Part shown: positions 1 through 64,000 of the stretch, in pieces | Numbering within the stretch: the first letter of the stretch is position 1 | Layout of the letters: every line of letters begins with the position of its first letter | Source: Novosphingobium sp. | GTDB taxonomy: Bacteria; Pseudomonadota; Alphaproteobacteria; Sphingomonadales; Sphingomonadaceae | Assembly (NCBI GenBank): GCA_024236215.1 | Contig: JACKKX010000001.1 | Span: 733,501 to 797,500, forward strand | Direction: 5' to 3' | Length of the DNA stretch: 64,000 nt | Position numbers and translations under genes: made by a program | The notes under the pieces: generated by a model | The model's database searches: none | What the model was told of the DNA's origin: nothing | Seen by the model: the letters and a program-made list of their open reading frames with translations, nothing else

Positions 1-668
1 AGATCGAGCCCGCCGTGATCGAGCGGCTTGTCGAGAAAATCGCCCACGGTCGCGCCGAGCGGGCGGGTCAGGATGAAGGCCACCCAGAATAGCCCCACCC
101 GGCTCGCCGAAGTGAACCGCCACAGCCCGACCAGAACCAGCAACAACCCTCCAAAGACAAGCGCACCGCCCAGATAGCCAAGCCCGCCATCGTCGGCCGC
201 CCAGTCGCCCAGCGCCGTGCCGAGCGTTTGAGAGAAGGTGATCGTCACCCAATAGAACAGCTCGGAGCGTGTGCTGCCCACACTTTCCACTGCAATGGTG
301 CCGAGTGTCAGCCGCCAGGCCAGCAGCGAGCCCAGAACGCAAGCGAGCAGCAAGGCGGTTCCCCCGGCATAGCCGATACCCAGCGAGCGGGTCGCGAAAT
401 CCGCCACCGTGGTCCCGGCGGTGGTCGAAGCGATGATCGTCGCCCAATAGAGCGCCGGGTGGAACTGTGTGGCCCTGATCTGCGCGGCCACCAGCAGAAC
501 CAGCGGCACGACAAAGATCGCGCTGCTGGCCAGATAGCCGAAGTCGTAGGTCATCGAGAGCGTATCTCCGCCGGTTTCGCCCAGGGTGGTTGCGAGGATC
601 TTGATGATCCAGAAACCCAGTGTGACGGCGGGGACTTTGGCCAGATCCTTGGTCAAGCGGCGCTCCAT
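1..668 (-). CDS. COG4705/DUF347-type membrane protein (partial, runs off left edge)
   Basis: An open frame reads leftward from ATG at 668 to the edge of the window, about 222 residues without a stop. The protein is almost wholly hydrophobic. It repeats a signature seen near the N-terminus (FWIIKILATTLGETGGDTLS) and again near residue 155 (TFSQTLGTALGDWAADDGG), the pattern of the DUF347 repeats in COG4705 'uncharacterized membrane-anchored' proteins. The gene is the last of a leftward run with the crotonase and winged-helix genes, 34 nt after the crotonase stop. The function of the family is unknown. The C-terminus is not visible. Confidence 0.8.
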   Translation of the reverse strand, partial: MERRLTKDLAKVPAVTLGFWIIKILATTLGETGGDTLSMTYDFGYLASSAIFVVPLVLLVAAQIRATQFHPALYWATIIASTTAGTTVADFATRSLGIGYAGGTALLLACVLGSLLAWRLTLGTIAVESVGSTRSELFYWVTITFSQTLGTALGDWAADDGGLGYLGGALVFGGLLLVLVGLWRFTSASRVGLFWVAFILTRPLGATVGDFLDKPLDHGGLD

Positions 669-702
669 TGATTGTCTTGCATCGGGCGGTTTGGCGGTTC
701 GA

Positions 703-1515
703 TCAGGGATCGGTGAACTCGCCCTTGCGGCCTTCCATCTGGCTCATCACCGCTTCGATCTGGTTCTTGCTGCCGATCAGGGCCTGCTGCTCGACGCTTT
801 CAGCCATCAGGATTTCGTCCGTGGAAGCTTCCAGGTACTTGTTGAACAGCCGCTTGGCTGCGCGCTGGGCATGGGGGTTGCGGCTGGCGATCTCAGTCGC
901 GATGGCCGTCGCGCGGGCAACCGGATTGGCATCGACCAGCGTGGCAAAGCCCAGATCCTGCGCCTGTTCGCCCGAAAATTCGCGGTTGGTATAGGTCAGC
1001 TCGCGCAGCACGTCGTCACGCACCAGTCCGCGCCACAGGGCATAGCCGCCCATGTCGGGCACCAGCCCCCATTTCATCTCCATCACCGCCATTCGAGCAG
1101 CGGGATCGACCACGCGGATGTCGGCTCCGCTGGCGATCTGCAATCCGCCACCGAAGCACACCCCGTGGACCGCAGCGATCACCGGCACCGGCAGCTTGCG
1201 CCACTGCATCGCCACCTGCTGGGCATGGTTGGCATTGCCGTGGGTCCGCTCGGTCAGCGGGGCGCGATCGTGGCGGTTGGCATTGGCCATGCTGCTCAGA
1301 TCGAGGCCGGCGCAAAAGCTGCGCCCCTCGCCCGCCAGCACCACCGCGCGCAGCCCCTTGGTTTCGTGCAGCACCCTCCCGGCATCGATCAATGCGGCGA
1401 ACATGTCAGGATCGATCGCGTTCATCTTGTCGGCACGGATCAGGCGGACCTGGGCCACGCCATCGGGCCCCATCGCAATCGCTACGCGCCCGCCGGGATT
1501 GACTTCAAAAAGCAT
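703..1515 (-). CDS. Enoyl-CoA hydratase/isomerase (crotonase) family protein
   Basis: The 270-residue protein has the crotonase fold signatures: the oxyanion-hole segment GEGRSFCAGLDLSSM and the second block GVCFGGGLQIASGADIR. Of the two glutamates of classical hydratases, the second appears kept (MEMKWGLVPDMGG). The first falls on Gln (GGGLQIASG), so hydration of enoyl-CoA is not certain and isomerase or another acyl-CoA chemistry is possible. I chose ATG at 1515 because the similarity begins there. It overlaps the end of the upstream winged-helix gene by 11 nt, which suggests translational coupling. An upstream extension to 1650 gives only Arg/Pro-rich noise. Confidence 0.85.
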   Translation of the reverse strand: MLFEVNPGGRVAIAMGPDGVAQVRLIRADKMNAIDPDMFAALIDAGRVLHETKGLRAVVLAGEGRSFCAGLDLSSMANANRHDRAPLTERTHGNANHAQQVAMQWRKLPVPVIAAVHGVCFGGGLQIASGADIRVVDPAARMAVMEMKWGLVPDMGGYALWRGLVRDDVLRELTYTNREFSGEQAQDLGFATLVDANPVARATAIATEIASRNPHAQRAAKRLFNKYLEASTDEILMAESVEQQALIGSKNQIEAVMSQMEGRKGEFTDP

Positions 1516-2275
1516 GCTGATCGTCCTGCTGGTCGGTATGGAACCGGTTTTCGGGCCGATCCTCGCCCAAACGAACATGGGCGTCCAGCGGCAATTGTCG
1601 GGCCGCATCCGTCGGAGCGGGATCGGCAACGGCCAGACGATAGGCGCCATCGGGCAAGGTCTCGATCAACCCGTCGACTCCCGAAAGCCGCAGCTTGGCG
1701 CGCAGACGGCTGACATGAACCGCCAGGCTGTTGGTTTCGGGCCGGAACGAAAGGCGCCACACGTCTCCCAGCAGGGTAGTTGGCGCAACCGCCTTGCCCG
1801 GAGCATCGGCCAGCCGCCATAGCAGGGCAAACTCGCGCGGGTGCAGTCCGGCCGGGCGTCCCGCGACAAACGCCTCACGTGCGAGAAGATCGAGCCGCAG
1901 GGCACCGATTTGCCGATAGCGCGGCAGCGCACGGGCCTGTTCGATCACGCGAATTGCGCGGGATTCGAGCTCATGCGGAAGACTCCACCAGCCCACCGCA
2001 TCGCCAAACCCAAGGCGGATATAGCGCGAACGATCCTGCGATTCCTCAACCCCAACCAGCATGGTGCGCTTGCGTTCCGCCGGGTCCGCCCCGGCCAGCT
2101 CAAGCCACTGCGCCATCACCAGACCGTCGGGCTGGACCAGCACGGCCAGGTCAGCCACGCCAAGGCCGCGCCCCTGCCGGCCGGGCAGGTCGCTCTCGAT
2201 CAGCCGCCAGCCGAGGCGGCGCAAGTCGAACGCGGCAGGAACCGGTCCTGCCGACAGCCAGCGAAACAGTCGCAA
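1505..2275 (-). CDS. OmpR-type winged-helix transcriptional regulator
   Basis: This 256-residue protein carries a C-terminal Trans_reg_C winged helix at about residues 128-225. The recognition-helix region reads LHPREFALLWRLADAPGKAV, then NSLAVHVSRLRAKL and the wing motif ETLPDGAYRL. The N-terminal 115 residues are the size of a receiver domain, but I see no phospho-acceptor Asp in context and no conserved Lys, so it looks like an orphan or degenerate response regulator. It overlaps the crotonase start, so the two are probably co-transcribed and possibly linked in control. The target is unknown. Confidence 0.8.
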   Translation of the reverse strand: MRLFRWLSAGPVPAAFDLRRLGWRLIESDLPGRQGRGLGVADLAVLVQPDGLVMAQWLELAGADPAERKRTMLVGVEESQDRSRYIRLGFGDAVGWWSLPHELESRAIRVIEQARALPRYRQIGALRLDLLAREAFVAGRPAGLHPREFALLWRLADAPGKAVAPTTLLGDVWRLSFRPETNSLAVHVSRLRAKLRLSGVDGLIETLPDGAYRLAVADPAPTDAARQLPLDAHVRLGEDRPENRFHTDQQDDQHAF

Positions 2276-2390
2276 TTGCTACCCCTTCAGGCCCTGAGCG
2301 CCCTTGGAACGAAGCGACCACGATTTGCCGGGCATGGCAAGCAGGGATGGTCCGACTCCGGTCGAAAACACACGGCTTGCGCCTGCTCTG

Positions 2391-3590
2391 TCAGGCTGCG
2401 GTGGTGTTGACCCCCATCGAGGCGAGATAGCGGCGAATATTGCGCGCGGCCTGGCGCAGGCGCTGCTCGTTTTCGACCATGGCGATGCGCACGAAGCCTT
2501 CGCCCTCCTCGCCGTAGCCGACGCCGGGCGCCACCGCCACTTCGGCGTGGGTGAGCAGCTGCTTGGAAAATTCCAGGCTCCCCATCTCCTTGAGCGCAGG
2601 TGGCAGCGGCGCCCAGGCGAACATCGAGGCACGCGGGCTGGGAATCTCCCACCCGGCTCGCCCAAAGCTCTCGACCATCACATCGCGGCGCTTCTGGTAG
2701 AGAACCCGGTTGGCCTCGACGATATCCTGCGGCCCGTTGAGCGCGGCGCAGGTTGCCGCCTGGATCGGGGTGAAGGCGCCGTAATCGAGGTAGCTCTTGA
2801 CCCGGGTCAGCGCCGCGATCAGCCGCGGGTTGCCCACCGCGAAACCGACCCGCCAGCCGGCCATCGAAAAGGTCTTGGACATCGAGGTGAATTCCACCGC
2901 CACGTCCTTGGCCCCCGGCACCTGGAGGATCGAGGGGGTGGGATTGCCATCATAATAAAGTTCGGAATAGGCAAGGTCGGAAAGCACCCAGACCTTGTTC
3001 TCCTTGGCCCAGGCCACCAGCCGCTCATAAAAGGCCAGATCGACCGTTTCGGCCGTGGGATTGGATGGATAGTTGACGATCAGGATCGACGGGCGCGGCA
3101 CGGTAAAGGCCATCGCCCGGTCAAGCGAGCGCCAGTAGTTCTCGTCGGGCGTGGTCGGAACCGAGCGGATCGTCGCCCCGGCGATGATGAAGCCAAAGGT
3201 GTGGATGGGATAGCTGGGATTGGGCGCCAGCACCACATCGCCCGGCGCGGTGATCGCGGTGGCAAGGCTGGCGAGCCCTTCCTTGCTGCCCATGGTCATC
3301 ACCACTTCGGTTTCGGGATCGAGCTCAACCCCGAACCGGCGCGCATAGTAATTGGCCTGGGCCTTGCGCACACCGGGAATGCCCTTTGAGGCGGAATAGC
3401 CGTGGGCATCGGGCTTTTGCGCAACCTCGCACAGCTTTTCGATCACGTGGGGCGGCGGCGGCAGATCGGGGTTGCCCATGCCAAGGTCGATGATGTCCCT
3501 ACCGGCGGCGCGTGCTGCGGCCCGCATGCCGTTGACTTCGGCGATGACATAGGGTGGCAGGCGCTTGATGCGGTAGAACTCTTCGGACAT
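2391..3590 (-). CDS. alaC: PLP-dependent aminotransferase, alanine transaminase (AlaC) type
   Basis: The 399 residues match class I/II aminotransferases over their full length. The N-terminus RIKRLPPYVIAEVN and DIIDLGMGNPDLPPP are typical of AlaC/LL-diaminopimelate aminotransferase-like proteins. The Schiff-base lysine is Lys239 in SMSKTFSMAGWR, and VNYPSNPTAE is the Asn-Pro substrate-binding block. The expected role is pyruvate-glutamate/alanine exchange in amino-acid metabolism in the cytoplasm. It is a separate leftward unit: 115 nt lie before the next gene downstream and 42 nt after the one upstream. The exact substrate cannot be read from sequence. Confidence 0.88.
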   Translation of the reverse strand: MSEEFYRIKRLPPYVIAEVNGMRAAARAAGRDIIDLGMGNPDLPPPPHVIEKLCEVAQKPDAHGYSASKGIPGVRKAQANYYARRFGVELDPETEVVMTMGSKEGLASLATAITAPGDVVLAPNPSYPIHTFGFIIAGATIRSVPTTPDENYWRSLDRAMAFTVPRPSILIVNYPSNPTAETVDLAFYERLVAWAKENKVWVLSDLAYSELYYDGNPTPSILQVPGAKDVAVEFTSMSKTFSMAGWRVGFAVGNPRLIAALTRVKSYLDYGAFTPIQAATCAALNGPQDIVEANRVLYQKRRDVMVESFGRAGWEIPSPRASMFAWAPLPPALKEMGSLEFSKQLLTHAEVAVAPGVGYGEEGEGFVRIAMVENEQRLRQAARNIRRYLASMGVNTTAA

Positions 3591-3632
3591 GGGACCTTTC
3601 CCGGTTGCTCGCGCCGGATTGGCGCGCGCGCC

Positions 3633-4289
3633 TTATCGGGGATCGCGAGTCGTTGCGCCAGTGCCTTTTAGCCACAATGCCGTGGCGATCAGCGGCAAGC
3701 CCCAGGCGGCCCAGGCATCGCAGGCATAGAACTGTTCGTAATGACGATAGGATCCCCCCATCGCGAACAGCGCCAGATAGACTCGGAAGAACACCGCGCC
3801 GCTGGTGGTGGCAGCCATCAGCAGCATGCAAGTGCGGTGCGCGGCTACCCTGCCCCGGCGGATGTTCCACAACCCCAACCCGAGCAGGACCAGCCAAACG
3901 GCCCCCTGGGTGGCAAAGCCGAGTGCGGACCCCAGGGTGACCGGCTCAATCAGGGCAACAGGGAAAGCCGTGAGCCCGGCCACGGCGACGATCGAGGCCG
4001 CAATCCTTCCGGCAGGGCGGTGCCAGCGCGGGCGGCGACGCAGCAGCAGCGCGGTGGGAACCAGCACCAGCGCAAGGGCACCGCTGACCATGTGCAGCGG
4101 GAAGATCGCGGGCATCAGCTCGACCTTGATCGCCAGCTCTTCGGGAAAATCGTCGACCAGCCAGGGCGAATAGAACGCCTTGGCCGCAGTATAGATTACA
4201 AGCAGCGCCATTCCTGATAGAGCAAGGGCGCGCACCGGCTGCCTCGCGCGGGCGGCAGGTGCCCTTTCTGGATGGCCGGAGGTAACCAT
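3633..4289 (-). CDS. DUF2306-type multi-pass membrane protein
   Basis: About 218 residues with four to five hydrophobic segments and a conserved-looking His in LMPAIFPLHMVSGALAL, followed by AAHRTCMLLMAATTSG. This layout fits DUF2306 membrane proteins, which have no established function. ATG at 4289 overlaps the ATG of the divergent gene (ccATg is read both ways). A GTG at 4235 has a better ribosome site (GAGG six nt upstream) and would leave a 52-nt gap, so the start is uncertain. Confidence 0.65.
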   Translation of the reverse strand: MVTSGHPERAPAARARQPVRALALSGMALLVIYTAAKAFYSPWLVDDFPEELAIKVELMPAIFPLHMVSGALALVLVPTALLLRRRPRWHRPAGRIAASIVAVAGLTAFPVALIEPVTLGSALGFATQGAVWLVLLGLGLWNIRRGRVAAHRTCMLLMAATTSGAVFFRVYLALFAMGGSYRHYEQFYACDAWAAWGLPLIATALWLKGTGATTRDPR

Positions 4290-4761
4290 GAAGCCCTTAT
4301 TCCACTCGATCACCGCGCTGTCGATTGGTCTTGCCGCCGGGATCGGTGCCTCCGCACTGGCAGCTCCCGCCGCCACCAGCATCCATTACGGGCGCTGGAC
4401 CATCCACGAGGACAACCCGACCTTTACCGCCCGGGGCAGGCTCTACAAGACCATCGACATCGCACCGTGCGGCAACGATTTCTGCGGGGTCAGCGTGGAT
4501 GATGCGGGCAATTGCGGGCCGGTGCTGTTCCGCTTCTTCGCCAAGAATGCCAACAAGAACTGGCTCCAGGGCCACGCCCTGTGGGGCAAGGGCAAGAAAA
4601 ACATCCAGATCGAAAACGCCGAGGCCGAAGACTGGCCGGGCAAGCGCTGGGTCGAAATCTATATCGGCGATGGCTACGATTTCGGTGGACGTTCGGATTC
4701 GATGCCCAAGTTCCACGGCGAGTACAAACGCATAGGCGAGGCCCGTTGCAGGGCGCGCTAA
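4288..4761 (+). CDS. Small secreted protein (DUF2147-like)
   Basis: A 157-residue protein with a signal peptide (MKPLFHSITALSIGLAAGIG... with an Ala-Ala cleavage region around residue 25) preceded by a strong GGAGG site. The mature part begins YGRWTIHEDNPTFTA and has the features W, GNDFCG, CG, G.KNW, WVEIYIGDGY. These recall DUF2147-like small periplasmic proteins, though the match is loose. Three Cys follow the signal peptide in the first half and one lies near the C-terminus. Function is unknown. It lies upstream of phaC but is separated by 67 nt. Confidence 0.7.
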   Translation: MKPLFHSITALSIGLAAGIGASALAAPAATSIHYGRWTIHEDNPTFTARGRLYKTIDIAPCGNDFCGVSVDDAGNCGPVLFRFFAKNANKNWLQGHALWGKGKKNIQIENAEAEDWPGKRWVEIYIGDGYDFGGRSDSMPKFHGEYKRIGEARCRAR

Positions 4762-4828
4762 GTGGCGCAAAGGCGGCCCCGATTTTGTCACATCCCTAGC
4801 CTAGCAGATCGCGTTCAGGAGCCTTTCG

Positions 4829-6715
4829 ATGAGTGACCAGTCGCCCCCGACAGACAATCCGGCCGATCTGTTTGCGACGATGCTGCAAGCTCCGCAGGAG
4901 ATGTTTGCCCGGTTCATGCCCGGCCTCAGCGAAGCCGATGCCGCCAAGGCCATGCCCGACATGGCTCAATGGGCCAGTGTCGCCCAAAGGCTCCAGGCGC
5001 TATGGACAGAGTTTCAGCAATACCAGGCTGCGGCTGCGGCTGAAAGCATTCCCCAGCTGTTCTCCGACCCAGGCAATTGGCTTGGCGTCTTTAAGGACTG
5101 GCTGAAGGCCCTGCCCCTGGCCAATCCCGAGAGCCAGCAGCGCATGTGGAATGACAGCGTCGCTTTGTGGGAAAACGTGCTGGGGCAATACGGCATCGGC
5201 GCCAAGGCCGGAGAGCCCGGCGAGGGCCTGCCCGATCTGCCGCGCAAGGACAGGCGCTTTTCCGATCCCGCCTGGCGCTCGCAGCCGTTTTACGCGCTTG
5301 TCCATCAGACCTATCTGATGCTGGCGGAGCAGGTTCTGGCAATGGCCAACCGGATCGAGACCGGCGATCCCGCCCGGCACGAGCAGCTGCGCTTCGCCGC
5401 CCGGACCCTGGTCGAGGCGCTCAGCCCGGATCATTTCCCGCTGACCAATCCGCTGGTGATGCAGCGCGCGGCCGAAACCGGCGGGGAAAGTCTGGTCAAG
5501 GGCTTCGAGCACCTGCTTGAGGATTTGAAGCGTGGGCAGCTGACCCACGTTAAGCCGGGAGCATTCACCCTTGGCGAGAACATCGCGGTCACCCCCGGCA
5601 AGGTGGTGCACCAGGGGCCGCTTTATCAGCTGATCCAGTACAGCCCCGCGACCGAGAACGTGCTTGAGGTTCCGCTGGTGATCTTCCCTCCGTGGATCAA
5701 CCGGTTCTACATTCTCGATCTCTCGCCCGAAAAGAGCTTCATCAAGTGGGCGGTCGATCAGGGCATAACGGTATTCGTGGTCTCGTGGAAATCGGCCGAC
5801 GAAAGCATGGCCGAGGTGGTCTGGGACGATTACATTCGCGCCCAGATCGAGGCGATCGATCTGGTGCGCGAGCGGCTGGGGGTAAAGAGCGTTCACACCA
5901 TCGGCTATTGCGTCGCGGGAACCACGCTGGCGGCGACGCTGGCAGTGCTCGCCCGGCGCGGAGAGGCCGAAAAGGTCAAGAGCGCGACCTTCTTCACCGC
6001 CCAGGTCGATTTCAAGCGCGCGGGTGAATTGCTGGTGTTCATCGACGACAAGCAGTTCGATACCCTGGCCAAGCTTTCGGCCGAACACGGCTATCTCGAC
6101 GGGCGCTACATGGCCGCGACTTTCAACCTGCTGCGCGGCAACGATCTGATCTGGAACTACGTGGTCAACAATTACCTGCTCGGCAATGACTACCCTGCGT
6201 TCGATCTGCTGCACTGGAACGGCGATGTCACCAACCTGCCGGCCAAGTGGCACCAAGCCTACCTCAAGGACCTCTACCGCGACAACAAGCTGGTCGTGCC
6301 CGATGCGATGAGCGCCGATGGCACACCGATCGACCTGACGCGGATCGAGACCCCGGCCTATATCCAGGCCGGTCGTGAGGACCATATCGCGCCAGCCGAA
6401 AGCGTCTGGCGGATGACCCGGCACCTGCGCGGGCCGTGGACGTTCCTGCTCGCCGGGTCGGGCCATATCGCCGGGGTGGTCAATCCGCCGGCGGCTAAGA
6501 AATATCAGTACTGGACCAATGGCGGCAGCCCCGAGACCTTCGCCGATTTCATTGAGGGCGCCAGCGAGACCCCGGGTAGCTGGTGGCCGCACTGGCTTGG
6601 CTGGCTGCACGATCAGGACAGGGCCGAAGTGCCTGCGAAAGGTAAGCGAGTTCCGGGAGGAAAGGGCGACACGGTTGTCGAAGATGCCCCAGGGACCTAT
6701 GTGAAAACGCGGTAA
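4829..6715 (+). CDS. phaC: Class I poly(3-hydroxyalkanoate) synthase
   Basis: A 628-residue PHA synthase that polymerises hydroxyacyl-CoA into storage polyester on granules. The lipase-like box is GYCVAGT, with the nucleophile Cys361. The other members of the triad are Asp518 (GREDHIAP) and His546 (GSGHIAG), and their 28-residue spacing equals that of the Cupriavidus enzyme. The N-terminal 190 residues carry the family's WKNNPYF-equivalent region (SDPAWRSQPFYALVHQTYL). A C-terminal tail of about 25 residues rich in Lys/Gly extends past the domain. AGGAG lies upstream of ATG. The phasin gene follows after 142 nt, so this is a PHA granule locus. Confidence 0.95.
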   Translation: MSDQSPPTDNPADLFATMLQAPQEMFARFMPGLSEADAAKAMPDMAQWASVAQRLQALWTEFQQYQAAAAAESIPQLFSDPGNWLGVFKDWLKALPLANPESQQRMWNDSVALWENVLGQYGIGAKAGEPGEGLPDLPRKDRRFSDPAWRSQPFYALVHQTYLMLAEQVLAMANRIETGDPARHEQLRFAARTLVEALSPDHFPLTNPLVMQRAAETGGESLVKGFEHLLEDLKRGQLTHVKPGAFTLGENIAVTPGKVVHQGPLYQLIQYSPATENVLEVPLVIFPPWINRFYILDLSPEKSFIKWAVDQGITVFVVSWKSADESMAEVVWDDYIRAQIEAIDLVRERLGVKSVHTIGYCVAGTTLAATLAVLARRGEAEKVKSATFFTAQVDFKRAGELLVFIDDKQFDTLAKLSAEHGYLDGRYMAATFNLLRGNDLIWNYVVNNYLLGNDYPAFDLLHWNGDVTNLPAKWHQAYLKDLYRDNKLVVPDAMSADGTPIDLTRIETPAYIQAGREDHIAPAESVWRMTRHLRGPWTFLLAGSGHIAGVVNPPAAKKYQYWTNGGSPETFADFIEGASETPGSWWPHWLGWLHDQDRAEVPAKGKRVPGGKGDTVVEDAPGTYVKTR

Positions 6716-6748
6716 GATATTGGATAGAATGCCATAATATGGATTTTT

Positions 6749-6806
6749 GCTGCACTGCACAAAAATCCTTGACTTCGCAGGCGCAATAACTATTTTGTGC
6801 ATTGCA
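6749..6806 (+). promoter_or_regulatory. TGC-rich candidate PhaR operator around the phaP promoter
   Basis: Two TGC/GCA-rich stretches, TGCTGCACTGCA (6749-6760) and TTGTGCATTGCAA (6794-6806), flank the phaP promoter in an AT-rich gap. Alphaproteobacterial PhaR repressors bind TGC-rich sites in front of phasin genes. The match is by pattern only, and no phaR gene is in this window. Confidence 0.4.
6769..6796 (+). promoter_or_regulatory. Candidate sigma70-type promoter of phaP
   Basis: TTGACT (6769-6774) and TATTTT (6791-6796) are separated by 16 nt. They lie about 60 nt before the phasin ATG in the only AT-rich stretch between phaC and phaP. Confidence 0.5.
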
Positions 6807-6857
6807 ACATGGTCCGCAGCCAGTGTCGGTCTGCGGCCTGCGAAGGAAACACTACCG

Positions 6858-7712
6858 ATGGCTACCGCCGCTGACAAAAAGCCCGTTGAAACCAAGGCTC
6901 CCGCCAAGATCGACGCGGCGCTGAGCGAAGCTGCCGCCGAAAAGGCCTATGCCGAAGCGGCCGAAAAGGTTGAGGCCAAGGCCGAAGCCAAGCCCGAGGC
7001 AAAGCCGGTGAAGGTTGAGGCCAAGGTCGAGGCCGCAAAGGCCGAAACCAAGACCGCTCCCAAGAAGGTGGTCGCAAAGAAGGCCGCCGCGAAGAAGGCG
7101 CCTGTCGCTGCCAAGCCGGTCGAAAAGAAGGTTGCCGCCAAGGTCTCGCCGAAGAAGGCCGTAACCAAGGCCGCCAAGAAGATTGCCCCCAAGAAGACCG
7201 TCAAGGCCGCGCCCGTGAAGGCCGCCGCCAAGGTCGCCCCCGCCATCCAGCTCAAGGACACGATCATGACCAAGACCAAGACTGCCGCCGAAGACTTCAC
7301 CGCCAAGGTCAAGGAAACCGTCACCGAAGCGCAGGACCGCGCCAAGGTCGCTTTCGAAAAGGGCAACGCCCTGCTCGCCGACGCCGGTGAGTTCAGCAAG
7401 GCCAACATCGAAGCGCTCGTCGAATCGGGCAAGATCCTCGCCGCTGGCGTCCAGTCGCTCGGCAAGGACTATGTCGCCGAAGGCAAGAGCGCGTTCGAAA
7501 CCCTGACCGCCGACGTCAAGGAACTCGCCGCCGTCAAGTCGCCGGCCGATTTCTTCAAGCTGCAGGGCGAGATCCTGCGCCGCAACTTCGACGCCGCGGT
7601 TGCTTCGGGCTCGAAGCACTCGGAAGCGCTGGTCAAGCTCGCCAACGAGAGCTTTGCCCCGATCTCGAGCCGCGTCAGCGTCGCGATCGAAAAGGTCAAG
7701 CAGGCCGCCTAA
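6858..7712 (+). CDS. phaP: Phasin with a long Lys/Ala-rich histone-like N-terminal region
   Basis: A 284-residue granule-surface protein. Residues about 135-283 form the phasin domain (AAEDFTAKVKETVTEAQDRA..., YVAEGKSAFETLTADVKELA, SPADFFKLQGEILRRNFD). This amphipathic helical region coats PHA granules. The first 130 residues are a low-complexity Ala/Lys/Glu/Pro tract with AAKKAP- and PKK-like repeats resembling histone H1 tails. Such extensions occur in PhaF/PhaM-type phasins that can contact DNA. ATG at 6858 follows GAAGGAAA. An earlier ATG in this frame lies in the promoter. It ends at a clear hairpin terminator. Confidence 0.9.
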   Translation: MATAADKKPVETKAPAKIDAALSEAAAEKAYAEAAEKVEAKAEAKPEAKPVKVEAKVEAAKAETKTAPKKVVAKKAAAKKAPVAAKPVEKKVAAKVSPKKAVTKAAKKIAPKKTVKAAPVKAAAKVAPAIQLKDTIMTKTKTAAEDFTAKVKETVTEAQDRAKVAFEKGNALLADAGEFSKANIEALVESGKILAAGVQSLGKDYVAEGKSAFETLTADVKELAAVKSPADFFKLQGEILRRNFDAAVASGSKHSEALVKLANESFAPISSRVSVAIEKVKQAA

Positions 7713-7792
7713 GCGCGGTTGCTTCACCTTCCAAAAATTTGCCTTACGCCCCGGCAACCACCCCTCTCCTCGCCGGGGCGCGAGGCCTCCCA

Positions 7793-7837
7793 CGGGCCGG
7801 ACAGCCAATGCGGACTGTCCGGCCCGTTCGCATTTTC
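7793..7837 (+). terminator. Intrinsic terminator after phaP
   Basis: A 12-bp perfect stem (CGGGCCGGACAG at 7793-7804 pairing with 7815-7826) with a 10-nt loop, followed by TTCGCATTTTC. It lies 80 nt past the phaP stop and before clpS. Confidence 0.75.
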
Positions 7838-7896
7838 GCAACCCTTGACCGTGCAAAGGCTTGCCGCAGGAGCCCGCCTTGCGATATTTGCCCCCG

Positions 7897-8271
7897 ATGC
7901 ACCACGATCACGCCTTGAACCGTCCGACAATCCGCTCCGCCGCCGGCGAGGGCGAAGGATCCGACGCGGGCGGACAGGGTCAGGTCGGGCTTGCCACCCG
8001 GACCAAGGCAAAACCGAAAAAACCCAGCCAGTTCAAGGTGCTGTTGCTCAACGATGATTACACCCCGATGGAATTCGTGGTGATGGTGCTCAAGCGCTTC
8101 TTTCAGATGGATCTCGAGCAAGCGACCCGCGTAATGTTGCACGTCCACCAGAAGGGCGTCGGGGTCTGCGGAATTTTTTCCTACGAAATCGCGGAAACCA
8201 AGGTCAACCAGGTGATGGACTTCGCCCGGCAGAACCAGCACCCGCTTCAGTGCACGCTCGAAAAGGCCTGA
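7897..8271 (+). CDS. clpS: ATP-dependent Clp protease adaptor ClpS
   Basis: A 124-residue adaptor that hands N-degron substrates to ClpAP. The core at about residues 42-120 has the ClpS hallmarks: [17 protein letters not shown] (Asn-Asp-Asp peptide-pocket loop), [19 protein letters not shown] (conserved His and Gly), and [20 protein letters not shown]. The N-terminal 40 residues are a flexible Gly/Asp-rich tail, as expected. ATG at 7897 has a weak ribosome site. A TTG at 7861 with AAAGG upstream is a possible alternative. ClpA is not in the window. Confidence 0.9.
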
Positions 8272-8331
8272 CGCCTTGCTGGCCGCGCGCTTAGCGCCTA
8301 GAGCCGGGGTCGAAACTATGCCAAAGCCCGC

Positions 8332-9540
8332 GTGAAAAAACTTCCCGCCATCGATCGTTACATTTTTCGGCTGGTACTGATGCCGATGCTGGCGGTGTTC
8401 CTGATCGCCGCCTCGCTGCTTGTGCTCGACAAGATGCTCAAGCTGTTCGATTTCGTGGCGACCGAAGGCGGGCCTGTCAGCGTCGTGTTCCGCATGCTTG
8501 CGAACCTCCTGCCCGAGTATGCCAGCCTTGCGATTCCGCTGGGGCTGATGCTGGGCATCCTGTTCGCATTCCGCAAGCTGGCGACCAGCAGCGAGCTTGA
8601 CGTGATGCGTGCGGTGGGCCTGTCCTATGGCCGACTGCTGCGGGTGCCCTACATGATGACCGCGGTGCTGGCGGGCGTGAACCTGCTGATCGTCGGCTAC
8701 CTCCAGCCCTATTCGCGCTATTATTACGAGCAGCTCCAGTTCGAGCTGCGTTCTGGCGCGCTGGGCGCCTCGATCAAGGTCGGGGAGTTCACCACGCTCA
8801 AGGACAGGATGGCGCTGCGGATCGAGGAAAGCGAAGAGGATGGCCACCGCCTGATCGGAATCTTCGCCCGTGTCGCCTCACCCAAGGGGCAGGTGCTGAC
8901 AATTTCGGCCCGCGAAGGGCGGTTTCTCGCCCTCAAGGATCATCCCGACACAATCATCCTGCGCCTCAGCGACGGCCAGATCATCCAGGACCAGCCCGGC
9001 AAGACCGCCCGGGTGCTGAGCTTCTCGCGCCATGACCTGCCGATCGACCTGCCGGCGATCGAAAAGTTCCGCCAGCGCGGCGGCAAGGAGCGCGAATACA
9101 TCCTGCCCGAACTGCTCAAGATCGGCTGGAGCGACAAGGCCAGCGAAGAGGCCCGCAACGAAACCCGGGCCAGCCTCAATTACCGAATGGTCGAGGTGGT
9201 GATGATGCTGCTCCTGCCGCTGCTCGCGGTGGCCCTGGCGGTGCCACCGAAGCGCTCGACCTCGCCGCTCGGGGTGTTCGTCTCGATCGTGATGGTGGTG
9301 GCCTATCACAAGGTCAACGAATACGGCCAGGCGGTTGCCGCGCTGGGCCGGGTCTCGCCATGGCTTGCGCTGTGGGGGCCGTTCGTGCTCTTCGCCTTGC
9401 TGATCGTGTGGATGTACTGGCGGGTTGCCTATGTCCCGGGCGGGCAGGCGATCGGCGCGCTTGAACGGCTCGCCGCGAAGCTGAGCAAATGGACCAGGGC
9501 GATCGCCGCGCGCATCAATCGCAAACCCGGAGTGGCGTGA
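8332..9540 (+). CDS. lptF: LPS export ABC transporter permease LptF
   Basis: A 402-residue inner-membrane protein with the LptF/LptG layout: three N-terminal membrane segments, a periplasmic beta-jellyroll (about residues 135-285) and three C-terminal membrane segments. The conserved MRAVGLSYGRLLRVPYM coupling region (residues 86-102) and YRMVEVVMMLLLPLLAVALA are visible. It starts at GTG 8332. It works with LptG and the ATPase LptB to extract lipopolysaccharide from the inner membrane. Its TGA overlaps the lptG ATG by one base, so the pair is translationally coupled. Confidence 0.92.
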   Translation: MKKLPAIDRYIFRLVLMPMLAVFLIAASLLVLDKMLKLFDFVATEGGPVSVVFRMLANLLPEYASLAIPLGLMLGILFAFRKLATSSELDVMRAVGLSYGRLLRVPYMMTAVLAGVNLLIVGYLQPYSRYYYEQLQFELRSGALGASIKVGEFTTLKDRMALRIEESEEDGHRLIGIFARVASPKGQVLTISAREGRFLALKDHPDTIILRLSDGQIIQDQPGKTARVLSFSRHDLPIDLPAIEKFRQRGGKEREYILPELLKIGWSDKASEEARNETRASLNYRMVEVVMMLLLPLLAVALAVPPKRSTSPLGVFVSIVMVVAYHKVNEYGQAVAALGRVSPWLALWGPFVLFALLIVWMYWRVAYVPGGQAIGALERLAAKLSKWTRAIAARINRKPGVA

Positions 9541-10637
9541 TGGAGCTCGATTTCTTCCCGTCGCGCACGATTGCCTTCTACCTTGCCCGTCTGTTCGTGG
9601 GCCGGATCCTCGGCGTTCTGTTGCTGCTGGTACTGGTGCTGCAAATGCTCGATCTGCTATCCGAAAGCGGCAAGATCCTGGCATATCCTGGCAACGGCGA
9701 GGCGCAGCTATGGCACTATGTCAGCCTGCGGATACCGCAACTGATCGCCCGCTTTCTGCCCTATTCTGTGCTGCTGGCCACGCTTTTCACCTTCTGGCCG
9801 CTCAACCACAATTCCGAGGTGATCGCGATGCGCGCCGCCGGGCTTTCGGCGCACCAGATCCTTGCCCCGCTGCTGGTTACGGCGATGACGGTCTCGCTGG
9901 TCAGCTTCGCCTTCAACGAGCGCGTGGTGACCCGGGCGACCGCCACGCTCAAGGCCTGGGAGGCGGCCGACTTCGGCCCCATTCCCAAGGATGCCGCTGT
10001 ACGCGATAACGTCTACCTTCCCGACGGCCCGAATATTCTCGCAGCGGCTCAGGTAAGCGGAAGCGGCGCAGACACGCAGATGCACACCGTCACCTGGTAT
10101 CAGCGCGATGCCAATGGGATTGTAGTGGCCGAGGTGCGAAGCCCAAGGGCAAGTTATGCCAATCCCGGCTGGCGTTTGGAAAGCCCGGTGCGCTTCGAGG
10201 TTGCGACAACCTCAACCTCCCAACTGGCGCCATTGGTCGTGGCTCAGGGGGTTACTCCCGCCCAGGTTGCCATTACCAAGGTCGATCCCGACCGGCAGGA
10301 CATCTTCACGCTTTCGCGTTCGATCTCGGCGCTCGAGGATTCGGGGCGCCGCACCAGCGAACTGAACGGCAAGTGGTGGCACAAACTGTCCGGTCCGCTA
10401 TCGGCTCTGCTGATGCCCCTGCTGGGATCGGTCGCGGCCTTCGGGCTGGCGCGTTCGGGCCAGCTGCTGGTCCGCGCGGTGATCGGCATGGCGCTGGGCT
10501 TTGCCTATTTCGTGGTGGACAACGCGGCGCTCGCGATGGGCAACTTCGGTGGGTACCCCCCGATGATCGCGGCCTGGGCGCCGTTCCTGCTGTTCCTGTT
10601 GGTCGGGGAGACCGTTCTGGTCCGAACCGAGGAATGA
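9540..10637 (+). CDS. lptG: LPS export ABC transporter permease LptG
   Basis: A 365-residue partner permease with the same topology as LptF. It opens with FFPSRTIAFYLARLFVGRIL. The coupling helix is NSEVIAMRAAGLSAHQIL, the periplasmic jellyroll spans about residues 125-265, and the C-terminal membrane bundle begins KLSGPLSALLMPLLGSVAAF. ATG at 9540 shares its A with the lptF stop (TGATG). The pair forms the transmembrane core of LptB2FG in the cell envelope. Confidence 0.92.
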   Translation: MELDFFPSRTIAFYLARLFVGRILGVLLLLVLVLQMLDLLSESGKILAYPGNGEAQLWHYVSLRIPQLIARFLPYSVLLATLFTFWPLNHNSEVIAMRAAGLSAHQILAPLLVTAMTVSLVSFAFNERVVTRATATLKAWEAADFGPIPKDAAVRDNVYLPDGPNILAAAQVSGSGADTQMHTVTWYQRDANGIVVAEVRSPRASYANPGWRLESPVRFEVATTSTSQLAPLVVAQGVTPAQVAITKVDPDRQDIFTLSRSISALEDSGRRTSELNGKWWHKLSGPLSALLMPLLGSVAAFGLARSGQLLVRAVIGMALGFAYFVVDNAALAMGNFGGYPPMIAAWAPFLLFLLVGETVLVRTEE

Positions 10638-10645
10638 CCGGCGCG

Positions 10646-11719
10646 CTAGCGCGGCATCATGGTGCTGCGGGCAAGGCGCACCACCAGCGGCACCAGCCCC
10701 GGATAGTTGGCCTGATTGTAGGTCGATCCCACGCCAAGGTGGGCGAGAAGACGCCGGTGCGCCTCGCCCAGCGAATGATAGGGCATGCTCGGCAAGAGGT
10801 GGTGCAGCGCATGATAGCGCAGACCCACCGGCGCCCACAGCGGCGAAAGCAGTGCGGGCGGGGGAACGTTGACCGAATCGAGATATTGCCCGGTCACTGT
10901 CATCGCTTCGCCATCGTTGACCCACAGGTGGGCCACCAGGGTGCGGATCTGATTGAGCAGTGCCACAAGCGAGACCACCGCAATCGCGATCAGCAGCGGC
11001 CGCCAGCCATAGAGCCAGCTCGCGGCCAGCACACCGATCGCCCACAGCGAAGCCCCAAGCTCCTGCCAGAATACCATCCGCGCGAAGTCACCTTCGGGCG
11101 GGCGGCGACGGAAGTCCGGGTTGATCGACAACGATGAGGCGCGTTCCCACACCAGCTTGCGCAGTGGCGGAATTGCCACCCCAAGAGGATTGAGCAGCGC
11201 GCAGCGGACCAGCAGTCCGACCGGCAGCAACAGCGCCACCAGGATGAACGCGGGAAGCGACCACCACTTCATCAACCCCAGCGGCAGATATTCCGGGTCT
11301 TCCGCCGTGCCATAGCGGGTGCGGGCATGGTGCAGGGTGTGAACCTGCTCATACATCAGCGAAGGGGTAAGCAGCGGAATTCCGACCAGCAGGTTCCAGA
11401 CCAGGCGAAAGCCGGGCAGCGCGTTCTTGTGGATGTGGGTCAGCTCATGAATGAACAGCAGCGCTCGATAGAGCGCCAGCACGCTGACTGCGCTGCATGC
11501 CAGTGCCAGCCATGGGCTGTCAGCAAGGATCGCCCCGGCAAGCGCCGCATAGCCCAGTGCAGCCGATCCCAGCATGTCGGGCCAGAAGATGGCGGCGCGC
11601 GCCTCGGAAATATCCCGCGTCAGATCGACTGCGGCGCGCAGCATCTCCTTGTCATCCGGGATCGCAGCCAGCTTGCCCGCACTGGCCCCTGCTGATCCGA
11701 TCTTTTCCTGCACAGTCAT
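10646..11719 (-). CDS. Membrane fatty-acid desaturase family protein
   Basis: A 357-residue integral membrane di-iron enzyme. The three histidine boxes are present: HELTH (about residue 90), HTLHHAR (about 126) and HALHHLLP (near 317). Hydrophobic pairs between the boxes fit the four-helix desaturase topology. The expected role is O2-dependent desaturation or hydroxylation of an acyl chain or lipid; the substrate is unknown. Start ATG at 11719 is preferred over an in-frame start 99 nt upstream because that extension is Arg-rich. It is convergent with lptG (8-nt gap) and divergent from the GNAT-like gene. Confidence 0.82.
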   Translation of the reverse strand: MTVQEKIGSAGASAGKLAAIPDDKEMLRAAVDLTRDISEARAAIFWPDMLGSAALGYAALAGAILADSPWLALACSAVSVLALYRALLFIHELTHIHKNALPGFRLVWNLLVGIPLLTPSLMYEQVHTLHHARTRYGTAEDPEYLPLGLMKWWSLPAFILVALLLPVGLLVRCALLNPLGVAIPPLRKLVWERASSLSINPDFRRRPPEGDFARMVFWQELGASLWAIGVLAASWLYGWRPLLIAIAVVSLVALLNQIRTLVAHLWVNDGEAMTVTGQYLDSVNVPPPALLSPLWAPVGLRYHALHHLLPSMPYHSLGEAHRRLLAHLGVGSTYNQANYPGLVPLVVRLARSTMMPR

Positions 11720-11860
11720 GCGATAATCCAGTGTGACCCGTCGGCGGGCACGGTTTTGCCCGTTTGGCGATCCGGCGCGGGTTGCTTCGGCTTGACAAGT
11801 CGGCACTGCCGCCCGCACTTCGCTTCCCGCAATCCGCTAAGCCCAAACAAAGGCAATATC

Positions 11861-13027
11861 GTGGCCGAAACCGAACTAGCCGTAGTCCCCGTCGCGAACA
11901 AGGCGGACTTCAATGCTTTTATCGATCTCACTTATCGGCTCAATGCGGATGATCCCAACTGGGTGCCGCAACTGCGCGCCGAAGAAGTGGAAAAATTCAC
12001 CCCCGGAGGCAATCCCTTCTTTGAACATGCACGCTGCCAGCTGTTCCTCGCCAGACGTGCGGGGCAGGTGGTCGGGCGGATTTCGGCACACATCGACGAA
12101 CTGGCACTCAGCCAGCCGGCCGAACAGGGCATGGGACCGGGGACCGGCAACTGGGGCGCGCTTGAGGCAGAGGACGAGGCAACCGCGCAGGCCCTGATCG
12201 CCGCCGCGGAAGACTGGCTGCGCGACCAGGGCATGACCCGCGCGCTCGCGCCGATGAACCTTTCGGTTTGGGAAGAGCCGGGCGTGCTGGTGCGTGGGCA
12301 CGATCATCCGCCGATGGTGATGATGGGGCACCATGCCCCGCAGAGCCAGGGCTGGATCGAACGCGCGGGCTACGCCACTGCCAAGGTGCTCTACACCTAC
12401 GAGCTCGACATCGTGAAGCCGTTCCCACCGCTGATCCAGCGGATCGTTTCATCGGGCGAGAAGAACGATCGCATCCGGGTGCGCCCGGTCAACAAGGCGA
12501 AGTTCGATCAGGAGGCGGCGATCATCCTCGATATCCTCAACGATGCCTGGTCAGACAACTGGGGCTTCGTGCCGATCACCGATGCGGAAGTCGCCTATAC
12601 CGGCAAGAAGCTCAAGCCGCTGGTGCGCGAAGACCTGATCATGATCGCCGAGCTCGAAGGCGAGCCGGTGGCCTTCATGATGACCCTGCCCGATCTCAAT
12701 CAGGCGCAAAAGCGCTGGGTGCGGCCTAACGGCAAGCCCACGCCGCTCGGCTGGATCAAGCTGGGGCTGTGGATCCTCAAGCCCCGCAACGCCGATATGC
12801 GCGTGCCGCTAATGGGCGTGCGCAAGCGCCTGCAATCGAGCCGTCTGGCCAGCCAGCTGGCCTTCATGATGATCGAATACATCCGCCGCAACGCGGTGGC
12901 CAACTACAACGGCAAGCGCGGCGAGATCGGCTGGATCCTGGATGACAACCAGGGAATGAACGCCATCGCCGAGGCGATCGACAGCAAGGTCAACAAGGAA
13001 TACCGGATCTACGAGAAGGCGCTTTAA
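11861..13027 (+). CDS. GNAT-fold conserved protein (YghO-like)
   Basis: A 388-residue soluble protein starting at GTG 11861 after AAAGGCAATATC. The N-terminal third has ADFNAFIDLTYRLNADDPNWVP and HARCQLFLARRAGQVVGRI, which resembles the GNAT acetyl-CoA fold. The middle has the conserved MNLSVWEEPGVLVRGHDHPP block. The C-terminus contains FMMIEYIRRNAVANYNGKRGE. This arrangement is that of a widespread proteobacterial family, sometimes annotated YghO or (doubtfully) dATP pyrophosphohydrolase. Function is not established. Confidence 0.65.
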   Translation: MAETELAVVPVANKADFNAFIDLTYRLNADDPNWVPQLRAEEVEKFTPGGNPFFEHARCQLFLARRAGQVVGRISAHIDELALSQPAEQGMGPGTGNWGALEAEDEATAQALIAAAEDWLRDQGMTRALAPMNLSVWEEPGVLVRGHDHPPMVMMGHHAPQSQGWIERAGYATAKVLYTYELDIVKPFPPLIQRIVSSGEKNDRIRVRPVNKAKFDQEAAIILDILNDAWSDNWGFVPITDAEVAYTGKKLKPLVREDLIMIAELEGEPVAFMMTLPDLNQAQKRWVRPNGKPTPLGWIKLGLWILKPRNADMRVPLMGVRKRLQSSRLASQLAFMMIEYIRRNAVANYNGKRGEIGWILDDNQGMNAIAEAIDSKVNKEYRIYEKAL

Positions 13028-13062
13028 GCCGCTGTTGCCGTTCGCGCCGTCTGCCGGTCACC

Positions 13063-13088
13063 ATGAACCGGCCCCGCGCATGAACCGG
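13063..13088 (+). repeat. Direct repeat ATGAACCGG x2
   Basis: ATGAACCGG occurs at 13063-13071 and again at 13080-13088, a 17-bp period. The core GAACCGG is the left half of the GTACCGGTAC-type motif found 55 bp further right, so these may be weak extra sites for the same regulator. Confidence 0.4.
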
Positions 13089-13142
13089 ACGCGATGGGGG
13101 AAGCGATCGCTCCGGCTGGTGGCGGAGTACCGTGGATCACAT

Positions 13143-13152
13143 GTACCGGTAC
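13143..13152 (+). promoter_or_regulatory. GTACCGGTAC palindrome, site 1
   Basis: A perfect 10-bp palindrome between the GNAT-like gene and the lipoprotein gene. It ends 50 nt before ATG 13203. It is one of the motif copies spread through 13-30 kb, always upstream of exported-protein genes. Confidence 0.6.
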
Positions 13153-13202
13153 CGCCTTGCGATTGACGGTGCTGGCCAGCACGGTTGATTGATACTTTCG
13201 CG

Positions 13203-13886
13203 ATGCCTGGTTCCCGAAGCAAGAATTCCGCACTGTCGCGGCTGAAATCCCGAGCTGCGCTTGCCGCAATCGCGGGGCTTCTCCTTTCAGTTGTTTCGGC
13301 ATGCCAATCGGCAACGCCCAAATCCTTGCTTCCCGCCGACGTGAAGACGAACCCGACCGCGCATGGCGGCAATGCCGTGGCGTTCCAGCTCTCGGGACTG
13401 CCCGGTGCCGTCCGCCTCTTGGGCGCACAGCTCCATTACGAGGTCAAGAATCGTGATTGCGTGCCGATGGATCATGGGCTTGCGGTGGGCGGTGTGCGGT
13501 TGCCGCCGCAGTACGCCCTGGCAGCGTCGTTCTGGCTGGCCCCGGACAGCGCGCTGGTCGTCGAAACCCCGGATGACGCACTGATAGACGAGGATTATTT
13601 CGGTCTCGGCGTGTGCCACTGGGAGCTCGAAAGTGTGTCGCTGGCATTTGCGTCCCGGTCAGGCGCCCGCTTCGTGGCAACGCTCTCTACAAGCGAAGTT
13701 CAGAAAATGCGCGGAGGTGACATTCGGGTCATGCAGTATCTCGCCAGTGACTACGCGTCGCCTGGAAAGCCGGATCCGGCCATCTTCGGGGAGCGCCCCG
13801 GCTTCTATCCCGCTGACAAGCCGGTCTTTGCCCTCACGGCGTCTTATCGGAACATCAACGACGGCCCAAGTGGACCTATTGAATGA
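13203..13886 (+). CDS. Putative lipoprotein of unknown function
   Basis: A 227-residue protein with a lipoprotein signal: positive N-terminus, hydrophobic stretch ALAAIAGLLLSVVSAC and lipobox VSAC near residue 33. The mature part has two isolated Cys (NRDCVPMDHG, GLGVCHWELES) that could pair. No family recognised. A TTG at 13185 in the same frame is an alternative start. A GTACCGGTAC site lies upstream. Its 3' end overlaps the convergent DUF4189-type gene by 11 nt. It is the left-most member of the exported-protein cluster. Confidence 0.6.
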   Translation: MPGSRSKNSALSRLKSRAALAAIAGLLLSVVSACQSATPKSLLPADVKTNPTAHGGNAVAFQLSGLPGAVRLLGAQLHYEVKNRDCVPMDHGLAVGGVRLPPQYALAASFWLAPDSALVVETPDDALIDEDYFGLGVCHWELESVSLAFASRSGARFVATLSTSEVQKMRGGDIRVMQYLASDYASPGKPDPAIFGERPGFYPADKPVFALTASYRNINDGPSGPIE

Positions 13887-14871
13887 TCCGGTGTCGGCCC
13901 GTGCCGTAATCGTGAACGAACACGCCACTTTGGCGGCTGTCGATTGGTTCCTGCACCCTGCAACTCGTCGCATTCTGCTGATTGCATACCTTGGATGCGC
14001 GCATCTCGGCCCGCTCGACCGTCGCTTCGGCCGAAACCGCACGTCGGTCCGTATCTACCAGATAGGGCACGATGAAGCCGTTTCCGACCCAATTGGCAAC
14101 TTCGCATGCCCTGCCATTCATCGCCGCCTCGCATGCGGCAATGGCCCGGCTCTGGGCTCTAGCGAGATCGGGGTAGCCGCTGGCGACATAGAGCAGCTGG
14201 GTTTCGTTGCCCGCTTCCCAGGCAGCCGCCGCGTAGGACTTGCGGTAGCGCGCAAGATTAGGATTGTGATCGTGATCATAGGAGTTGAAGGTGACAATCA
14301 GCACGCACGGCATGACTTGCCGGGCACCGCAAGCTTCCAACGCGCGCATGCCCGCCTCGTTGGACGTTCCACCCATCGCGTAGACCAGTGATCCCGACGA
14401 ATCGCGTGCCACGCCAATTGCGGCTTCCGAAAAGCCAGCCGCCACACTGCAGCCCGATCCCATAGCGGCGGTGCACGCGGCCAGAACGTTGCGTTTGGCC
14501 GCATCCTCGGACAGAGCAGCGCCGTTCAGCCAGACATCGCCGACATCGGGATGCCAGGCCATGGCCGCAGACGTATCGACATGGACGTAGCGCGGAACGT
14601 AGGGGCCGTTTCCGGAGCCTGCGCCATCGACAGGTGCGCAAAGTGGCATAGGTGCGACGCCATTGCCGCCCGGGGTAGTTCCGACCTGATTTTCCCCGGG
14701 GCCGGGGCCATTTGGGCAAATATACTGGGCATGCGCCGGGCTCGGCGCGGCTAGCAGCAGAAGCCCGATTGCGATGATGGCTGCTGCCAGGAAAAACCGC
14801 ACGGTCGCGCCACCAAGCCCGAAAATCGGATCATCGGCATCCCCGTTCTGCGCCCCGAAAAGCCAGTTCAT
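13876..14871 (-). CDS. Secreted DUF4189-type repeat protein
   Basis: A 331-residue exported protein. A 22-residue cytoplasmic lead precedes a long signal helix (VRFFLAAAIIAIGLLLLAAP) ending AHAQ. The mature N-terminus is AQYICPNGPGPGENQVGTT...PLC, a module shared with the protein at 19650-20432. The rest holds DUF4189-like units: W-aliphatic openings (AWHPDVGDVW, AAWEAGNETQLLYVA) and Ala-rich helices ending in Cys pairs (RNVLAACTAAMGSGCSVA, MRALEACGARQVMPC, RAIAACEAAMNGRACEVA). AAAGGAA precedes ATG 14871. No enzyme motif is visible. The role is probably in the periplasm or outside the cell. Confidence 0.72.
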   Translation of the reverse strand: MNWLFGAQNGDADDPIFGLGGATVRFFLAAAIIAIGLLLLAAPSPAHAQYICPNGPGPGENQVGTTPGGNGVAPMPLCAPVDGAGSGNGPYVPRYVHVDTSAAMAWHPDVGDVWLNGAALSEDAAKRNVLAACTAAMGSGCSVAAGFSEAAIGVARDSSGSLVYAMGGTSNEAGMRALEACGARQVMPCVLIVTFNSYDHDHNPNLARYRKSYAAAAWEAGNETQLLYVASGYPDLARAQSRAIAACEAAMNGRACEVANWVGNGFIVPYLVDTDRRAVSAEATVERAEMRASKVCNQQNATSCRVQEPIDSRQSGVFVHDYGTGRHRIIQ

Positions 14872-14980
14872 TGCGTTCCTTTCAACCTTGTTTCTGGTGC
14901 TGCAAAGACCGTTTAGATTCAGGCCCGCCGAAACACCTCCATGCAATTAGACCTCTGATACAGCAAAGAAAACAGTCCCG

Positions 14981-15024
14981 GCGCACCAGTGCATCCCGGG
15001 GGGCCACGGAATGCACTGGTGTGC
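14981..15024. repeat. 14-bp inverted repeat (GCGCACCAGTGCAT)
   Basis: GCGCACCAGTGCAT at 14981-14994 is repeated inverted at 15011-15024 with one mismatch and a 16-bp spacer. The arms resemble the regional motif (CACCAGTGC versus CACCGGTAC). There is no T-tract, so an operator pair is likelier than a terminator. It lies 110 bp upstream of the DUF4189-type gene at 13876-14871. Confidence 0.5.
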
Positions 15025-15077
15025 AGGAAAGCCGATTGCCATCCCCAGGGCGGGTTTGGCCGAGATGGAAGCCATTT

Positions 15078-15085
15078 CCGGTACC
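15078..15085. promoter_or_regulatory. Degenerate CCGGTACC motif copy
   Basis: TTCCGGTACCCC sits just past the end of the broken DUF4189 gene and 207 nt upstream of the start at 14871. It matches 8 of the 10 core bases of GTACCGGTAC. At this distance, function is doubtful. Confidence 0.25.
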
Positions 15086-15113
15086 CCTATGGTGCAGCTT
15101 ATGAGTCTACGGC

Positions 15114-15497
15114 CTAGTTGAAGGACGATGGCAGGCTGCAGGCGGCATACTGGATCTGACAATGCCGTGTCATCCTGGCGCAGCTGCGCAATGCCAGCCT
15201 GCCTGCTGCTGCCAGGCTTTCGGCGTATGCGACCCCGACCTGCCTGTCGTCCCCCGTCGCTTAGGCTGCGCATTGATTTCGATAGGTAAGGCGAACCCTG
15301 CATTCGCCAGCACCGCCGCTTTCCTCGCATTGGCGCACCGCGCCCGAGACCGCCACTTCCACGCTGGGACTGCCGCGCGTGGCGCCAAACCCATTGCCGC
15401 CAAGTGCAATTGCACCCCACCTCTCCCCGGCCAGATCAGATGCAGCGAGGCCCGGCGCCAGCAGGCCCGCCGCAATGATCAGTAGATTCTTCCTCAT
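15114..15497 (-). pseudogene. DUF4189 secreted protein interrupted by an in-frame TAA
   Basis: Starting at ATG 15497 (AAAGGAAG upstream), a signal peptide (MRKNLLIIAAGLLAPGLAAS) is followed by the DUF4189 start ERWGAIALGGNGFGA and CEESGGAGECRVRLTYRNQCAA. A TAA at 15261-15263 then stops the frame at 78 residues. The same frame stays open after the TAA for 48 more codons to TAG at 15114. Those codons read GVAYAESLAAAGRLALRSC and HCQIQYAAC, the expected C-terminal half, as in the intact paralogue at 26154 (EIALRGCSRRTENCKIYY). So a single nonsense change (or an unusual readthrough) breaks an otherwise intact gene. Confidence 0.75.
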
Positions 15498-15505
15498 GGC
15501 TTCCT

Positions 15506-15533
15506 TTCGCGACGGCAAGTTCGCGACGGCAAG
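15506..15533. repeat. Tandem 14-bp duplication TTCGCGACGGCAAG
   Basis: Two perfect head-to-tail copies (15506-15519, 15520-15533) lie 9-36 nt upstream of the start of the broken DUF4189 gene. They could be a slipped-strand duplication in its leader. Confidence 0.8.
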
Positions 15534-15537
15534 GAGG

Positions 15538-15912
15538 TCAATGCGGCAACCTGCGCCGACCACCTGCTGCTTCCCGGTATCGGGTTCTGAATGCAGCGCT
15601 GAGTGGGAGACTTGCGCTCAGCAAGAGCCAGGCAAGGCCGAATGGTATGGTGCTCGACCTGCTGCGGCAGGTCAGCACGACCATGGTGGCCGTTCCTGCG
15701 CCGTCGCCCGAATCCGCGAGTTCATGGGATTTCATCGAGCCCGGCAGACACTGATCGAGCGAGAATTCCCGGCCACCCTTGCTTGTCGGAAATACCCGAG
15801 CAGCAGGATCATCCAGGTCCGATGGTGCCCACCCTCTGAGATCCGGGCTCAGATAGAGGAACCCGGCCAGCGCCAGAAGGGCCAATGCCGACAGGCTTGT
15901 CCACCTTTTCAT
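15538..15912 (-). CDS. Small two-helix membrane protein of unknown function
   Basis: A 124-residue protein starting at ATG 15912 (GAGGG upstream). It has one hydrophobic segment at residues 6-23 (SALALLALAGFLYL) and a second at about 92-112 (IPFGLAWLLLSASLPLSAAF). Between them is a periplasm-sized loop with two Cys (LDQCLPGSM, VVLTCRS). A short basic tail follows. No family recognised. It lies between the broken DUF4189 gene and the LuxR-type regulator, all leftward, so it may be in one transcript with them. Confidence 0.55.
   Translation of the reverse strand: MKRWTSLSALALLALAGFLYLSPDLRGWAPSDLDDPAARVFPTSKGGREFSLDQCLPGSMKSHELADSGDGAGTATMVVLTCRSRSSTIPFGLAWLLLSASLPLSAAFRTRYREAAGGRRRLPH
15571..15580 (-). 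promoter_or_regulatory. Degenerate motif copy upstream of the DUF4189 pseudogene
   Basis: On the minus strand ATACCGGGAA keeps 7 of 10 bases of GTACCGGTAC. It ends 73 nt before the pseudogene start, inside the 69-76 nt window seen for intact members. It is read as a decayed site. Confidence 0.35.
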
Positions 15913-16014
15913 CGCGCCCTCGCGCACCGTTCGCGTCGATGGAACGGCTCTGCGCCAGGTGCAGTGGGGGTTTCTGAGATCGGTAGTGCAAAATCCATGC
16001 GAACTCACCTGGGG

Positions 16015-16455
16015 CTAGCGGCAAGATTCCCGCTCGAGATCGCATGACGGCCTCGATGCCGATCTCGCTGCAGCCTCCTGACGGGTCGATACGCCAAGCA
16101 GACGCATGATCTGCGAGATATGGTTGCGAACGGTGAAGTGAGACAAGTCAAGTCGGCGACCAATCTGCTTGTTCGACAAGCCTGTTGCCAGCAAGGCGAG
16201 GATTTCTCTCTGTCTGCTCGTCAGATTGCACGGCTCGCGGAAGGAGCCGCATCCCGCATCGATTTGCGGCACCGCTGCGGCTCCCTCGACGAGTCTGACT
16301 TCCAGTCGAACTCCGCGGGGCAGCGCGGCCCGAATTCCTGGCAATGCCGATTGGACGGCGTCCACAAGAGCAGCGCTGCTGGCTTCGACGATCAGCCACA
16401 TGCTTGTCTTGTCGCGCGGTACAATCGTCTGCGAGGGCGATGCGGTCTCGGCCAT
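16015..16455 (-). CDS. LuxR-type HTH transcriptional regulator
   Basis: A 146-residue protein whose C-terminal half is a clear LuxR/FixJ helix-turn-helix: LTSRQREILALLATGLSNKQ, then IGRRLDLSHFTVRNHISQIM and RLLGVSTRQEAAA. The 75-residue N-terminal part (MWLIVEASSAALVDAVQSAL) looks like a shortened receiver without a visible phospho-Asp. Start ATG 16455 is preferred for domain content, though its ribosome site is poor. ATG at 16545 is an alternative. It is divergent from the LytTR regulator, so the two regulators share a short control region. Confidence 0.75.
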   Translation of the reverse strand: MAETASPSQTIVPRDKTSMWLIVEASSAALVDAVQSALPGIRAALPRGVRLEVRLVEGAAAVPQIDAGCGSFREPCNLTSRQREILALLATGLSNKQIGRRLDLSHFTVRNHISQIMRLLGVSTRQEAAARSASRPSCDLERESCR

Positions 16456-16637
16456 GAAGCGTTGCGGCAATCGCTTGTGACATCGGCGCGACGAACCCTC
16501 GACGTTTCGCAAGGCCCTATCGAAAGCTGATCTTCTCCCGTTCATGCAGCTGAGGCTAGAAGCCGCGCCGCGATCGTCGTATCCCTGAAATGACGAGTGG
16601 CGACGGGAAGGTTTTGAATGGCAGGACAATTCTACCA

Positions 16638-17432
16638 ATGGCTAGTCTGGGCAGACGAATGACTGGATTGTCTGTTCTGGTGGCCGATGACGAACCGCTT
16701 GCCCGGCGCCGACTAAGCCGCCTGCTTGGCAAAATGGACTGGGTGGGTGCCATCGCGGAGGCGGGCGATGTCGATCAGGCGTGCCGGCAGATCGCGACGA
16801 GTCGGCCCGATATTCTTGTGCTGGATATCCAGATGCCGGGCGGCACCGGCTTCGACGTGCTTGAGCGCCTTGCGCAGGCCCCGCCAGCCGTCGTGTTCGT
16901 TACGGCCTTCGATCATCATGCCCTGCGCGCCTTTGAGGCCAACGCCGTCGATTATGTCACCAAGCCGGTAGAACCTGGACGCTTCGCGGCGGCAATGGCG
17001 CGCGCGCGCGAAACCGTGAATTCGAGTTCGCAATCAGACCGGATCGCGGAGCTGCAGGAAACCGTGGCCTCACTCAAGCAGGCCTTGAACCGCAACGAAA
17101 GGCACACGCGGGACTTCTGGGTCAAAGCACAGGGAGAGCTGGTCCGCCTCGCACCCGATAGCATCCTGCACTTCCAGGCCGAACGGGACTATGTCCGGAT
17201 TTTCACGGCCGATGGCGATTACCTCTATCAGGAAAGTCTGGCTTCGCTCGAGCGGCGTCTTGATCCGTCACAGTTCATGCGCATCCATCGGGGCGCTATC
17301 GTGCGGATCGGCGCGATTGCCCGGATCAGGTCCGCGCCTTTTGGCGCCCTGATCGCCGTGCTGTCCGACGGATCGGAAGCGCGGGTTGGCCGCACCTATA
17401 CGTCGACGATCCGCGCCCGGCTGGTCGGCTGA
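16638..17432 (+). CDS. LytTR-family response regulator (AgrA/AlgR/LytR type)
   Basis: A 264-residue two-component regulator. The receiver domain (residues 11-125) has the acidic pocket VADDEP, phospho-acceptor Asp63 in LVLDIQMPGG and Lys109 in DYVTKPV. A helical linker (about 130-160) leads to a LytTR DNA-binding domain (about 165-262) with LVRLAPDSILHFQAERDYVR, RRLDPSQFMRIHRGAIVRIG and VGRTYTSTIR. ATG 16638 has AGGACA eight nt upstream; ATG 16659 is also possible. The only histidine kinase nearby is the LytS-type protein at 23059-24186, the likely partner although 5.6 kb away. LytTR domains bind short repeated sites, and the regional GTACCGGTAC motif is the obvious candidate. Confidence 0.88.
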   Translation: MASLGRRMTGLSVLVADDEPLARRRLSRLLGKMDWVGAIAEAGDVDQACRQIATSRPDILVLDIQMPGGTGFDVLERLAQAPPAVVFVTAFDHHALRAFEANAVDYVTKPVEPGRFAAAMARARETVNSSSQSDRIAELQETVASLKQALNRNERHTRDFWVKAQGELVRLAPDSILHFQAERDYVRIFTADGDYLYQESLASLERRLDPSQFMRIHRGAIVRIGAIARIRSAPFGALIAVLSDGSEARVGRTYTSTIRARLVG

Positions 17433-17438
17433 TTCTCG

Positions 17439-18575
17439 TCATCTTTGCAGCGCGTTGCCGTTCAGAAGGGTTCCCGGAATGATGGGCCGACCGAGCGATG
17501 CCAAGGTCACCGCGTTGCCATCGATCGACAAGGCCGCGCAGTCCTCGTTCCGGAATTCCAGCCGCTGCTCGGTGACGCATAGCTTGCCGTCGAGCCGAAC
17601 CAGCCACTTTGTCGGCTTCGGCGCGCCTTCATGCCATCTTGCAAGGCCCGAGCCGTCCGGTCGAAAGAACATGATGCTGTCCGTTGCAGCCTGCCGATCG
17701 GCCGCCTTCAGCAGAATGCTTTTGCCTGCCAGCGCGTCCGCGAGCCGCGCGGCGCGCGCTTCGGCGGCATGGGAGAGGTTCCGCGCATCTCCTTGCAGGA
17801 TCAGGCCGTGAAGCGGGCCAACCCGGGCATGACCAAGAGTGACGAGGTCCCCCGTGATTGAAAGCGTAGTGCACAATTCTTCGGTCCAGGCGCCCCCGTT
17901 CAGGCAGAGCCGATCGCCGTTGCCACCGATCGACCAGCGCTCGTCGGGCCGTAGCGCCCAATGATCGAAGTCCGGCCGATCGTTGTGTGCGCTGCGAACC
18001 GTTCCGTCCGCCAAGAACAATTGGGCCCGATACTCGCGTCCGCCACCATAGGGGATGAAGACCAGAGTGTTGCCGACGAGCGCACGGATGGCATCCCTGC
18101 CGTCCCGCCTTTGCGATGAGCGGGAACCAGGATCGAGTTGCCAGGGATCGCCCTCAAGAACCCTCCCCGACCAGACCGGCCCGCTGGCGGGAGCAAGCGT
18201 CACACGGGTGCCCCGGATGGAGAGCGCTCCGCAATGGTTGAGTCGGGGTTCGTTTCCGGTGCCGGTCACGCAAAGGGTGCCGTTGGAATAGCTGGCCCAG
18301 CGGATCGCCTGGGCCGCGCTGGCCTGGCTGTCGCTGCGGACAGCCGCCCAGCCCGTGCCATCGAGGTGAAGGAACACGCCCGTTTGGCGGGATCCCGGTC
18401 CGGGTCTGGAATAGACGATCGTGTTGCCGATCAAGGCGCGAACGGCATCATGGGTGACCAGCACCTGTCGATCTTCCTGCGAGCTTGCAGCAGCGTTCGT
18501 GGCAACCGCGACGAACAGGATTGCCGCAACAAGCGACACCAGACACTTGGCCCGAAGTCCCCCCAACCTATTCAT
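17439..18575 (-). CDS. Exported protein built of three tandem Cys-containing repeats
   Basis: A 378-residue protein with a signal peptide (SLVAAILFVAVATNAAAS). It has three copies of a domain of about 110 residues. Each opens with (A)LxGNTxV or LAGKSILL, carries LC near the middle, then a second Cys followed by LSIxGxxVTL, and ends with a (L/I)LxGDxxxL-like strand. Copies lie at about 40-150, 155-265 and 285-378. Paired Cys in each copy suggest one disulphide per domain. No known family recognised. It starts inside the end of the lipoprotein gene (8-nt overlap), so the two are co-translated. Confidence 0.7.
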   Translation of the reverse strand: MNRLGGLRAKCLVSLVAAILFVAVATNAAASSQEDRQVLVTHDAVRALIGNTIVYSRPGPGSRQTGVFLHLDGTGWAAVRSDSQASAAQAIRWASYSNGTLCVTGTGNEPRLNHCGALSIRGTRVTLAPASGPVWSGRVLEGDPWQLDPGSRSSQRRDGRDAIRALVGNTLVFIPYGGGREYRAQLFLADGTVRSAHNDRPDFDHWALRPDERWSIGGNGDRLCLNGGAWTEELCTTLSITGDLVTLGHARVGPLHGLILQGDARNLSHAAEARAARLADALAGKSILLKAADRQAATDSIMFFRPDGSGLARWHEGAPKPTKWLVRLDGKLCVTEQRLEFRNEDCAALSIDGNAVTLASLGRPIIPGTLLNGNALQR

Positions 18576-18996
18576 CGCTCGGGCTTTGGCTTGCGCCGCC
18601 GTCTGGCTGAGGACAGCGCAAGAGACGCACATGCGAACGGCCCTGGGCGAAGGTCGCGTCAAGTCGCTGGCCGTTCTCGGCAATGCGCAGGATCAGATGG
18701 TCCTGGCCGGGATCTGTCGGCTCGAGGTCGATCACCAGCTTACCTTGGTTCCCGATTTCGACAGCGCGCAGCACGCGTGCCGCATCCACCAAGCGCTCCG
18801 TTATCTGCATTTTCACCCCGTGGTCTCCCGCCCTCAGGCAATTCGCCAGTCGATCGGCCCACAAGCCCTGATAGCGCGGGGGTATCCAGGGCTCAGGCAC
18901 ATCTGCGGCCGCCATGCCAGCGCGGTAGCCGACCGACTGCGCGCAGCCGGCAAGGCAAATGCCCAGAATGATGGTCGCAAGCGCTGGCCGCGGCAT
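18568..18996 (-). CDS. Small lipoprotein of unknown function
   Basis: A 142-residue protein with a clear lipoprotein signal (ALATIILGICLAGC, lipobox LAGC, Cys about residue 18). The mature part contains PRYQGLWADRLANCLRAGDH, a pattern of small periplasmic lipoproteins that open with 'W.....C'. A mid region VLRAVEIGNQGKLVIDLEP and a late Cys follow. It overlaps the start of the three-repeat protein by 8 nt. No domain assigned. Confidence 0.6.
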   Translation of the reverse strand: MPRPALATIILGICLAGCAQSVGYRAGMAAADVPEPWIPPRYQGLWADRLANCLRAGDHGVKMQITERLVDAARVLRAVEIGNQGKLVIDLEPTDPGQDHLILRIAENGQRLDATFAQGRSHVRLLRCPQPDGGASQSPSDE

Positions 18997-19079
18997 GGGG
19001 ATCCGCTCGTGCGACTGCCAATTGGTGAGGCAAGGGATTGTCACGATCCAACGGCTTCGACGCGGTGCATTCCGCTGCC

Positions 19080-19586
19080 CTACATTGCTGGCAGGGTCGA
19101 AACCGAGACGGATTCCGCCCCGCCATGCCGGAACCAGACGTATATGGTATAAGAGCTGTTGCGGCTACAGCTGACCTCGGTCGATTGAAGATAGCCTGCG
19201 TCCTCTACCTCGCTATCGGCCCAGTACCGTGCCGATAATCCAGTGCTGGCCTGAATTTTCCGGGCAGCGCTGGTGCGCCCCTCGTCCCGGACAATCCCGA
19301 AGGGGCCGGCCTTGTGTGAGCCTGCGCGAAGACGCACTCGCTTGTCGACGACCACGCCATATTCGATGAGATATTCAACGGGAACGCCCTGGCTCATCAG
19401 CAAGAACCGGCAATCCCCGGCAAGCGGGGTGCCGCTATTGCATTCGATCGGGCGGTAACCGCGCGGCATCGCGTGCAGTCGCGAACAAATCGCCAGTCCG
19501 CCAAAATCCCCGGTGCGTGCAGCCATTGCCGGCTCGATCCCAAGCAAGGCCATCGATATCACCAGCAGCACCCGGAAACCGTCCAT
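19080..19586 (-). CDS. Secreted Cys-containing protein of unknown function
   Basis: A 168-residue protein with a strong ribosome site (GAAGAGGTAGGT) before ATG 19586. The signal peptide is MDGFRVLLVISMALLGIEPA with an AMA-AR cleavage site. The mature part has Cys in LAICSRLHA, PIECNSGT, GDCRFLL and VSCSRNSS, so two disulphides are possible. No family recognised. It sits 83 nt upstream of the lipoprotein gene in the leftward run. Confidence 0.6.
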   Translation of the reverse strand: MDGFRVLLVISMALLGIEPAMAARTGDFGGLAICSRLHAMPRGYRPIECNSGTPLAGDCRFLLMSQGVPVEYLIEYGVVVDKRVRLRAGSHKAGPFGIVRDEGRTSAARKIQASTGLSARYWADSEVEDAGYLQSTEVSCSRNSSYTIYVWFRHGGAESVSVSTLPAM

Positions 19587-19649
19587 ACCTACCTCTTCAA
19601 GATCCGAAAATCGGGCCGCCTGTCTGGGCAGGCCCGTGCCTGTACCCGA

Positions 19650-20432
19650 TCAGTTGCCGCCGTGGACGCACCGCGCCAGGGCCTCGCGCGCGGAAAGGCC
19701 TCCGGTCCATTCCGCCGCAAAAATCTTTCGGTTCCGATACTTCACCTCAAAACCTTGCCGGTCTAGCATGTTGTCTAGGAGCGGGTCGATTCCGGGCACA
19801 CCGAGCGCGACCGCCCCAAGGTCAGAGTCGGGCACGCGATAATTGTATGCCTTGACCGTCTGTGGAGCAGTGTCGCCCGTTTGCATCAAGGAGACGTTGA
19901 TTTCCCGTAACTTTTCGGGGGCAGGCACATCTTTCCCGATCAGCACCAGGAGCGCCCCAGTGACATATTCATTCGGGCCAAGTAGCTGAATCATGTTTCC
20001 GCCGCGCGAAAACAGGGCGGCACAGCCTTGGCCTGCGGCTCTATTCCTGGAATCCCGGGTGTGATCCCAACCACCATCCATATAGCGCCGATACTCCGCA
20101 GCGAACGCCGGATCGGTTCTCAACCTTTGCTGGAGTTGGTCGTAGTTGCGCGCCTGCAATTCAAAAATGGTCGTCGCGGCATTGATGCGGCCCGCCAGGG
20201 GATCGGGCATGCGCACGGTTTCCGACCCCTCGGCATCGCCGGATCCCTCGAATGACCCGTCGCTTGTGCAGAGCGGCATACCGACCATTCCGCCACCGCC
20301 ACCCGTTGTTCCAACCTGCCGTTCGCCCGGACCCGGCCCATTGGCGCAGACATATTGCGCATGGGCTGGAATAGCCGTCAGTCCTGACAGCATGAATGCC
20401 GCAAAGATGGCTGCGAGCCGTGAAATTCGCAT
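19650..20432 (-). CDS. Secreted protein with the NGPGPGE N-terminal module
   Basis: A 260-residue exported protein. After the signal (LAAIFAAFMLSGLTAIPAHA) the mature N-terminus AQYVCANGPGPGERQVGTT...PLC is the same module as in the protein at 13876-14871. A helical middle follows (ATTIFELQARNYDQLQQRLR). The C-terminal 60 residues end YRNRKIFAAEWTGGLSAREA plus LARC, which resembles the end of the protein at 28751-29557 (KTIFSGQWHDGLKARDALAR). GGAG lies before ATG 20432. A motif copy lies 95 nt upstream. Confidence 0.65.
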   Translation of the reverse strand: MRISRLAAIFAAFMLSGLTAIPAHAQYVCANGPGPGERQVGTTGGGGGMVGMPLCTSDGSFEGSGDAEGSETVRMPDPLAGRINAATTIFELQARNYDQLQQRLRTDPAFAAEYRRYMDGGWDHTRDSRNRAAGQGCAALFSRGGNMIQLLGPNEYVTGALLVLIGKDVPAPEKLREINVSLMQTGDTAPQTVKAYNYRVPDSDLGAVALGVPGIDPLLDNMLDRQGFEVKYRNRKIFAAEWTGGLSAREALARCVHGGN

Positions 20433-20527
20433 GCTCCAACTCCGGGAAACTGCGCGCGCGCTGCGCTGCCCATGGGTCCAAAAGGATCGAATATCCATTC
20501 GGCAAAATGGCATACAGCCTTGACGGC

Positions 20528-20537
20528 GAACCGGTAC
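20528..20537 (-). promoter_or_regulatory. GTACCGGTTC motif, site 2
   Basis: On the minus strand GTGTACCGGTTCGCCG. It ends 95 nt before ATG 20432, about two helical turns further than the other sites. Confidence 0.5.
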
Positions 20538-20672
20538 ACCGGCCTCTCGATAGCCTGAAGCGTTACCTCGCAGATACCCCTGTCCTGGCCTGATGCCAGA
20601 AGGAGGATGGAGGCCGCAATCGACAGGTGCGCCCAACATGGCCATCAGGCAGGGAAGTGCTGCCAATATCCA

Positions 20673-21161
20673 TCACTCCCGGTGTTTCGGACGACTGACT
20701 GACCCAGGAATGCCCTGTTGTGCCGCCCCTGGAGCGGCTGGCAGCGGTTCGTAGTTCTCGTTCGTAAAGCCCTGGGCCGTCCGGATTTCCAGCATGCGGC
20801 CCCTGCACTCGTAAGAGTGTTCATCCCAACTCGCCCGGTAGACGATTTGCCCGAGGTCAGGCCGGAGAATGCCATGCCCGTACCAGATGCGCGCCGAGTA
20901 GCGCGCGCGATTGCGCCCGGTGCGTTCCACGCCCTTGCTTCTGGTCTCGACGGTTACCGAATGGCGGCTTCCATCCGCGTCTACGGATTCGGGTCTGGCC
21001 AGATGCGCGTCTTCAACGGCGCGTTCTTCCAGGAAGGCGATACAAGCCTGTCTGCTGCCCATCCGCTCCCGCCGCGGGGGCATTTCGACCATACCGCTTG
21101 CACTGGCAATCGACGGGCCAAGCACGAGCGCGGTCAGGAGCGATCGGGAAATCCACTTCAC
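20673..21161 (-). CDS. Secreted protein of unknown function
   Basis: A 162-residue protein starting at GTG 21161 (GGGAG upstream). The signal is VKWISRSLLTALVLGPSIAS. The mature part begins SGMVEMPPRRERMGSRQACI and has only two Cys (RQACIAF, YECRGRM). The section RGRMLEIRTAQGFTNENYEP near the end is distinctive. No family recognised. The GTG start is supported by the motif position: a GTACCGGTGC copy ends 71 nt upstream. Confidence 0.55.
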   Translation of the reverse strand: MKWISRSLLTALVLGPSIASASGMVEMPPRRERMGSRQACIAFLEERAVEDAHLARPESVDADGSRHSVTVETRSKGVERTGRNRARYSARIWYGHGILRPDLGQIVYRASWDEHSYECRGRMLEIRTAQGFTNENYEPLPAAPGAAQQGIPGSVSRPKHRE

Positions 21162-21232
21162 CAGTCTACACTCCCGGCAATGTCGTTCGTCCGGCATAGC
21201 CACCCGTCCAGGCGCCGTCATGACGCAGCGAC

Positions 21233-21242
21233 GCACCGGTAC
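21233..21242 (-). promoter_or_regulatory. GTACCGGTGC motif, site 3
   Basis: Minus-strand CGTACCGGTGCGTCGC, a 16-bp identity with site 4. It ends 71 nt before the GTG at 21161. Confidence 0.6.
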
Positions 21243-21244
21243 GT

Positions 21245-22339
21245 TCAGCGCCGCGGTGCTCGAATTGCCGTCTCCCGGCGGTAGACGGTAATATAATCGA
21301 TGCTCCCGCGGCATTCGCCCATATCCGCCTCTTCGACCAGGATGAACTGCTCACCATCCCAGGCGAAAGCTTGTTCCTGCCCGCAATCGGCCAAGGCCCG
21401 ACCGCGTCCGAAGCTGTGCAGCCGCCGCTCTTTAGCATCCCAATAGGCGGAGACGACCTGCGGCAGTTCGAATTGGAGGTCATGCGGCAACAGGCGAACG
21501 GGGGCGGGGCGGACACTCTGATCCTCCCCGATCAGGAACACATAGCCTTCGCCATTGTAGGCCGAGCAATTGGCGAAAAGCAGCAGCATGGTATTGCTTT
21601 CGTCCAGCCTTGCCGAGGCCGCCTCGGGCAGCCCACTCCCCCCGGTGCCGCATCGATACCGCTCTTGCAGCGCCGCGAGCTCTCGTGCCGGAAGCCGGAC
21701 GGGTGGCCGATCGGAGGGCGGTGGCACAAGGATGAAAGGTGATGGTGGGCGCGGCGGGATCAGGATGGCAGCCCCCGGACCGCGCGCAACAAGCGCAGTG
21801 ACATTGCCGGACCGGTGCTGGTTCTCATCAATGTGACGCATGGCGGCGTTTAGCCCGCGCAAGGAGATCGCGGCCAGATAGCGGCCTTCCTCATCATATG
21901 CCTCGAGCGTGTCTCCCCGCATCAAACCGCCGATCAGACGCCCGTCAGCCGGGATGGAAATGCCGTCATCGGATACCAGTCTGGCCGCTTCGGCCGCAGA
22001 GAACACCTGGCGCTCGACGACGGTCCCGTCCTTGCCCCTCACCCGCAATTCGCGGGTGAGTGCGGGCTCGCGGCCCGTTTCGGAATCGCACAAATAGCAA
22101 GCCAGCAGCCGCATGCGCGGCTGGTCCTGCATCCCACCCTCGCGCCGCAGCGACAGGTTGAAGAGATTGTCGGCGGATGGCTCGTCCCCGGTCGCGATCT
22201 CCGCTTCGGTGGGTTCAGGGATCAATGTGGTGGCATGGCAGGCATGCTGATTGTCGCAGCCCACGATCCAATCGCGGTATGTGCGCAACTCTCCGATCGC
22301 AATGGTCGCAACCGCCGCCGCGAGCAGGTAGGCTGGCAC
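21245..22339 (-). CDS. DUF1176-type secreted protein
   Basis: A 364-residue exported protein. The start GTG 22339 has AAGGAG eight nt upstream and gives the signal VPAYLLAAAVATIAIGELRT. Next comes YRDWIVGCDNQHACHATTL, the N-terminal signature of DUF1176. The C-terminus fits the same family: FGRGRALADCGQEQAFAWDG, then FILVEEADMGECRGSIDYIT. The middle has a Pro-rich linker (PRPPSPFILVPPPS). Function of the family is unknown; it is periplasmic. The upstream motif ends 69 nt before this start. Confidence 0.78.
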   Translation of the reverse strand: MPAYLLAAAVATIAIGELRTYRDWIVGCDNQHACHATTLIPEPTEAEIATGDEPSADNLFNLSLRREGGMQDQPRMRLLACYLCDSETGREPALTRELRVRGKDGTVVERQVFSAAEAARLVSDDGISIPADGRLIGGLMRGDTLEAYDEEGRYLAAISLRGLNAAMRHIDENQHRSGNVTALVARGPGAAILIPPRPPSPFILVPPPSDRPPVRLPARELAALQERYRCGTGGSGLPEAASARLDESNTMLLLFANCSAYNGEGYVFLIGEDQSVRPAPVRLLPHDLQFELPQVVSAYWDAKERRLHSFGRGRALADCGQEQAFAWDGEQFILVEEADMGECRGSIDYITVYRRETAIRAPRR

Positions 22340-22408
22340 GGCATGTACTCCTTCGGGAAAGAAGGGCGGGTATTCCATTGGCCGATTGCCGAGACCAGCT
22401 CTCGCGAC

Positions 22409-22418
22409 GCACCGGTAC
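22409..22418 (-). promoter_or_regulatory. GTACCGGTGC motif, site 4
   Basis: Minus-strand GCGTACCGGTGCGTCGCGA. It ends 69 nt before the GTG start at 22339 and lies between the FG-GAP-like gene's stop and the DUF1176 gene. Confidence 0.6.
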
Positions 22419-22441
22419 GCAGTCCCGAACCGGGCTCCGGT

Positions 22442-23062
22442 CTAGTTGTCCAGCCCGCATGCGGACATGCCGATGCTGTCATCCCATTCGGCAAGTTCGA
22501 TCCGTTGCCCCGAAAGGGACAGCATCCTGCCATTCCTGATGCCTTGGCCTGTCAGCAGATCGAGATCGCAACTGCCTGACTGATCGTGTTCGATCGTATC
22601 ATTGAACGCATAGGTGAAACCGGCAACGAGCAGTCGGCCACCACGCCAGGAAAGGGTATAAGTGCGTTCCCAATGGCTCCGGCCAAAGGCCATATTCTCG
22701 GTATGGATCTTGATAGACCGATTTTCGAGAATTGTGATTTCCGGCTGCTGGCCGGCACTGTCGGTTCCCCAGAATCGGGCGGGAAGCAGGACAGCCCGCT
22801 TCAAGATCGGCAGATCGCGATCGCGCAGATAGACCGCAATGCCAACATCATGGGCGTCCCGGTCGCCAGGGCGGGTCAATGTGACAAGGTCCTGACGCAC
22901 ATCACCGTCGATGTCTGCCATCGCGGCATCGACGATGGCATCCTCCGCGCAGGCGGAAGTGGCCGGACCAAGCAAGGCAATCGAGCAGCCCGGCAGCAGC
23001 GCTGCTGCCAGCCGCCCCGCAAGGCGCTTGGCCGCTGGTCCAATTGGAATCAAGGTTTTCAC
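22442..23062 (-). CDS. Exported FG-GAP/VCBS-like protein coupled to the histidine kinase
   Basis: A 206-residue exported protein starting at GTG 23062. Its signal region is LAGRLAAALLPGCSIALLGP with cleavage near ACAED. The mature N-terminus has AMADIDGDVRQDLVTLTRPG, a Dx(D)GDxxxDL calcium-loop pattern of FG-GAP/VCBS-type blades. Late Cys in SGSCDLDL and MSACGLDN could pair. The start GTGA overlaps the kinase stop TGA, so it is translated with the sensor. It may be an accessory periplasmic part of the same signalling unit, which is an inference from coupling only. Confidence 0.65.
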   Translation of the reverse strand: MKTLIPIGPAAKRLAGRLAAALLPGCSIALLGPATSACAEDAIVDAAMADIDGDVRQDLVTLTRPGDRDAHDVGIAVYLRDRDLPILKRAVLLPARFWGTDSAGQQPEITILENRSIKIHTENMAFGRSHWERTYTLSWRGGRLLVAGFTYAFNDTIEHDQSGSCDLDLLTGQGIRNGRMLSLSGQRIELAEWDDSIGMSACGLDN

Positions 23063-24186
23063 GCGGTTCGCCAGGGCAACTCGAGCAAGACCCTGAACCG
23101 ATCATCCGCGACCGGGCCTGACCGAACTGCGCAAGTGTCTCCGAACCGGGCCCGCAAGCGATCGGTGACATTCTTTAGGCCGACACCAACGCCAACCGGG
23201 CTTGGTACCGCAATGTCCTTGCCCGGCATGTCGTTCGCGATTGCTATGCACAAGCGCTCGCCTTGTCGGTAGCCATGCAGATCGATCGCCACCACGCCGC
23301 GGGTCGTACCGACGCCGTGCTTGATCGCGTTTTCGATGAGGGGCTGGAGGATCAGGCTGGGAACAAGCGCTTCGGCGGCGTCTGCCTCCACGTCGATCGT
23401 GAAACTCATCCGATCGGAAAAGCGTTCCCGCTCGATGCCCAGATATTCTTCCTGCAGGGCGATCTCTTCGGCGAGAGGCACATCATGAAACGGATCAAGG
23501 GCCAGCGTGGTGCGTAGGAAGGTCGAAAGCGACAGCACCATGCGTTCGGCCTGCGTGGCTGCGCCTTCCTCGATCAGCCCGGCAATCGAATTGAGTGTAT
23601 TGAACAGGAAGTGCGGATTGATTTGATAGCGCAAGGCTCGCATCTGCGCGCCGAGCGCCTCTTCACGGATCGCCGCCAGGCGCAGCTTGCGGTCGTTGAG
23701 CTCGAAGGCAAAGACGAGCATCACGAACAGGCACGACCAGCCGAACAGGAACCCCCAGGAAATGACGACTAAGCCCCCAAAATTGTCAAGCGAACCCGGT
23801 GCGGGCGGCGGGGTCCCAAGTAGAGCCGGATAGAATTGGTGCGCCCCTGCCCAGAGGGCGGAAGCCACCATTGACACCACAAATGAAACGATGATCAAGA
23901 TCGGTAGCGAGTCTTCAGAAGTCCGAACTCGCGTCAGTCTTTCGTGTGCGAGATATACCAGATACGATATTCCCAACGCCAATACGATAATTGAAATGAA
24001 CTGGATGGCACGCAAGGCAATGAAATTCGGTGACACTTCCTCGACCGAAGACAGGAACAGCGCCACGATTACAGCTATGATCAGCAGATAAAACGCACCG
24101 AAACGTAGCGTGGCGGTCTTGATTCCCCGGAGATTCGTCGGGCCATTCCTGAACTCGTTGTTCAATTTGATGTCGTCGAGTGCCAT
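23059..24186 (-). CDS. LytS/YehU-type sensor histidine kinase
   Basis: A 375-residue membrane sensor. Four hydrophobic segments (about residues 28-48, 58-80, 95-115, 138-160) precede a cytoplasmic kinase. The phospho-acceptor is His192 in RYQINPHFLFNTLNSIAGL, the signature of the His_kinase family that partners LytTR regulators. The ATPase N box is LILQPLIENAIKHGV and the G box GVGVGLKNVTDRLRARFG. It has no extracellular sensor domain beyond the loops. The likely partner is the LytTR regulator at 16638-17432. An IS1380-type element now lies 43 bp upstream of its start and may have changed its promoter. Confidence 0.88.
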   Translation of the reverse strand: MALDDIKLNNEFRNGPTNLRGIKTATLRFGAFYLLIIAVIVALFLSSVEEVSPNFIALRAIQFISIIVLALGISYLVYLAHERLTRVRTSEDSLPILIIVSFVVSMVASALWAGAHQFYPALLGTPPPAPGSLDNFGGLVVISWGFLFGWSCLFVMLVFAFELNDRKLRLAAIREEALGAQMRALRYQINPHFLFNTLNSIAGLIEEGAATQAERMVLSLSTFLRTTLALDPFHDVPLAEEIALQEEYLGIERERFSDRMSFTIDVEADAAEALVPSLILQPLIENAIKHGVGTTRGVVAIDLHGYRQGERLCIAIANDMPGKDIAVPSPVGVGVGLKNVTDRLRARFGDTCAVRSGPVADDRFRVLLELPWRTA

Positions 24187-24225
24187 GGATTCTCCGTCTT
24201 CGCGCTGCGCCCGCTTGCAGATGCC

Positions 24226-24229
24226 TTAA
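24226..24229. repeat. Target-site duplication TTAA, left
   Basis: TTAA directly outside the left inverted repeat, matching TTAA at 25875-25878. Four bases is the duplication size expected for IS1380. Confidence 0.8.
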
Positions 24230-25874
24230 CCGCTCTTATGCACCAAGGGGTGTCTGAGCGGTAGGCGGGAGTAGCGTAAAGCTCTGTTCTGAAGTAAGAA
24301 ATTGGGTGTCTAAGCCGTCCCTGCTCCGGGACAGAAATTGCCATAGGCTACACCCGCCATGACCGACGTTACCTCAAGCTCATTTCGATTCCCAGCGGTC
24401 CAACGCAAGAAAGTCACGGCTGCCTTCGACGGCGGTCGCATCACGTCGGACGGCGGGGTTCTGCTATTGGCGCAGGCCGAGCGCGAGATGGACATCTGCA
24501 GGCAGCTGGCCACCTGCATCGCCGATCGGCGCGATCCTTCGCGGGTGGTCCACAAGCTGGATGACATCCTGCGGGCTCGGGTTCTGGCGATTGCCTGCGG
24601 CTACGAGGACGCCGACGACCTCGACGCCCTGCGTGACGATCCCGGCTTCCGCCTGGCGCTGGGCAAGCTACCGGGTTCGGGCGCGGGCCTTGCCAGCCAA
24701 CCGACGATGAGCCGCTGGGAAAACGCACCCACCACGCGCGAGCTGGCCCGCATGATGGCCGCGATGGTCGACATCTACTGCGCCAGTTATCCATCCCCGC
24801 CCGAGGCGGTGACGCTGGACATCGATGACACCTGCGATGTCGTGCACGGCTACCAGCAGTTATCGTTCTGGAACGGGCATCACGGTGAGCGCTGTTTCCT
24901 GCCGATCCACGTCTACGACACGGCAACGGGGCGGCCGGTCGCCATGCTGCTGCGCACCGGCAAGACGCCGAGCGGCGCGGAGGCCGCGGGCCATATCCGT
25001 CGCCTGGTGCGGCAGATCCAGAGGCACTGGCCCACGACCCACATCACGATCCGGGGCGACGGCCACTACGGCAGACCCGAGGTCATGAACTTCTGCGAGG
25101 CACAGGGCATCGATTATGTCTTCGGCCTGCCCACCAACGCTGTGCTGCGCGCCGATCCACAGATCGTGAAGATTGCCGATGCCTGCGCGGTCAAGCGGGC
25201 CGAGGAACAGCACGTGGTCCTGCGAAATTATGCCCAGACCCGCTACGGGGCGAAAAGCTGGAAATGCCAGCGCCGTGTCGTCGCCCGGATCGAGGCCAGC
25301 ACGCTCGGCATGGATATCCGCTACGTCGTCACCTCGCTCGAGCAGGGCTCGGCCGAGCACATCTACGACACACTCTACTGCGCCCGCGGCCAGGCCGAAA
25401 ACCTCATCAAGTTGCACAAGGCCCAGCTCGCCAGCGATCGCACGTCATGCCGATCAGCCAACGCCAATCAGATGCGGCTGATCCTGCACACCGCCGCATT
25501 CTGGCTGATGTGGCGCATCCAGCAGGCCATCCCCAAGGCAGCCGCGCTTGCCAACGCTGAGTTCGCGACCCTGCGCCTGCGGCTCCTCAAAGTCGCCGCA
25601 CGCGTCATCGAGACCGCCTCCCGCATCCGGGTCGCCTTCGCTTCCGCCTGTCCCGACGCCGCCCTGTTCCGGATCATCGCCGCCGCCCTCAGGCCCGCCC
25701 CGACATAGCCAGTGCGGCCGTGCCGCTGAACGTCCGAGCCCCTCCATCAAACCCGCAAGCCTCTCGATCCCACGCGATGAAATAGACGCAGCGGAGGCAC
25801 TCGGCCTGCTCAAACGCCCGCTGCCGCCAACGATTGATCTTCCCCAAGAACAACATCGTCACGAATAAGAGCGG
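24230..25874 (+). mobile_element. IS1380-family insertion sequence (complete, 1645 bp)
   Basis: The element is bounded by the inverted repeat CCGCTCTTAT (24230-24239) and its complement (25865-25874), with TTAA duplicated outside. It encodes one transposase. The intact ends, intact gene and exact duplication point to a recent insertion. It splits the intergenic region between the histidine kinase (leftward) and the DUF4189 gene (rightward). Confidence 0.9.
24359..25708 (+). CDS. IS1380-family transposase
   Basis: A 449-residue DDE transposase. It opens FDGGRITSDGGVLLLAQAER, typical of IS1380. Catalytic-region blocks are TLDIDDTCDVVHGYQQLSFW (first Asp), ITIRGDGHYGRPEVMNFCEA (second Asp) and YDTLYCARGQAENLIKLHKA, where the Glu of QAEN fits the third acidic residue. 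The full length is intact with no frameshift, so the element may be active. Confidence 0.93.
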   Translation: MTDVTSSSFRFPAVQRKKVTAAFDGGRITSDGGVLLLAQAEREMDICRQLATCIADRRDPSRVVHKLDDILRARVLAIACGYEDADDLDALRDDPGFRLALGKLPGSGAGLASQPTMSRWENAPTTRELARMMAAMVDIYCASYPSPPEAVTLDIDDTCDVVHGYQQLSFWNGHHGERCFLPIHVYDTATGRPVAMLLRTGKTPSGAEAAGHIRRLVRQIQRHWPTTHITIRGDGHYGRPEVMNFCEAQGIDYVFGLPTNAVLRADPQIVKIADACAVKRAEEQHVVLRNYAQTRYGAKSWKCQRRVVARIEASTLGMDIRYVVTSLEQGSAEHIYDTLYCARGQAENLIKLHKAQLASDRTSCRSANANQMRLILHTAAFWLMWRIQQAIPKAAALANAEFATLRLRLLKVAARVIETASRIRVAFASACPDAALFRIIAAALRPAPT

Positions 25875-25878
25875 TTAA
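25875..25878. repeat. Target-site duplication TTAA, right
   Basis: The right copy of the duplication flanking the IS. Confidence 0.8.
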
Positions 25879-26051
25879 CACTCACTCCCAAGCAAACCGG
25901 GCATCCCGAATGGCCCGCCTATTCTTGATTTCGGCGAAGGTGCCCAGAGCAAGCGAACTTCGCATCTTGTGCGATCTCCAGGGCCCGGATGGCTGGCGCA
26001 GCGCAGCGCACATTGGGTCCGGCACGGCGACCAGCGCAAGGCTTGCGATGC

Positions 26052-26083
26052 ACCGGTACCGAGCGGCGGAAACGAACCGGTAC
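26052..26083 (+). promoter_or_regulatory. Double motif, site 5 (ACCGGTACC and GAACCGGTAC)
   Basis: ACCGGTACC at 26052-26060 and GAACCGGTAC at 26074-26083, a 24-bp period. The second copy ends 70 nt before ATG 26154. This is the only clear tandem pair, as expected for a LytTR dimer site. Confidence 0.6.
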
Positions 26084-26153
26084 GCTGCCGCAGGATGACC
26101 TTGCCGATCAAGGCATGCCAATCTGGACCACGTTCGCGCTGGAGTCTTGACCG

Positions 26154-26645
26154 ATGAAGTCACCCCTGTTGTTCGCGCTGTTTCTCGCCTTCGGCATGAC
26201 CACGGCTGCCCATGCCCAATGCCGCGTCGGCTCGGGCCCTGAATTCGGCGATGGGATACCTTACTGCTCGGATCTGCAAGCGCAGGATGATCCGGTCGAG
26301 CCTCGAAGCCCCCAGATCGACGTTGCACCTCTCCAGTTGCCGTCACTGTGGGGCGCCATTGCCATTGACCCGCAGAGTGCTGCGGGCGGCGTCGGAGTAT
26401 CGAGCGGCATGCCGAGCCGGCGGGTCGCGGAAATCACGGCACTGCGGCAGTGCCGGGAAACAGGCGGCGGCCCAACCTGCAGGGTTGAAGTCTCCTATGG
26501 CAATCAATGTGCGGCCCTCGCGTGGGGCGATCACTACTACCATACCGCTTACGGCCCGTCAGTGGACGAGGCATCCGAAATAGCACTGCGCGGCTGCTCG
26601 AGAAGGACCGAGAACTGCAAGATATACTATTCCAATTGCACCTAG
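26154..26645 (+). CDS. Secreted DUF4189 protein (intact paralogue)
   Basis: A 163-residue exported protein: signal MKSPLLFALFLAFGMTTAAHA, then a Cys-containing lead QCRVGSGPEFGDGIPYCSDL. The DUF4189 domain runs from LWGAIAIDPQSAAGG through ALRQCRETGGGPTCRVEVSY, NQCAALAWGDHYY and EIALRGCSRRTENCKIYYSN. Eight Cys follow the signal peptide. It serves as the reference for the broken copy at 15114-15497. A double motif lies upstream. Confidence 0.8.
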   Translation: MKSPLLFALFLAFGMTTAAHAQCRVGSGPEFGDGIPYCSDLQAQDDPVEPRSPQIDVAPLQLPSLWGAIAIDPQSAAGGVGVSSGMPSRRVAEITALRQCRETGGGPTCRVEVSYGNQCAALAWGDHYYHTAYGPSVDEASEIALRGCSRRTENCKIYYSNCT

Positions 26646-26655
26646 GCTTAGACCG

Positions 26656-27327
26656 CTAGCGACGCCAGCGAATATCCTCCTGCAAGCGCCAGCAGTCTTG
26701 CGTCGGGTGGAACAGCAATTGCCCATCTGCTTCCGGGTGCGTGCCAGCCGGAAGCGCCTTGCCATCGGTGCCGAGGATATTGCCGAGATCATCGCCGCCA
26801 TCCGACTGCCCGTCGTAATGCACACGCGCCCATTCGACCGAGTAGTCGTCGTTCTGGCTCTGGTTGAACTGGAGATCGAGGTATTCTCCCTCGTCGCCAG
26901 CCCTCAGCGGTCGCGTCGGCTTGTAGTAGAAATCGACCTGCGTGACCGGGAAGTCGCCATAGCTGCCGGAGGGTACCTGCCGGGTGGAAATCACATTGCC
27001 CCGGCCGTCGAGCGTAGCAACCTCGATCATCGGCGCGCTGTATTTCTGCCGCACCGCGCTGGATATCGCCATGGCCGTGAAGAACTCATTGAAATCGCTA
27101 TTGGCACAGGCCCTGCGCGCCATCTCCAGCGCATTGCGATCCATTTCGCTTGGTCTCGGCAGATCGGGCCCGGCGAGTTCGGGCGCGCCTGCCCCCGGCT
27201 CGGCGCCGACTGCGGATCGGTGTGGCGGGCTCTCGGCGGATGCACCACTCGCTTCGTCACAGGCGGCCAGGATCCCCGAAGCCAGGCCACAGATTGCAAC
27301 TGCCTTGAATACATGCCTCGCCCGCAA
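26656..27327 (-). CDS. Putative lipoprotein of unknown function
   Basis: A 223-residue protein. The best start is TTG 27327 with GAGGGAG eight nt upstream; it gives a lipoprotein signal FKAVAICGLASGILAAC (lipobox LAAC). The mature part starts with a disordered Ala/Pro/Gly stretch of about 45 residues, then a globular region (MARRACANSDFNEFFTAMAI, YSAPMIEVATLDGRG, VTQVDFYYKPTRPLR, CWRLQEDIRW). No family recognised. The stop is 10 nt from the convergent DUF4189 gene. It shares a motif site with the divergent SHOCT gene. Confidence 0.6.
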   Translation of the reverse strand: MRARHVFKAVAICGLASGILAACDEASGASAESPPHRSAVGAEPGAGAPELAGPDLPRPSEMDRNALEMARRACANSDFNEFFTAMAISSAVRQKYSAPMIEVATLDGRGNVISTRQVPSGSYGDFPVTQVDFYYKPTRPLRAGDEGEYLDLQFNQSQNDDYSVEWARVHYDGQSDGGDDLGNILGTDGKALPAGTHPEADGQLLFHPTQDCWRLQEDIRWRR

Positions 27328-27393
27328 AACGGTTACTCCCTCTGGTCGCCGCAACACTACCCTGCACTCCCTTGGGGCGTGAATACGCCAGGA

Positions 27394-27403
27394 GTACTGG
27401 TAC
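27394..27403. promoter_or_regulatory. GTACTGGTAC motif, shared divergent site 6
   Basis: One mismatch from the palindrome. It ends 69 nt before ATG 27473 on the plus strand and 66 nt before TTG 27327 on the minus strand, so it could serve both genes. Confidence 0.55.
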
Positions 27404-27472
27404 GTCTTGCCGCCTGTCGCGCCCGAGCAACCTAACTAGAACCGGCATCGTGCAGTGGCGGGAAGTGAGACA

Positions 27473-28486
27473 ATGACTGCGGATGACCCCCTTAGCCGTC
27501 TCGAAAGGTTGGCAAAACTCCATGAATCCGGAGCCCTGAACGACGTAGAGTTCGAGCGCGAAAAGGCGTTGCTCCTCCGGCCCGGAGATGACCAGATCGT
27601 GCATGCGAACGGGAACGAAATTCCGACTGCTTCCGCGAGCAACCCCGAGGCCGGGTCAAAACGAAAACGGCGGTGGCCGTGGCTGCTAGTGCCAGCTGGA
27701 ATTCTTGCCGGCCTTGGTGGCTGGGCGCTGGCCGATCGGTCTGGCGATCCATCCGGAGCCCCCCAGGTCGCCAGGGCGGCCTCCTCCGAAAGCAACCGGC
27801 AATGGTCACCTGGATCCGTGCTGCCCAAAGCTTCCGATCGCTCCGCCATTCGATCACTACCCCAACAGCGCCAAGTCGATCTGGCGTTCGACGCCGTGTT
27901 CGGACTGGGTGAGCGTGAGATTCGTGTGACTGAAGACGCTGCCTATTCCTATGCCAAAGGCGTTGTCGTCTGGACGGAGTTTGGCCCCGTTCTGATCGTT
28001 GAAGGCAGCGGTGAGCCCTATCCTCCTGCGCTGGGGACACTGGGCATTTTCTACCTGCGCGAGCTGCCCGGAATGAAGTTCGAGGAGGCCCGCCGCTGGC
28101 CGGATGCCGTAACTGGCAGCATCATGGGCAATCCGCCCCAATGGCGCATCCGCAATGACATTTCGGATCATGCGGTGATCGAGTCCACCGGAGGCGGCGT
28201 CTGGCAAGGCTATGCCTGCGATTCCAAAACGCTGACGGAGCTGACTCAAGACGGCCCGCGATCGCTTGTTTCCTTCGATTCCCACTACGACAGCTCCGGC
28301 GCGATCGAAGAGGGTTATCAGTCCCTTGACGGCACGATCGTCAATGTCGTGCGCAACCGCTCATTCGATGTCCGTTTCACCGGCACCCGGACCATCACCC
28401 AGCACTTCGAGCGAAAAGGTGCGGCCTATGTCCGCGCCCCGCATGCCGGCAAAGTGATGGACAACAACGCGATCCCGACCTGTTGA
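27473..28486 (+). CDS. SHOCT-motif membrane-anchored protein with an extracytoplasmic domain
   Basis: A 337-residue protein. Residues about 5-35 (PLSRLERLAKLHESGALNDV then EFEREKALL) match the SHOCT motif. One membrane segment follows a basic stretch (KRKRRWPWLLVPAGILAGLG, about 64-86). The rest, about 250 residues, would face the periplasm. It holds QVDLAFDAVFGLGEREIRVT and FYLRELPGMKFEEARRWPDA, and its only Cys are in GYACDS and at the last residue. An earlier GTG at 27455 is possible. Function is unknown. Confidence 0.65.
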   Translation: MTADDPLSRLERLAKLHESGALNDVEFEREKALLLRPGDDQIVHANGNEIPTASASNPEAGSKRKRRWPWLLVPAGILAGLGGWALADRSGDPSGAPQVARAASSESNRQWSPGSVLPKASDRSAIRSLPQQRQVDLAFDAVFGLGEREIRVTEDAAYSYAKGVVVWTEFGPVLIVEGSGEPYPPALGTLGIFYLRELPGMKFEEARRWPDAVTGSIMGNPPQWRIRNDISDHAVIESTGGGVWQGYACDSKTLTELTQDGPRSLVSFDSHYDSSGAIEEGYQSLDGTIVNVVRNRSFDVRFTGTRTITQHFERKGAAYVRAPHAGKVMDNNAIPTC

Positions 28487-28750
28487 AGGCGCGCGAAATT
28501 GGATCGCTCACTGCCTTGCATGGTCCGCCATCGTCGCATTCTGCCTGCAATGTCCGGGCTGAGAAGACCCACAGAGACATGCCGGATTGTCCAAGCCGTG
28601 TTGCACTATGGGACTACGCTGCAATGGTCATCCGGCCTTCCTTTTGCAAAGATCTTTCATGACACGCGATCGATCCGATGCTCTATCGCGGCACTTGCAT
28701 GCCCCGGCTCCGGCACCGATGATCGCACAATGGAGTGGATGGAGCCCCGC

Positions 28751-29557
28751 ATGAACCTCTCGATCAAGTTTCGGAATGGAAATCTCGTGCGTATCTTTCT
28801 GGCATTGCTAACTTTCTGTCTTTGGCCGCAGGCCGCACGGGCAGATCACCTGTGTGCGGGACGATCAAACGAATACACCGTCACAGAAGTCTACGATGAA
28901 TTCGGCGGCGTCGTGGAAGCGTGGTGCGAGTGGGGTTCTGACGGCGCAGAAAGTGCAGCGGCGATGCGATACTACTCGCCCGAAGAGTGGAAAGCATTCG
29001 CCGAGCATGGGGCAGAAGTCGAGGCTGCCAACGCGCAAGAGCGGATTCTGGCGGGGAAGCGATACCGCCAGCTTCAGGAAGGCGTATGGTTCATGCCAGG
29101 CGAGGAGCCCTTTGCCGGCTGGTCGTCTGGATCGACATCGACGACACGCCCCGGCACGCGCGGACCGGAAACGGGCGGCAGTTGTACGGTCAGCTTTTGG
29201 ACACTCGACGGCGCGGTGACCTTGTCTGCACCCGGCGGGAGAAACGGCGTCGCGGTGATCAGCTACATGGGATACACCATCCCAGCACCGGACAAGACCG
29301 GAAAGCGCAAGTTTTCCTTGACCCAATCCGGCGCCACGCAGACCGTCACAGCAACGATTTCGAAGGTCGGACTTGGCAAAAGAAAACAGGGCATGGTGAC
29401 TTTTGCCGTGCCGAGCGGGAATATTCTGGTCGGAGCGATCGAGGATGTGCAGGATTATCGCCTGGCCGAAAAAGGCAAGACGATCTTTTCCGGCCAATGG
29501 CATGATGGGCTGAAAGCCCGTGACGCACTCGCCCGATGCCTTGCGCGACATCCATAG
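28751..29557 (+). CDS. Secreted protein with a C-terminal module shared within the cluster
   Basis: A 268-residue exported protein starting at ATG 28751 (GGAG six nt upstream). The signal is LVRIFLALLTFCLWPQAARA. Early Cys are in DHLCAG and EAWCEWG. A Thr/Ser/Gly linker (GSTSTTRPGTRGPETGG) separates a C-terminal domain of about 120 residues that begins SCTVSFWTLDGAVTLSAPGG and ends KTIFSGQWHDGLKARDALAR. That ending resembles the end of the protein at 19650-20432. No GTACCGGTAC copy is evident upstream. Function is unknown. Confidence 0.6.
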   Translation: MNLSIKFRNGNLVRIFLALLTFCLWPQAARADHLCAGRSNEYTVTEVYDEFGGVVEAWCEWGSDGAESAAAMRYYSPEEWKAFAEHGAEVEAANAQERILAGKRYRQLQEGVWFMPGEEPFAGWSSGSTSTTRPGTRGPETGGSCTVSFWTLDGAVTLSAPGGRNGVAVISYMGYTIPAPDKTGKRKFSLTQSGATQTVTATISKVGLGKRKQGMVTFAVPSGNILVGAIEDVQDYRLAEKGKTIFSGQWHDGLKARDALARCLARHP

Positions 29558-29660
29558 GGTACAGCAGCAAGCTTCCGTCTGGGCATCAAACTGTAGGGAT
29601 CGCTTTCGCCCACTTCGGTCCTGGGCGCAGCGCCGAAACGCCAGGCCATTGGGGCTGAAG

Positions 29661-29672
29661 CGTACCGGTACG
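29661..29672 (+). promoter_or_regulatory. CGTACCGGTACG perfect palindrome, site 7
   Basis: The best copy in the window: a 12-bp perfect palindrome within GCGTACCGGTACGTTGCGA. The 10-bp core ends 76 nt before ATG 29748. Confidence 0.65.
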
Positions 29673-29747
29673 TTGCGAAGCTTCGCGCATGGCCAGGATC
29701 TTGCCAAGCTGCCCGTTCTGCAATCCGCTGGTCCGGGAACATACTGC

Positions 29748-30335
29748 ATGGATGCGCTATTCTGCTCAAAAGGATCTCAGGATTTGACGGGTGACCCCGG
29801 CGCAAAAACGTCGTTCGGCAAGGCGCTATTGTCGCAGCTGTGCGGCAGCGCTCTGACCGCCGCCTTGCTGTGCGCCGGCATGGTGCAACCCGCCCTTGCC
29901 AGGCCCGCTGCGCAGGAAGGCATCGGCGAGATCGTGTTGCCCGCCACGGGCACGGACCGGGCAGTCTATGCCCCGCTCGATCGCCCGGTCATTCTTCCAT
30001 CCTTCGTGGGGAATTGGGCAACTCGTCCCGGTCGATGCGTGGGTCAGTCCTACAGGAACCGCATGGGGCTGAGGCCGGACCTTGCGATCATCGCGGGGCA
30101 GGCCCTTAGCGTTCGCGTGACCTATGTCGAAGCAGGACCACCGCGCGACCGCGCCGGAGACCAACCGCTGCCCGCTGCGAGCCATGCCAGATCGCGCGAC
30201 ATGCTCGTCAGCCTCGTCCGCTCTGGCGAGGATACCATCCGCAACGTCCATTTCCGGTTTTCCGACACCAGCGGCCGCCTGATCGTCGAGGAAGTCGGCA
30301 AGCCCAGACGAGCCTACGTCCGCTGCTCGATCTGA
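29748..30335 (+). CDS. Secreted protein of unknown function
   Basis: A 195-residue protein. A 20-residue lead precedes the signal helix (LCGSALTAALLCAGMVQPAL, ending ARPAA). The mature part includes PVILPSFVGNWATRPGRCVG, LRPDLAIIAGQALSVRVTYV, and ends EVGKPRRAYVRCSI. Its two mature Cys could pair. 'W......C' near the N-terminus and a lone C-terminal Cys recall small periplasmic proteins of this cluster. The start ATG 29748 is supported by the upstream motif. Confidence 0.6.
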   Translation: MDALFCSKGSQDLTGDPGAKTSFGKALLSQLCGSALTAALLCAGMVQPALARPAAQEGIGEIVLPATGTDRAVYAPLDRPVILPSFVGNWATRPGRCVGQSYRNRMGLRPDLAIIAGQALSVRVTYVEAGPPRDRAGDQPLPAASHARSRDMLVSLVRSGEDTIRNVHFRFSDTSGRLIVEEVGKPRRAYVRCSI

Positions 30336-30543
30336 ACCTCCCGGAAATGCCGGTCCGCAATACCGAGTTCGCATGCCGCGCTTGGCAAGCGCAATCGTTG
30401 CCAGATCATGATGCCCCAAAACTGTGATTCGTATGAATTTCCAACATGCCACCCCATCAAACATCGCTCGTGAATGAGCGAGACTCCTCTTCCGAATGGC
30501 AACTATCAGGGGAGCACGTCGCCGGGGCCGGACAGGCCGCGCC

Positions 30544-30555
30544 AAAAGGTGACAC
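30544..30555 (+). repeat. AAAAGGTGACAC single copy
   Basis: An exact copy of the arm of the inverted pair at 30601-30638. Confidence 0.7.
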
Positions 30556-30600
30556 CCCTGTCCGGGCAGTTTTGCGTTAAAGATCAGCATATTGCCGCGA

Positions 30601-30638
30601 AAAAGGTGACACATGTGCACTTTTGAGTGTCACCTTTT
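30601..30638. repeat. REP-like inverted repeat AAAAGGTGACAC...GTGTCACCTTTT
   Basis: Perfect 12-bp arms (30601-30612, 30627-30638) with a 14-nt loop. The GGTGACA.../...TGTCACC(TTTT) form is typical of extragenic palindromes mobilised by Y1 (RAYT) transposases. None is encoded here. Confidence 0.7.
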
Positions 30639-30820
30639 GCGCCCGGCGTGCGGGAGAGGCTGCGTGAAGCGGAGATTCTGACTGTCAAAGAGCGAAGGCG
30701 AATGGGCCGGGCGCGCAGCATGACAGGATCGGGAGGTGTAGGAAAATGAGGAGTTTGGGGATTGTTGCAACTGTCACCGTAACTCCCGTAACTCCGTCCC
30801 CGAAATTCCCTTGGGGCGGC

Positions 30821-31939
30821 CTAGTACCCTCGGTTGGTCGCCATGTCGTATGTCACGGTCAGGTATTGGCTTCCGATTGAGCTGAACCGGACGCGGACCC
30901 CATCCGGTGTCTGCCAAGTTGTGTTACAGGTGGTATCGACATACTGGCAGCGATCCTCGACCGGGCTCCCGTATTTGGCCATCATCTGCGCTCGTGCAGA
31001 TTGGGGGCTTTGGCCGCGAATTTCAGTTCGGACGCTGCTTACGAGGTCATTTCTGATGTCAATTTCGGCCTTGACGCCACTGTCCTGAATCCGAAACCCA
31101 ATGCCATATCGTGGCCATTCAACATTCGGAAACGCAGCAGTGAATTGCTTCCGGTTCATGCCAAAGCGAACACGGTTCCACAGTTCCGGCCCTTCAGCAG
31201 GCGAATTGTCTATGCGCCACTCTTGCAACACCTCCCCGGTGCTGCGCCGAACGAATGCGACCCGTTCAACAACTGCGCCAACAAAGCATGTGTGCATGGT
31301 GTGTTCTGAAGGCGCGTCGATTGTCGGCCCAATGTAGTCGCTCGTGCAACGGGCCAGCCGTCCAATGTCGAGCCGCCCCAATCGGCCTTCCAGCTCCACG
31401 ACCGTGTCTCTTGCCACCTCTCGCGCGCCTGGGCCGCTGAGCGTGAGCTTTGTCTCGTAGGAGGCGCGGGACATGGTGCGAACGTCCGTAATGCCGGGCG
31501 CATCAAGAATTGCCACACCATCACGGTAGTGGCGTGAAACATTGACGCGAACGGAAGCGCCGAAGGCGTTCTGGCCAACATAGCTCCCGCCCGACGCAAT
31601 CCTCTCGTCAAGAATGAAGACGGGATAATAGATCAGCCCTGTTAGGCCGTCTTCTCTTTCGCCAGTCGTCCGTTCTGATTCGCTTGAGAAATGAAATTCC
31701 AGCCGCTGTGTCTCTGGGTAGTAGGCGTAGAAGGCCCCGTTGGTTGGGTTTTGTCCGTGCACCTGGCCATCGCCGATTGGCAGGACTGCGCGGAACGGTT
31801 GACCGACCTGGCCATCATCGACGGTTGAGCTGGCGAAACGGTCGTCGCGTTCATCGTCCGCGTAGGCGGCCCTGAGCGCGTCAGTGAGGTTCTGCGAGAG
31901 CACGGCCGCCGCAAGAAGCATCGCGTGTGCAACAGCCAT
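30821..31939 (-). CDS. Exported protein of unknown function, next to the prophage junction
   Basis: A 372-residue protein. ATG 31939 follows GAGGGGG. The short signal is MAVAHAMLLAAAVLS. The mature protein is rich in beta-like strands with paired Cys in the second half (RLARCTSDYIG, MHTCFVGAVV) and near the end (EDRCQYVDTTCNTTW). The C-terminal 120 residues (RFGMNRKQFTAAFPNVEWPR, SARAQMMAKYGSP) look like a separate module similar in layout to small periplasmic repeat proteins. No family recognised. It is the last host gene before the attachment-site remnant. Confidence 0.6.
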   Translation of the reverse strand: MAVAHAMLLAAAVLSQNLTDALRAAYADDERDDRFASSTVDDGQVGQPFRAVLPIGDGQVHGQNPTNGAFYAYYPETQRLEFHFSSESERTTGEREDGLTGLIYYPVFILDERIASGGSYVGQNAFGASVRVNVSRHYRDGVAILDAPGITDVRTMSRASYETKLTLSGPGAREVARDTVVELEGRLGRLDIGRLARCTSDYIGPTIDAPSEHTMHTCFVGAVVERVAFVRRSTGEVLQEWRIDNSPAEGPELWNRVRFGMNRKQFTAAFPNVEWPRYGIGFRIQDSGVKAEIDIRNDLVSSVRTEIRGQSPQSARAQMMAKYGSPVEDRCQYVDTTCNTTWQTPDGVRVRFSSIGSQYLTVTYDMATNRGY

Positions 31940-32110
31940 AACTACCCCCTCGGCTTCCCAGATCACCCCATTCAGAGCCTACTGTAGCGGCCGATAGCAC
32001 AGAAACAAAAGCCGAGTATGGTCCTTGCGAGCGACAAAATCCGCTCCCCCCAGTGCTCCCCCGAGGGGTCGCTGGAAGGCTCAAATCGCTGCTAAGTCGT
32101 TGAAAAAACT

Positions 32111-32129
32111 TGGAGCGGGCGAAGGGATT
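32111..32129 (-). other. Candidate prophage attachment remnant: 3' end of a tRNA (tRNA-Gly-like)
   Basis: On the minus strand AATCCCTTCGCCCGCTCCA reads as the 3' half of a T-stem, a 7-nt acceptor strand, the discriminator base and CCA, the ending of tRNA-Gly in many bacteria. It is followed (minus strand) by AGTTTTTTC, like the terminator of a tRNA gene. Nothing upstream of it forms a tRNA, so this is a detached 3' end. The leftward T-run puts host DNA to the left and phage DNA to the right. Confidence 0.6.
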
Positions 32130-32424
32130 TCGGCGCTACCATACTTCCTGAAAGCGGCGGTTTAGACCCATTGCAGCACTTCGGTGACGAAGTGCGAATG
32201 ACGCGATCGTGTGAATAATGGCCTGTCAACTGACTGATTTCGAATTTGAAAAGAAATATTTTCAACCGGTCATTTTTGCCTTGCGAACAGGACGAAGCCT
32301 AGAATTTCAGCGCGTCGCAGCAAATGGCTTCCGACGATCCAAAGAGCTATCCCCAGTTTCCACCCATTCGTGAAAATTTACCCTCTTGCGAAGGAAACGG
32401 GAACGCCTTTTATGGATCCATGGC

Positions 32425-32461
32425 GATGGCCGGTCGGGGGTGCAATCCCGACCTAGCCATC
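32425..32461. other. Long imperfect hairpin in the prophage left end
   Basis: GATGGC-c-GGTCGGG pairs with CCCGACC-ta-GCCATC across an 8-nt loop. A second stem (CCCCGC/GCGGGG) lies about 45 nt further right. It could be a small structured RNA or part of the attachment arm region. Confidence 0.4.
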
Positions 32462-32590
32462 TGCAGGACGGCGGGCCGACCTGCGCTGTGCTCTTGCGAA
32501 GCCCCCGCTTCATGCGCGGGGTAATGCACATGGTCAAGGCCCAATCAGCAAAGCCAGCCACTTGATGGCTGGTTGCGAAAGGACTTGAGT

Positions 32591-32854
32591 ATGAGACTTC
32601 AGATCACCCATGTTCGCCCGGACGGAAATGACCTTGATCGCCGGATCGACGCTGTCTTAGCCGGTGGCGTCGCCTGGACTGTCGACCAGGTCATTCACGC
32701 GATCGAGTACCGGACCGCGTCGTTCTTTGTGATGGTGCACTTCCAGTCAGTCGACGTGGTAGTACGGGTGCACTCCTACACGGGCCGGAAATACATCGCG
32801 ACTAGAAGCGATGGTTATCCGCCCAACAATCTGCTGAACCTGCCCCGATTCTGA
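32591..32854 (+). CDS. DUF3892 family small protein
   Basis: An 87-residue protein with AAAGGA before ATG 32591. The order LQITHVRPDG, VIHAIEYRTASFFVMV, VVRVHSYTGRKYIATRSDG and NNLLNLPRF matches DUF3892, a short family with no known function whose members end 'DG..PNNL..LP'. It points right, toward the late operon's end, with the terminator between. It may be a prophage cargo gene expressed independently of the lytic genes. Confidence 0.7.
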   Translation: MRLQITHVRPDGNDLDRRIDAVLAGGVAWTVDQVIHAIEYRTASFFVMVHFQSVDVVVRVHSYTGRKYIATRSDGYPPNNLLNLPRF

Positions 32855-32874
32855 TAGGATCGGCGTCAGACACG

Positions 32875-32905
32875 AAAAAGGGGCGGACGCCGAAGCGTCC
32901 GCCCC
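32875..32905 (-). terminator. Strong intrinsic terminator of the late operon
   Basis: An 11-bp perfect GC stem with a TTCG tetraloop (minus strand), followed by five T. It lies 27 nt after the Rz1 stop and ends the 20-kb leftward late transcript. Confidence 0.92.
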
Positions 32906-32931
32906 TCATTACTTGCGCTTGATCCAGACGA

Positions 32932-33195
32932 TCAGTTCGGCCAGCTCTCGATCGCGGCCCGGCGCTTCGCCTCGCACAAGGCAAGGTCAACGTCCCGGGC
33001 GCGCATGGCCTGTTCGGCTTGGGCGCTGGACAGTGATCCGTCGGCGTTACGGTGGATCGGCGTCCGCTTGCATGGTTCCGTCGCCACTGGCGGCGGCAGC
33101 GGCGGGCTGTAGGCCAAGGGCGGCGGCGTCCGCGTCGATCCCATGCACGCGGTCAGGAGCAAGGCACTGGACAGCGCCAGAAGGCGTTGCAGCAT
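32932..33195 (-). CDS. Rz1-like o-spanin lipoprotein
   Basis: An 87-residue lipoprotein with signal LLALSSALLLTAC (lipobox LTAC, Cys17) and a Pro-rich mature start (RTPPPLAYSPPLPPPVATEP), the hallmark of Rz1. It starts inside the Rz gene in another frame and runs 115 nt past it. It would sit in the outer membrane and join Rz across the periplasm to fuse membranes at lysis. Confidence 0.8.
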   Translation of the reverse strand: MLQRLLALSSALLLTACMGSTRTPPPLAYSPPLPPPVATEPCKRTPIHRNADGSLSSAQAEQAMRARDVDLALCEAKRRAAIESWPN

Positions 33196-33469
33196 ATTCG
33201 CGGACCCTTTCGTTCGATTGGACTATGATCGGCTGAAACCGCTGGACCGTCTCGACATAGCGGCCGGCGGCCTGGGCGACGCGCCGTTCATTGGCGACAC
33301 GAAGATCCGCGATCTGGGCCGCCTGTTCGTCGACCCGCTTCTGCCATTTGCTGGCTTCCGCCAGTTTGCCGTCCGACTGTCCCGCGTCAAAGCGGGCGTT
33401 GCCGTATAGCCAGGCCAGGGCAAGGGCGAGCGCCAGCGCGCCCGCCCCGCCCAGGATGCGCGTCCACAC
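33047..33469 (-). CDS. Rz-like i-spanin
   Basis: A 140-residue protein with one N-terminal membrane anchor (GGAGALALALALAWLYG). A periplasmic coiled coil follows (KLAEASKWQKRVDEQAAQIA, LRVANERRVAQAAGRYV). It starts at GTG 33469 directly after the TAA of the holin-like gene. Its C-terminal third overlaps Rz1 in a different frame, the classic embedded arrangement. Confidence 0.8.
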   Translation of the reverse strand: MWTRILGGAGALALALALAWLYGNARFDAGQSDGKLAEASKWQKRVDEQAAQIADLRVANERRVAQAAGRYVETVQRFQPIIVQSNERVREYAATPSGAVQCLAPDRVHGIDADAAALGLQPAAAAASGDGTMQADADPP

Positions 33470-33640
33470 TTAGGCGGGCTTGCGCTTGGCGACGATCGAC
33501 CAGATCGCGGTAGCGATCACCGCGCCCGCGCCGGTCAGCTGGGCCACGGTATCGGCGTCGATCACGCCCTTGCCGACGAAATAGCCGCCGACTGCCGACA
33601 GGACCGCGCGGACAATGCCGCCGACTTGTTCACCCGTCAT
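33470..33640 (-). CDS. Small holin-like membrane protein
   Basis: A 56-residue protein beginning MTGEQVGGIVRAVLSAVGGY with two hydrophobic stretches (residues 7-23 and 33-49) and a basic end AKRKPA. Its place between endolysin and spanins and its size fit a class II holin. Too small for confident family assignment. Confidence 0.65.
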   Translation of the reverse strand: MTGEQVGGIVRAVLSAVGGYFVGKGVIDADTVAQLTGAGAVIATAIWSIVAKRKPA

Positions 33641-33725
33641 GTTTCATTCCTTCCGGTTCATGCGCCCAGCCGCCAGCCCGGCCGTGCGCGATGGTGTGTT
33701 CCAGGCTGGGGAAAGGGGTTGCTGG

Positions 33726-34157
33726 TCAGGCCAGCTCGAAATGCGGGCTGTCACTTTCACCGCGTTCGCGGGGCTTGCCGTCCTGGTCCCAGTCGGCGCC
33801 CCAGCGGATCTTCACGCCTTCGATCGAAGCGGCCCGGAACATGAGCCCGGCCAGCCGATCAAACCGCACACTGTCGTTCCAGTCGATCGGGAACGGCGCC
33901 AGGTCGACCGCATGGCCGAAGCCGGTGCGCGGGTTGCGGAAATGGTTGGACTTCAACGTCCAGGTGACGATCTTCCCCGGTGCCGTCCGGCCCTGGGCAT
34001 AGAGCGCCTTTTGCCGTTCCAGCGTGCGGACGCCTTCCAGGACAGTGAAGTCTTCGTCGGGGCGGGCCATGGCGGCCGCGCGCATGATCACGCGGACCAG
34101 CTTGGGATGCACGCCGTCCAGCCGGGCCAGCGATCGCTGACCAAGGGTAATTGCCAT
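33726..34157 (-). CDS. M15-family peptidase, phage endolysin
   Basis: A 143-residue L-Ala-D-Glu/VanY-type peptidoglycan peptidase. The blocks are VLEGVRTLERQKALYAQG, SNHFRNPRTGFGHAVDLAPF (zinc His and Asp) and the final His in SDSPHFELA. It has no signal peptide, so export to the wall would need a holin. It sits between the small membrane genes and the spanins. Confidence 0.88.
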   Translation of the reverse strand: MAITLGQRSLARLDGVHPKLVRVIMRAAAMARPDEDFTVLEGVRTLERQKALYAQGRTAPGKIVTWTLKSNHFRNPRTGFGHAVDLAPFPIDWNDSVRFDRLAGLMFRAASIEGVKIRWGADWDQDGKPRERGESDSPHFELA

Positions 34158-34183
34158 TGCAATGTCTCCGATGATTTAGGGCG

Positions 34184-34348
34184 TCATTCCCCGACGGGAA
34201 CGACAGGGCGGGTTCGCCTGGTATGACGTACCGCCGCACGGGGCAGCTGGGGCGGCGGGTCAGGTTCCTGCAAGACGGCGGCCAGCGTCTTTGTCAGGCC
34301 GTCGATCTGAAAACGTAGCAAGTTCAGGCTGTCCCGCTTCTGGCACAT
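34184..34348 (-). CDS. Small phage protein of unknown function
   Basis: A 54-residue frame from ATG 34348, directly after the stop of the small membrane gene (TGATATG). It opens MCQKRDSLNLLRFQIDGLTK and ends in a Pro/Arg-rich tail. The tight spacing supports it; nothing else does. Confidence 0.4.
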   Translation of the reverse strand: MCQKRDSLNLLRFQIDGLTKTLAAVLQEPDPPPQLPRAAVRHTRRTRPVVPVGE

Positions 34349-34349
34349 A

Positions 34350-34547
34350 TCACCGGCGCCCCTGTTCAATGACGGTCTTCAAGGCCGCCAGGGTTTCCGC
34401 CAGCCGGATATTGCTGTCGATCTGTTGCTTATCCAGATCGCGGCGCTCTTTGCCTGTCGTCCAGCGATCCCAGACCAGATAGGCAATAATCAGCCCGGCC
34501 GTGCCGAACTGTGAAACCAGCTCGCGAAGAACCCCAGCTTCGTCCAT
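34350..34547 (-). CDS. Small phage membrane protein (holin or antiholin candidate)
   Basis: A 65-residue protein: one membrane segment (FGTAGLIIAYLVWDRW) then a charged helix (TTGKERRDLDKQQIDSNIRL). AAGGAAC precedes ATG 34547. Such one-helix proteins often sit at the start of lysis cassettes. With the second small membrane protein at 33470-33640 it may form a holin/antiholin pair. Confidence 0.6.
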   Translation of the reverse strand: MDEAGVLRELVSQFGTAGLIIAYLVWDRWTTGKERRDLDKQQIDSNIRLAETLAALKTVIEQGRR

Positions 34548-34605
34548 GACATTTCGTTCCTTAAGACAATATCTGACTTCGATTTTATCGAAGCGTCGGT
34601 GTCGA

Positions 34606-36687
34606 TCATGGTGTATCGCTAACCGTGACATTTGCCCCGATCACCTGCCACTGATGCGACGTGGCATCAGTCAGGATACGGCGGGTTAGGTCGAAGTCAT
34701 TGCCGCGCAGGACAGCCGTGGACATTGGCGGGCTGCCGGGGTCAGCGTCAGGGATCAGAGAGATAACAGCGAAGTCGCCCCCGGTGGTCTTCACGCCAGT
34801 CGCTTCAGGGCAATTAGTGACAACCAGCTTCGATGGGAACGCCTGCACGGTGTAGGCTGGATCATAGCCACCCGTGGTCAGGGTGGCCGTATTGTGAAAG
34901 CTAAGGTCTGCACTGTTTGAAGCGGCAGAGCGATGGCGCATAATCGTGTCGAGGTGAATTTCAACCAGCCCACCAATGCCGCCGCCAATGAGGTTCGTAT
35001 TGTTCCCGGCCCCCGCCGTCAGCTTAAGCGGCCCGTTCACCTGCACAACCCCGCGCTCTTGATCTGCACCGCCCCAAAGAAGCGAGTTCGTTTCGATATG
35101 CAGCGGGTAGCGGTTGGCTTCGGCATGGATCGTCATGTGAGACAACCCGCCATCTAGCGGGCTTTCAACAGTGTTCTGCGTAGCACCGGACGGGCCGGAA
35201 AGGATCGTTACGTCGACCCCCGAACCTTCCCAAAAAACATATTCTGGCCGTGCAAAATTGGTTCCAGAGAAGGTGCCGGGGTCGAAAATCACGCGCACCA
35301 TTTCGTGCGGGTGCGCTAGAAGGCACCGGCTGTCCGCATTGACCGCCGCCACGGTTTCATAGGTGCGACCCGGCCCAACGCGGATCGTATGCTTTGTTTC
35401 CTGCGCCAGAACCAGTGCGCGCACTTCGCTGTAATCGTATACGAAGGACTGGTCGATGCCGCCGCGTGCAAGAGTAGCGTAAGGCCCTTCGCCGCCCATC
35501 GCATCGCCAACTGCCGGGTCAAGTTCGGCCACCGCGAAGCAGCCGCGCCAGCCAGACGCGGAAAGCGCCAGAGTGCCACCGCGAGAACCCTTGATCTTGG
35601 TCGGCCAAGGCTGGCCAGAACCAGGGGCAAGTCGGCAGACGGTGCGACCGGTCGCATGATCCACAATGTCAATGCGGCGCGGGTCCGTGTTCTTTACGTA
35701 ACCGACGCGATAGTCGGCCTTGGGGCCGTAGATGCGCAAAGACTTGATGAACTTCCGAAGGAAAAGAGGGTCTGTCGCAAAAGACCAGCTTCCCGTTTCG
35801 TCATGGTCCGCTCGGAAAGGCGCAAACTGACCATTCGGATTGACCAGTGCCGCAATGCGCGAGTTAGCGATAGTGCTCGCCCTGGCATCAATTGCATTGT
35901 TGCGAGAAGTGCTGCTGGCGATTGCATCACGATTGACCGCCCGGCGCTGGAACATCGCCGCAGTCGAGGATGCAACGTTGACAGTGAGTGGGGACGCAGG
36001 CGGCGTGAAGATGAATGAACCTGTGACCCCCGATCCACCAACCGCCGTCATAACAATCTCGCGCGGTTCCGCCCATGCGTCAGCCCCGCTCGCCACGCTG
36101 AACGTGCAAGCATCGACCGCGCCCGTGCCGTCCGCATCCTCGTGCATGACGAAGGTGACGTTGAACCGGGTGCCTACATCACGCCAGAACCCGAACTTGA
36201 GAGAAATAAACTTGTCGGCGGGAACACCTTCGAACTGAAGTCGCCTCACACAATCCATGAACGCCCGCTCTGCGGTCGTCGCGCTGGCATACCCCGGCCA
36301 TGTGTCGTTCAGTGCTCGGGCGGCCGCGGCATCGCTGTAAGGCTTCGCGAGCGTTTCAATAATGTTATGAAGAGTATTGGTAAACGTCCAAGATCCAGAG
36401 CCGCTTGCGCCTACCTTCACATATAGATCATTGTTGGCATCGGTTGAGTCGGCATAAACCAGCGCTACCGTATCCGCCGCGTGCGCTGTATCCGCTTCCA
36501 GCAAAGCTTTTGTAGTTTTCGTCACGGAAACCAATGCGCCCAGTCCAGCATTGCCAATCGCCGCTTCGATCAGCGGCCCCAACGCGCGTACCTCGGCCTT
36601 CAAGGGCTCATGTACGCCGCTGGCGGGTACCCCGTCAGTCACAAAATCGCGGAATGTCGAAGCAATGGCGTCAGTAATGCTGCCCAT
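34606..36687 (-). CDS. Tailspike-like phage protein with a probable beta-helix
   Basis: A 693-residue protein. The N-terminal 70 residues (ITDAIASTFRDFVTDGVPAS) resemble virion-attachment segments of tail fibres. From about residue 430, IRVGPGRTYETVAAVNADSR, DGGLSHMTIHAEANRYPLHI and LIGGGIGGLVEIHLDTIMRH are typical of pectate-lyase-like beta-helix spikes. It lies after the tail-tip gene and before lysis genes, where receptor-binding proteins usually are. Its codon use is less GC-biased than the structural genes, suggesting separate exchange. An enzymatic activity on host glycan is possible but not shown. Confidence 0.7.
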   Translation of the reverse strand: MGSITDAIASTFRDFVTDGVPASGVHEPLKAEVRALGPLIEAAIGNAGLGALVSVTKTTKALLEADTAHAADTVALVYADSTDANNDLYVKVGASGSGSWTFTNTLHNIIETLAKPYSDAAAARALNDTWPGYASATTAERAFMDCVRRLQFEGVPADKFISLKFGFWRDVGTRFNVTFVMHEDADGTGAVDACTFSVASGADAWAEPREIVMTAVGGSGVTGSFIFTPPASPLTVNVASSTAAMFQRRAVNRDAIASSTSRNNAIDARASTIANSRIAALVNPNGQFAPFRADHDETGSWSFATDPLFLRKFIKSLRIYGPKADYRVGYVKNTDPRRIDIVDHATGRTVCRLAPGSGQPWPTKIKGSRGGTLALSASGWRGCFAVAELDPAVGDAMGGEGPYATLARGGIDQSFVYDYSEVRALVLAQETKHTIRVGPGRTYETVAAVNADSRCLLAHPHEMVRVIFDPGTFSGTNFARPEYVFWEGSGVDVTILSGPSGATQNTVESPLDGGLSHMTIHAEANRYPLHIETNSLLWGGADQERGVVQVNGPLKLTAGAGNNTNLIGGGIGGLVEIHLDTIMRHRSAASNSADLSFHNTATLTTGGYDPAYTVQAFPSKLVVTNCPEATGVKTTGGDFAVISLIPDADPGSPPMSTAVLRGNDFDLTRRILTDATSHQWQVIGANVTVSDTP

Positions 36688-36708
36688 GGAGAGCCCCTTT
36701 CAAGCTAG

Positions 36709-38778
36709 TCAGGAAACAGTGACCGTCACCGGCCCGGCGGCGGGTGACGGGTTGGCGGCCGCGTCGTAAGCGCGGGCCCAAATGTAATGCGATCCAGCCG
36801 CAAGGCCGGTCGCGGTGTAGGACATGACTTCACCCAGGGCGCCGAACTGATCGGGGCCGACCTGACTGGCGGTGCCCAGGTTGTTCGTCGAATTGCGGAA
36901 CAGCTTCACCCTGTCGAACGACGTCTGCAGAGGGTTGCGCCATTCGATGATTGCTTCGCCCGTGCCGCCGGCCGTTGCGTCCAGCTGGCTTGGCGCGGCA
37001 AGGTCGCTGGGGGCGCTGGGCGTTATCGTCGCAACCGGCGTCCAGGCGCTTTCCCTGCCCGAAATCGTGACAGACTTCACCCGCACTTCATGAAGGGTAT
37101 CGCTATCGACGATCGGGGATAGGGCAGTGTTTTCGTCCTGGTTGACTGACATGTTCGCCCAGTCCCCGCCGGTCGGGCGATATTCCGCGTCGAACGACAG
37201 GCCATCCCGGTCCGGATCGTCCCAGCTCGCCCGGATCCCGACGCCGGTCACCGTGCCAATGCTGATGGGAACCGCCGTCAGCGTCAGATTTTCGGGCACT
37301 GGAACCGTCGGTGTCACCGTCGACGTCCCGGGTACGTCAGGCGGCGTCCCTTCTTCCAGCTCGGCGTCGAAGTTCCAGTCACTGGCGCGGACTTCGGTCA
37401 GCCCGATTTCCAGGGTGCCCGCTTCGAAGTTGATCCGCAGCGATGAAATTTCGAAGGGGACCGCGGCGATCCCCAGTTCGGCGCAAGTCAGTCGGCAAAA
37501 CCGTTCGCCGATCAGGTTCAGCCCGAACAGGTTCGTGACGACGACAAGGTTCCAGCGGTCAGACAGTTTCGCCAGCAACCGCTTTCCCAGCCGCGAAGCC
37601 TGGTTGTGGTGCGGGGCAAAGTAAATGTCGAAGCGCTGGCTTTCCGGCCTTCCCAGTTCTTCCTGGGCCGCAACGTCAATAACCGGCGCGCTCTCCTGTT
37701 CGTTGTAATCGAACCGGGCGTCGGTATAGACCACCTTCACTTCGTTGACCCGGTCCAGGGCCTTCGCCCCCATGGATCCGTTCAGGGCAATGATATGATC
37801 GTCGGTCAGGTGGACCGTCGGTTCGATCCAGCGGCCGACCTGAAGGTTCAGCTTGTTGTCCGCGTCCTGCCAGCAATAGCCGTCGCAGGCCTTCAGCATT
37901 TCCTGCAGAACGGTTTTCCGTTCGTCCGTCGCCAGGCTGTAGCTGCCCCAGATCCGCCAGCGCTTGATCGTCTGGGCGTCGACCGTCGTGACAGTCTGGT
38001 CGGAAATGTCGGCTTCGGCGGCGATGTTCGCCCAGTTGACCCCGTCAGACCCGACGCCATAGCCGTCCGGGTGCGCCCAATAGTCGGCGATGATCAGGGC
38101 CGCATTGTCCGTCCATTCCCAGGTGTCGGGATCGTTCAGCCGGTGACTGCCCGTGCCGCCGGCCGTGCTATCCTTGCGCGGGTCATAGCAAAGCGCGGCT
38201 TCGATAACTTGTGTGTACTCCGGCTGACGGTTGCCTTCATAGACTTCGGCAAAGTACTTGTCCTTTACCGGCGCGCAGATCAGCGCCGCCAGCGAACAGC
38301 CGCGCTGCCGGTGATCAGCGGTCCATTCTGGGAAGATTGCCGACAGCTCCGAAATCGCCGTCTGGTCATTGGTCCCCAGCCGGGTCAGGACACGGATTGC
38401 CCCTCTGAACTTCGCGTCCGACAAGACGCCGCCAGCGCCGACTGCCACGGCCTTGCCATTGATCCGGTGTTCCACGATCCGGCTGATCCGGCCGGTCCCC
38501 GTGGTGATCACCATGGCAAGCGTGCCGTTGCGGCTTTCATAGAACGACAGCGCGCCGCCGACATGCACAACGCCATAGTGCCGACGGCGGGACGCGACGC
38601 TTTCGCGAATGATCTGTTTCCCGTCGGACGGCTTGGCGACGCCGCTGCCGAAGATTGCCTTGGCAATGAAGTTCAGGCCCAGCGTGACTGCCAGATTGAC
38701 CGCTACCGTGATCACAGTTGCAGCAATCCCGGTCGCGCCGATCGCGGCGACGATCGCAGCGGCTATCGCTTGGGGCAT
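36709..38778 (-). CDS. Phage tail tip attachment protein J (host specificity)
   Basis: A 689-residue protein. A hydrophobic N-terminal region (IAAAIVAAIGATGIAATVIT) precedes the tip-attachment core (VASRRRHYGVVHVGGALSFY, DTWEWTDNAALIIADYWAHP, ELGRPESQRFDIYF). Two fibronectin type III-like units lie at the C-terminus (about 520-605 and 610-689). ATG 38778 has GGAAGG upstream. It is the hub through which the tail contacts the host, last of the four tip genes. Confidence 0.85.
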   Translation of the reverse strand: MPQAIAAAIVAAIGATGIAATVITVAVNLAVTLGLNFIAKAIFGSGVAKPSDGKQIIRESVASRRRHYGVVHVGGALSFYESRNGTLAMVITTGTGRISRIVEHRINGKAVAVGAGGVLSDAKFRGAIRVLTRLGTNDQTAISELSAIFPEWTADHRQRGCSLAALICAPVKDKYFAEVYEGNRQPEYTQVIEAALCYDPRKDSTAGGTGSHRLNDPDTWEWTDNAALIIADYWAHPDGYGVGSDGVNWANIAAEADISDQTVTTVDAQTIKRWRIWGSYSLATDERKTVLQEMLKACDGYCWQDADNKLNLQVGRWIEPTVHLTDDHIIALNGSMGAKALDRVNEVKVVYTDARFDYNEQESAPVIDVAAQEELGRPESQRFDIYFAPHHNQASRLGKRLLAKLSDRWNLVVVTNLFGLNLIGERFCRLTCAELGIAAVPFEISSLRINFEAGTLEIGLTEVRASDWNFDAELEEGTPPDVPGTSTVTPTVPVPENLTLTAVPISIGTVTGVGIRASWDDPDRDGLSFDAEYRPTGGDWANMSVNQDENTALSPIVDSDTLHEVRVKSVTISGRESAWTPVATITPSAPSDLAAPSQLDATAGGTGEAIIEWRNPLQTSFDRVKLFRNSTNNLGTASQVGPDQFGALGEVMSYTATGLAAGSHYIWARAYDAAANPSPAAGPVTVTVS

Positions 38779-39164
38779 GACGGAACCTTCCAGGCGATCG
38801 CGGGCTTCAGGTCTTTGACGAACAGGACTTCGCGGTCGCCCTTGGCGATCCAGCCGCTGCCCAGGCATAGGCACATGGTCAGCCCCTGACCCGGAAGCTC
38901 GATCAGGCCGACGTCACCGCGCGCCGGGCTGTCCGTCTCGATCATGCCCAGTTCGCTGAACAGCGATCCGGCATAGCGGGCGAACCCGCCGTTCAGGGCC
39001 AGCAACACGCGTGCCGTCTTCGGCCCCTTGTGCGTCGGCTGAACCGCCACGGATCGGCCCGTTGCCGCTTCGGCATAGCGCAGCGCGGACGTGCCGCAGT
39101 CGCTCTTGCCCCAGACAAACGGGGTCGCGGCCCAGTCGCGGACCGTGCGGTCGACAATATCCAT
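38763..39164 (-). CDS. DUF6950/NlpC-P60-like tail tip protein
   Basis: A 133-residue protein. WAATPFVWGKSDCGTSALRY carries the candidate catalytic Cys of NlpC/P60-like tail peptidases, with GDVGLIELPGQGLTMCLCLG downstream. In siphophages such proteins open the peptidoglycan at the tail tip. It overlaps the J gene start by 16 nt. Confidence 0.75.
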   Translation of the reverse strand: MDIVDRTVRDWAATPFVWGKSDCGTSALRYAEAATGRSVAVQPTHKGPKTARVLLALNGGFARYAGSLFSELGMIETDSPARGDVGLIELPGQGLTMCLCLGSGWIAKGDREVLFVKDLKPAIAWKVPSCPKR

Positions 39165-39186
39165 GGATTGATCCCGGAATTCTGGA

Positions 39187-39759
39187 CTAGAAGTCAGGCC
39201 AGGTGACGATCTTGTTCCGCAGCGTCGCCACGAACTGGAAGCCCTTGTCCCCGTCAAAGCGCTTTTGCTGGTCGCGGTCCGTGTACATGGCGAAGTTCGG
39301 GCGACTACGCAGCGTGAACAGGCTTTCGGCCGTCACAGTCACTTCCCGGGCCCCGTCAGCGGTGATGTTGAACAGCGGCGCGTGCATCCTGCCGGACCAG
39401 ATCGGATAGGGCTGATCCAGCGGGACGTCGTCGTCCTGGCCGAAGAACTGGACATAGACCGTCACCTTGCGGTTTTTCGCCTTTTCGCCGAATTCCTCGC
39501 GCGCCAGCCGCATGATCTGGGCGTCAATGCCAGACAGGACAAAGCTGGCTTCTGGTGCTTCACCGTTGATCGCCTGTTCCAGGCCGGAAATCGAACCCAG
39601 CGTTCCCAGTCCGTCCCATGTCTGGCCGCCCGCCTTCAACCGGCCGTTTCCAGTCCAGACGCGGACCGGCTCCCCGACAAAGTCGAACAGGATGAGGTTC
39701 GCCGACTTAGGCTTCCTGCCTGCCAGGGCTTCCCGGATCGTGTCAGGAAAGAGGCTCAT
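39187..39759 (-). CDS. Tail tip structural protein (hub-like)
   Basis: A 190-residue protein: VRVWTGNGRLKAGGQTWDGL, GTLGSISGLEQAINGEAPEA, VYVQFFGQDDDVPLD, IWSGRMHAPLFNITADG and MYTDRDQQKRFDGDKGFQF. This order is typical of baseplate-hub-type proteins of siphophage tail tips. It overlaps the upstream distal-tail gene by 17 nt. Confidence 0.7.
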   Translation of the reverse strand: MSLFPDTIREALAGRKPKSANLILFDFVGEPVRVWTGNGRLKAGGQTWDGLGTLGSISGLEQAINGEAPEASFVLSGIDAQIMRLAREEFGEKAKNRKVTVYVQFFGQDDDVPLDQPYPIWSGRMHAPLFNITADGAREVTVTAESLFTLRSRPNFAMYTDRDQQKRFDGDKGFQFVATLRNKIVTWPDF

Positions 39760-40414
39760 AGAATGCTTCCTCAAATTCCAGCACGGGCGCGGTCCAGCGG
39801 CCATATTCCAGTTCGTGATCGCCGGTTTCGTCTTCAGCCAGACGCGCGATCAGAAACGGACGAAGTCGCAGCGGGGCAGCGGTGTGATCACGGCGAAGCG
39901 AACTGGTGAACTTGATCGTCGCGATCGGGCCGTCCCACCATACGCCGGTCGCAATGTGCAGATCATTGCCAATGCCGAAATACTGACCCGCCTTCAGGAT
40001 CTGACCATAGCCGCCGAAGTTCGCGGTGATCTGCTTTTCCCCCTGAAGGCCGGTCACCGTCACGCCAGACAGATCGTCCGTGACGTACAGCGCCGCGTCG
40101 CTGAAGCTGCTACCGTCACTGTGCGGGGCGGCCCCGGCGGCGATCTGGGCTTCGCTGGCCCAGTAGTGCAGATCGAAGATCGGCAGGCGGAACAGGTTGG
40201 TCCGGCCTTCGCACGCCGCCAGGAACGCACGATAGGCCAGAACCTGGTCGCCTTCCAGCGTGCCGAAGGTCAGGCGGCCGCGCCATGGCGGGCGGATTAC
40301 CGGCTGAACCTGTTCGAAATTGGTCAGGGACTTGGTCAGGGACTTCGTCTGTCGGGGCGGCGTGATGTTGATATTGCGCGGCTGCAATACCGAAGGCCAT
40401 TCGATCCAGCTCAT
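39743..40414 (-). CDS. Distal tail-like protein
   Basis: A 223-residue protein directly after the tape measure gene. It opens MSWIEWPSVLQPRNINITPP and contains FGTLEGDQVLAYRAFLAACE, NLFRLPIF and FYEPLS. Its position (tape measure, then this) is that of the distal tail protein that starts tip assembly. The fold is not recognised from sequence. Confidence 0.6.
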   Translation of the reverse strand: MSWIEWPSVLQPRNINITPPRQTKSLTKSLTNFEQVQPVIRPPWRGRLTFGTLEGDQVLAYRAFLAACEGRTNLFRLPIFDLHYWASEAQIAAGAAPHSDGSSFSDAALYVTDDLSGVTVTGLQGEKQITANFGGYGQILKAGQYFGIGNDLHIATGVWWDGPIATIKFTSSLRRDHTAAPLRLRPFLIARLAEDETGDHELEYGRWTAPVLEFEEAFYEPLS

Positions 40415-40424
40415 ACCCGCGCCC

Positions 40425-42911
40425 CTAGCCCCGGCGGCTCATGTTGTCTTTGACCCGGGATCCGACGTTCCGGTCATAACCGGCGATCCCATTGGCAACC
40501 CGGCCGTCGGCAATGCGGGTCACTTCGACGTCGAACAGGTTCGATTTCGTCACTCGCACTTCGATCGGCCCGCTGCCCGCGCCACGGCCCATGCCGTTCA
40601 AGTTGGGCACGATCCGCCCAGCCGTCGAAGGAACGAACAGTTCCGGCCGCTTTTCGCCGACGACATAAGGCTGGTTTGCCAGCACCGGACCGCCGATCGC
40701 GCGGCCCTTGAAGAGGCCGGAAAACAGGCCGCCCAGGAACCCGCCCAAGCCTTTGTCGCCGAAGGCCGCAGTCTCGATACCCTTCAGGGCATCTGTCGTC
40801 AGCCGGTATAGGAAGTTTCCGAACAGATCCTTCAGCATGTCGCGGAAGCTGGTCCGGCCGGACAGCACGTCGCGAAGCCCGCCCATGATGTTGTCGCCCA
40901 GGGCGCGACCGTACTCTTCCAGCGCGATTTCCGCTTCGCTGGCAATGGCCGGCATTGCGCCCAGCACGTCAGACAGATCGCCGACGGCAACGGTTACCAG
41001 CGGCACGTCTTCCATGGCCGCGATGATCGCTGGCGGCCCCGCAATCTCGCTGCGCAGGCCAGCGGCCTTGCTCTCCAACTGACCGCGCGCCGTCTCATAG
41101 GTCTTATCGTCCAGCCAGCCTTTGGCCTTGGCCTGGTCCAGCTTGTCGATCTTTTCCATGGTCGACAGCAGTTCGGCCTGAAGCGGGAACAGTTCGTCCA
41201 GAATGCCGCGAACGTCGCCGCGCAGATCTTCGAAGGCCTTGGCCGTCTTGTCAGCAGCCTTCTGGGCGGGCTTGACCATGACGTCGTCCAGCCGCGCCAT
41301 GTTCGCGCCGATCCCGTCGACCATGTCCGGGATATAGCTGTGCCCGACGACGACGTCCCAAAGCCATTTGAACTTGTCGCCCAGCGCCTGGATCTTGTCC
41401 TTTGCAGCTTCCCAGATCGCCGACAGCTTGTTGCCGATCCAGTCCTGAATGCCGCGCACAAGCGCGCTGATCGCTGCGATCGCGCCGGGTGCCAGGGCTT
41501 CGATTGCATTCAAGGTCGACGTGACGACGCCAGTGACCAGCGCCTTCATGGCAGTCCATGCCCCGGAAAAGTCGCCAGACAGCAAGCGCGCGACGACACG
41601 GATCACGTTCCCGATCGCTGTGAAGGCTCCTTCGACGATCGTCACAGCTGCCGACAGGATCCGGATCAGTCCGTCGCCCAGAGCGGACAGATAAGCCGCC
41701 TGGAACTTGCCCATGACGTCGATCACGGTGCGGATTGCTTCGCCGAACGGCCCGTTCCATAGTTCGGTCAGGCTCGACTTCACCGTGTTCAGCAGCGAAG
41801 CCAGCTTTGGCCCCAGCACTTCCTGGAACTTGCCGCCCAGCTCGGACAGGACCGGCCCGAGCTTGTCGCCGAACATGGCCCAGATTGCATAGGCCGCCGC
41901 GCCAGCGGCGACGAACGGTGCCGCGGCCGTTGCCGCAGCGGCCAGCGCGCCGCCAAGGCCAGCCGAACCGATCAGCGCCACGACGGGCGCAAAGACTGGG
42001 ATCATTCCGCCAATTGCAGACGTTAGACTGCCGATCACCATAAGCACTGGGCCGGCAGCCGCAGCGGCAACGGCGAAGCCTAGTGCAAATTTTTGCACCC
42101 CAGGTGACAGTTCTGCGAATGCCCCAATGATCGAAGACACAGCTTCAGAAAGAGCGGTCGCAGCCGCGACGATCGCCCCTGAATTCTGGGCAACAACGCC
42201 AGCAATCTGTGCTGACAGAACTTGCTTGATTGCCGCCAGTTTGTCCGCTGCGTCGTCAGCCTTGGCGATATCATCTGAACTAAGAACAATACCCAACTCA
42301 TGCGCTGCGTCGCGAAGCGCATTCATCTGACCAGCTCCGCCAGCCAGAAGGGTATCCAGCTTTTGGCCGGCCTTGCCGAAAATGGCGATTTCAAGAGCCG
42401 CACGACGGGCGGGATCTGAAATCTTTGCCAAAGCGTCGGCAATTTCTGGCATGATCGAACCGGTCGACTTTACCTTTCCGTTCGCGTCCAGAATGGAAAT
42501 GCCCAGCTGCTCGAAGGCTTTGGCCGCTGGCCCGCTGCCAGCGGCAGCCTTGCCAAGGTTCTGGGTCAACTTGGCCAGCGCCTGGTCCATTTGCTCTTGT
42601 TCGATCCCGGCTTGCGATGCAGCGTAACGAAACTCCTGAAGTTCATCAGTCGTGACGCCCAACTGTTGCGCAACCTCGCCAAGGCTACTGGCATATTCCA
42701 GGCCTGATCGCGTCGCTTCGCCCACGGCAATAGCAATTGGCGCCATGATCATCGACATGCGCGCGCCGATACCCGTCAGTCGGTCGCCGACAGCCTGCAT
42801 TGTAGCACCGGCCGCCGCCAACCGCTTCTGGGCAACGCCCAGGCCTTCTTCGAAGGCGGCAGTGTCAATGCCCAGCGTGACGCGAAGCGCGCCGATCAGG
42901 GATCCGCTCAT
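40425..42911 (-). CDS. Phage tail tape measure protein
   Basis: An 828-residue protein of the expected build: N-terminal Ala-rich helices (GVAQKRLAAAGATMQAVGDR), a conserved region GVTTDELQEFRYAASQAGIE, several long hydrophobic stretches at about 285-350, and a C-terminal segment with AIGGPVLANQPYVVGEKRPE and LFVPSTAGRIVPNLNG. It sets tail length and forms the ejection channel. The length predicts a tail of roughly 120 nm by the usual 0.15 nm per residue rule. Confidence 0.92.
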   Translation of the reverse strand: MSGSLIGALRVTLGIDTAAFEEGLGVAQKRLAAAGATMQAVGDRLTGIGARMSMIMAPIAIAVGEATRSGLEYASSLGEVAQQLGVTTDELQEFRYAASQAGIEQEQMDQALAKLTQNLGKAAAGSGPAAKAFEQLGISILDANGKVKSTGSIMPEIADALAKISDPARRAALEIAIFGKAGQKLDTLLAGGAGQMNALRDAAHELGIVLSSDDIAKADDAADKLAAIKQVLSAQIAGVVAQNSGAIVAAATALSEAVSSIIGAFAELSPGVQKFALGFAVAAAAAGPVLMVIGSLTSAIGGMIPVFAPVVALIGSAGLGGALAAAATAAAPFVAAGAAAYAIWAMFGDKLGPVLSELGGKFQEVLGPKLASLLNTVKSSLTELWNGPFGEAIRTVIDVMGKFQAAYLSALGDGLIRILSAAVTIVEGAFTAIGNVIRVVARLLSGDFSGAWTAMKALVTGVVTSTLNAIEALAPGAIAAISALVRGIQDWIGNKLSAIWEAAKDKIQALGDKFKWLWDVVVGHSYIPDMVDGIGANMARLDDVMVKPAQKAADKTAKAFEDLRGDVRGILDELFPLQAELLSTMEKIDKLDQAKAKGWLDDKTYETARGQLESKAAGLRSEIAGPPAIIAAMEDVPLVTVAVGDLSDVLGAMPAIASEAEIALEEYGRALGDNIMGGLRDVLSGRTSFRDMLKDLFGNFLYRLTTDALKGIETAAFGDKGLGGFLGGLFSGLFKGRAIGGPVLANQPYVVGEKRPELFVPSTAGRIVPNLNGMGRGAGSGPIEVRVTKSNLFDVEVTRIADGRVANGIAGYDRNVGSRVKDNMSRRG

Positions 42912-42930
42912 GGGTAAGCCCTCATTCTTG

Positions 42931-43583
42931 TCAGGCGCTGTTGCTCATGGCCGCCCAGGCCCGCATTGCGGCCAGGATTTCGTCGTTCGATTGCGACGCC
43001 GGGACGCGCATTTCCGGCCGCCCCAGAACCTTTTCCAGCGAAGGCAGTTTCTTCGCCCGCGCAAAGGCTTCGACATGCCAGGCCAGCGATAGCGCCTGTT
43101 CATGCTCGATCCGCCGACGCTGGACGTATCCGGTCAGGATAGCGTCCAGCGTGCGGGGTGTTTCGCGCCAGAAGCCGGCCGGATCGAACCCGGCTTCCGC
43201 CCATAGGCTTAGGAGCTGATACCAGTCCCAGCCGCTGGATTGACCTACGCTTTCGCCTTCATCCCGTTTCCCGCTTTCCCCTTCGACGAAGGGAAGGAAG
43301 CGGCCAGGGCTTCGCCGATGACGGTCAGAAGGCGTTCGTTCCCGATTTCAGCGGCCAGATCCAGCACCTGGTCTAGCGTGATTTCGGGCGCCTGGTGACG
43401 AAGCCCGGCTTTCATGCACATGGCGACCGTCTTGAACGATCCCTTGTTCATGATCGCCTGGGCGGCTTCGTTCAGGCCCAGCCCCGTTTCGTCTTCGATT
43501 TCGATCCAGGCGCGGGCGTCCAGCCGGACGGTCCACGTCTTCCCGGCCGCTTCGAAAGCTACGGCGTCACTCTTGCGTGTCAT
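42931..43583 (-). CDS. Tail assembly chaperone, G-T fusion made by -1 frameshift
   Basis: The zero-frame product (43245-43583) is 112 residues. A second frame runs without a start of its own from the slip to TGA at 42931 and reads GWDWYQLLSLWAEAGFDPAG, FWRETPRTLDAIL. The heptamer GGGAAAC at 43266-43272 (minus strand) is in the right phase (G GGA AAC) for a -1 slip at codons 105-106. That yields a 217-residue fusion. The G and G-T pair between tube and tape measure genes is the standard siphophage chaperone arrangement. Confidence 0.8.
43245..43583 (-). CDS. Tail assembly chaperone, short (G-like) form
   Basis: A 112-residue protein: FEAAGKTWTVRLDARAWIEI, EDETGLGLNEAAQAIMNKGS, TLDQVLDLAAEIGNERL. 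It resembles the gene-transfer-agent gp10/tail chaperone type. It ends at TAG 43245 unless ribosomes slip at 43266-43272. It overlaps the tail tube gene's stop by 4 nt. Confidence 0.8.
   Translation of the reverse strand: MTRKSDAVAFEAAGKTWTVRLDARAWIEIEDETGLGLNEAAQAIMNKGSFKTVAMCMKAGLRHQAPEITLDQVLDLAAEIGNERLLTVIGEALAASFPSSKGKAGNGMKAKA
43266..43272 (-). promoter_or_regulatory. -1 ribosomal frameshift heptamer GGGAAAC
   Basis: Fits X XXY YYZ in the chaperone reading frame, followed 16 nt later by the zero-frame stop TAG. Confidence 0.75.
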
Positions 43584-44005
43584 GCGCCGGCCGCCTCGGT
43601 GATCAGGCCGGAAGCCTTGATCGTCAGGACGGCGGTCATCTTGTCGTCAATGACGACGTCGTCCTTTTCATAGCCGGTGACGACACAGTTCCCCGTGAAG
43701 TCGCGGGTGCCGGTGCCAGCCGGGACGTTGATCTTGAACGCCTTGACCTGGCGCGACAGGACCGCCGCCGCCAGAAGGACGTCCGACGCCGAACCGGGGA
43801 TCCAGTTGACCCGGATCGAACCTTCGCCCGTGTCGATCAGGCCCGCAATGAACTCGCGGACGCCGCCCGCCGAAGCGTGCGTCGTGGTGTCGATCGTTTC
43901 GACGGTCGGGCTGGGCGGGGTAACGGACATGACGTCCGCAATCTCGACCAGCGACGTGCCGTCGTGCAAAAAGAACTTGGCGCCAAAGCCATGCTTTCCG
44001 GCCAT
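43580..44005 (-). CDS. Phage major tail tube protein
   Basis: A 141-residue tube subunit: GKHGFGAKFFLHDGTSLVEI, DTTTHASAGGVREFIAGLID, TGEGSIRVNWIPGS, TGTRDFTGNCVVTGYEKD. This pattern is typical of siphophage tail tube proteins of the TP901-1/HK97 class. Confidence 0.88.
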   Translation of the reverse strand: MAGKHGFGAKFFLHDGTSLVEIADVMSVTPPSPTVETIDTTTHASAGGVREFIAGLIDTGEGSIRVNWIPGSASDVLLAAAVLSRQVKAFKINVPAGTGTRDFTGNCVVTGYEKDDVVIDDKMTAVLTIKASGLITEAAGA

Positions 44006-44050
44006 CTTTCATTCTCCTGTTGTGAAATGCCGCCAAAGGCACGCGGGTTT

Positions 44051-44449
44051 TCAGGCGGCGGGTGAAAACCAGACGAAGAAGTCCAGGCTGTAGCGATGGA
44101 CCTTCAGTCCCCCGCCGACGTCTTCGATCAGCGGACCCCGTTCGGCGTCCAGCAAGGCAACGCTGAACCTGATCGAACCTTGTGTTGCCGGTGTTTCCAG
44201 CGTTTCGGTCAAAGCGCGGGCGATCGCCTTGGCCTGCAGCGATGTAGGCGCATAGCAATCGAACTGGATCCGCGGGTTCGCCGTCGGATCTGGACCGCTG
44301 TGGACGTAGGTCCGCCCGGGCGACACGCCCAGCATGGTAATTGCCGGGACGGGTTCCTTCTTGATCCGCTCGCCCCAGGTGATCCGGTTGCCGACCAGGG
44401 CGGTCAGGGCAGGCGTCGCCAGCAAGCGGGCGGTCAGTTCGTCTTCCAT
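44051..44449 (-). CDS. DUF3168 tail completion protein
   Basis: A 132-residue protein with LLATPALTALVGNRITWGER, the ITMLGVSPGRTYVHSGPD block and IQFDCYAPTSLQAKAIARAL. This is the DUF3168/HK97 gp17-like family that closes the neck end of the tail. It sits between the gp10-like gene and the tube gene. Confidence 0.85.
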   Translation of the reverse strand: MEDELTARLLATPALTALVGNRITWGERIKKEPVPAITMLGVSPGRTYVHSGPDPTANPRIQFDCYAPTSLQAKAIARALTETLETPATQGSIRFSVALLDAERGPLIEDVGGGLKVHRYSLDFFVWFSPAA

Positions 44450-44457
44450 GCTGCCCC

Positions 44458-44952
44458 CTATTGCCGGGCCCGGCGCGCGGCCTTCTTTGCCGCGCGGGCG
44501 GTCGCCTTTTCAATCTCTTCGCCCAAAGCCTGGCCGATCGCGTCGATCGCGCCTTCCTTGTTCGCGTCCCATGCGGGGCGAAGAAATGGCTGGGCGGCTT
44601 GATGCTCGTTACCGAACTCGTTTTGGACCCCAGTTACGTGAGCGTAAGCGGCATGGCCTGTTGCCGCGCCCACTACCCCGACATGGACTTCGGAGTAGGA
44701 CTTGCCATTGCGCTTGTTGGCTCTGGTTTGCCCACGGGTCAGGCGCGTTCCGGTTCTGATGTTCTCCGACATGTTGCCGGTCAGGCGCGCAGCATTCGCT
44801 TTGGCGTCGGCCTCAAATGGCTCTGCCGCGCGCAGCAATGTACGCTTCAGGACGTTCTTTCCTGTTGCCTTCGACCCGCCGACCTTGCTGACTAGGTCAG
44901 CAAGAGAGGCTTCCAGCTCGCGGAAGCCTTGCAGCTTAACCTTTCGCGCCAC
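44458..44952 (-). CDS. HK97 gp10-type head-tail joining protein
   Basis: A 164-residue basic protein: LQGFRELEASLADLVSKVGG, VLKRTLLRAAEPFEADAKAN, AARLTGNMSENIR, VQNEFGNEHQAAQPFLRPAW. It matches the HK97-gp10_like family of neck proteins. Its start overlaps the small gene upstream by 17 nt. Confidence 0.88.
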   Translation of the reverse strand: MARKVKLQGFRELEASLADLVSKVGGSKATGKNVLKRTLLRAAEPFEADAKANAARLTGNMSENIRTGTRLTRGQTRANKRNGKSYSEVHVGVVGAATGHAAYAHVTGVQNEFGNEHQAAQPFLRPAWDANKEGAIDAIGQALGEEIEKATARAAKKAARRARQ

Positions 44953-45121
44953 GGCCCTTGCCAGTCGCCGCGCTTGCCTGATCGGCTTCGACCCGTTCAG
45001 CCAGCCCGGCTTCGATCAGCGGACCGGCATGTTCGGCCGGCATGTCGTATTCATCGCCGACGGCCTTTTCGAACTTTTCGCCATAGCCGTTCATGTGCGC
45101 GACCAGTGTCTTGACCTTCAT
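44936..45121 (-). CDS. Small phage protein (neck region paralogue A)
   Basis: A 61-residue protein: MKVKTLVAHMNGYGEKFEKA, YDMPAEHAGPLIEAGLAERV, Lys/Gly tail. It is similar in layout to the 57-residue protein after the capsid gene (46555-46728): short strand, AE..A..LI..G.AE.V, charged tail. It overlaps the genes on both sides, which supports it. Function is unknown. Confidence 0.6.
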   Translation of the reverse strand: MKVKTLVAHMNGYGEKFEKAVGDEYDMPAEHAGPLIEAGLAERVEADQASAATGKGRGAKG

Positions 45122-45462
45122 GTGTTCAGTCCTTCTTCCGAATAGGCGATCCCGACGATCTGGATCCCGATCCGGCGGCCGATTTCGGTAACGCCAATGA
45201 TCTGGAATTCGCGGCCATCGCAGTTGAGGCGGTCGCTGGGCGTGATCGACGCGGCCCGATCGGACCAGCGGATCCGCCAGACCCTTTCGACCTGGGCGGC
45301 TGTCTGGCCTGCCTTCCAGCTTTCGGTCGGTCGCTGGTCGATCTGTTCCGCCATGAAGCGCGCGAACTCGGCCCAGCTCTCGATCGGTTCGTTCATGGCA
45401 TTGCGCGTCGCCGCGCTCGCCCGGCGGATCACGATCCGCTTGTTCAGTTTGCCCAGCCGCAC
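45118..45462 (-). CDS. Phage head closure (head-tail adaptor) protein
   Basis: A 114-residue protein: MRLGKLNKRIVIRRASAATR, NEPIESWAEFARFMAEQIDQ, RIRWSDRAASITPSDRL, FQIIGVTEIGRRIGIQ. It is of the SPP1 gp16/HK97 gp7-like head closure family, acting at the neck after DNA packaging. Confidence 0.88.
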   Translation of the reverse strand: MRLGKLNKRIVIRRASAATRNAMNEPIESWAEFARFMAEQIDQRPTESWKAGQTAAQVERVWRIRWSDRAASITPSDRLNCDGREFQIIGVTEIGRRIGIQIVGIAYSEEGLNT

Positions 45463-45471
45463 GGTCCAGCC

Positions 45472-46059
45472 CTACGCAATGAAGGGGATGCGCAGCGGCG
45501 CCAGAATATCGTCCAGCGCAATCTGGACTTCGGTCGAAATCGTCCCGACGACAACGGCTTCCCGGTTCTGGTCCCAGTGCCCGACCAGCAACTTCATGGC
45601 ATGGATCAGGTCTTCGTCGACGTCCGAAGGCTGTTCCCAGCCAGCGCGCCATTGGACGACGACAGCGCCCGGCGTGCAGGCCGTGGCAGGCCAGGTGACC
45701 GGCAATGCGGGATAGACCCTGATCAGCCGGGAAGCGGCGTCCAGGACGTACTTTGCCGGATCCAGCGTCTGGACCGCGTTCGTGGTGTCGCGATAGCGGA
45801 TCGCCACGATTTCGGGGCTATCTCCCCCGCCCAGCCAGATCGACCCGCGCGGGAACCCGGTCAGGTGTGTTTCAAGCGTCTGGCGAAGGATCGGAAAACC
45901 CAGATCACGTTCGATCTTGCGGTGCGCGGCGGCGCACAGATCCGCAATGTGATCGTCCTGGTCCGTGTCTTCCGGCTCGATCCGCAGCTGACGCTTGGCT
46001 TCGAAGACCGAAAGCGGGTGCCCGTCAGGCTTGACGGTGACGATAGTTCCTTGCCGCAT
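45472..46059 (-). CDS. Head-tail connector protein (gp6-like)
   Basis: A 195-residue protein: LSVFEAKRQLRIEPEDTDQD, DHIADLCAAAHRKIERDLGF, VYPALPVTWPATACTPGAVV, DLIHAMKLLVGHWDQNREAV. It matches the gp6-like connector family that forms a ring under the portal. Confidence 0.88.
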   Translation of the reverse strand: MRQGTIVTVKPDGHPLSVFEAKRQLRIEPEDTDQDDHIADLCAAAHRKIERDLGFPILRQTLETHLTGFPRGSIWLGGGDSPEIVAIRYRDTTNAVQTLDPAKYVLDAASRLIRVYPALPVTWPATACTPGAVVVQWRAGWEQPSDVDEDLIHAMKLLVGHWDQNREAVVVGTISTEVQIALDDILAPLRIPFIA

Positions 46060-46070
46060 GGCTTATCCGA

Positions 46071-46472
46071 TCAGGCAAAGCGGGGGGACACGAACACGCG
46101 TCCATAGAAGATCCGCGTCGGCGTGCCGTCGGCGGCCGTCATGCGGCATTCATGAAGATATTCGCCGATCAGATCGGCGCTGTCGGCGGTGTCGATCAGC
46201 ACGTCCAGGCGGCCGCAATTGGCTTGTCCGGCAGCGGCCTGATCGGTTGCCAGCGTGACGCCGTCCCCCAGCCCCTTCGACACAACAGGAACGCTTCTGG
46301 CCGTGCGGCCCAGCTTCCAAGTGACTGCAGTTGTCCCGGCCAGCGGAACAGGATCCCCGGCTTCGTCGAAGACCGTCACCTTCAGGACACGCCGGTCCCC
46401 GGCGGCCATGGTAAAGTTCTGGGGCAGGCGCGCCGACCCTTGGCCGATAGTGGCGTTAAGACCGTCGGACAT
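46071..46472 (-). CDS. Phage structural protein with an Ig/BppU-like domain
   Basis: A 133-residue beta-rich protein: NFTMAAGDRRVLKVTVFDEA, DPVPLAGTTAVTWKLGRTAR, GEYLHECRMTAADGTPTRIF. The pattern 'tunable substrate + V.W.L..' followed by 'Y.HE..v.D..G' is seen in phage proteins between capsid and connector. It may decorate the head; role unproven. Confidence 0.6.
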   Translation of the reverse strand: MSDGLNATIGQGSARLPQNFTMAAGDRRVLKVTVFDEAGDPVPLAGTTAVTWKLGRTARSVPVVSKGLGDGVTLATDQAAAGQANCGRLDVLIDTADSADLIGEYLHECRMTAADGTPTRIFYGRVFVSPRFA

Positions 46473-46554
46473 GCCGGGTATCTCCGAAAAAGCCGCCGCC
46501 GTCCGCGATCCGTCACGGGCGGCGGCGACAGTCCAGGGAGAGGAGTGACCGCTA

Positions 46555-46728
46555 TCAGGCGGCCGGCTGTTCGCCCGACTTGTCGTCGGTCGACTTCTTG
46601 CCCTTCACCGGCTCGGCAATGCCGCGTTCGATCAGATCGTTCGCGACGGCGTCTTCGAAGCCAGCGACTTCGCCAGCGTTGTACAGCGCGCCCACGGTGC
46701 AGGCGGCCAGGAACTTGATTGCTTTCAT
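46555..46728 (-). CDS. Small phage protein (capsid-proximal paralogue B)
   Basis: A 57-residue protein: MKAIKFLAACTVGALYNAGE, FEDAVANDLIERGIAEPV, Lys/Asp tail. This type is common just after HK97 capsid genes. It resembles the protein at 44936-45121. Confidence 0.65.
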   Translation of the reverse strand: MKAIKFLAACTVGALYNAGEVAGFEDAVANDLIERGIAEPVKGKKSTDDKSGEQPAA

Positions 46729-46799
46729 GGGATAAACTCCGCTTCAATCGGCACAGGTTGCCGAAGGTCAGCGCTTGGCCGGGCTGACTACGGATATTG

Positions 46800-46830
46800 C
46801 TGAAGGGGCGGCGCGCGGCCGCCCCTTCAG
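46800..46830 (-). terminator. GC hairpin after the capsid gene, no T-tract
   Basis: A 13-bp perfect stem (CTGAAGGGGCGGC and its complement) with a 5-nt loop, 6 nt past the capsid stop. Lacking a U-run, it more likely stabilises capsid mRNA or weakens read-through than fully terminates. Confidence 0.55.
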
Positions 46831-46835
46831 GCCGG

Positions 46836-48161
46836 TCACATGGACCAGGTGACGCCGGTCAGCACCGCGAAGGCGCTGTCGTAACGGACCTGGGTGTCAT
46901 GCTCGGCAATCAGGCGAACGACGGTTTCGTCATTGCTGAAGGCGGCGCGCATGGTGCCGCCGTCGTCATAGGCGGCGACGTCGGAAGCGGCGATCGCGAT
47001 CTGTTCGGTGTCGCCGATCAGGAACTGATCGAAGTCGCCGAAGTAGATTTCCGACTGGTTGGTCCCGGCGCCCAGGTTGTCCGGAACCGACGTGGTAACG
47101 CCGATCGGATAGATCCCCAGGCGGCCTTCGGCCACTTCCGGAAACGCCTTGTTGCCGTTGTCGTCGCGAAGGTTTTCCAGGAACAGCAGCGTCCGCGGCG
47201 ACATGATATAGCCGCAACGGGTCATCGGAACGTTGGCGTTCAGGACGGCCAGTCGCAGCTTGGCCAGATCGTTCGTCACGTTGACCAGGTTCACGGTCGC
47301 ATTGGCCGCAATCACGTTCCCGGCGGCGATCAGGTTGCGCAGACCGGTCGGAGCGGTCGAAGACCCGGTCCCGCGCAGGAACTGCTGATCTTCCTTCACC
47401 GCAACGCCACTGACCAGATCGTCGCGGATCATCATCTGGACGTTCAGCGACGAACGACGGATCAGCTGGTTGGTGATCGGCACGATCGCGGTCAGGCGCT
47501 TCGCCGACATGGTCAGCTGGGCAACGGTCGCGTCAGTCGTCGGGGCGGCAACGCGCTCGCCCACATAGCTGGCGGACGTGCCGGCCGTCTTCTTCCGCAT
47601 GGTCAGGTTGCCTTCCGGCATCGGAACCGAACGGGCGCCCATGTTGCGGATCACAACGCGCGGACGAAGGACGTCGATGAAGTCCGACGAATAGGCGGTG
47701 TCGATCAGGAAGCCGCCCTTCGCGTTGGTCGCCTGTTCCATGTTGGCGACGATCTGGCCCATTTCCGAACCGTAGATCTGTTCGGCAGCGGCAGCGGCAG
47801 CGCGCTGATCGGTCCCGCCGATCGCGACCGCCTGGGCGATCCGTGCCACCATGACGCCGGGCTTCACCTGTTCGCGCACCTGGGCAGGGACGCTGGCCGG
47901 ATGGCCGGCGCCAGCACCGGGGACGATCACCGGGGTTGCGGCCGAAGCCTTCAGCGCCAGAACGGTTTCTTCGCGCTGGATCTGGGCCTGAAGCGAAGTC
48001 GCCTTCGCCTTCAGTTCGTCGAACGACGCCTGTTCTTCGGCGGTCAGGTCGCGGGGTTCACTGTCCCCGGTATCGGCCGAAACGGCGACGGCGGCGGCAA
48101 GAATGCCGTCCATGCTGGCAAGGCAGGCCGCCAGCGACTGCTTGAGAGCGGTAATCCGCAT
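46836..48161 (-). CDS. HK97-type major capsid protein
   Basis: A 441-residue protein with an N-terminal scaffolding-like delta domain (EEQASFDELKAKATSLQAQI, coiled coil, about residues 40-70). The HK97 fold follows from about 140: GGFLIDTAYSSDFIDVLRPR, MPEGNLTMRKKTAGTSASYV, VPITNQLIRRSSLNVQMMIR, SPRTLLFLENLRDDNG, and the C-terminal ETVVRLIAEHDTQVRYDSAF. The delta domain is presumably removed by the adjacent S49 protease. Confidence 0.93.
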   Translation of the reverse strand: MRITALKQSLAACLASMDGILAAAVAVSADTGDSEPRDLTAEEQASFDELKAKATSLQAQIQREETVLALKASAATPVIVPGAGAGHPASVPAQVREQVKPGVMVARIAQAVAIGGTDQRAAAAAAEQIYGSEMGQIVANMEQATNAKGGFLIDTAYSSDFIDVLRPRVVIRNMGARSVPMPEGNLTMRKKTAGTSASYVGERVAAPTTDATVAQLTMSAKRLTAIVPITNQLIRRSSLNVQMMIRDDLVSGVAVKEDQQFLRGTGSSTAPTGLRNLIAAGNVIAANATVNLVNVTNDLAKLRLAVLNANVPMTRCGYIMSPRTLLFLENLRDDNGNKAFPEVAEGRLGIYPIGVTTSVPDNLGAGTNQSEIYFGDFDQFLIGDTEQIAIAASDVAAYDDGGTMRAAFSNDETVVRLIAEHDTQVRYDSAFAVLTGVTWSM

Positions 48162-48164
48162 TTT

Positions 48165-49109
48165 TCAGTCTCCTGTGTTGAACGAAGCCGCGCGCAGTTG
48201 CTCGACTTCAAGGGAAAGCGCCGCAGCGGCCCGCCGTGGCGTTGCTGAACGGACAGGTCCGGAAAGCTTGTTCAGAACCGCAGCAAGGCCGCCGGCCTCG
48301 ATACGGTCGATCAGACCAGCTTCCTTCGCCTGCCGGGCAGACATGGTGCCGCCGCGGCCGAAGCTCTGTTTCACCGTGGAAACAGGCACCTTCCGGCCCC
48401 GCGCGACGTCGGCAAGAAAGACCTCTTCGATCCCGTCCAGCATTTCGCGGACCTTCGATTGGCCTTCTTCGGTAGAAAGATCAGGACGCTTGTCCGGCGC
48501 GTTGGAACTGACGATCGTCACTTCCATTTCACCTTCGCCGTCCGGCTCGACCTGGTACGACCCGCACATGGCGACGCCGATCGAACCGATCAGCGCGAAC
48601 GGATCAACGATGATTTCGCCCGCCTGGCTGCAAATGTGATAGGCCGCGGAACAGCACATGCCGGACACGAAGACCGTCACCGGCTTGGAAAGGCCGCCCA
48701 GCAAAGCGGCAAATGCGCGAACGTCCGTGATCTGCCCGCCAGGGCTGTCTGACACGATCAGGATATGGCGCACTTCGGCGCTGGCATCGGCCTTTCGCAG
48801 ATCCGCCGCCAGGCTTGCCAGCGACGTTGCCCCACACATTTCCGTCATGGCGTTGGCGCGGGGAAAGATCGGACCGAACAGCGGGATCGAAGCAACACCC
48901 TGGCGGATCGCCACAGACCGGGTGCCCGGCATCGGCGAACCCATTTCCGCGATCGCTTCAGCCATGCGGTCTTTGTGATCACCGCTTTCCAGGGCAATCA
49001 CGGCCGGGTTATCCAGGGCGCGCAAGGCAATCGCTTCGATCGCGCCCAGGTATTCGGGCAGGATTGCCCAGGGCTGCGAACGGATCGCCGCCAGAACACG
49101 GTTGTTCAT
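48165..49109 (-). CDS. S49-family prohead protease
   Basis: A 314-residue SppA-like serine peptidase. Blocks are HILIVSDSPGGQITDVRAFA, the nucleophile segment SGMCCSAAYHICSQAGEIIV, IGSIGVAM, and the candidate general-base Lys in APDKRPDLST. In phages of this layout (portal, protease, capsid) it matures the prohead. It overlaps the portal stop by 4 nt. Confidence 0.9.
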   Translation of the reverse strand: MNNRVLAAIRSQPWAILPEYLGAIEAIALRALDNPAVIALESGDHKDRMAEAIAEMGSPMPGTRSVAIRQGVASIPLFGPIFPRANAMTEMCGATSLASLAADLRKADASAEVRHILIVSDSPGGQITDVRAFAALLGGLSKPVTVFVSGMCCSAAYHICSQAGEIIVDPFALIGSIGVAMCGSYQVEPDGEGEMEVTIVSSNAPDKRPDLSTEEGQSKVREMLDGIEEVFLADVARGRKVPVSTVKQSFGRGGTMSARQAKEAGLIDRIEAGGLAAVLNKLSGPVRSATPRRAAAALSLEVEQLRAASFNTGD

Positions 49110-50386
49110 GTCGATTGCCCTTTACGGTTGCTGGGGCTGGGGGGTTGGGTTGGGCCGCCTGAAACGGCCATGTTCGCCGGGCGCCAGCGTTCTTCGCCAG
49201 CTGCCCCGCCGATCGGTTGCATGTTCTCGCGCTTGCGGATTTCGTCGGCCGACATGACCCCGCTTTCACGCGCCGCCTTGTAGGCTTCCCAGCGGGTCTT
49301 CACGTCACCCTTCAGCAGGGCGTCGGGCATGAATTCGAAGAAGTGTCCCGGCTCTGCAAAGTAGTGTGTCGCAGCGCTGGCGACCCGCTCATAGTGCGGC
49401 ATCATGCTGTACATGATGAATTCCAGTGATTGCTGTTCGATGTTCGAAAAGGTCGCGCGGGACAGCTCGTAAAGAAGGTGAGGCGGAACGCCGAAAGCGC
49501 GCGCCACTTCCACCACATTGAATGCCCTGACCTCGACAAACTGGCTGTCCCGGTTGGTTGCCCCCAGGGTCTTCGCGTCCATTTCCTGATCCAGAACAGC
49601 GACGTCCCCGGCCTTGCGCGGCCCGCCGAACATGGACTTCCAGTCGCGCTTGATCAGCGCCTTGTCTTCAGGTTTGACCTTTCCCTTTGCGTGCAAAAGC
49701 GTCGCTGGTTGGGCGTTATTCTCCCAGAAGTGCCGGGCATATTCGCCAGCGGCGACCGCCGAACCCAGCATGTCGTCCAGCAACTTGATGCGGTTCACAC
49801 CCAGAAGGCCGTCGCGGCTGAAGCCGGGCACATGCCAAATGTCCGTTCGGGTAAAGCGGCCGCTCGATCCGTCTGGCAGCTGGGCGTCATAGAACAGTTC
49901 AAGCCCGTCCTGGCGGTCCCAGTGCGACGCGGGAAGCACCATGCGCGGGTTCAGGCGCGACAGCGATTTCGGGCGGAACATGCCGTCGCGGTGGACGAAG
50001 GTCGCAAACCCGCCCGCCATAAGCATGTCGCCCAGCAAAACTTCCTTGAACAGGAACGACGGTTGCACGTCGTTCGGGCGCTCATGGAACATTGTGAACA
50101 GGTGCGATCCTTCGGCCCGGTTCTTTCCGTCGCCTTCGCGCCGATAGTAGATCATCGGCGTCATGGCGAAGACGCCGGTCAGGATTTCCAGCGCGTGAAG
50201 CACGGCAGGCAGCGACATGGCCGTCCGCTCATTGACGGTGACCCGCGCGCCGCCAGAACTGCCCGACAGCGCCCAGAAGGTTTCGCTGTTCAGGTCAGTC
50301 AGTTCTGTCGACGCCGACGGCGCGCTGGACGCGGCTTCGCCAGCGCCGCCAAGCCAGCGCGGAAGGATAGAGCGAAGATCCATCAT
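49106..50386 (-). CDS. HK97-type portal protein
   Basis: A 426-residue protein: SLPAVLHALEILTGVFAMTP, DVQPSFLFKEVLLGDMLMAG, GLLGVNRIKLLDDMLGSAVA, EVARAFGVPPHLLYELSRAT, GVMSADEIRKRENMQPIGGA. All are portal signatures. The dodecamer channel for DNA packaging. It overlaps the terminase gene by 4 nt. Confidence 0.93.
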   Translation of the reverse strand: MMDLRSILPRWLGGAGEAASSAPSASTELTDLNSETFWALSGSSGGARVTVNERTAMSLPAVLHALEILTGVFAMTPMIYYRREGDGKNRAEGSHLFTMFHERPNDVQPSFLFKEVLLGDMLMAGGFATFVHRDGMFRPKSLSRLNPRMVLPASHWDRQDGLELFYDAQLPDGSSGRFTRTDIWHVPGFSRDGLLGVNRIKLLDDMLGSAVAAGEYARHFWENNAQPATLLHAKGKVKPEDKALIKRDWKSMFGGPRKAGDVAVLDQEMDAKTLGATNRDSQFVEVRAFNVVEVARAFGVPPHLLYELSRATFSNIEQQSLEFIMYSMMPHYERVASAATHYFAEPGHFFEFMPDALLKGDVKTRWEAYKAARESGVMSADEIRKRENMQPIGGAAGEERWRPANMAVSGGPTQPPSPSNRKGQST

Positions 50387-52281
50387 AGCCCCGTATATTC
50401 AAGGGTTGCCGCAGCGGGCTCCGGCTCGACCATGACGATCGGCGCCAGCGCGTTGATCAGGGCGTCGACGCCGTCGATCTTGTTTGCGCTTTCCGAACTT
50501 TCCTTCTTCGGAATGATCGTCCCGTTGACATGCCGGGTCACCACAGCGTTTGAAATCATCCAGGTCATGACGGGGTTTCCGTCGTGCCCGATATGCTTTG
50601 AAGGATCCTTCGCCCTGACCCGGGCTTCCAGTTCCTTTGCCGGGTTCGTCACATTGGCGGCCGACTTGTGCAGGATCGCCGCGATAGGATCGTCAGGCGA
50701 TCCCAGGTCTTCGTTCAGCCGCGAAGCCATGCTTTGCGCCGCGGCGAACTGATCGAAGGTCACCTTCCGGACAGACTGGCTGGCAACCAGCCAGCGAATG
50801 AACATTTCGACCGTGTTGTGATCGACGAAATCACCTGGCGTTACCAGCAAGTCACCGCGCCATTCGGCCGGCATTTCCGGGAACGGCTTCGCCCAGTCGG
50901 GCTTGCCGGTGTCGTCCAGCTCGAACAGGCTGGGCAGGCCTTCCAGGTTGTCGTCGTTCAGCGGCGGCCCGCCATTGTGCCCGGACCAGACGCCATAAGT
51001 CGATTGTCCGGTGTCGCTTTGCGTCTCCCGGACCAGCGCAGCCGCTGGAATGAAGAACTTCGGCTTGACGATTATCCTTCCGTCGTCGTGCTGCCCGACC
51101 AGGACAACCGCCGTAATGTCGTCCTTATCGGCAAGGTCGGCGCCGACTGTGCATTCCAGTCCATGGAAATCGGCCCAGTCCAGACCTTCGACCTTGGCCT
51201 TGTTCCACTGGTCGACTGACAGCCAGGCGCTGGCCGCATTAAGCCAGACGTTCAGGCGCTTCGTCAGGAATTCGCCCAGGCTATCCGGGCTGGCCTTGGC
51301 CTCGATCGCGTACCCGCGAAACTCTGTCAGATCGACAGCAGCGCCCAGAAGCGGATTGGCCTTGCGCCAGTTGGCTTCGTCGAACGGATTGTCGCCTTCG
51401 TCGATCGTGAAAATGATCCCGAAATAGTGATCGGCTTCGACCGCCCCGTTCAGGATCTTCGCCAGCAAGGTCCGCTGTTCGTAACAAACCCCTCTGACGT
51501 TATAGCCGGCCGTGGTGATCATCCACATAAGCGGCTGTTTACGCGCGCCGAAGGCGGACCTGATCACGTCGAACAGGCCGCGATCCTTGTGCGCGTGAAG
51601 TTCGTCCAGCACGCCGACATAGGGGTTCCACCCGTCTTGTGTCGACGACTTGGAATTGATCGGTTGGACCGATCCGCCATTATCCCCGCAAGTGATCGAC
51701 CGGGCCCAGGCCTTCAGGCTGAAGGCTTCGCGAAGCGCGCCGGTCCGATCGACCATTTGCTTCGCCGGTTTGAAGACCTTGTCAGCCTGGGCACCTGTCG
51801 TCGCGCCGACGACAATATCAGGCCCCAGCTCGCCTTCGCACGTCAGGCAATACAGCACGATCCCGGCTGTCAGCGTCGACTTCGCGTTCTTGCGGGCGAC
51901 CTCAATATAGGCCCTTGTGAACCGCCGCCGATCGTCGACCTTGCGCCGGAAACCGAAGACGTTGACCAGGATAAAGATCTGGGCCGGTTCCAGCGTCAGC
52001 GTCGGCGTGTCCCATGAACCTTGAACGTGCGGCAACTTCTCGATGAAGTCGCAGACGTCATGTCCATGCCATTCGCTGAAGTAGAATTCGCAGTCGCGCC
52101 GCTTGGCCCGCTTCAGATCGGTCAGGAACCGCTTCGCCGCCAGCCTGACGAATTCGCAGTGATCCTTTCGCTTGCGGTCCGCGACCGCTGCCGAAGCATA
52201 GTCGAACGCGACCTGGACGAATTCGCTGTCAAACCTTTCGGCCGTTGCGCGCGAACGGGTTTTCGGTTTGCGTTGGGCCAT
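50383..52281 (-). CDS. Terminase large subunit
   Basis: A 632-residue packaging motor. The Walker-A-like motif is VARKNAKSTLTAGIVLYCLT, the Walker B VGVLDELHAHKDRGLFDVIR, and the coupling segment MWMITTAGYNVRGVCYEQR. The nuclease part includes GADLADKDDITAVVLVGQHD. ATG 52281 lies inside the small-subunit gene. The family (Terminase_1) is often of cos-type or headful phages with HK97 heads. Confidence 0.93.
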   Translation of the reverse strand: MAQRKPKTRSRATAERFDSEFVQVAFDYASAAVADRKRKDHCEFVRLAAKRFLTDLKRAKRRDCEFYFSEWHGHDVCDFIEKLPHVQGSWDTPTLTLEPAQIFILVNVFGFRRKVDDRRRFTRAYIEVARKNAKSTLTAGIVLYCLTCEGELGPDIVVGATTGAQADKVFKPAKQMVDRTGALREAFSLKAWARSITCGDNGGSVQPINSKSSTQDGWNPYVGVLDELHAHKDRGLFDVIRSAFGARKQPLMWMITTAGYNVRGVCYEQRTLLAKILNGAVEADHYFGIIFTIDEGDNPFDEANWRKANPLLGAAVDLTEFRGYAIEAKASPDSLGEFLTKRLNVWLNAASAWLSVDQWNKAKVEGLDWADFHGLECTVGADLADKDDITAVVLVGQHDDGRIIVKPKFFIPAAALVRETQSDTGQSTYGVWSGHNGGPPLNDDNLEGLPSLFELDDTGKPDWAKPFPEMPAEWRGDLLVTPGDFVDHNTVEMFIRWLVASQSVRKVTFDQFAAAQSMASRLNEDLGSPDDPIAAILHKSAANVTNPAKELEARVRAKDPSKHIGHDGNPVMTWMISNAVVTRHVNGTIIPKKESSESANKIDGVDALINALAPIVMVEPEPAAATLEYTGL

Positions 52282-52639
52282 TCTTCGCCCCCTGGCGGAC
52301 GCGCGGTCCCGCAATGCCCAGCAGCTCGCGCATTCGGCGAAGTTCGGTCAGGTACGCGGCGGGCGGCGGTTCGCCAGCAATGAAGGCCGCACGGACCAGG
52401 GCTTCAGTCGAACAGTACGTCGCGAACAGCGAACTGTCCCGCTCCGTCACCCCGGCCAGCATGACGCGGCTGATTTCTTCCAGCCAGATTTCTTGCGCCG
52501 CTGGCGAAAGATAACTTGGCACGATCGGCGGATCACCCGCCGCGATCAATTGGACCGGGCCTGAACCGTCCCGATCCGGCCGAAGGGTTCCCCGCTTTGC
52601 CTTGGTCGCCGGAAGCTGGGGCTTAGGGCCGCGCTTCAT
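52229..52639 (-). CDS. Terminase small subunit (P27 family)
   Basis: A 136-residue protein from ATG 52639: MKRGPKPQLPATKAKRGTLR, PDRDGSGPVQLIAAGDPP, LSPAAQEIWLEEISRVMLAG, ELRRMRELLGIAGPRVRQG. This is the P27-type small terminase that recognises phage DNA. It overlaps the large-subunit start by 53 nt. Confidence 0.88.
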   Translation of the reverse strand: MKRGPKPQLPATKAKRGTLRPDRDGSGPVQLIAAGDPPIVPSYLSPAAQEIWLEEISRVMLAGVTERDSSLFATYCSTEALVRAAFIAGEPPPAAYLTELRRMRELLGIAGPRVRQGAKNGPTQTENPFARNGRKV

Positions 52640-52805
52640 TCTCGACTTCCACGGTGCACGGAACCGGCAGGATCCATGCACCCAAGCGCAGCACGGCGCG
52701 GGCGATCAGCAAGCGGAACTGGAAGCGCTTGACGCCGGTCAGACGGATCGAAATCGGCCCGACACGGCGGGCGACAGTACCCAGGTCAACAGCAAGCGGC
52801 GCCAT
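52623..52805 (-). CDS. Small protein upstream of terminase
   Basis: A 60-residue frame: MAPLAVDLGTVARRVGPISI, GVKRFQFRLLIARAVLRLGA. It overlaps the small terminase start by 17 nt. Such short proteins often precede terminase genes in phages of this type. No family recognised. Confidence 0.5.
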   Translation of the reverse strand: MAPLAVDLGTVARRVGPISIRLTGVKRFQFRLLIARAVLRLGAWILPVPCTVEVENEARP

Positions 52806-53015
52806 GGCGAACCCCCACGATTGAAAATTTAATAGACCCCGGAAGTTCTATCTGACGGCGCAAATTTTTGACCCCGCGGCCGGTCCGGAAGGCGAGCGCT
52901 CCCAGAGATTGACACCCCCCCTGGGGTCCATCCCTGTTCGCGCTCGCCGCGTGACGTTCCTTCGATGCTTTTGCGGCCATGCTGTGACAGATTGGCAGGC
53001 CTGGCGCGATCCGCT
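52806..53015. other. Non-coding gap between HNH and terminase genes, possible cos region
   Basis: 210 nt without a gene. It carries a GC-rich near-palindrome (GACACCCCCCCTGGGGTCC, about 52910-52928) and the operator-like half-site at 52844. In HK97-like cos phages the cohesive-end site lies between the HNH gene and the small terminase gene; I infer the same here. Confidence 0.4.
52844..52855 (-). promoter_or_regulatory. Remote repressor half-site AGTTCTATCTGA
   Basis: Plus-strand AGTTCTATCTGA matches 11 of 12 bases of the left arm and centre of the perfect operator at 61348. The right arm is not conserved. Confidence 0.35.
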
Positions 53016-53330
53016 TCAGCGCCGCGCCGTGTTTCCCTCCCGCGCCGTCTTCGCCTTGTGGCAGGGCTTGCACAGCGGCTGAAGGTTACTGTCTTCGTCT
53101 CCGCCGCCTTTGTGCTTCGGCGTGATATGGTCGACCGTGGTGGCGACGACAGCGCGCCCTTCCTTCCGGCACAGACGGCAAAGCGGTTCGGCCTTCAGGA
53201 TCCGCGCCCGGCGTTGATCCCATTCCCAGCCATAGCCGCGTTGCTTGCGCGTTCGTCGCGTAGTGACAGACCAGCCCCGCTTCGGAGCTGACCGGGTTCT
53301 TGCCTTCAGGTTCGGGGGGCGCTTCGCCAT
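53016..53330 (-). CDS. HNH endonuclease (packaging-associated)
   Basis: A 104-residue protein: CRLCRKEGRAVVATTVDHIT, PKHKGGGDEDSNLQPLCKPC, HKAKTARE. Intact zinc Cys pairs and the D-H of the HNH core are present. HNH proteins next to terminase are needed for cos cleavage in HK97-like phages, so this is probably part of packaging. Confidence 0.88.
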   Translation of the reverse strand: MAKRPPNLKARTRSAPKRGWSVTTRRTRKQRGYGWEWDQRRARILKAEPLCRLCRKEGRAVVATTVDHITPKHKGGGDEDSNLQPLCKPCHKAKTAREGNTARR

Positions 53331-53406
53331 GATCAGGCCGGAAGCTAGAAACAGCAACGCCCGGAAGGGTCAGTTCCCGCCGGGCGCACCTTTGAACGAT
53401 GTCTGA

Positions 53407-53434
53407 TTGCTAACAGTTCCATGTACGTTGTCAA
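53407..53434 (-). promoter_or_regulatory. Candidate late promoter
   Basis: Minus-strand TTGACA (53434-53429) and TAGCAA (53412-53407) with 16-nt spacing, in the first non-coding gap before the HNH-terminase block. The -10 match is weak. Confidence 0.3.
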
Positions 53435-54069
53435 GCGGCTTCGCGCATGTTCAGCACATGCGATCCGATCCCGGCCAGCAAATGGTTGGCGGCGATCTTG
53501 AAGGCCGACGAAGCCTTGCGCTTGGCCCGGTCCACGCTGATCGTCGGATAGACCCGCGCGCCGATCACTTCGAAGCTGTCCCCGCCTTCTTCTTCCAGGC
53601 TTCCCATGACGCCGTCGAACACCCGCCGCAGATCATTGTCTGGAATGTACCCGCGCGCCCAGCTGACGTCCGATCGCGCCGCCATGGCAGCTTCACCCCT
53701 GCCGACGTGCCTACTCATATCGCCGCAACGGCCTGACGTATCCAGCTGGCACTTGACCAGGCCAGACTGTGCCAGGCCCAGCCGCTGCCAGTACCATTCC
53801 AGACAGGCAAAGACGGTGCGGTCGATCACCTTGGTCCGATAGAGCGTTTCGAACCTGGGCACCCGGCGAACTGCCTTGTGACGCCGCAGCTCGCCCCGGA
53901 TCACCACTTCGCCCAGCGGGTTTTCGATCGAAGCGACTTCGAACGTGCCCCGGTCCAGCCGCGCGCCATTGGCGATCGCTTGCTGAACAACCGGGTGCAT
54001 GTTGCCCAGGCCCGGTGCCTTTGCCTTGCCGCCCGCCGCGCGCTTCCCCTTGTGCTTCTTCTTCGTCAT
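53431..54069 (-). CDS. Phage protein of unknown function at the early/late boundary
   Basis: A 212-residue basic protein. It opens MTKKKHKGKRAAGGKAKAPG and holds IENPLGEVVIRGELRRHKAV, RTVFACLEWYWQRLGLAQ and the helical C-terminal half FDGVMGSLEEEGGDSFEVIG, KIAANHLLAGIGSHVL. It is the last early gene, directly before the gap and late genes, where lambdoid phages place their Q-type antiterminator. That role is a guess from position only. Confidence 0.55.
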   Translation of the reverse strand: MTKKKHKGKRAAGGKAKAPGLGNMHPVVQQAIANGARLDRGTFEVASIENPLGEVVIRGELRRHKAVRRVPRFETLYRTKVIDRTVFACLEWYWQRLGLAQSGLVKCQLDTSGRCGDMSRHVGRGEAAMAARSDVSWARGYIPDNDLRRVFDGVMGSLEEEGGDSFEVIGARVYPTISVDRAKRKASSAFKIAANHLLAGIGSHVLNMREAA

Positions 54070-55217
54070 TGGCGGGCCTGTCCTTCCTGTTGCTGCTCGA
54101 CCTGGAACCGGACCCAGCGGACGCCGGATCCCATGACGGCGCGCGCGGCCGCCTGAACCTTTTGCTGAAAGCGGTCTTCGATCCAGGACCGCTGGAATTC
54201 GCTGGCGACGATCACGATCACGCCCGGCGCGTCGTGGATCATGGCGGTGCCCTCGATCCACGTCTGGTAAAGCTGATCGCCCATGTCTCGGCGAAGCGCG
54301 GCGTGCATCGCGGCCGATCGTTCGTCTTCCCTGGCCTTGGCGGCAACCGGGCGACGGGGTTGGGCGGCCTTGGCCCCAGCCGCCGGTCGGGCCAGTGCCA
54401 GGTGTGCGAAGCTGACCCCTGCCTTCGCGTCCCGCATGATCTTCGCATGGTCGCTGATCAGCCACTTGCCCAGCGCGGCGGTCCAGTCCCGCTTGCAGCC
54501 GATCGCCCGGGTTTCCGAATGCCAGTGCAGCCGGAACGTCTCGCAAACCGCCTCATAGGCCCCGGCCGGCCATTGCTCGACCAGCTTGCGCGGCAGCGGC
54601 GGCAGATCGGCAATCGGCGGCGGGGACCAGTCTTCCGGCAGGCGGGTGCCGCGCGCCTGGCGCTTGCCCGGATCGGGCTGTTCCCGCTTGGCAGGGGCCG
54701 CCTGCCCGGCGCCAGCCTGATCCTTCCCCTGATCCCGATCGTCAAAATCAGCGGCGGGGGTCTTATCAGCGTCAGCTGATAAGGGGGGAATAGTATTTTT
54801 GTCTCTATTAAGGGGTGACACGGGCGTCACCCCCTCCCGTGACATTTTGTCACCGGGGGGGGTGACACTGGCGTCATGGGGGGGTGACAAAATGTCACCG
54901 GGGGGTCTGGCGAATGGTGGCTGGTATCCGATCAGCTCAAAACCGCTGGCAGATTGCCCTCCGTCGTCTCTGAAGCGCATAACCCGGCGGATCAGCCCCA
55001 GCCGGTCCGGATGCTCAAGCGTAGGCTCTTCCAGCCGTGCCAGACAGCGCTTCACAGTGCGGGGCGTCACTTCCACCACTTCTGCAATCCGCTTGATGTG
55101 CAGGAACTTCACGACGCCGTCTGGGCTGGCCCAGTTCGCGATTTCGCATAGGACGGCCTTCACAGTTCGGTCGCCGCACTGCTGTTCCTTGGCCCAGGCT
55201 GACGTTTCCGCGCTCAT
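54066..55217 (-). CDS. Phage replication initiator (lambda-O/DnaA-N like), carries internal iterons
   Basis: A 383-residue protein. The N-terminal part (TVKAVLCEIANWASPDGVVK, VEVTPRTVKRCLARLEEPTL, RLGLIRRVMRF) is a winged-helix DNA-binding domain of replisome organisers. A Pro/Asp-rich linker (residues about 100-190) overlies the GTGAC/GTCAC iterons. The C-terminal domain (LYQTWIEGTAMIHDAPGVIV, SEFQRSWIEDRFQQKVQAAA) resembles the DnaA N-terminal helicase-contact domain. ATG 55217 overlaps the HNH gene stop by 4 nt. Confidence 0.82.
   Translation of the reverse strand: MSAETSAWAKEQQCGDRTVKAVLCEIANWASPDGVVKFLHIKRIAEVVEVTPRTVKRCLARLEEPTLEHPDRLGLIRRVMRFRDDGGQSASGFELIGYQPPFARPPGDILSPPHDASVTPPGDKMSREGVTPVSPLNRDKNTIPPLSADADKTPAADFDDRDQGKDQAGAGQAAPAKREQPDPGKRQARGTRLPEDWSPPPIADLPPLPRKLVEQWPAGAYEAVCETFRLHWHSETRAIGCKRDWTAALGKWLISDHAKIMRDAKAGVSFAHLALARPAAGAKAAQPRRPVAAKAREDERSAAMHAALRRDMGDQLYQTWIEGTAMIHDAPGVIVIVASEFQRSWIEDRFQQKVQAAARAVMGSGVRWVRFQVEQQQEGQARQ
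54815..54898. repeat. Four GTGAC-N5/6-GTCAC iterons: candidate phage origin
   Basis: Inverted repeats at 54815-54830, 54839-54853, 54862-54877 (last arm GTCAT) and 54884-54898, with centres about 22-24 bp apart. An AT-rich stretch (TAGTATTTTTGTCTCTATTA, 54791-54810) adjoins them. This copies the lambda arrangement of iterons and an unwinding element inside the O gene. Confidence 0.8.
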
Positions 55218-55612
55218 GTCCGGTTCCCCTTGCGAGAGTTGCAGGGGCGGCACATGGTTTGCAGGTTATCCAGCGCGGTTGGGCCGCCTTTGCTCTCTGG
55301 AACGATATGATCGCAAGTCAGGTCAATGTGCGATCCGCAGCTAACACAGCGATAGGCGTCCCGTTCCATGACTGCCCTTGCCAGCCGCCTTGGGATCTTT
55401 TCCTTCCGGGTCGAAGGCGTGCCGCTTTCGGCGTCGAACGGCCATGTTTCACCCTGGCTTCTGACAACTTCAGCCAGCCGGTCCATAAACCAGCCGCCCT
55501 GACCATCACCCCAGCGCCAGTACCAGCGCAGATCCTGGCGAATTGTATCCAGTGCAGCGGTCAGGCGCTCAAGGGCCGCCGCTTCATCGTGTTGTTCCTG
55601 CCCGTTGCTCAT
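55214..55612 (-). CDS. HNH endonuclease
   Basis: A 132-residue protein: helical N-terminus with aromatic cluster (IRQDLRWYWRWGDGQGGWFM), then an HNH core RCVSCGSHIDLTCDHIVPES, KGGPTALDNLQTMCRPCNSR, KGNRT. Both zinc CxxC pairs and the catalytic DH are present. It overlaps both neighbours by 4 nt. It may be a homing or recombination-linked nuclease. Confidence 0.85.
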   Translation of the reverse strand: MSNGQEQHDEAAALERLTAALDTIRQDLRWYWRWGDGQGGWFMDRLAEVVRSQGETWPFDAESGTPSTRKEKIPRRLARAVMERDAYRCVSCGSHIDLTCDHIVPESKGGPTALDNLQTMCRPCNSRKGNRT

Positions 55613-56262
55613 GACTTCACCGTCCGCGCCGCATGTTCCAGCCGCGCCAGTGTCAGGATCGCTGGGCGCACTTCCGGCGCGGCGTCGTCATAGGCCAGCT
55701 TTCGGCGATAGCGGTTCCCGCCGGCCAGCCGGGGCAACAGCGCGCGCGGGATCGCTTCCCAGTTCGCCGGGTCCGTGTTCTGGCGGTTCCCGTCCAGGCA
55801 CTTCAGCGCGTGCCCTTCTGGCACCGGGCCGTTCACGGCTTCCCAGTTGATCAGGTGAACCGCGCGCCAGCGCGATTGGAACGGCATCCCGTCATGGATC
55901 TTGCGTTCCAGATACCCGTCTTCGGTCACCCGTTCGGTGCCGACCGGCTTGTAAATGGCGGCCGCCTTGCCGCGCCGCTCACCTTTGCGAAACCGAAAGC
56001 GGGCGGCATTGGGATGGTTTCCGCCCTTGCCCGGCTCACACTTCTTCCCCTTGTTGTGCGCCGCCTGGCCTTTCTCGAAACAGCCTGTCCGCCCGGTGCG
56101 CCAGCCATTGCGCTTGCGCAGCGCGTGAAGGTTCGCGGCCGCGACGTCGTCCCGGCCGAACCGGGCGACGAAGGCCGCATGATAATCGCCGATCGGCATG
56201 GTCCTGTTGTCAGACAGCCAGGCCAGTTCTTCGGCGCTGTAACGGATCGGGTGCCCCTTCAT
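55609..56262 (-). CDS. HNH_3-type endonuclease-like protein
   Basis: A 217-residue protein: YSAEELAWLSDNRTMPIGDY resembles the DNA-binding module of phage HNH proteins. RWRAVHLINWEAVNGPVPEG then HALKCLDGNRQNTDPANWEA is an HNH_3 core whose usual His-His is partly replaced. The tail is helical. It is probably a seldom-cutting or non-cutting relative. Confidence 0.7.
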   Translation of the reverse strand: MKGHPIRYSAEELAWLSDNRTMPIGDYHAAFVARFGRDDVAAANLHALRKRNGWRTGRTGCFEKGQAAHNKGKKCEPGKGGNHPNAARFRFRKGERRGKAAAIYKPVGTERVTEDGYLERKIHDGMPFQSRWRAVHLINWEAVNGPVPEGHALKCLDGNRQNTDPANWEAIPRALLPRLAGGNRYRRKLAYDDAAPEVRPAILTLARLEHAARTVKS

Positions 56263-56498
56263 TCGGCCTTGCTTTCGATCATCGGCAGCATTGGCTTGAA
56301 GCGGTCGCCATGCACGGCCAAAAGGTTCGCCGCCTTCAGCTGAAGATCCGCATTGCTGATAATCTGTTCGGCAACGCCCGTGATCGCCTTGGCGCGCTTC
56401 ACTTCATCGGCGATCTTTTCGCCAGACAGGTCTTCGTCCCCCAGCCGTTCCAGCTGGGCAAACAGGTGATTGTTCAGATCGGTCAGCTTGTTCTTCAT
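56259..56498 (-). CDS. Small helical phage protein
   Basis: A 79-residue protein: NKLTDLNNHLFAQLERLGDE, DLSGEKIADEVKRAKAITGV, AEQIISNADLQLKAANLLAV. This is a common short protein in prophages of Proteobacteria, also near HNH genes. Function is unknown. Confidence 0.7.
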   Translation of the reverse strand: MKNKLTDLNNHLFAQLERLGDEDLSGEKIADEVKRAKAITGVAEQIISNADLQLKAANLLAVHGDRFKPMLPMIESKAE

Positions 56499-57088
56499 GC
56501 TCTCGGCTCCGATTGCTTGGCCGTCACGGCCTCATGATGGGATGCACGGCCGGCGGCGCGGTCTTTGATCCAGCGCGCGGCTTCGCGGACGGCCATGAAC
56601 TGGCCCGGGGAAAGCTGGCCGGCGCGCATGGCGCTGACGTCGGCTTCGATCTGCTTTTCGACGATCGCGCGCGCTTCAGCGGCGCGGAACCCGTCGATTT
56701 CGGTCAGGTGGCTGTAAAGCGGGCGATAGGCGGGCGGACACCAGCCGATCCGCCGTTCGGTCAGCGTGCGGCCAGCCTGGACGCGCGAAGGGTGCCCCGC
56801 GGGCAATGGCTTGGCATAGCGGGCGACATTGTTCAGCTGTCGGCCCAGCACGCGCCGCAGCTCGATCATGTCCGGCCGGCGGTTGGCTTCCGTCATGCTG
56901 GCAACCCGTGCGGCGCGTTCTTCAGAACGGCGCCAGGCCCGGCGCATGGCCGCGCTGGCTTTGGCCCGGGCTTCAGGGCTCCTGGAATTGGCCCGCGCCG
57001 TGCATCCCTTGCAGCGGGTGCCCTTGCGGTACTTCGAAGGCGCCAGCGCCGCGCCGCAATCTGAACAGGTCAGGGCCGGTCCGTTCAT
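56495..57088 (-). CDS. Phage protein with N-terminal zinc ribbon
   Basis: A 197-residue protein starting at ATG 57088. Residues 6-28 hold CSDCGAALAPSKYRKGTRCK GC in two CxxC pairs. The rest is basic and helical (RAWRRSEERAARVASMTEAN, RRVLGRQLNNVARYAKPLPA). A DNA- or RNA-binding role is likely from composition only. Confidence 0.55.
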   Translation of the reverse strand: MNGPALTCSDCGAALAPSKYRKGTRCKGCTARANSRSPEARAKASAAMRRAWRRSEERAARVASMTEANRRPDMIELRRVLGRQLNNVARYAKPLPAGHPSRVQAGRTLTERRIGWCPPAYRPLYSHLTEIDGFRAAEARAIVEKQIEADVSAMRAGQLSPGQFMAVREAARWIKDRAAGRASHHEAVTAKQSEPRA

Positions 57089-57330
57089 CACCGCCCCCTG
57101 CCCAGCGCCGGGCGGACCGCGCCGTCGCGCTCCCATGCCTTATCGGCGGTGCAATCCGGGCAGAAATGCGCCCAGCCGCGTTCGGCGCCGAGGTGACGGA
57201 CCGTCCAGCCCTTATGCTGGGCCACGGCAATCGCCTGGTTGAACAGGTGTTCGCCGGTTTCGCAGTATTCGGGCGCGCAGGCGTCGCAGCGCAGATAGAT
57301 CGGCCCGCCCCGGAAATCCCTGTCGATCAT
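57088..57330 (-). CDS. Small phage protein with Cys pairs
   Basis: An 80-residue protein with YLRCDACAPEYCETGEHLF and HFCPDCTADKAW, a likely zinc-binding knuckle. It is adjacent to the zinc-ribbon gene (stop and start share base 57088). Confidence 0.55.
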   Translation of the reverse strand: MIDRDFRGGPIYLRCDACAPEYCETGEHLFNQAIAVAQHKGWTVRHLGAERGWAHFCPDCTADKAWERDGAVRPALGRGR

Positions 57331-57587
57331 GCTTCTTCGCTCCCGTCTTCGTCGAACAGGCCGATCAGCGCGGCCGCGTCGCGCGTGGCGAAGAACAGCC
57401 CCGGCAATTCGCTTCCCTGGGGCTGGCCGCCTTCGATCCAGCCCAGGTCTTCACCCGCCAGCCGCCGCGCGGTTTGCCAGGCGGCGGAACCGATCAGCTC
57501 GACGCCGTATCCGCTCCGCTGGCGCGGGTCGCAGCGGTCCCATGATGCTTTGACCAGCATGATCATGGCGGGGGTCAGGCGCGTCAT
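57327..57587 (-). CDS. Small phage protein of unknown function
   Basis: An 86-residue acidic protein: MTRLTPAMIMLVKASWDRCD, IGSAAWQTARRLAGEDLGWI. Supported by 4-nt overlaps with both neighbours and by coding-like composition. Confidence 0.55.
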   Translation of the reverse strand: MTRLTPAMIMLVKASWDRCDPRQRSGYGVELIGSAAWQTARRLAGEDLGWIEGGQPQGSELPGLFFATRDAAALIGLFDEDGSEEA

Positions 57588-57778
57588 GCGGCATCACCCA
57601 CAATGGACGCCCATTCGCCGCACCAATCGTCTTTGTGTGTTTGGCACCAATGCGAACGGTGCGCGCCGTGATAGCTGGGCGCGTGACGGCGACAGTCTGC
57701 CCGCGCGGTGTTTCCATGTGCGTCGTCCGGAAGCGCCCAAAATCGACACGTCGAGCAAAGGCGGACACGTTGCTTCAT
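57584..57778 (-). CDS. Small Cys/His-rich phage protein
   Basis: A 64-residue protein: VRLCSTCRFWALPDD, CRRHAP, SHWCQTHKDDWCGEW. Six Cys and several His suggest a metal-binding knuckle. It lies between the RusA-like gene and the previous gene with 4-nt overlaps. Confidence 0.6.
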   Translation of the reverse strand: MKQRVRLCSTCRFWALPDDAHGNTARADCRRHAPSYHGAHRSHWCQTHKDDWCGEWASIVGDAA

Positions 57779-58308
57779 GCCGCTTCCCCTTCTGGCGCGG
57801 TCAGGGTGACGACAACGCACGATCGCGGTTCGTCACGCATGACGTTCACGGTCCGGAACCGGCTGTCGTCGCACTTCAGCGCGTCGGCGATCCCGTCGCG
57901 GCCCGCCTTGAAGCTGGCCGGGGTATTGTCGTCGTCGCGGCGCGCGCGGCTCGGGGGGAAGAAGTCCAGCCGCACGGCAAACTTGCCGTCAGTGCCAGCA
58001 TAGGCGGGAACCTTCAGCTTCGCTTCCAGCGCCAGCGCCCAGCACAGACGGCGATAGGCCTTCTTCACCTTGGCAACGGCTTGATGGTGCCCGCGCCAGT
58101 TGGGCGATAGCTCGACCGGCGGGAACGGCACGATCACCCGCCCCAGCACAGCCGCCCCGGCGGGCAGATCCGCAATGTCGTCGATCGGCTTTGGATCAGG
58201 GCGCGGCTTCGGCGCGCTTTTCGCCTTCTTCGGCTTATCCCCAGCCGCAAGGCCGGTTGCCCAGCCCTTTCCGCCCCGACGGGCACCCTGGAAGATCCCG
58301 CGCTTCAT
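57775..58308 (-). CDS. RusA-family Holliday junction resolvase-like protein
   Basis: A 177-residue protein. After a basic tail (KKAKSAPKPRPDPKPID) the fold begins VIVPFPPVELSPNWRGHHQA, VAKVKKAYRRLCWAL. The acidic metal site is DFFPPSRARRDDDNTPASFK, AGRDGIADALKCDDSRF. RusA-like enzymes resolve branched phage replication intermediates. Confidence 0.85.
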   Translation of the reverse strand: MKRGIFQGARRGGKGWATGLAAGDKPKKAKSAPKPRPDPKPIDDIADLPAGAAVLGRVIVPFPPVELSPNWRGHHQAVAKVKKAYRRLCWALALEAKLKVPAYAGTDGKFAVRLDFFPPSRARRDDDNTPASFKAGRDGIADALKCDDSRFRTVNVMRDEPRSCVVVTLTAPEGEAA

Positions 58309-58472
58309 GACCGGCCGACCTTCGCCTTCACGGTGCGCGCGGAAGGTTTCGCCGCCTTGGCCGCACTGGCCGCCTGCAATTTCAGTCCAGCCGCTGCCCA
58401 GTTCCGACCGCCCCGGCGTGCGCCGCGGTTCTCTGTGAAGGGCGATCGGGCAAAGTCCTGCAGGATCGTCAT
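58305..58472 (-). CDS. Small basic phage protein
   Basis: A 55-residue protein: MTILQDFARSPFTENRGARR, then an Ala/Lys-rich tail. It is supported by overlaps on both sides. A longer upstream frame exists but is not coding-like. Confidence 0.45.
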   Translation of the reverse strand: MTILQDFARSPFTENRGARRGGRNWAAAGLKLQAASAAKAAKPSARTVKAKVGRS

Positions 58473-58684
58473 GCGTCCGCGCTCCCGTCCTTCCGGTAGG
58501 GTTCCAGCCACGGACAGGGGGGAAGCCCCATGTCGGCGCGCATTTTCCGCGCCACTTCCAGCACCTTCAGGCGCTGTGCGCTGTACCGGACCCGCACGAA
58601 CCGGCCGCGCTGGTCGCGCGGTTGCCCGCGCTTCGCTGAAGCGCTGAACAGTCCCAGTTCGTGCGTGCCCGGCTCGCGGCTCAT
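58469..58684 (-). CDS. Small phage protein of unknown function
   Basis: A 71-residue basic protein: SASAKRGQPRDQRGRFVRVR, VARKMRADMGLPPCPWLEP. It lies between the GapR-like gene and the previous gene. Confidence 0.5.
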   Translation of the reverse strand: MSREPGTHELGLFSASAKRGQPRDQRGRFVRVRYSAQRLKVLEVARKMRADMGLPPCPWLEPYRKDGSADA

Positions 58685-58686
58685 GG

Positions 58687-58923
58687 CTAACCCAGCCCCA
58701 AGGCCTGGCAATATGCGTCCAGAACGGCTTGCATTTCGGCGCGGTCATCGGGCTTCATGCGGCGCAATTTCACGACCTGGCGTATTGCCTTCGTGTCGTA
58801 CCCGACCGCCTTCGCTTCGGCGTAAACATCGCGAATGTCTTCCGCGATCCCCTTCTTCTCTTCTTCAAGGCGCTCGATCCGTTCGATCAGAAAGCGCAGC
58901 CTGTCGTCTGTAGCTTCGGCCAT
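58687..58923 (-). CDS. DUF2312/GapR-like DNA-binding protein
   Basis: A 78-residue protein: LRFLIERIERLEEEKKGIAE, DIRDVYAEAKAVGYDTKAIR, QVVKLRRMKPDDRAEMQAVL. It is nearly the whole GapR/DUF2312 consensus. Host GapR wraps overtwisted DNA ahead of replication forks. A phage copy next to the replication genes may serve its own replication. Confidence 0.88.
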   Translation of the reverse strand: MAEATDDRLRFLIERIERLEEEKKGIAEDIRDVYAEAKAVGYDTKAIRQVVKLRRMKPDDRAEMQAVLDAYCQALGLG

Positions 58924-59032
58924 TTATGTTGCTCCCTATGGACTGTCCCGGCGCCCGGCTTTCCAGCCGATCCGCCAGGGCGGTTCCATCGCGGGGAAAT
59001 GACGAACTGGCGGCCGGAGTTCCGGCGGCCGG

Positions 59033-59482
59033 TCAGTGCGTCGAACCGTTCCCCGCGATGGATTGCAGAACTGGAAGAAGCGCCGACGCACGGTCGCGCA
59101 GCTGGGCGCGCTCGCGCGGGCTCAACACGCCGTCTTCCAGAAATTCGTTCCCGTCGGCGACCAGCCGCGCGGATTGCGCCAGCGCCCGGCGGACGGTCGC
59201 TTGATCGTCCACGTCCAGCGGCGCGGCACTGAACCCCATGAACCGGGCAACCCGGGCAAAGGCTTCAGGCGGCAGGACGGTGAAGACGCGCATGAACACG
59301 TCCAGCGGCATTTCCGGGCCGCCTTCTTCCACATAGGACCGCAGCTTGCGTTCCTTGTCCCCGGTCGCTTCGGCCAGGTCCGACCAGGACAGCCGCCGGC
59401 CATGCCCGACGAACAGCCGCAGCGTGTCGGCGATGACGCCCTTCACGGCGGTAACGGAAAAACCGGGCATCATGTCAGACAT
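59033..59482 (-). CDS. CII-like/phage regulatory protein
   Basis: A 149-residue helical protein: VTAVKGVIADTLRLFVGHGR, LSWSDLAEATGDKERKLRSY, VEEGGPEMPLDVFMRVFTVL. The pattern of a helix-turn-helix with a helical C-terminus fits the phage regulatory CII (CP76-like) family. ATG 59482 overlaps the truncated HNH-like gene by 8 nt. Confidence 0.55.
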   Translation of the reverse strand: MSDMMPGFSVTAVKGVIADTLRLFVGHGRRLSWSDLAEATGDKERKLRSYVEEGGPEMPLDVFMRVFTVLPPEAFARVARFMGFSAAPLDVDDQATVRRALAQSARLVADGNEFLEDGVLSPRERAQLRDRASALLPVLQSIAGNGSTH

Positions 59483-59825
59483 GGCGGGCCCGCCTCCTGG
59501 CGTCAGAAGCCCGCTTGCAGATGCGGCAAACCTTGGCGCCAGATTTCGCAATGATCAGGTTATCCCCGGCATAGGCGTGACCTTGCGGGCAATGCGTGCG
59601 ATCCTTCACCGGCCCTTCGGGAATTGGTCCGTTGATCGCCTCGTAGGCCAGCCGGTGCGCAAGCTGGGGCTTGCCCTTGTGACTTACCCAGCCATAGCCA
59701 AGGTGCAGCGCCGCGTCCCATTCAAGGCATGGCGTGGTGTGACCGAGATCCTGAACGACAACGCGGCGGGCAAGAAACTCCGGCAATTTTCCATGCCCAG
59801 CACAACTTACCGGACTGGTTTTCAT
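59475..59825 (-). CDS. HNH-like protein lacking its catalytic core (internal deletion)
   Basis: A 116-residue protein from ATG 59825 (GGAGG eight nt upstream). The N-terminal strands TTPCLEWDAALHLGYGWVSH and AHRLAYEAINGPIPEG are the usual start of phage HNH proteins. The C-terminal RTHCPQGHAYAGDNLI, CRICKRASDARRR is the usual end. Between PIPEG and RTHCPQGH the 'DHLCRN..CVNP.HLE' core of about 30 residues is missing with the frame kept. It is probably catalytically dead. Confidence 0.7.
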   Translation of the reverse strand: MKTSPVSCAGHGKLPEFLARRVVVQDLGHTTPCLEWDAALHLGYGWVSHKGKPQLAHRLAYEAINGPIPEGPVKDRTHCPQGHAYAGDNLIIAKSGAKVCRICKRASDARRRARHV

Positions 59826-59893
59826 GGCGCAAACCTCCGGAACAGGGCCATTCATGCCGCATGAAGACCGCTCGATCATATCCAGCCGCCCCG

Positions 59894-60400
59894 TCATGCC
59901 GCGTTCCTGACCGCATGGGGGCAGTCGACGAAGGTGCAGGCCTTGGGCAGATCGCGGTCCAGCCGCGCTTCGCACACGTCGCAGATCACCACGGGCGCCA
60001 GATCGGCGTCGCGCTCGGGCAATGTGGCGATTTCCGCTTCGGTCAGGCCCCAGCCGGGCCGGTCCTGATCACGCGCGGATGCCGGGACATAGTCTTCGAC
60101 CCGCAGGTTCGGACTATGCGCGATCGCGTCCTTCCACGTCCCGGGCTCCCCGTCGTCGATCGTCAGGCAGGCCCGGCGCGCAGCCGCAACATCGGCATTC
60201 AGCTTCGCCGCGTCGATCCGCCCAGCCGAAAGTTCTTCCAGCCGCAGGGCTTGAGTAAGCGTAGGAACAGCCTTGCCATTCTCAAATTCCGAAACTCGGC
60301 TCTTGCTGGAACAGCCGATTACGGCGGCGAACTGAGCCAGTGTCTCGCCGCGCTCGGCCCGCAAGGCGGCAATCTGTCGATGAGGCGGAAGCGTGATCAT
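59894..60400 (-). CDS. XRE-family regulator, first gene of the leftward early operon
   Basis: A 168-residue protein with an N-terminal HTH (IAALRAERGETLAQFAAVIG, CSSKSRVSEFENGKAVPTLT). A long tail has two Cys pairs (CDVCEARLDRDLPKACTFVD C). It starts just beside the operator at 60409. It may be the Cro-type or activator partner of the opposite repressor gene. Confidence 0.75.
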   Translation of the reverse strand: MITLPPHRQIAALRAERGETLAQFAAVIGCSSKSRVSEFENGKAVPTLTQALRLEELSAGRIDAAKLNADVAAARRACLTIDDGEPGTWKDAIAHSPNLRVEDYVPASARDQDRPGWGLTEAEIATLPERDADLAPVVICDVCEARLDRDLPKACTFVDCPHAVRNAA

Positions 60401-60408
60401 GCCTCAAT

Positions 60409-60427
60409 AGTTCTATTAGATAGAACC
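60409..60427. promoter_or_regulatory. Phage operator OL-like (AGTTCTATT-A-GATAGAACC)
   Basis: A 19-bp site. The right arm is identical to the perfect operator at 61348 and the left arm has two changes. It lies between the two divergent regulator genes. Confidence 0.75.
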
Positions 60428-60443
60428 TAATGTCAATGCCCGT

Positions 60444-60452
60444 TGTTCTATT
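60444..60452. promoter_or_regulatory. Operator half-site TGTTCTATT
   Basis: Seven of nine bases of one operator arm, about 30 bp centre-to-centre from the full site at 60409. Confidence 0.45.
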
Positions 60453-60495
60453 TCGTGGTAACGACCCCGCCTGTGCCATGCGGTATGACCGTGCA

Positions 60496-60822
60496 ATGGC
60501 GCTGCCCAGACACGACTGGTATCTGAAGGAATGGCTTCGCAGCCTGGGGAAGACCCAGCAATGGGTTGCGGACCAGCTCGAACTTCAGAAGTCAAAGATC
60601 AGCCGCAAGGCCAGCGGAACAACGCCGTACGATCGCGACGACATAAATGCCATTTCCGCGCTGTTGCATTTACAACCATATGAACTGCTCATGCATCCCG
60701 AAGATGCAATGGAGATCAGGAGCTTACGCAAGTCTATAACGCTTGCGGCTGAAAGGCGGGCGGCTTATCGTACTCAACCTGACGACTGGGCAGAAAAACT
60801 TGTCGAGAGGAAGAAAGTATGA
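60496..60822 (+). CDS. XRE-type HTH protein, candidate prophage repressor
   Basis: A 108-residue protein: WYLKEWLRSLGKTQQWVADQ, LELQKSKISRKASGTTPYDR, DDINAISALLHLQPYELLMH is an HTH_3 module. The rest is a short helix without a peptidase domain, so induction would not be by RecA-type self-cleavage. Earlier ATGs (60430, 60478) exist but the first lies in the operator. It and the exclusion candidate are the only genes between the operators, as expected for lysogen-expressed genes. Confidence 0.7.
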   Translation: MALPRHDWYLKEWLRSLGKTQQWVADQLELQKSKISRKASGTTPYDRDDINAISALLHLQPYELLMHPEDAMEIRSLRKSITLAAERRAAYRTQPDDWAEKLVERKKV

Positions 60823-61322
60823 GCGACCCAAACATTGTCACTGAAGCTCCGAAGAAATCCCGCCTCAAAAGCGGCTGCCTTATCGCCTTGGCCATTGTCG
60901 TGGGACTGGGCGTGCTGGGCTCGATTGTGGGCGATGGCAAGCCAGCCTCTTCCGGATCTTCAGCACAGGCTGGCGCTAATGCGCCTGACACCTCTGCAGC
61001 GCCGCCGCCAGTGAAAGCGACAGCTCGCGAAATCTTTGCCGCTTATGAGAACAACCAGCTTGCTGCTGCGAAACTCTACGCGGATAAGACTTTGGCCGTA
61101 ACCGGCACGGTTCAAAAGATCGACGAAGCCTTTGGCGAACCTGTCCTGGCGCTCGCGACCAGCAACCAATACATGCCGCTTCGCGCATACTTCCCGAAGG
61201 ACGCAGCGGATCAGCTCGCCACGCTTTCGCCCGGCGCAAAGCTGACGGTAATCTGCGAACAGGTTCAGGAAACTGGCGGTTTCCTTGCACTGAAGGACTG
61301 CAAGCTAGACGCGGTTCCATAG
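60819..61322 (+). CDS. OB-fold (tRNA_anti-like) membrane-anchored protein, superinfection-exclusion candidate
   Basis: A 167-residue protein: an N-terminal membrane anchor (SGCLIALAIVVGLGVLGSIV), a Ser/Ala/Pro linker, and a domain ATAREIFAAYENNQLAAAKL, YADKTLAVTGTVQKIDEAFG, LSPGAKLTVICEQVQETGGF, which matches the tRNA_anti-like OB fold. Such proteins are common as prophage cargo. Its start overlaps the repressor stop by 4 nt, so it is made in the lysogen. Superinfection exclusion is an inference. Confidence 0.7.
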   Translation: MSDPNIVTEAPKKSRLKSGCLIALAIVVGLGVLGSIVGDGKPASSGSSAQAGANAPDTSAAPPPVKATAREIFAAYENNQLAAAKLYADKTLAVTGTVQKIDEAFGEPVLALATSNQYMPLRAYFPKDAADQLATLSPGAKLTVICEQVQETGGFLALKDCKLDAVP

Positions 61323-61331
61323 AATAGAACT
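61323..61331. promoter_or_regulatory. Operator half-site AATAGAACT
   Basis: Matches seven of nine bases of the operator arm GATAGAACC, directly after the exclusion-gene stop and 25 bp before the perfect site. Confidence 0.45.
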
Positions 61332-61338
61332 TTTTCCC

Positions 61339-61366
61339 TTGACTTCAGGTTCTATCTGATAGAACC
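61339..61366 (+). promoter_or_regulatory. Rightward early promoter region with perfect operator
   Basis: TTGACT (61339-61344) is a good -35. The perfect 19-bp palindrome GGTTCTATC-T-GATAGAACC (61348-61366) fills the spacer and -10 region, so a bound repressor would block it. No strong -10 is visible apart from weak TAGAAC/CATACC. Confidence 0.65.
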
Positions 61367-61403
61367 ATACCCCAGCCGCTAGAGCGGATTGGAGTGTGGT
61401 TCT

Positions 61404-61571
61404 ATGTCTACGTTGCCCCGCCTTGCGGACCTGACGCGCGCTGATCGCGCAGCGCTGTCCGATCGGCTCGATCGCTTCACCGCACGCCTGGCCTATGCCG
61501 CGATCGGCGCGACGGCACTTTTGTTCGCCTTCCATGCGGTCCGTCACGTCGCCCGGATGCTGGCGGCATGA
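61404..61571 (+). CDS. Small membrane protein, first rightward early gene
   Basis: A 55-residue protein: ADLTRADRAALSDRLDRFTA, one membrane helix LAYAAIGATALLFAFHAV. GGAG precedes ATG. Its stop overlaps the next start (ATGA). Confidence 0.6.
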   Translation: MSTLPRLADLTRADRAALSDRLDRFTARLAYAAIGATALLFAFHAVRHVARMLAA

Positions 61572-61960
61572 ACGCGCCTGATCCTGTTTCCCCCGATCTG
61601 GCCCCTGCCGAATGGTTTCAGTCCGATCCGGTTCCAGCCGCACGCGCCAGCCGCCTGGTCTGGCTGGCCGCTGGCACCGCACTGGTCGCCGCTGGTCTTG
61701 CCCTTGCCCTGAAACGCCGCGCTGCCGCGAAGAAGCCGCAGCCGTTTTTTGTCGGGACACGCCCGTTGGAACTGATCGCTATTCCGTGGCACTCCGCATC
61801 CGGGCCTGCACGTCGGAAACAAACATCGCCAGCCGGTGGCTGGCTAGCTCGCGCATGGCGGTTAATCCTTCGACGTCCTGATCCGGACCATAAACCGTCC
61901 CCGGCAACTCAAACTGCCGCGCCATCTCGTTCTCAAGCGCGGACAGCGTGTCATGACTAG
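61568..61960 (+). CDS. Small membrane protein, 3' part overlaps an opposite gene
   Basis: A 130-residue frame coupled (ATGA) to the previous gene. Residues 1-60 look real (one membrane helix VWLAAGTALVAAGLALALKR). The last 60 residues read across the opposite-strand gene at 61779-62054 and look less coding-like. Confidence 0.5.
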   Translation: MNAPDPVSPDLAPAEWFQSDPVPAARASRLVWLAAGTALVAAGLALALKRRAAAKKPQPFFVGTRPLELIAIPWHSASGPARRKQTSPAGGWLARAWRLILRRPDPDHKPSPATQTAAPSRSQARTACHD

Positions 61961-62054
61961 CGCCCAGTCTATGCAGCGTGATCGCGTAAAGGTTTTCCAG
62001 CAGGAAGTTGATTTTGGTCAGTTCCGCGCCCAGCTCGATATCAGCTTGGTTCAT
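61779..62054 (-). CDS. Small helical phage protein on the opposite strand
   Basis: A 91-residue protein with AAGGAG seven nt before ATG 62054: MNQADIELGAELTKINFLLE, YAITLHRLGASHDTLSALEN, EMARQFELPGTVYG. The helical sequence and strong ribosome site support it. It lies against the rightward early genes. Confidence 0.6.
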   Translation of the reverse strand: MNQADIELGAELTKINFLLENLYAITLHRLGASHDTLSALENEMARQFELPGTVYGPDQDVEGLTAMRELASHRLAMFVSDVQARMRSATE

Positions 62055-62296
62055 GGCATTACTCCTTCGGTCAGTGTCAGCAACTTGACCGTAGCGGAAA
62101 CCGGCAGGCGGCGCGAGCTGCCTGCCGGTGGAAGCGGGCTTGGTTGCAGTTACGCTGAAGCCGCCTTCTTCGATCGCGCGCCGGTTGCCCATTGCGCTGC
62201 CTGGGACGAAGTTCAGCGCCTGTCCCGGCTTGACCGGCAGGGCCGCTCCTTTGCCCGCCAGCGGCCCCAGCCGCACGCCATGCGGCGGGGTGCAGC

Positions 62297-62608
62297 ATGA
62301 CGACCTATCCCGCCACTGGGCGCCAGCTGGACGCGCTTCGGTTCATTGTCGGCTACCAGGACGCGCATGACGGCATTTCGCCGACGACGGAAGAAATCGG
62401 CGCTGCGATCGGGCTGACCTCTCGATCTGGCGCTTCGCGCTTGCTGACCTGTCTGGAAGAACGCGGACGCATTCGCCGCCTGCCTAATCGGGCCCGCGCG
62501 ATCGAAGTCCTGGTCGGTGTCCCGGTGCCGCGCGCGCCAGACGGTGCGCCGCTTTACGCCGTCCCTCTCCCCTTTGACCTGGCCGAAAGGATCCCCGCTC
62601 ATGACTGA
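62297..62608 (+). CDS. LexA-type DNA-binding domain protein without peptidase domain
   Basis: A 103-residue protein. TGRQLDALRFIVGYQDAHDG, ISPTTEEIGAAIGLTSRSGA and LEERGRIRRLPNRARAIEVL match the winged helix of LexA. LexA has a further 120-residue S24 autocleavage domain that is wholly absent here. It could compete for host SOS boxes or act as a phage regulator. Confidence 0.75.
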   Translation: MTTYPATGRQLDALRFIVGYQDAHDGISPTTEEIGAAIGLTSRSGASRLLTCLEERGRIRRLPNRARAIEVLVGVPVPRAPDGAPLYAVPLPFDLAERIPAHD

Positions 62609-62870
62609 AGACCGCGACCAGCTGGCCCGGATCTATGCCGCCAGCCTGTTGAACCGATCGGCCGGCGAAGCGTTTGACTATCGCGACGTCGCCGTTCTGG
62701 CCCGCGTTCTGCCCCTGATCGAAGCCGATCTGGCCGACTGGCTGGAAAGCCAGCTTCGCGGCGTCGTCTCGCGCGGGCAGATCGTCGCCGCTGTCCGTGG
62801 CGGACAGGCCCGTCCCGCTCTGCCCCAGCCGCACCCGGCTTCGGCTTCCCTGGAAGGGAACCTGAAGTGA
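62601..62870 (+). CDS. Small phage protein of unknown function
   Basis: An 89-residue protein: MTEDRDQLARIYAASLLNRS, VAVLARVLPLIEADLADWLE. It overlaps the LexA-like gene by 8 nt. Confidence 0.55.
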   Translation: MTEDRDQLARIYAASLLNRSAGEAFDYRDVAVLARVLPLIEADLADWLESQLRGVVSRGQIVAAVRGGQARPALPQPHPASASLEGNLK

Positions 62871-62905
62871 CGCGGCAATCCCGTTCACAACTGAAGGAAA
62901 GTGCA

Positions 62906-63172
62906 ATGAAAGTTCTGATCACGACGAAACATCGCGGCGTCTTCGCCGGGGAAATTGCCGAAGACCAGGATCTGGCGGCAACTGCCATGCCGGTTCGCGG
63001 AGCGCGCATGGCGATCTATTTTGGCACCACGCGGGGCCTTATGGAACTCGCAGAAACTGGCCCAACTTCGAAAAGCCGGATCAGCGCTCCTGCCGACATT
63101 CCCATGCTGCATGACATTACCGCAGTGTTCTCGATCACGGACAAGGCTTGGGAAAAATGGCAGGCGGCCTGA
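62906..63172 (+). CDS. DUF6948 family phage protein
   Basis: An 88-residue protein: MKVLITTKHRGVFAGEIAED, ARMAIYFGTTRGLMELAETG, SAPADIPMLHDITAVFSITD, W near the end. This is the DUF6948 pattern, common in phage early regions. AAGGAAAGTGCA precedes ATG. Confidence 0.75.
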   Translation: MKVLITTKHRGVFAGEIAEDQDLAATAMPVRGARMAIYFGTTRGLMELAETGPTSKSRISAPADIPMLHDITAVFSITDKAWEKWQAA

Positions 63173-63639
63173 CCCTTCCCCCGCCGCCGCCAGAGGTTTT
63201 GACCTGTGACGACATTATCCGCGCTGGGGCTTGCACTGGGGGCGTTGCGAAGCGCCTTGGGCGTGTCCTGCGCACGATGCAGGTCGCCGCCGCTGAACCG
63301 CCTGCCAGGCTGCTGAAAATCGTTCCGGAAGAAGAACACCAGCATATCCTTGCTGCGATCGACCAAAGCACCAGCGGCGGTTCGGCATCCAGCAACGGCG
63401 ACGGCTACGGCGACGGCTACGGCTACGGCGACGGCAACGGCAACGGCTACGGCTACGGCGACGGCGACGGCGACGGCTACGGCAACGGCTACGGCGACGG
63501 CTACGGCAACGGCTACGGCAACGGCGACGGCTACGGCGACGGCTACGGCAACGGCAACGGCTACGGCAACGGCGACGGCTACGGCGACGGCTACGGCGAC
63601 GGCGACGGAACCTCTTATGGGGTGGAAATCTATGTCTGA
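63157..63639 (+). CDS. Phage protein with a long Gly-Tyr/Asp/Asn dipeptide repeat
   Basis: A 160-residue protein. The first 80 residues (EVLTCDDIIRAGACTGGVAK, helix LLKIVPEEEHQHILAAID) are globular. From about residue 82 to 151 it is a G-(Y/D/N) dipeptide array of about 35 units, ending TSYGVEIYV. The DNA array (63400-63608) is built of GGC-(TAC/GAC/AAC) triplet pairs. The role is unknown; a flexible surface tail or tether is possible. Confidence 0.65.
   Translation: MAGGLTLPPPPPEVLTCDDIIRAGACTGGVAKRLGRVLRTMQVAAAEPPARLLKIVPEEEHQHILAAIDQSTSGGSASSNGDGYGDGYGYGDGNGNGYGYGDGDGDGYGNGYGDGYGNGYGNGDGYGDGYGNGNGYGNGDGYGDGYGDGDGTSYGVEIYV
63400..63608 (+). repeat. GGC(T/G/A)AC hexanucleotide-type coding repeat
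   Basis: About 35 units of GGCNAC, where N is T, G or A. The units also group into a 12-18-nt higher-order pattern (GGCTACGGCGAC, GGCTACGGCAAC). Confidence 0.95.
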
Positions 63640-64000
63640 AACGCGGATTATGCTGGCGTCTGGCGCGCTGTTCGACCTGACGGCCCCGGAAGGCTCTGAT
63701 TTCACCCTTCAGGACATTGCCCACGGCCTTGGCCGCGTCTGTCGCTTTGCCGGGCAGACGAACCGCTTCTATTCGGTCGCGGAACATTGCTTCCACGTCG
63801 CCCGCCTGGTCCCGGTGGAACTGGCCCGGGTTGCCTTGCTCCATGACGCCAGCGAAGCCTTTATCGGCGACGTCACCCGTCCGCTGAAGGCGCTCCTGCC
63901 AGACTATCAGGCGATCGAAGCCCGGATCGAAGCGGCCATTGCCGCGCGCTTCCTGACCCCGGCCGAACAGGAACTGGGCGGGTTCAAGGCCCCGGCGGTG
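63632..64000 (+). CDS. HD-domain nucleotide hydrolase (YfbR-like), cut by window edge
   Basis: The visible 123 residues include FYSVAEHCFHVARLVPVELA, RVALLHDASEAFIGDVTRPL and KALLPDYQAIEARIEAA, the metal-binding H...HD...D pattern of HD hydrolases of the YfbR type. These cleave deoxynucleoside monophosphates. It starts inside the end of the repeat protein (8-nt overlap). Confidence 0.8.
   Translation, partial: MSETRIMLASGALFDLTAPEGSDFTLQDIAHGLGRVCRFAGQTNRFYSVAEHCFHVARLVPVELARVALLHDASEAFIGDVTRPLKALLPDYQAIEARIEAAIAARFLTPAEQELGGFKAPAV

Follow-up and report, generated by a model that had tools for sequence, protein, structure and literature searches.

We describe a palindrome, GTACCGGTAC, that stands before a set of genes for exported or membrane-anchored proteins in a 64-kb stretch of Novosphingobium DNA (the window, analysed at its full length), and a second, separate element, an array of direct repeats, that stands before a luxR-type gene in the same cluster. 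The motif, its spacing, its conservation and the genes behind each of the two cis elements are observed directly, and from the sequence we infer which protein binds which element, a phosphotransfer step, and activation rather than repression. In what we judge to be the likely arrangement, control runs from a histidine kinase to a LytTR response regulator, then to luxR and finally to the exported proteins, with the LuxR-type protein reading GTACCGGTAC.

The palindrome and its target genes

A preliminary description of this DNA had placed the core GTACCGGTAC, or close variants, before seven gene starts, and a sequence scan found it at every named position. The seven core-to-start gaps (50, 95, 71, 69, 70, 69 and 76 nt, the 70 being counted from 26074) were exact, and the extended context common to sites, CGTACCGGTGCGTCGC / CGTACCGGTACGTTGC, was present as claimed. 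With at most one mismatch there are eight occurrences within 16.5 kb, and scanning the 64 kb with a weight matrix, built in part on the window's own sites, returned these eight and a ninth, all scoring above 13. The sites, listed without strand, are as follows.

13143–13152, palindrome GTACCGGTAC, 50 nt before the lipoprotein-like gene at 13203
14983–14992, ninth, weaker site GCACCAGTGC (weight matrix 16.2; next place beyond the nine, 9.4), preceding the DUF4189 gene 13876–14871 (minus)
20528–20537, site GAACCGGTAC, gap of 95 nt to the start at 20432
21233–21242, site GCACCGGTAC, gap of 71 nt to the start at 21161
22409–22418, site GCACCGGTAC, gap of 69 nt to the start at 22339
26050–26059, site GCACCGGTAC, distal member of a pair 24 bp apart
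26074–26083, site GAACCGGTAC, gap of 70 nt to the start at 26154
27394–27403, site GTACTGGTAC, common to the divergent genes starting at 27357 (minus) and 27473 (plus)
29662–29671, palindrome GTACCGGTAC, gap of 76 nt to the start at 29748

All seven genes named earlier stand as targets, and the list had missed the divergent lipoprotein-like gene on the minus strand at 26656–27357. 'Exported' here means signal-peptide-like or membrane-spanning stretches judged by eye.

13203–13886, plus strand, lipoprotein-like target gene, no Pfam family
13876–14871, minus strand, exported DUF4189 gene (4.7e-15; start picked by eye), target via the ninth site
19650–20432, minus strand, exported target gene, site 20528, gap 95
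20673–21161, minus strand, exported target gene, site 21233, gap 71
21245–22339, minus strand, DUF1176 target gene (6e-49), gap 69
26154–26645, plus strand, exported DUF4189 target gene (6.3e-21), site pair, gap 70
26656–27357, minus strand, lipoprotein-like target gene divergent from 27473, site 27394
27473–28486, plus strand, membrane-anchored SHOCT-like target gene (SHOCT just below its cut-off), gap 69
29748–30335, plus strand, exported target gene, site 29662, gap 76

The motif is concentrated in this cluster and not evenly spread through the genome. Between 13000 and 30000 of the window there are 8 palindromes against 0.31 expected, and in the remaining 47 kb none against 0.43. The organism's own genome (3,083,015 bases) holds the palindrome with at most one mismatch at 30 places, 8 of them in the 16.5 kb, where by simple arithmetic a uniform spread would give 0.16; by a crude composition filter, 14 of the 22 places outside the cluster fall within coding-like frames. 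Two of the genome's three exact copies lie in the cluster, and the sole exact site beyond it stands 69 nt before an exported-looking protein of 84 residues. By eye, this protein resembles the product of the gene that follows the paired sites in another locus, L088.

Conservation was examined in the best 80 of 409 loci fetched via the LuxR gene. A set of 27 loci was formed from window positions 8001–34000, locus L037 and 25 of the 80; the criterion was the LuxR gene with kinase and LytTR genes, L110 and L115 being included for their cluster genes although their stretches lack LytTR, and L109 (a copy of L037) and a Sphingopyxis microcysteis locus (L038 = L125, two sites) being left out. In these 27 loci, which come from several alphaproteobacterial orders and were selected on gene content, yet from a table that also displayed motif counts, there are 81 palindromes against 4.5 expected. 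Several of the Sphingopyxis loci are closely related, so these sites do not count as independent; a cleaner sample is given by the 13 loci whose titles name no sphingomonad, with 36 against 2.0 (33 against 1.9 when L110, whose title gives no order, is dropped). Among all 1024 ten-base palindromes, GTACCGGTAC ranks first in the 27 loci (z 35.9, the next 11.8), and 26 loci have at least one site. The 25 fetched loci alone give 67 against 4.1 (60 against 3.7 without L110 and L115), and all 80, unselected, give 90 against 19.2. In the other 53 there is no excess (15 against 14.7; without L136, L143, L151 and L162 and their 7 sites, 8 against 13.8 in 49 loci).

The sites also keep their place relative to genes. 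Thirty-eight of the 81 lie 30–130 nt before a homology-supported start, compared with 101 of 1330 palindromes made by permuting the half-site, and 21 of 65 gaps are 60–79 nt against about 11% expected from intergenic positions. A single operator should be kept before orthologous targets at a fixed distance; in all three loci with the DUF1176 gene (the window, L111 and L115) the site lies 69 nt before it, and the 27473 gene's orthologue in L037 (58% identical) has the same gap of 69. The 26656 family has the site in 11 of 13 copies examined and the others are mixed (20673 family, 7 of 14; 28499 family, 4 of 10; SHOCT-like family, 2 of 6; 29748 family, 1 of 6; the 13203 gene's homologue in L119 is without it). 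Seven loci have a single site each, some within genes (L119, L141), as chance would give, and L114 (Paracoccus limosus), with regulators and target homologues present, has no site with at most one mismatch. The palindrome rarely stands by the start of the regulator genes (kinase 2 of 29, LytTR 1 of 26), and near starts of full-length regulators in Sphingopyxis palindromes are present. With motif, spacing and several target families conserved across genomes, the proposal of one regulon of exported proteins holds up, and the regulon looks both real and widespread.

The regulators and the repeat array before luxR

The following features make up the regulatory part of the cluster.

16015–16545, minus strand, LuxR/GerE-type helix-turn-helix protein (GerE, 6.1e-17), proposed palindrome reader
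16553–16558, minus strand, luxR -10-like box TAGCCT, 32 nt after the last repeat, with the ATG 7 nt on
16591–16663, minus strand, four direct repeats spaced 21/20/21, proposed LytTR operator
16659–17432, plus strand, LytTR response regulator (Response_reg 3.1e-23, LytTR 3.9e-20; start picked by eye)
23059–24186, minus strand, histidine kinase (His_kinase PF06580 and HATPase_c), proposed LytTR partner

The LytTR regulator had been recognized earlier, and its receiver and LytTR domains, with a His_kinase-family kinase nearby, are those of a LytTR two-component system; the kinase stands too, its label 'LytS-type' less so, as Pfam finds no LytS-type sensor domain in it. The LuxR/GerE helix-turn-helix gene at 16015 had been overlooked. 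Its product is 176 residues long from the chosen start (ATG at 16545) and has the GerE helix-turn-helix of LuxR/GerE regulators, with no Pfam match to the receiver domain of NarL/FixJ response regulators or to an autoinducer- or signal-binding domain as in quorum-sensing LuxR proteins. The N-terminal part (about 107 residues) is poorly conserved, and the constancy of the recognition region is partly imposed, because the search patterns lie there. NCBIfam matched only the helix-turn-helix part of MadR, EpsA, NarL and others, all far below cut-offs. A plasmid search with this protein gave 134 records, none with 80% query coverage and 3 at 60–80% identity; the best 20 of the 134 were partial matches only. 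In L143 (a Brevundimonas MAG) and L151, a full receiver-GerE protein lies beside kinase and LytTR.

The direct-repeat array is distinct from the palindrome, with a unit resembling GCCRTTSGTMG. The best array of each locus stands before luxR, on the luxR strand, in all 27 loci (scores 32–40, against 27–32 in resampled sequence), its consensus having been derived from the same 27 loci, and the spacing is 21/20/21 in 25 loci and 20/21/20 in 2. Outside that consensus set, the array is also present in eight of ten loci without LuxR. They replace those of a more permissive scan, whose 668 hits compared with 322 in a single resampled sequence. According to excerpts of PMC4847170, LytTR operators consist of 9–11-nt repeats with spacers of 11–13 nt, and an element of this form precedes luxR in 27 of 27 loci; judged on the best array of each locus, no such array precedes the exported genes. 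Furthermore, the core given for AlgR in a partial text of PMC4064291, CCGTTCGTC, recurs within the luxR-preceding arrays of several loci, L113, L114, L118, L119 and L124 among them. In 18 of the 27 loci a TANNNT follows 30–32 nt behind the last repeat, and in 16 the ATG is 7–9 nt on (an uncontrolled count); transcription of luxR seems to begin at its ATG or right beside it. No palindrome lies within 800 nt before the luxR helix-turn-helix codons in any of the 27 loci.

A circuit can be proposed from this arrangement. The membrane histidine kinase would phosphorylate the LytTR response regulator, which would bind the four tandem repeats directly upstream of the luxR promoter and switch luxR on. 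The LuxR protein would in turn bind GTACCGGTAC as its operator, often about 70 nt before the start codon, and would most likely activate the genes so preceded, which encode proteins that are exported or anchored in the membrane (DUF4189, DUF1176 and several families without a name). The output of the circuit is probably an extracytoplasmic (cell-envelope) response.

Alternative readers of the palindrome

The preliminary description had assigned the palindrome to the LytTR protein itself, which would then control the exported genes directly. The predicted co-occurrence of motif and LytTR was seen, the gene lying in the same cluster and in 25 of the 27 loci, but LuxR and LytTR occur together in those 25, so that co-occurrence alone cannot separate them as binder. 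LytTR sites can also be inverse repeats, according to part of PMC4847170. Against this, the conserved element of LytTR-operator form is the one before luxR, and it differs from the palindrome. The ten loci with LytTR and kinase and without the LuxR solo, eight of which keep the repeats, have palindromes at chance level (2 against 1.6 expected), weak evidence because target genes are absent from their phmmer listing too. Conversely, locus L115 of a Rhizobium MAG has luxR, target homologues and 4 palindromes, and that genome's best LytTR (48% identical) lies on a different stretch; its kinase/LytTR locus, L189, has no palindrome and no array scoring at least 32. Because of the separate repeat element and the overlooked LuxR gene, LytTR control of the exported genes is most likely indirect, via luxR; the palindrome binder is probably not the LytTR protein, and we regard direct binding by it as unlikely. 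It is, we think, quite unlikely that the palindrome is read by some third regulator whose gene lies elsewhere, with luxR and LytTR linked to the targets for some other reason: among the LuxR-fetched loci, those 27 that have the cluster show enrichment and the remaining 53 do not, and a compact palindrome fits dimeric binding by a GerE-type protein.

Reading by the LuxR-type protein, which we prefer, has a variant in which that protein represses at the palindromes and LytTR works against or with it, an option we consider rather unlikely and whose odds overlap those of the activator version. The sign of regulation is not readable from sequence, and a -35 box behind the palindrome is not established: the joint -35/-10 pattern is not enriched there (3 of 53 readings that face a gene, 12 of the other 109). 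In 41 of 81 sites, one or both flanks have a TTG 10–11 nt outside the core, about equally on gene-facing (15 of 53) and other sides (28 of 109); this TTG may belong to the outer operator and not to a -35 box. However, 14 of 53 gene-facing readings, against 10 of 109 others, have a -10-like TANNNT 33–34 nt behind the core, and where it is present, the palindrome is upstream of the -35 region, the usual binding place of an activator. Finally, it is hardly credible that the palindromes arose by chance or through promoter duplication within a single gene cluster. Some targets are indeed paralogous DUF4189 genes, but the palindrome is common to unrelated target families, the excess persists in the loci not titled as sphingomonads, and the DUF1176 gap is kept in three loci.

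Relation to known systems

AlgZ/AlgR of Pseudomonas aeruginosa is likewise a kinase/LytTR pair, and the AlgR core, as given in the part of PMC4064291 available, recurs in the arrays described here; the four repeats, their 21/20/21 spacing before luxR, the targets and the second regulator differ. In excerpts of PMC4847170 and PMC11347149, the operators of YpdB, RcoM1 and CoxC are tandem direct repeats with spacers of 10–13 nt, as here, with two or three repeats rather than four, and LytTR regulators are mostly activators that bind upstream of -35; no second-tier regulator of the kind proposed here is apparent for those three in the same excerpts. The LuxR protein has the GerE helix-turn-helix of LuxR/NarL/FixJ regulators, and by Pfam neither a receiver nor an autoinducer-binding domain. 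LuxR402, a LuxR solo with an effect on the cell envelope, comes from Novosphingobium sp. HR1a, a member of the window's genus; we rejected it as a known form of the present regulator, as the partial text of PMC10413115 gives it 291 residues and a partly conserved AHL domain, against 176 residues here. No description of the circuit was found among the matches listed from the open-licence literature, most subscription papers lying beyond that search, and among the matches listed for GTACCGGTAC as text, no title concerned a bacterial transcription regulator.

In the widest reading, a kinase, a LytTR regulator and a receiver-less LuxR protein form a fixed cascade whose promoter code has two words, the LytTR repeats in front of luxR and GTACCGGTAC in front of the targets. 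The module would serve a changing set of exported proteins in several orders of Alphaproteobacteria and be carried between lineages as an island; taken as a whole, we hold this to be an evenly balanced proposition. The circuit assigns each DNA word its predicted binding protein. It also opens several functionally uncharacterized exported families, DUF4189, DUF1176 and others, to study at the level of their promoters; they seem to be switched on jointly.

A palindrome in front of exported-protein genes

The preliminary description had placed a palindrome, GTACCGGTAC (10-bp core), before seven genes for exported proteins; all eight copies (at most one mismatch) are confirmed at their positions in the window sequence, and each of the seven core-to-start distances was exact when re-measured. 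Between 13000 and 30000 of the window the palindrome occurs eight times against 0.31 expected, and in the rest of the window 0 times against 0.43. A weight matrix built from the gene-facing sites of 27 luxR-bearing loci, the window's own sites included, gave scores above 13 at nine positions of the 64-kb window (next best 9.4), the ninth lying at 14983, upstream of a DUF4189 gene. The Novosphingobium genome that holds the window (3,083,015 bases) contains 30 places with at most one mismatch, eight of them within the cluster's 16.5 kb, and its sole exact site outside the cluster (L003) lies 69 nt upstream of the gene for a protein of 84 aa whose N-terminus resembles a signal peptide.

Across the 27 loci, picked by gene content but from a table that also displayed motif counts, the palindrome ranks first of 1024 palindromic 10-mers (at most one mismatch), with 81 occurrences against 4.5 expected (z 35.9; second-ranked 10-mer, 11.8). 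The excess holds in the 26 loci other than the window (73 against 4.2), in the 13 whose titles do not name a sphingomonad (36 against 2.0) and in the 80 unselected loci, the best 80 of 409 (90 against 19.2); the scan's 53 other loci are at expectation (15 against 14.7). Seven of the 27 loci have a single palindrome, and only L114 (Paracoccus limosus) has none at this threshold. Exact copies among 149 family genomes are most numerous in the Sphingomonadales MAG that contains L037 (six), followed by Sphingopyxis microcysteis (four) and the window's own genome (three); the others have 0-3. Elsewhere in the same MAG, two exact palindromes 16 bp apart lie between divergent genes for exported-looking proteins (L088, 7200-7225). 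Another Sphingomonadales MAG locus, L162, has a LuxR homologue and a stretch from which LytTR and kinase are absent; of its palindromes, at 8969 and 18285, one is exact and one is 67 nt before the LuxR frame.

Palindromes lie 30-130 nt upstream of a homology-supported start in 38 of 81 cases, against 101 of 1330 for permuted half-site palindromes, and gaps of 60-79 nt account for 21 of 65 (about 11% expected), with start codons that were picked by script and may be off by some codons. For the DUF1176 gene the gap is 69 nt in the window, L111 and L115, whose start codons (GTG, TTG and GTG, respectively) fall at equivalent positions in the protein. Similarly, the SHOCT-like gene has a 69-nt gap in the window and L037, and four other copies have no site. 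Among the target families, named by window gene start or coordinate, sites precede 11 of the 13 copies of the 26656 family, eight of them at 63-80 nt; the corresponding fractions are mixed elsewhere, 7/14 for 20673, 4/10 for 28499, 1/6 for 29748, 3/7 for 15538 and, among DUF4189 genes, 6/12 for the 26154 type and 1/4 for the 13876 type. A test for a -35 box behind the palindrome at gene-facing sites of the 27 loci failed. At 41 of the 81 sites a TTG lies 10-11 nt beyond the core on one side or both, including sides that face no called gene, and is perhaps an outer part of the operator.

The LuxR-type gene and its loci

Absent from the preliminary description is a gene for a LuxR/GerE HTH protein (6.1e-17; no match to a receiver domain), which adjoins the LytTR gene on the opposite strand:

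16015-16545, minus strand: luxR, the LuxR solo
16659-17432, plus strand: LytTR regulator
23059-24186, minus strand: kinase

The LuxR protein (E <=1e-12) was found in four of 149 sampled family genomes, this one included, and LytTR orthologues (E <=1e-60) in 15 of 397. Of the 27 loci, 25 were taken from the best 80 of 409 in a LuxR alignment scan of 84,980 species genomes; the other two are the window and L037. Going by record titles, the genera include Sphingopyxis, Novosphingobium, Bradyrhizobium, Bosea, Methylosinus, Methylocystis, Rhizobium, Paracoccus, Fuscibacter and Pinisolibacter, from several alphaproteobacterial orders. Homologues of the window's exported proteins are present in many of the 27 loci, and the stretch includes LytTR in every locus except L110 and L115. 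In the window, L037, L038 (Sphingopyxis microcysteis), L098, L100 and L101, the divergent neighbour of luxR is LytTR or a LytTR-adjoining kinase; a kinase adjoins LytTR in all of these except the window, where the kinase is separated from it.

Several neighbouring features were also seen. A transposase gene (24359-25708; DDE_Tnp_1_4, 1.5e-168) lies between kinase and DUF4189 gene in the window, and to the right of the cluster is a prophage-like run (34606-48161) with a Phage_capsid protein (46836-48161) and large proteins that are tail-like by eye. In L037 a phage-type integrase (12550-14202) directly behind LytTR would fit island transfer. Sphingopyxis loci encode second LuxR-type regulators with a palindrome near the start (L038 8441-9217, L098 15607-16482, L100 4846-6126), that of L038, the one of the three run against Pfam, being a receiver-GerE protein. 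A receiver-GerE protein also follows kinase and LytTR in L143 (Brevundimonas MAG, 3233-3985) and L151 (8981-10240), and may be ancestral to the receiver-less LuxR.

A repeat array before luxR

A second conserved element, an array of four direct repeats (for example GCCGTTCGTC and GCCATTGGTAG), lies between luxR and the kinase/LytTR genes. When whole loci were scored for four repeats at 20-21 bp (maximum 44), with a consensus derived from the same 27 loci, the best array fell in this interval, on the luxR strand, in 27 of 27, with scores of 32-40 against 27-32 in three resamples per locus; the lowest (L133 and L141, both 32) touch the control range and have the same position as the others. Ten LytTR/kinase loci without a LuxR solo did not contribute to the consensus, and in eight the best array lies beside kinase or LytTR, the exceptions being L087 and L105 (both 30). 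In 18 of the 27 loci a TANNNT box lies 30-32 nt behind the last repeat, a raw count that includes eight close Sphingopyxis-like relatives, and in 16 of these 18 an ATG lies 7-9 nt beyond the box (exceptions L114 and L119). This spacing suggests that the luxR promoter is immediately behind the array and that its transcript has almost no leader.

Which regulator reads which element

Regulatory cascades are a known kind of system, as are LytTR pairs and LuxR-type regulators; among the open-licence literature matches listed, we found no description of this combination, operator or regulon. Because the two regulators travel together, co-occurrence cannot separate LuxR from LytTR as reader of the palindrome. 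The ten LytTR/kinase loci without a LuxR solo have two palindromes against 1.6 expected, and they show none of the target genes either. The Rhizobium MAG locus L115 retains luxR, target homologues and four palindromes, LytTR is absent from its stretch, and the best LytTR of its genome is 48% identical and sits in a locus that has neither array nor palindrome. Although L115 comes from a MAG and its luxR retains the array (score 35), this gene content favours LuxR as the palindrome's reader.

The elements themselves divide between the genes, the palindrome lying upstream of many exported-protein genes and the array upstream of luxR. No palindrome was found within 800 nt before the luxR HTH codons in any of the 27 loci, and it is near kinase starts in two of 29 cases and LytTR starts in one of 26. 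In the part of the literature consulted, LytTR proteins are described as binding 9-11-nt repeats with 11-13-nt spacers (PMC4847170, in excerpt), and AlgR as binding CCGTTCGTC (PMC4064291, in excerpt). Mainly because of this division, and of the published form of LytTR operators, we infer that the array would be read by LytTR and the palindrome by the LuxR protein.
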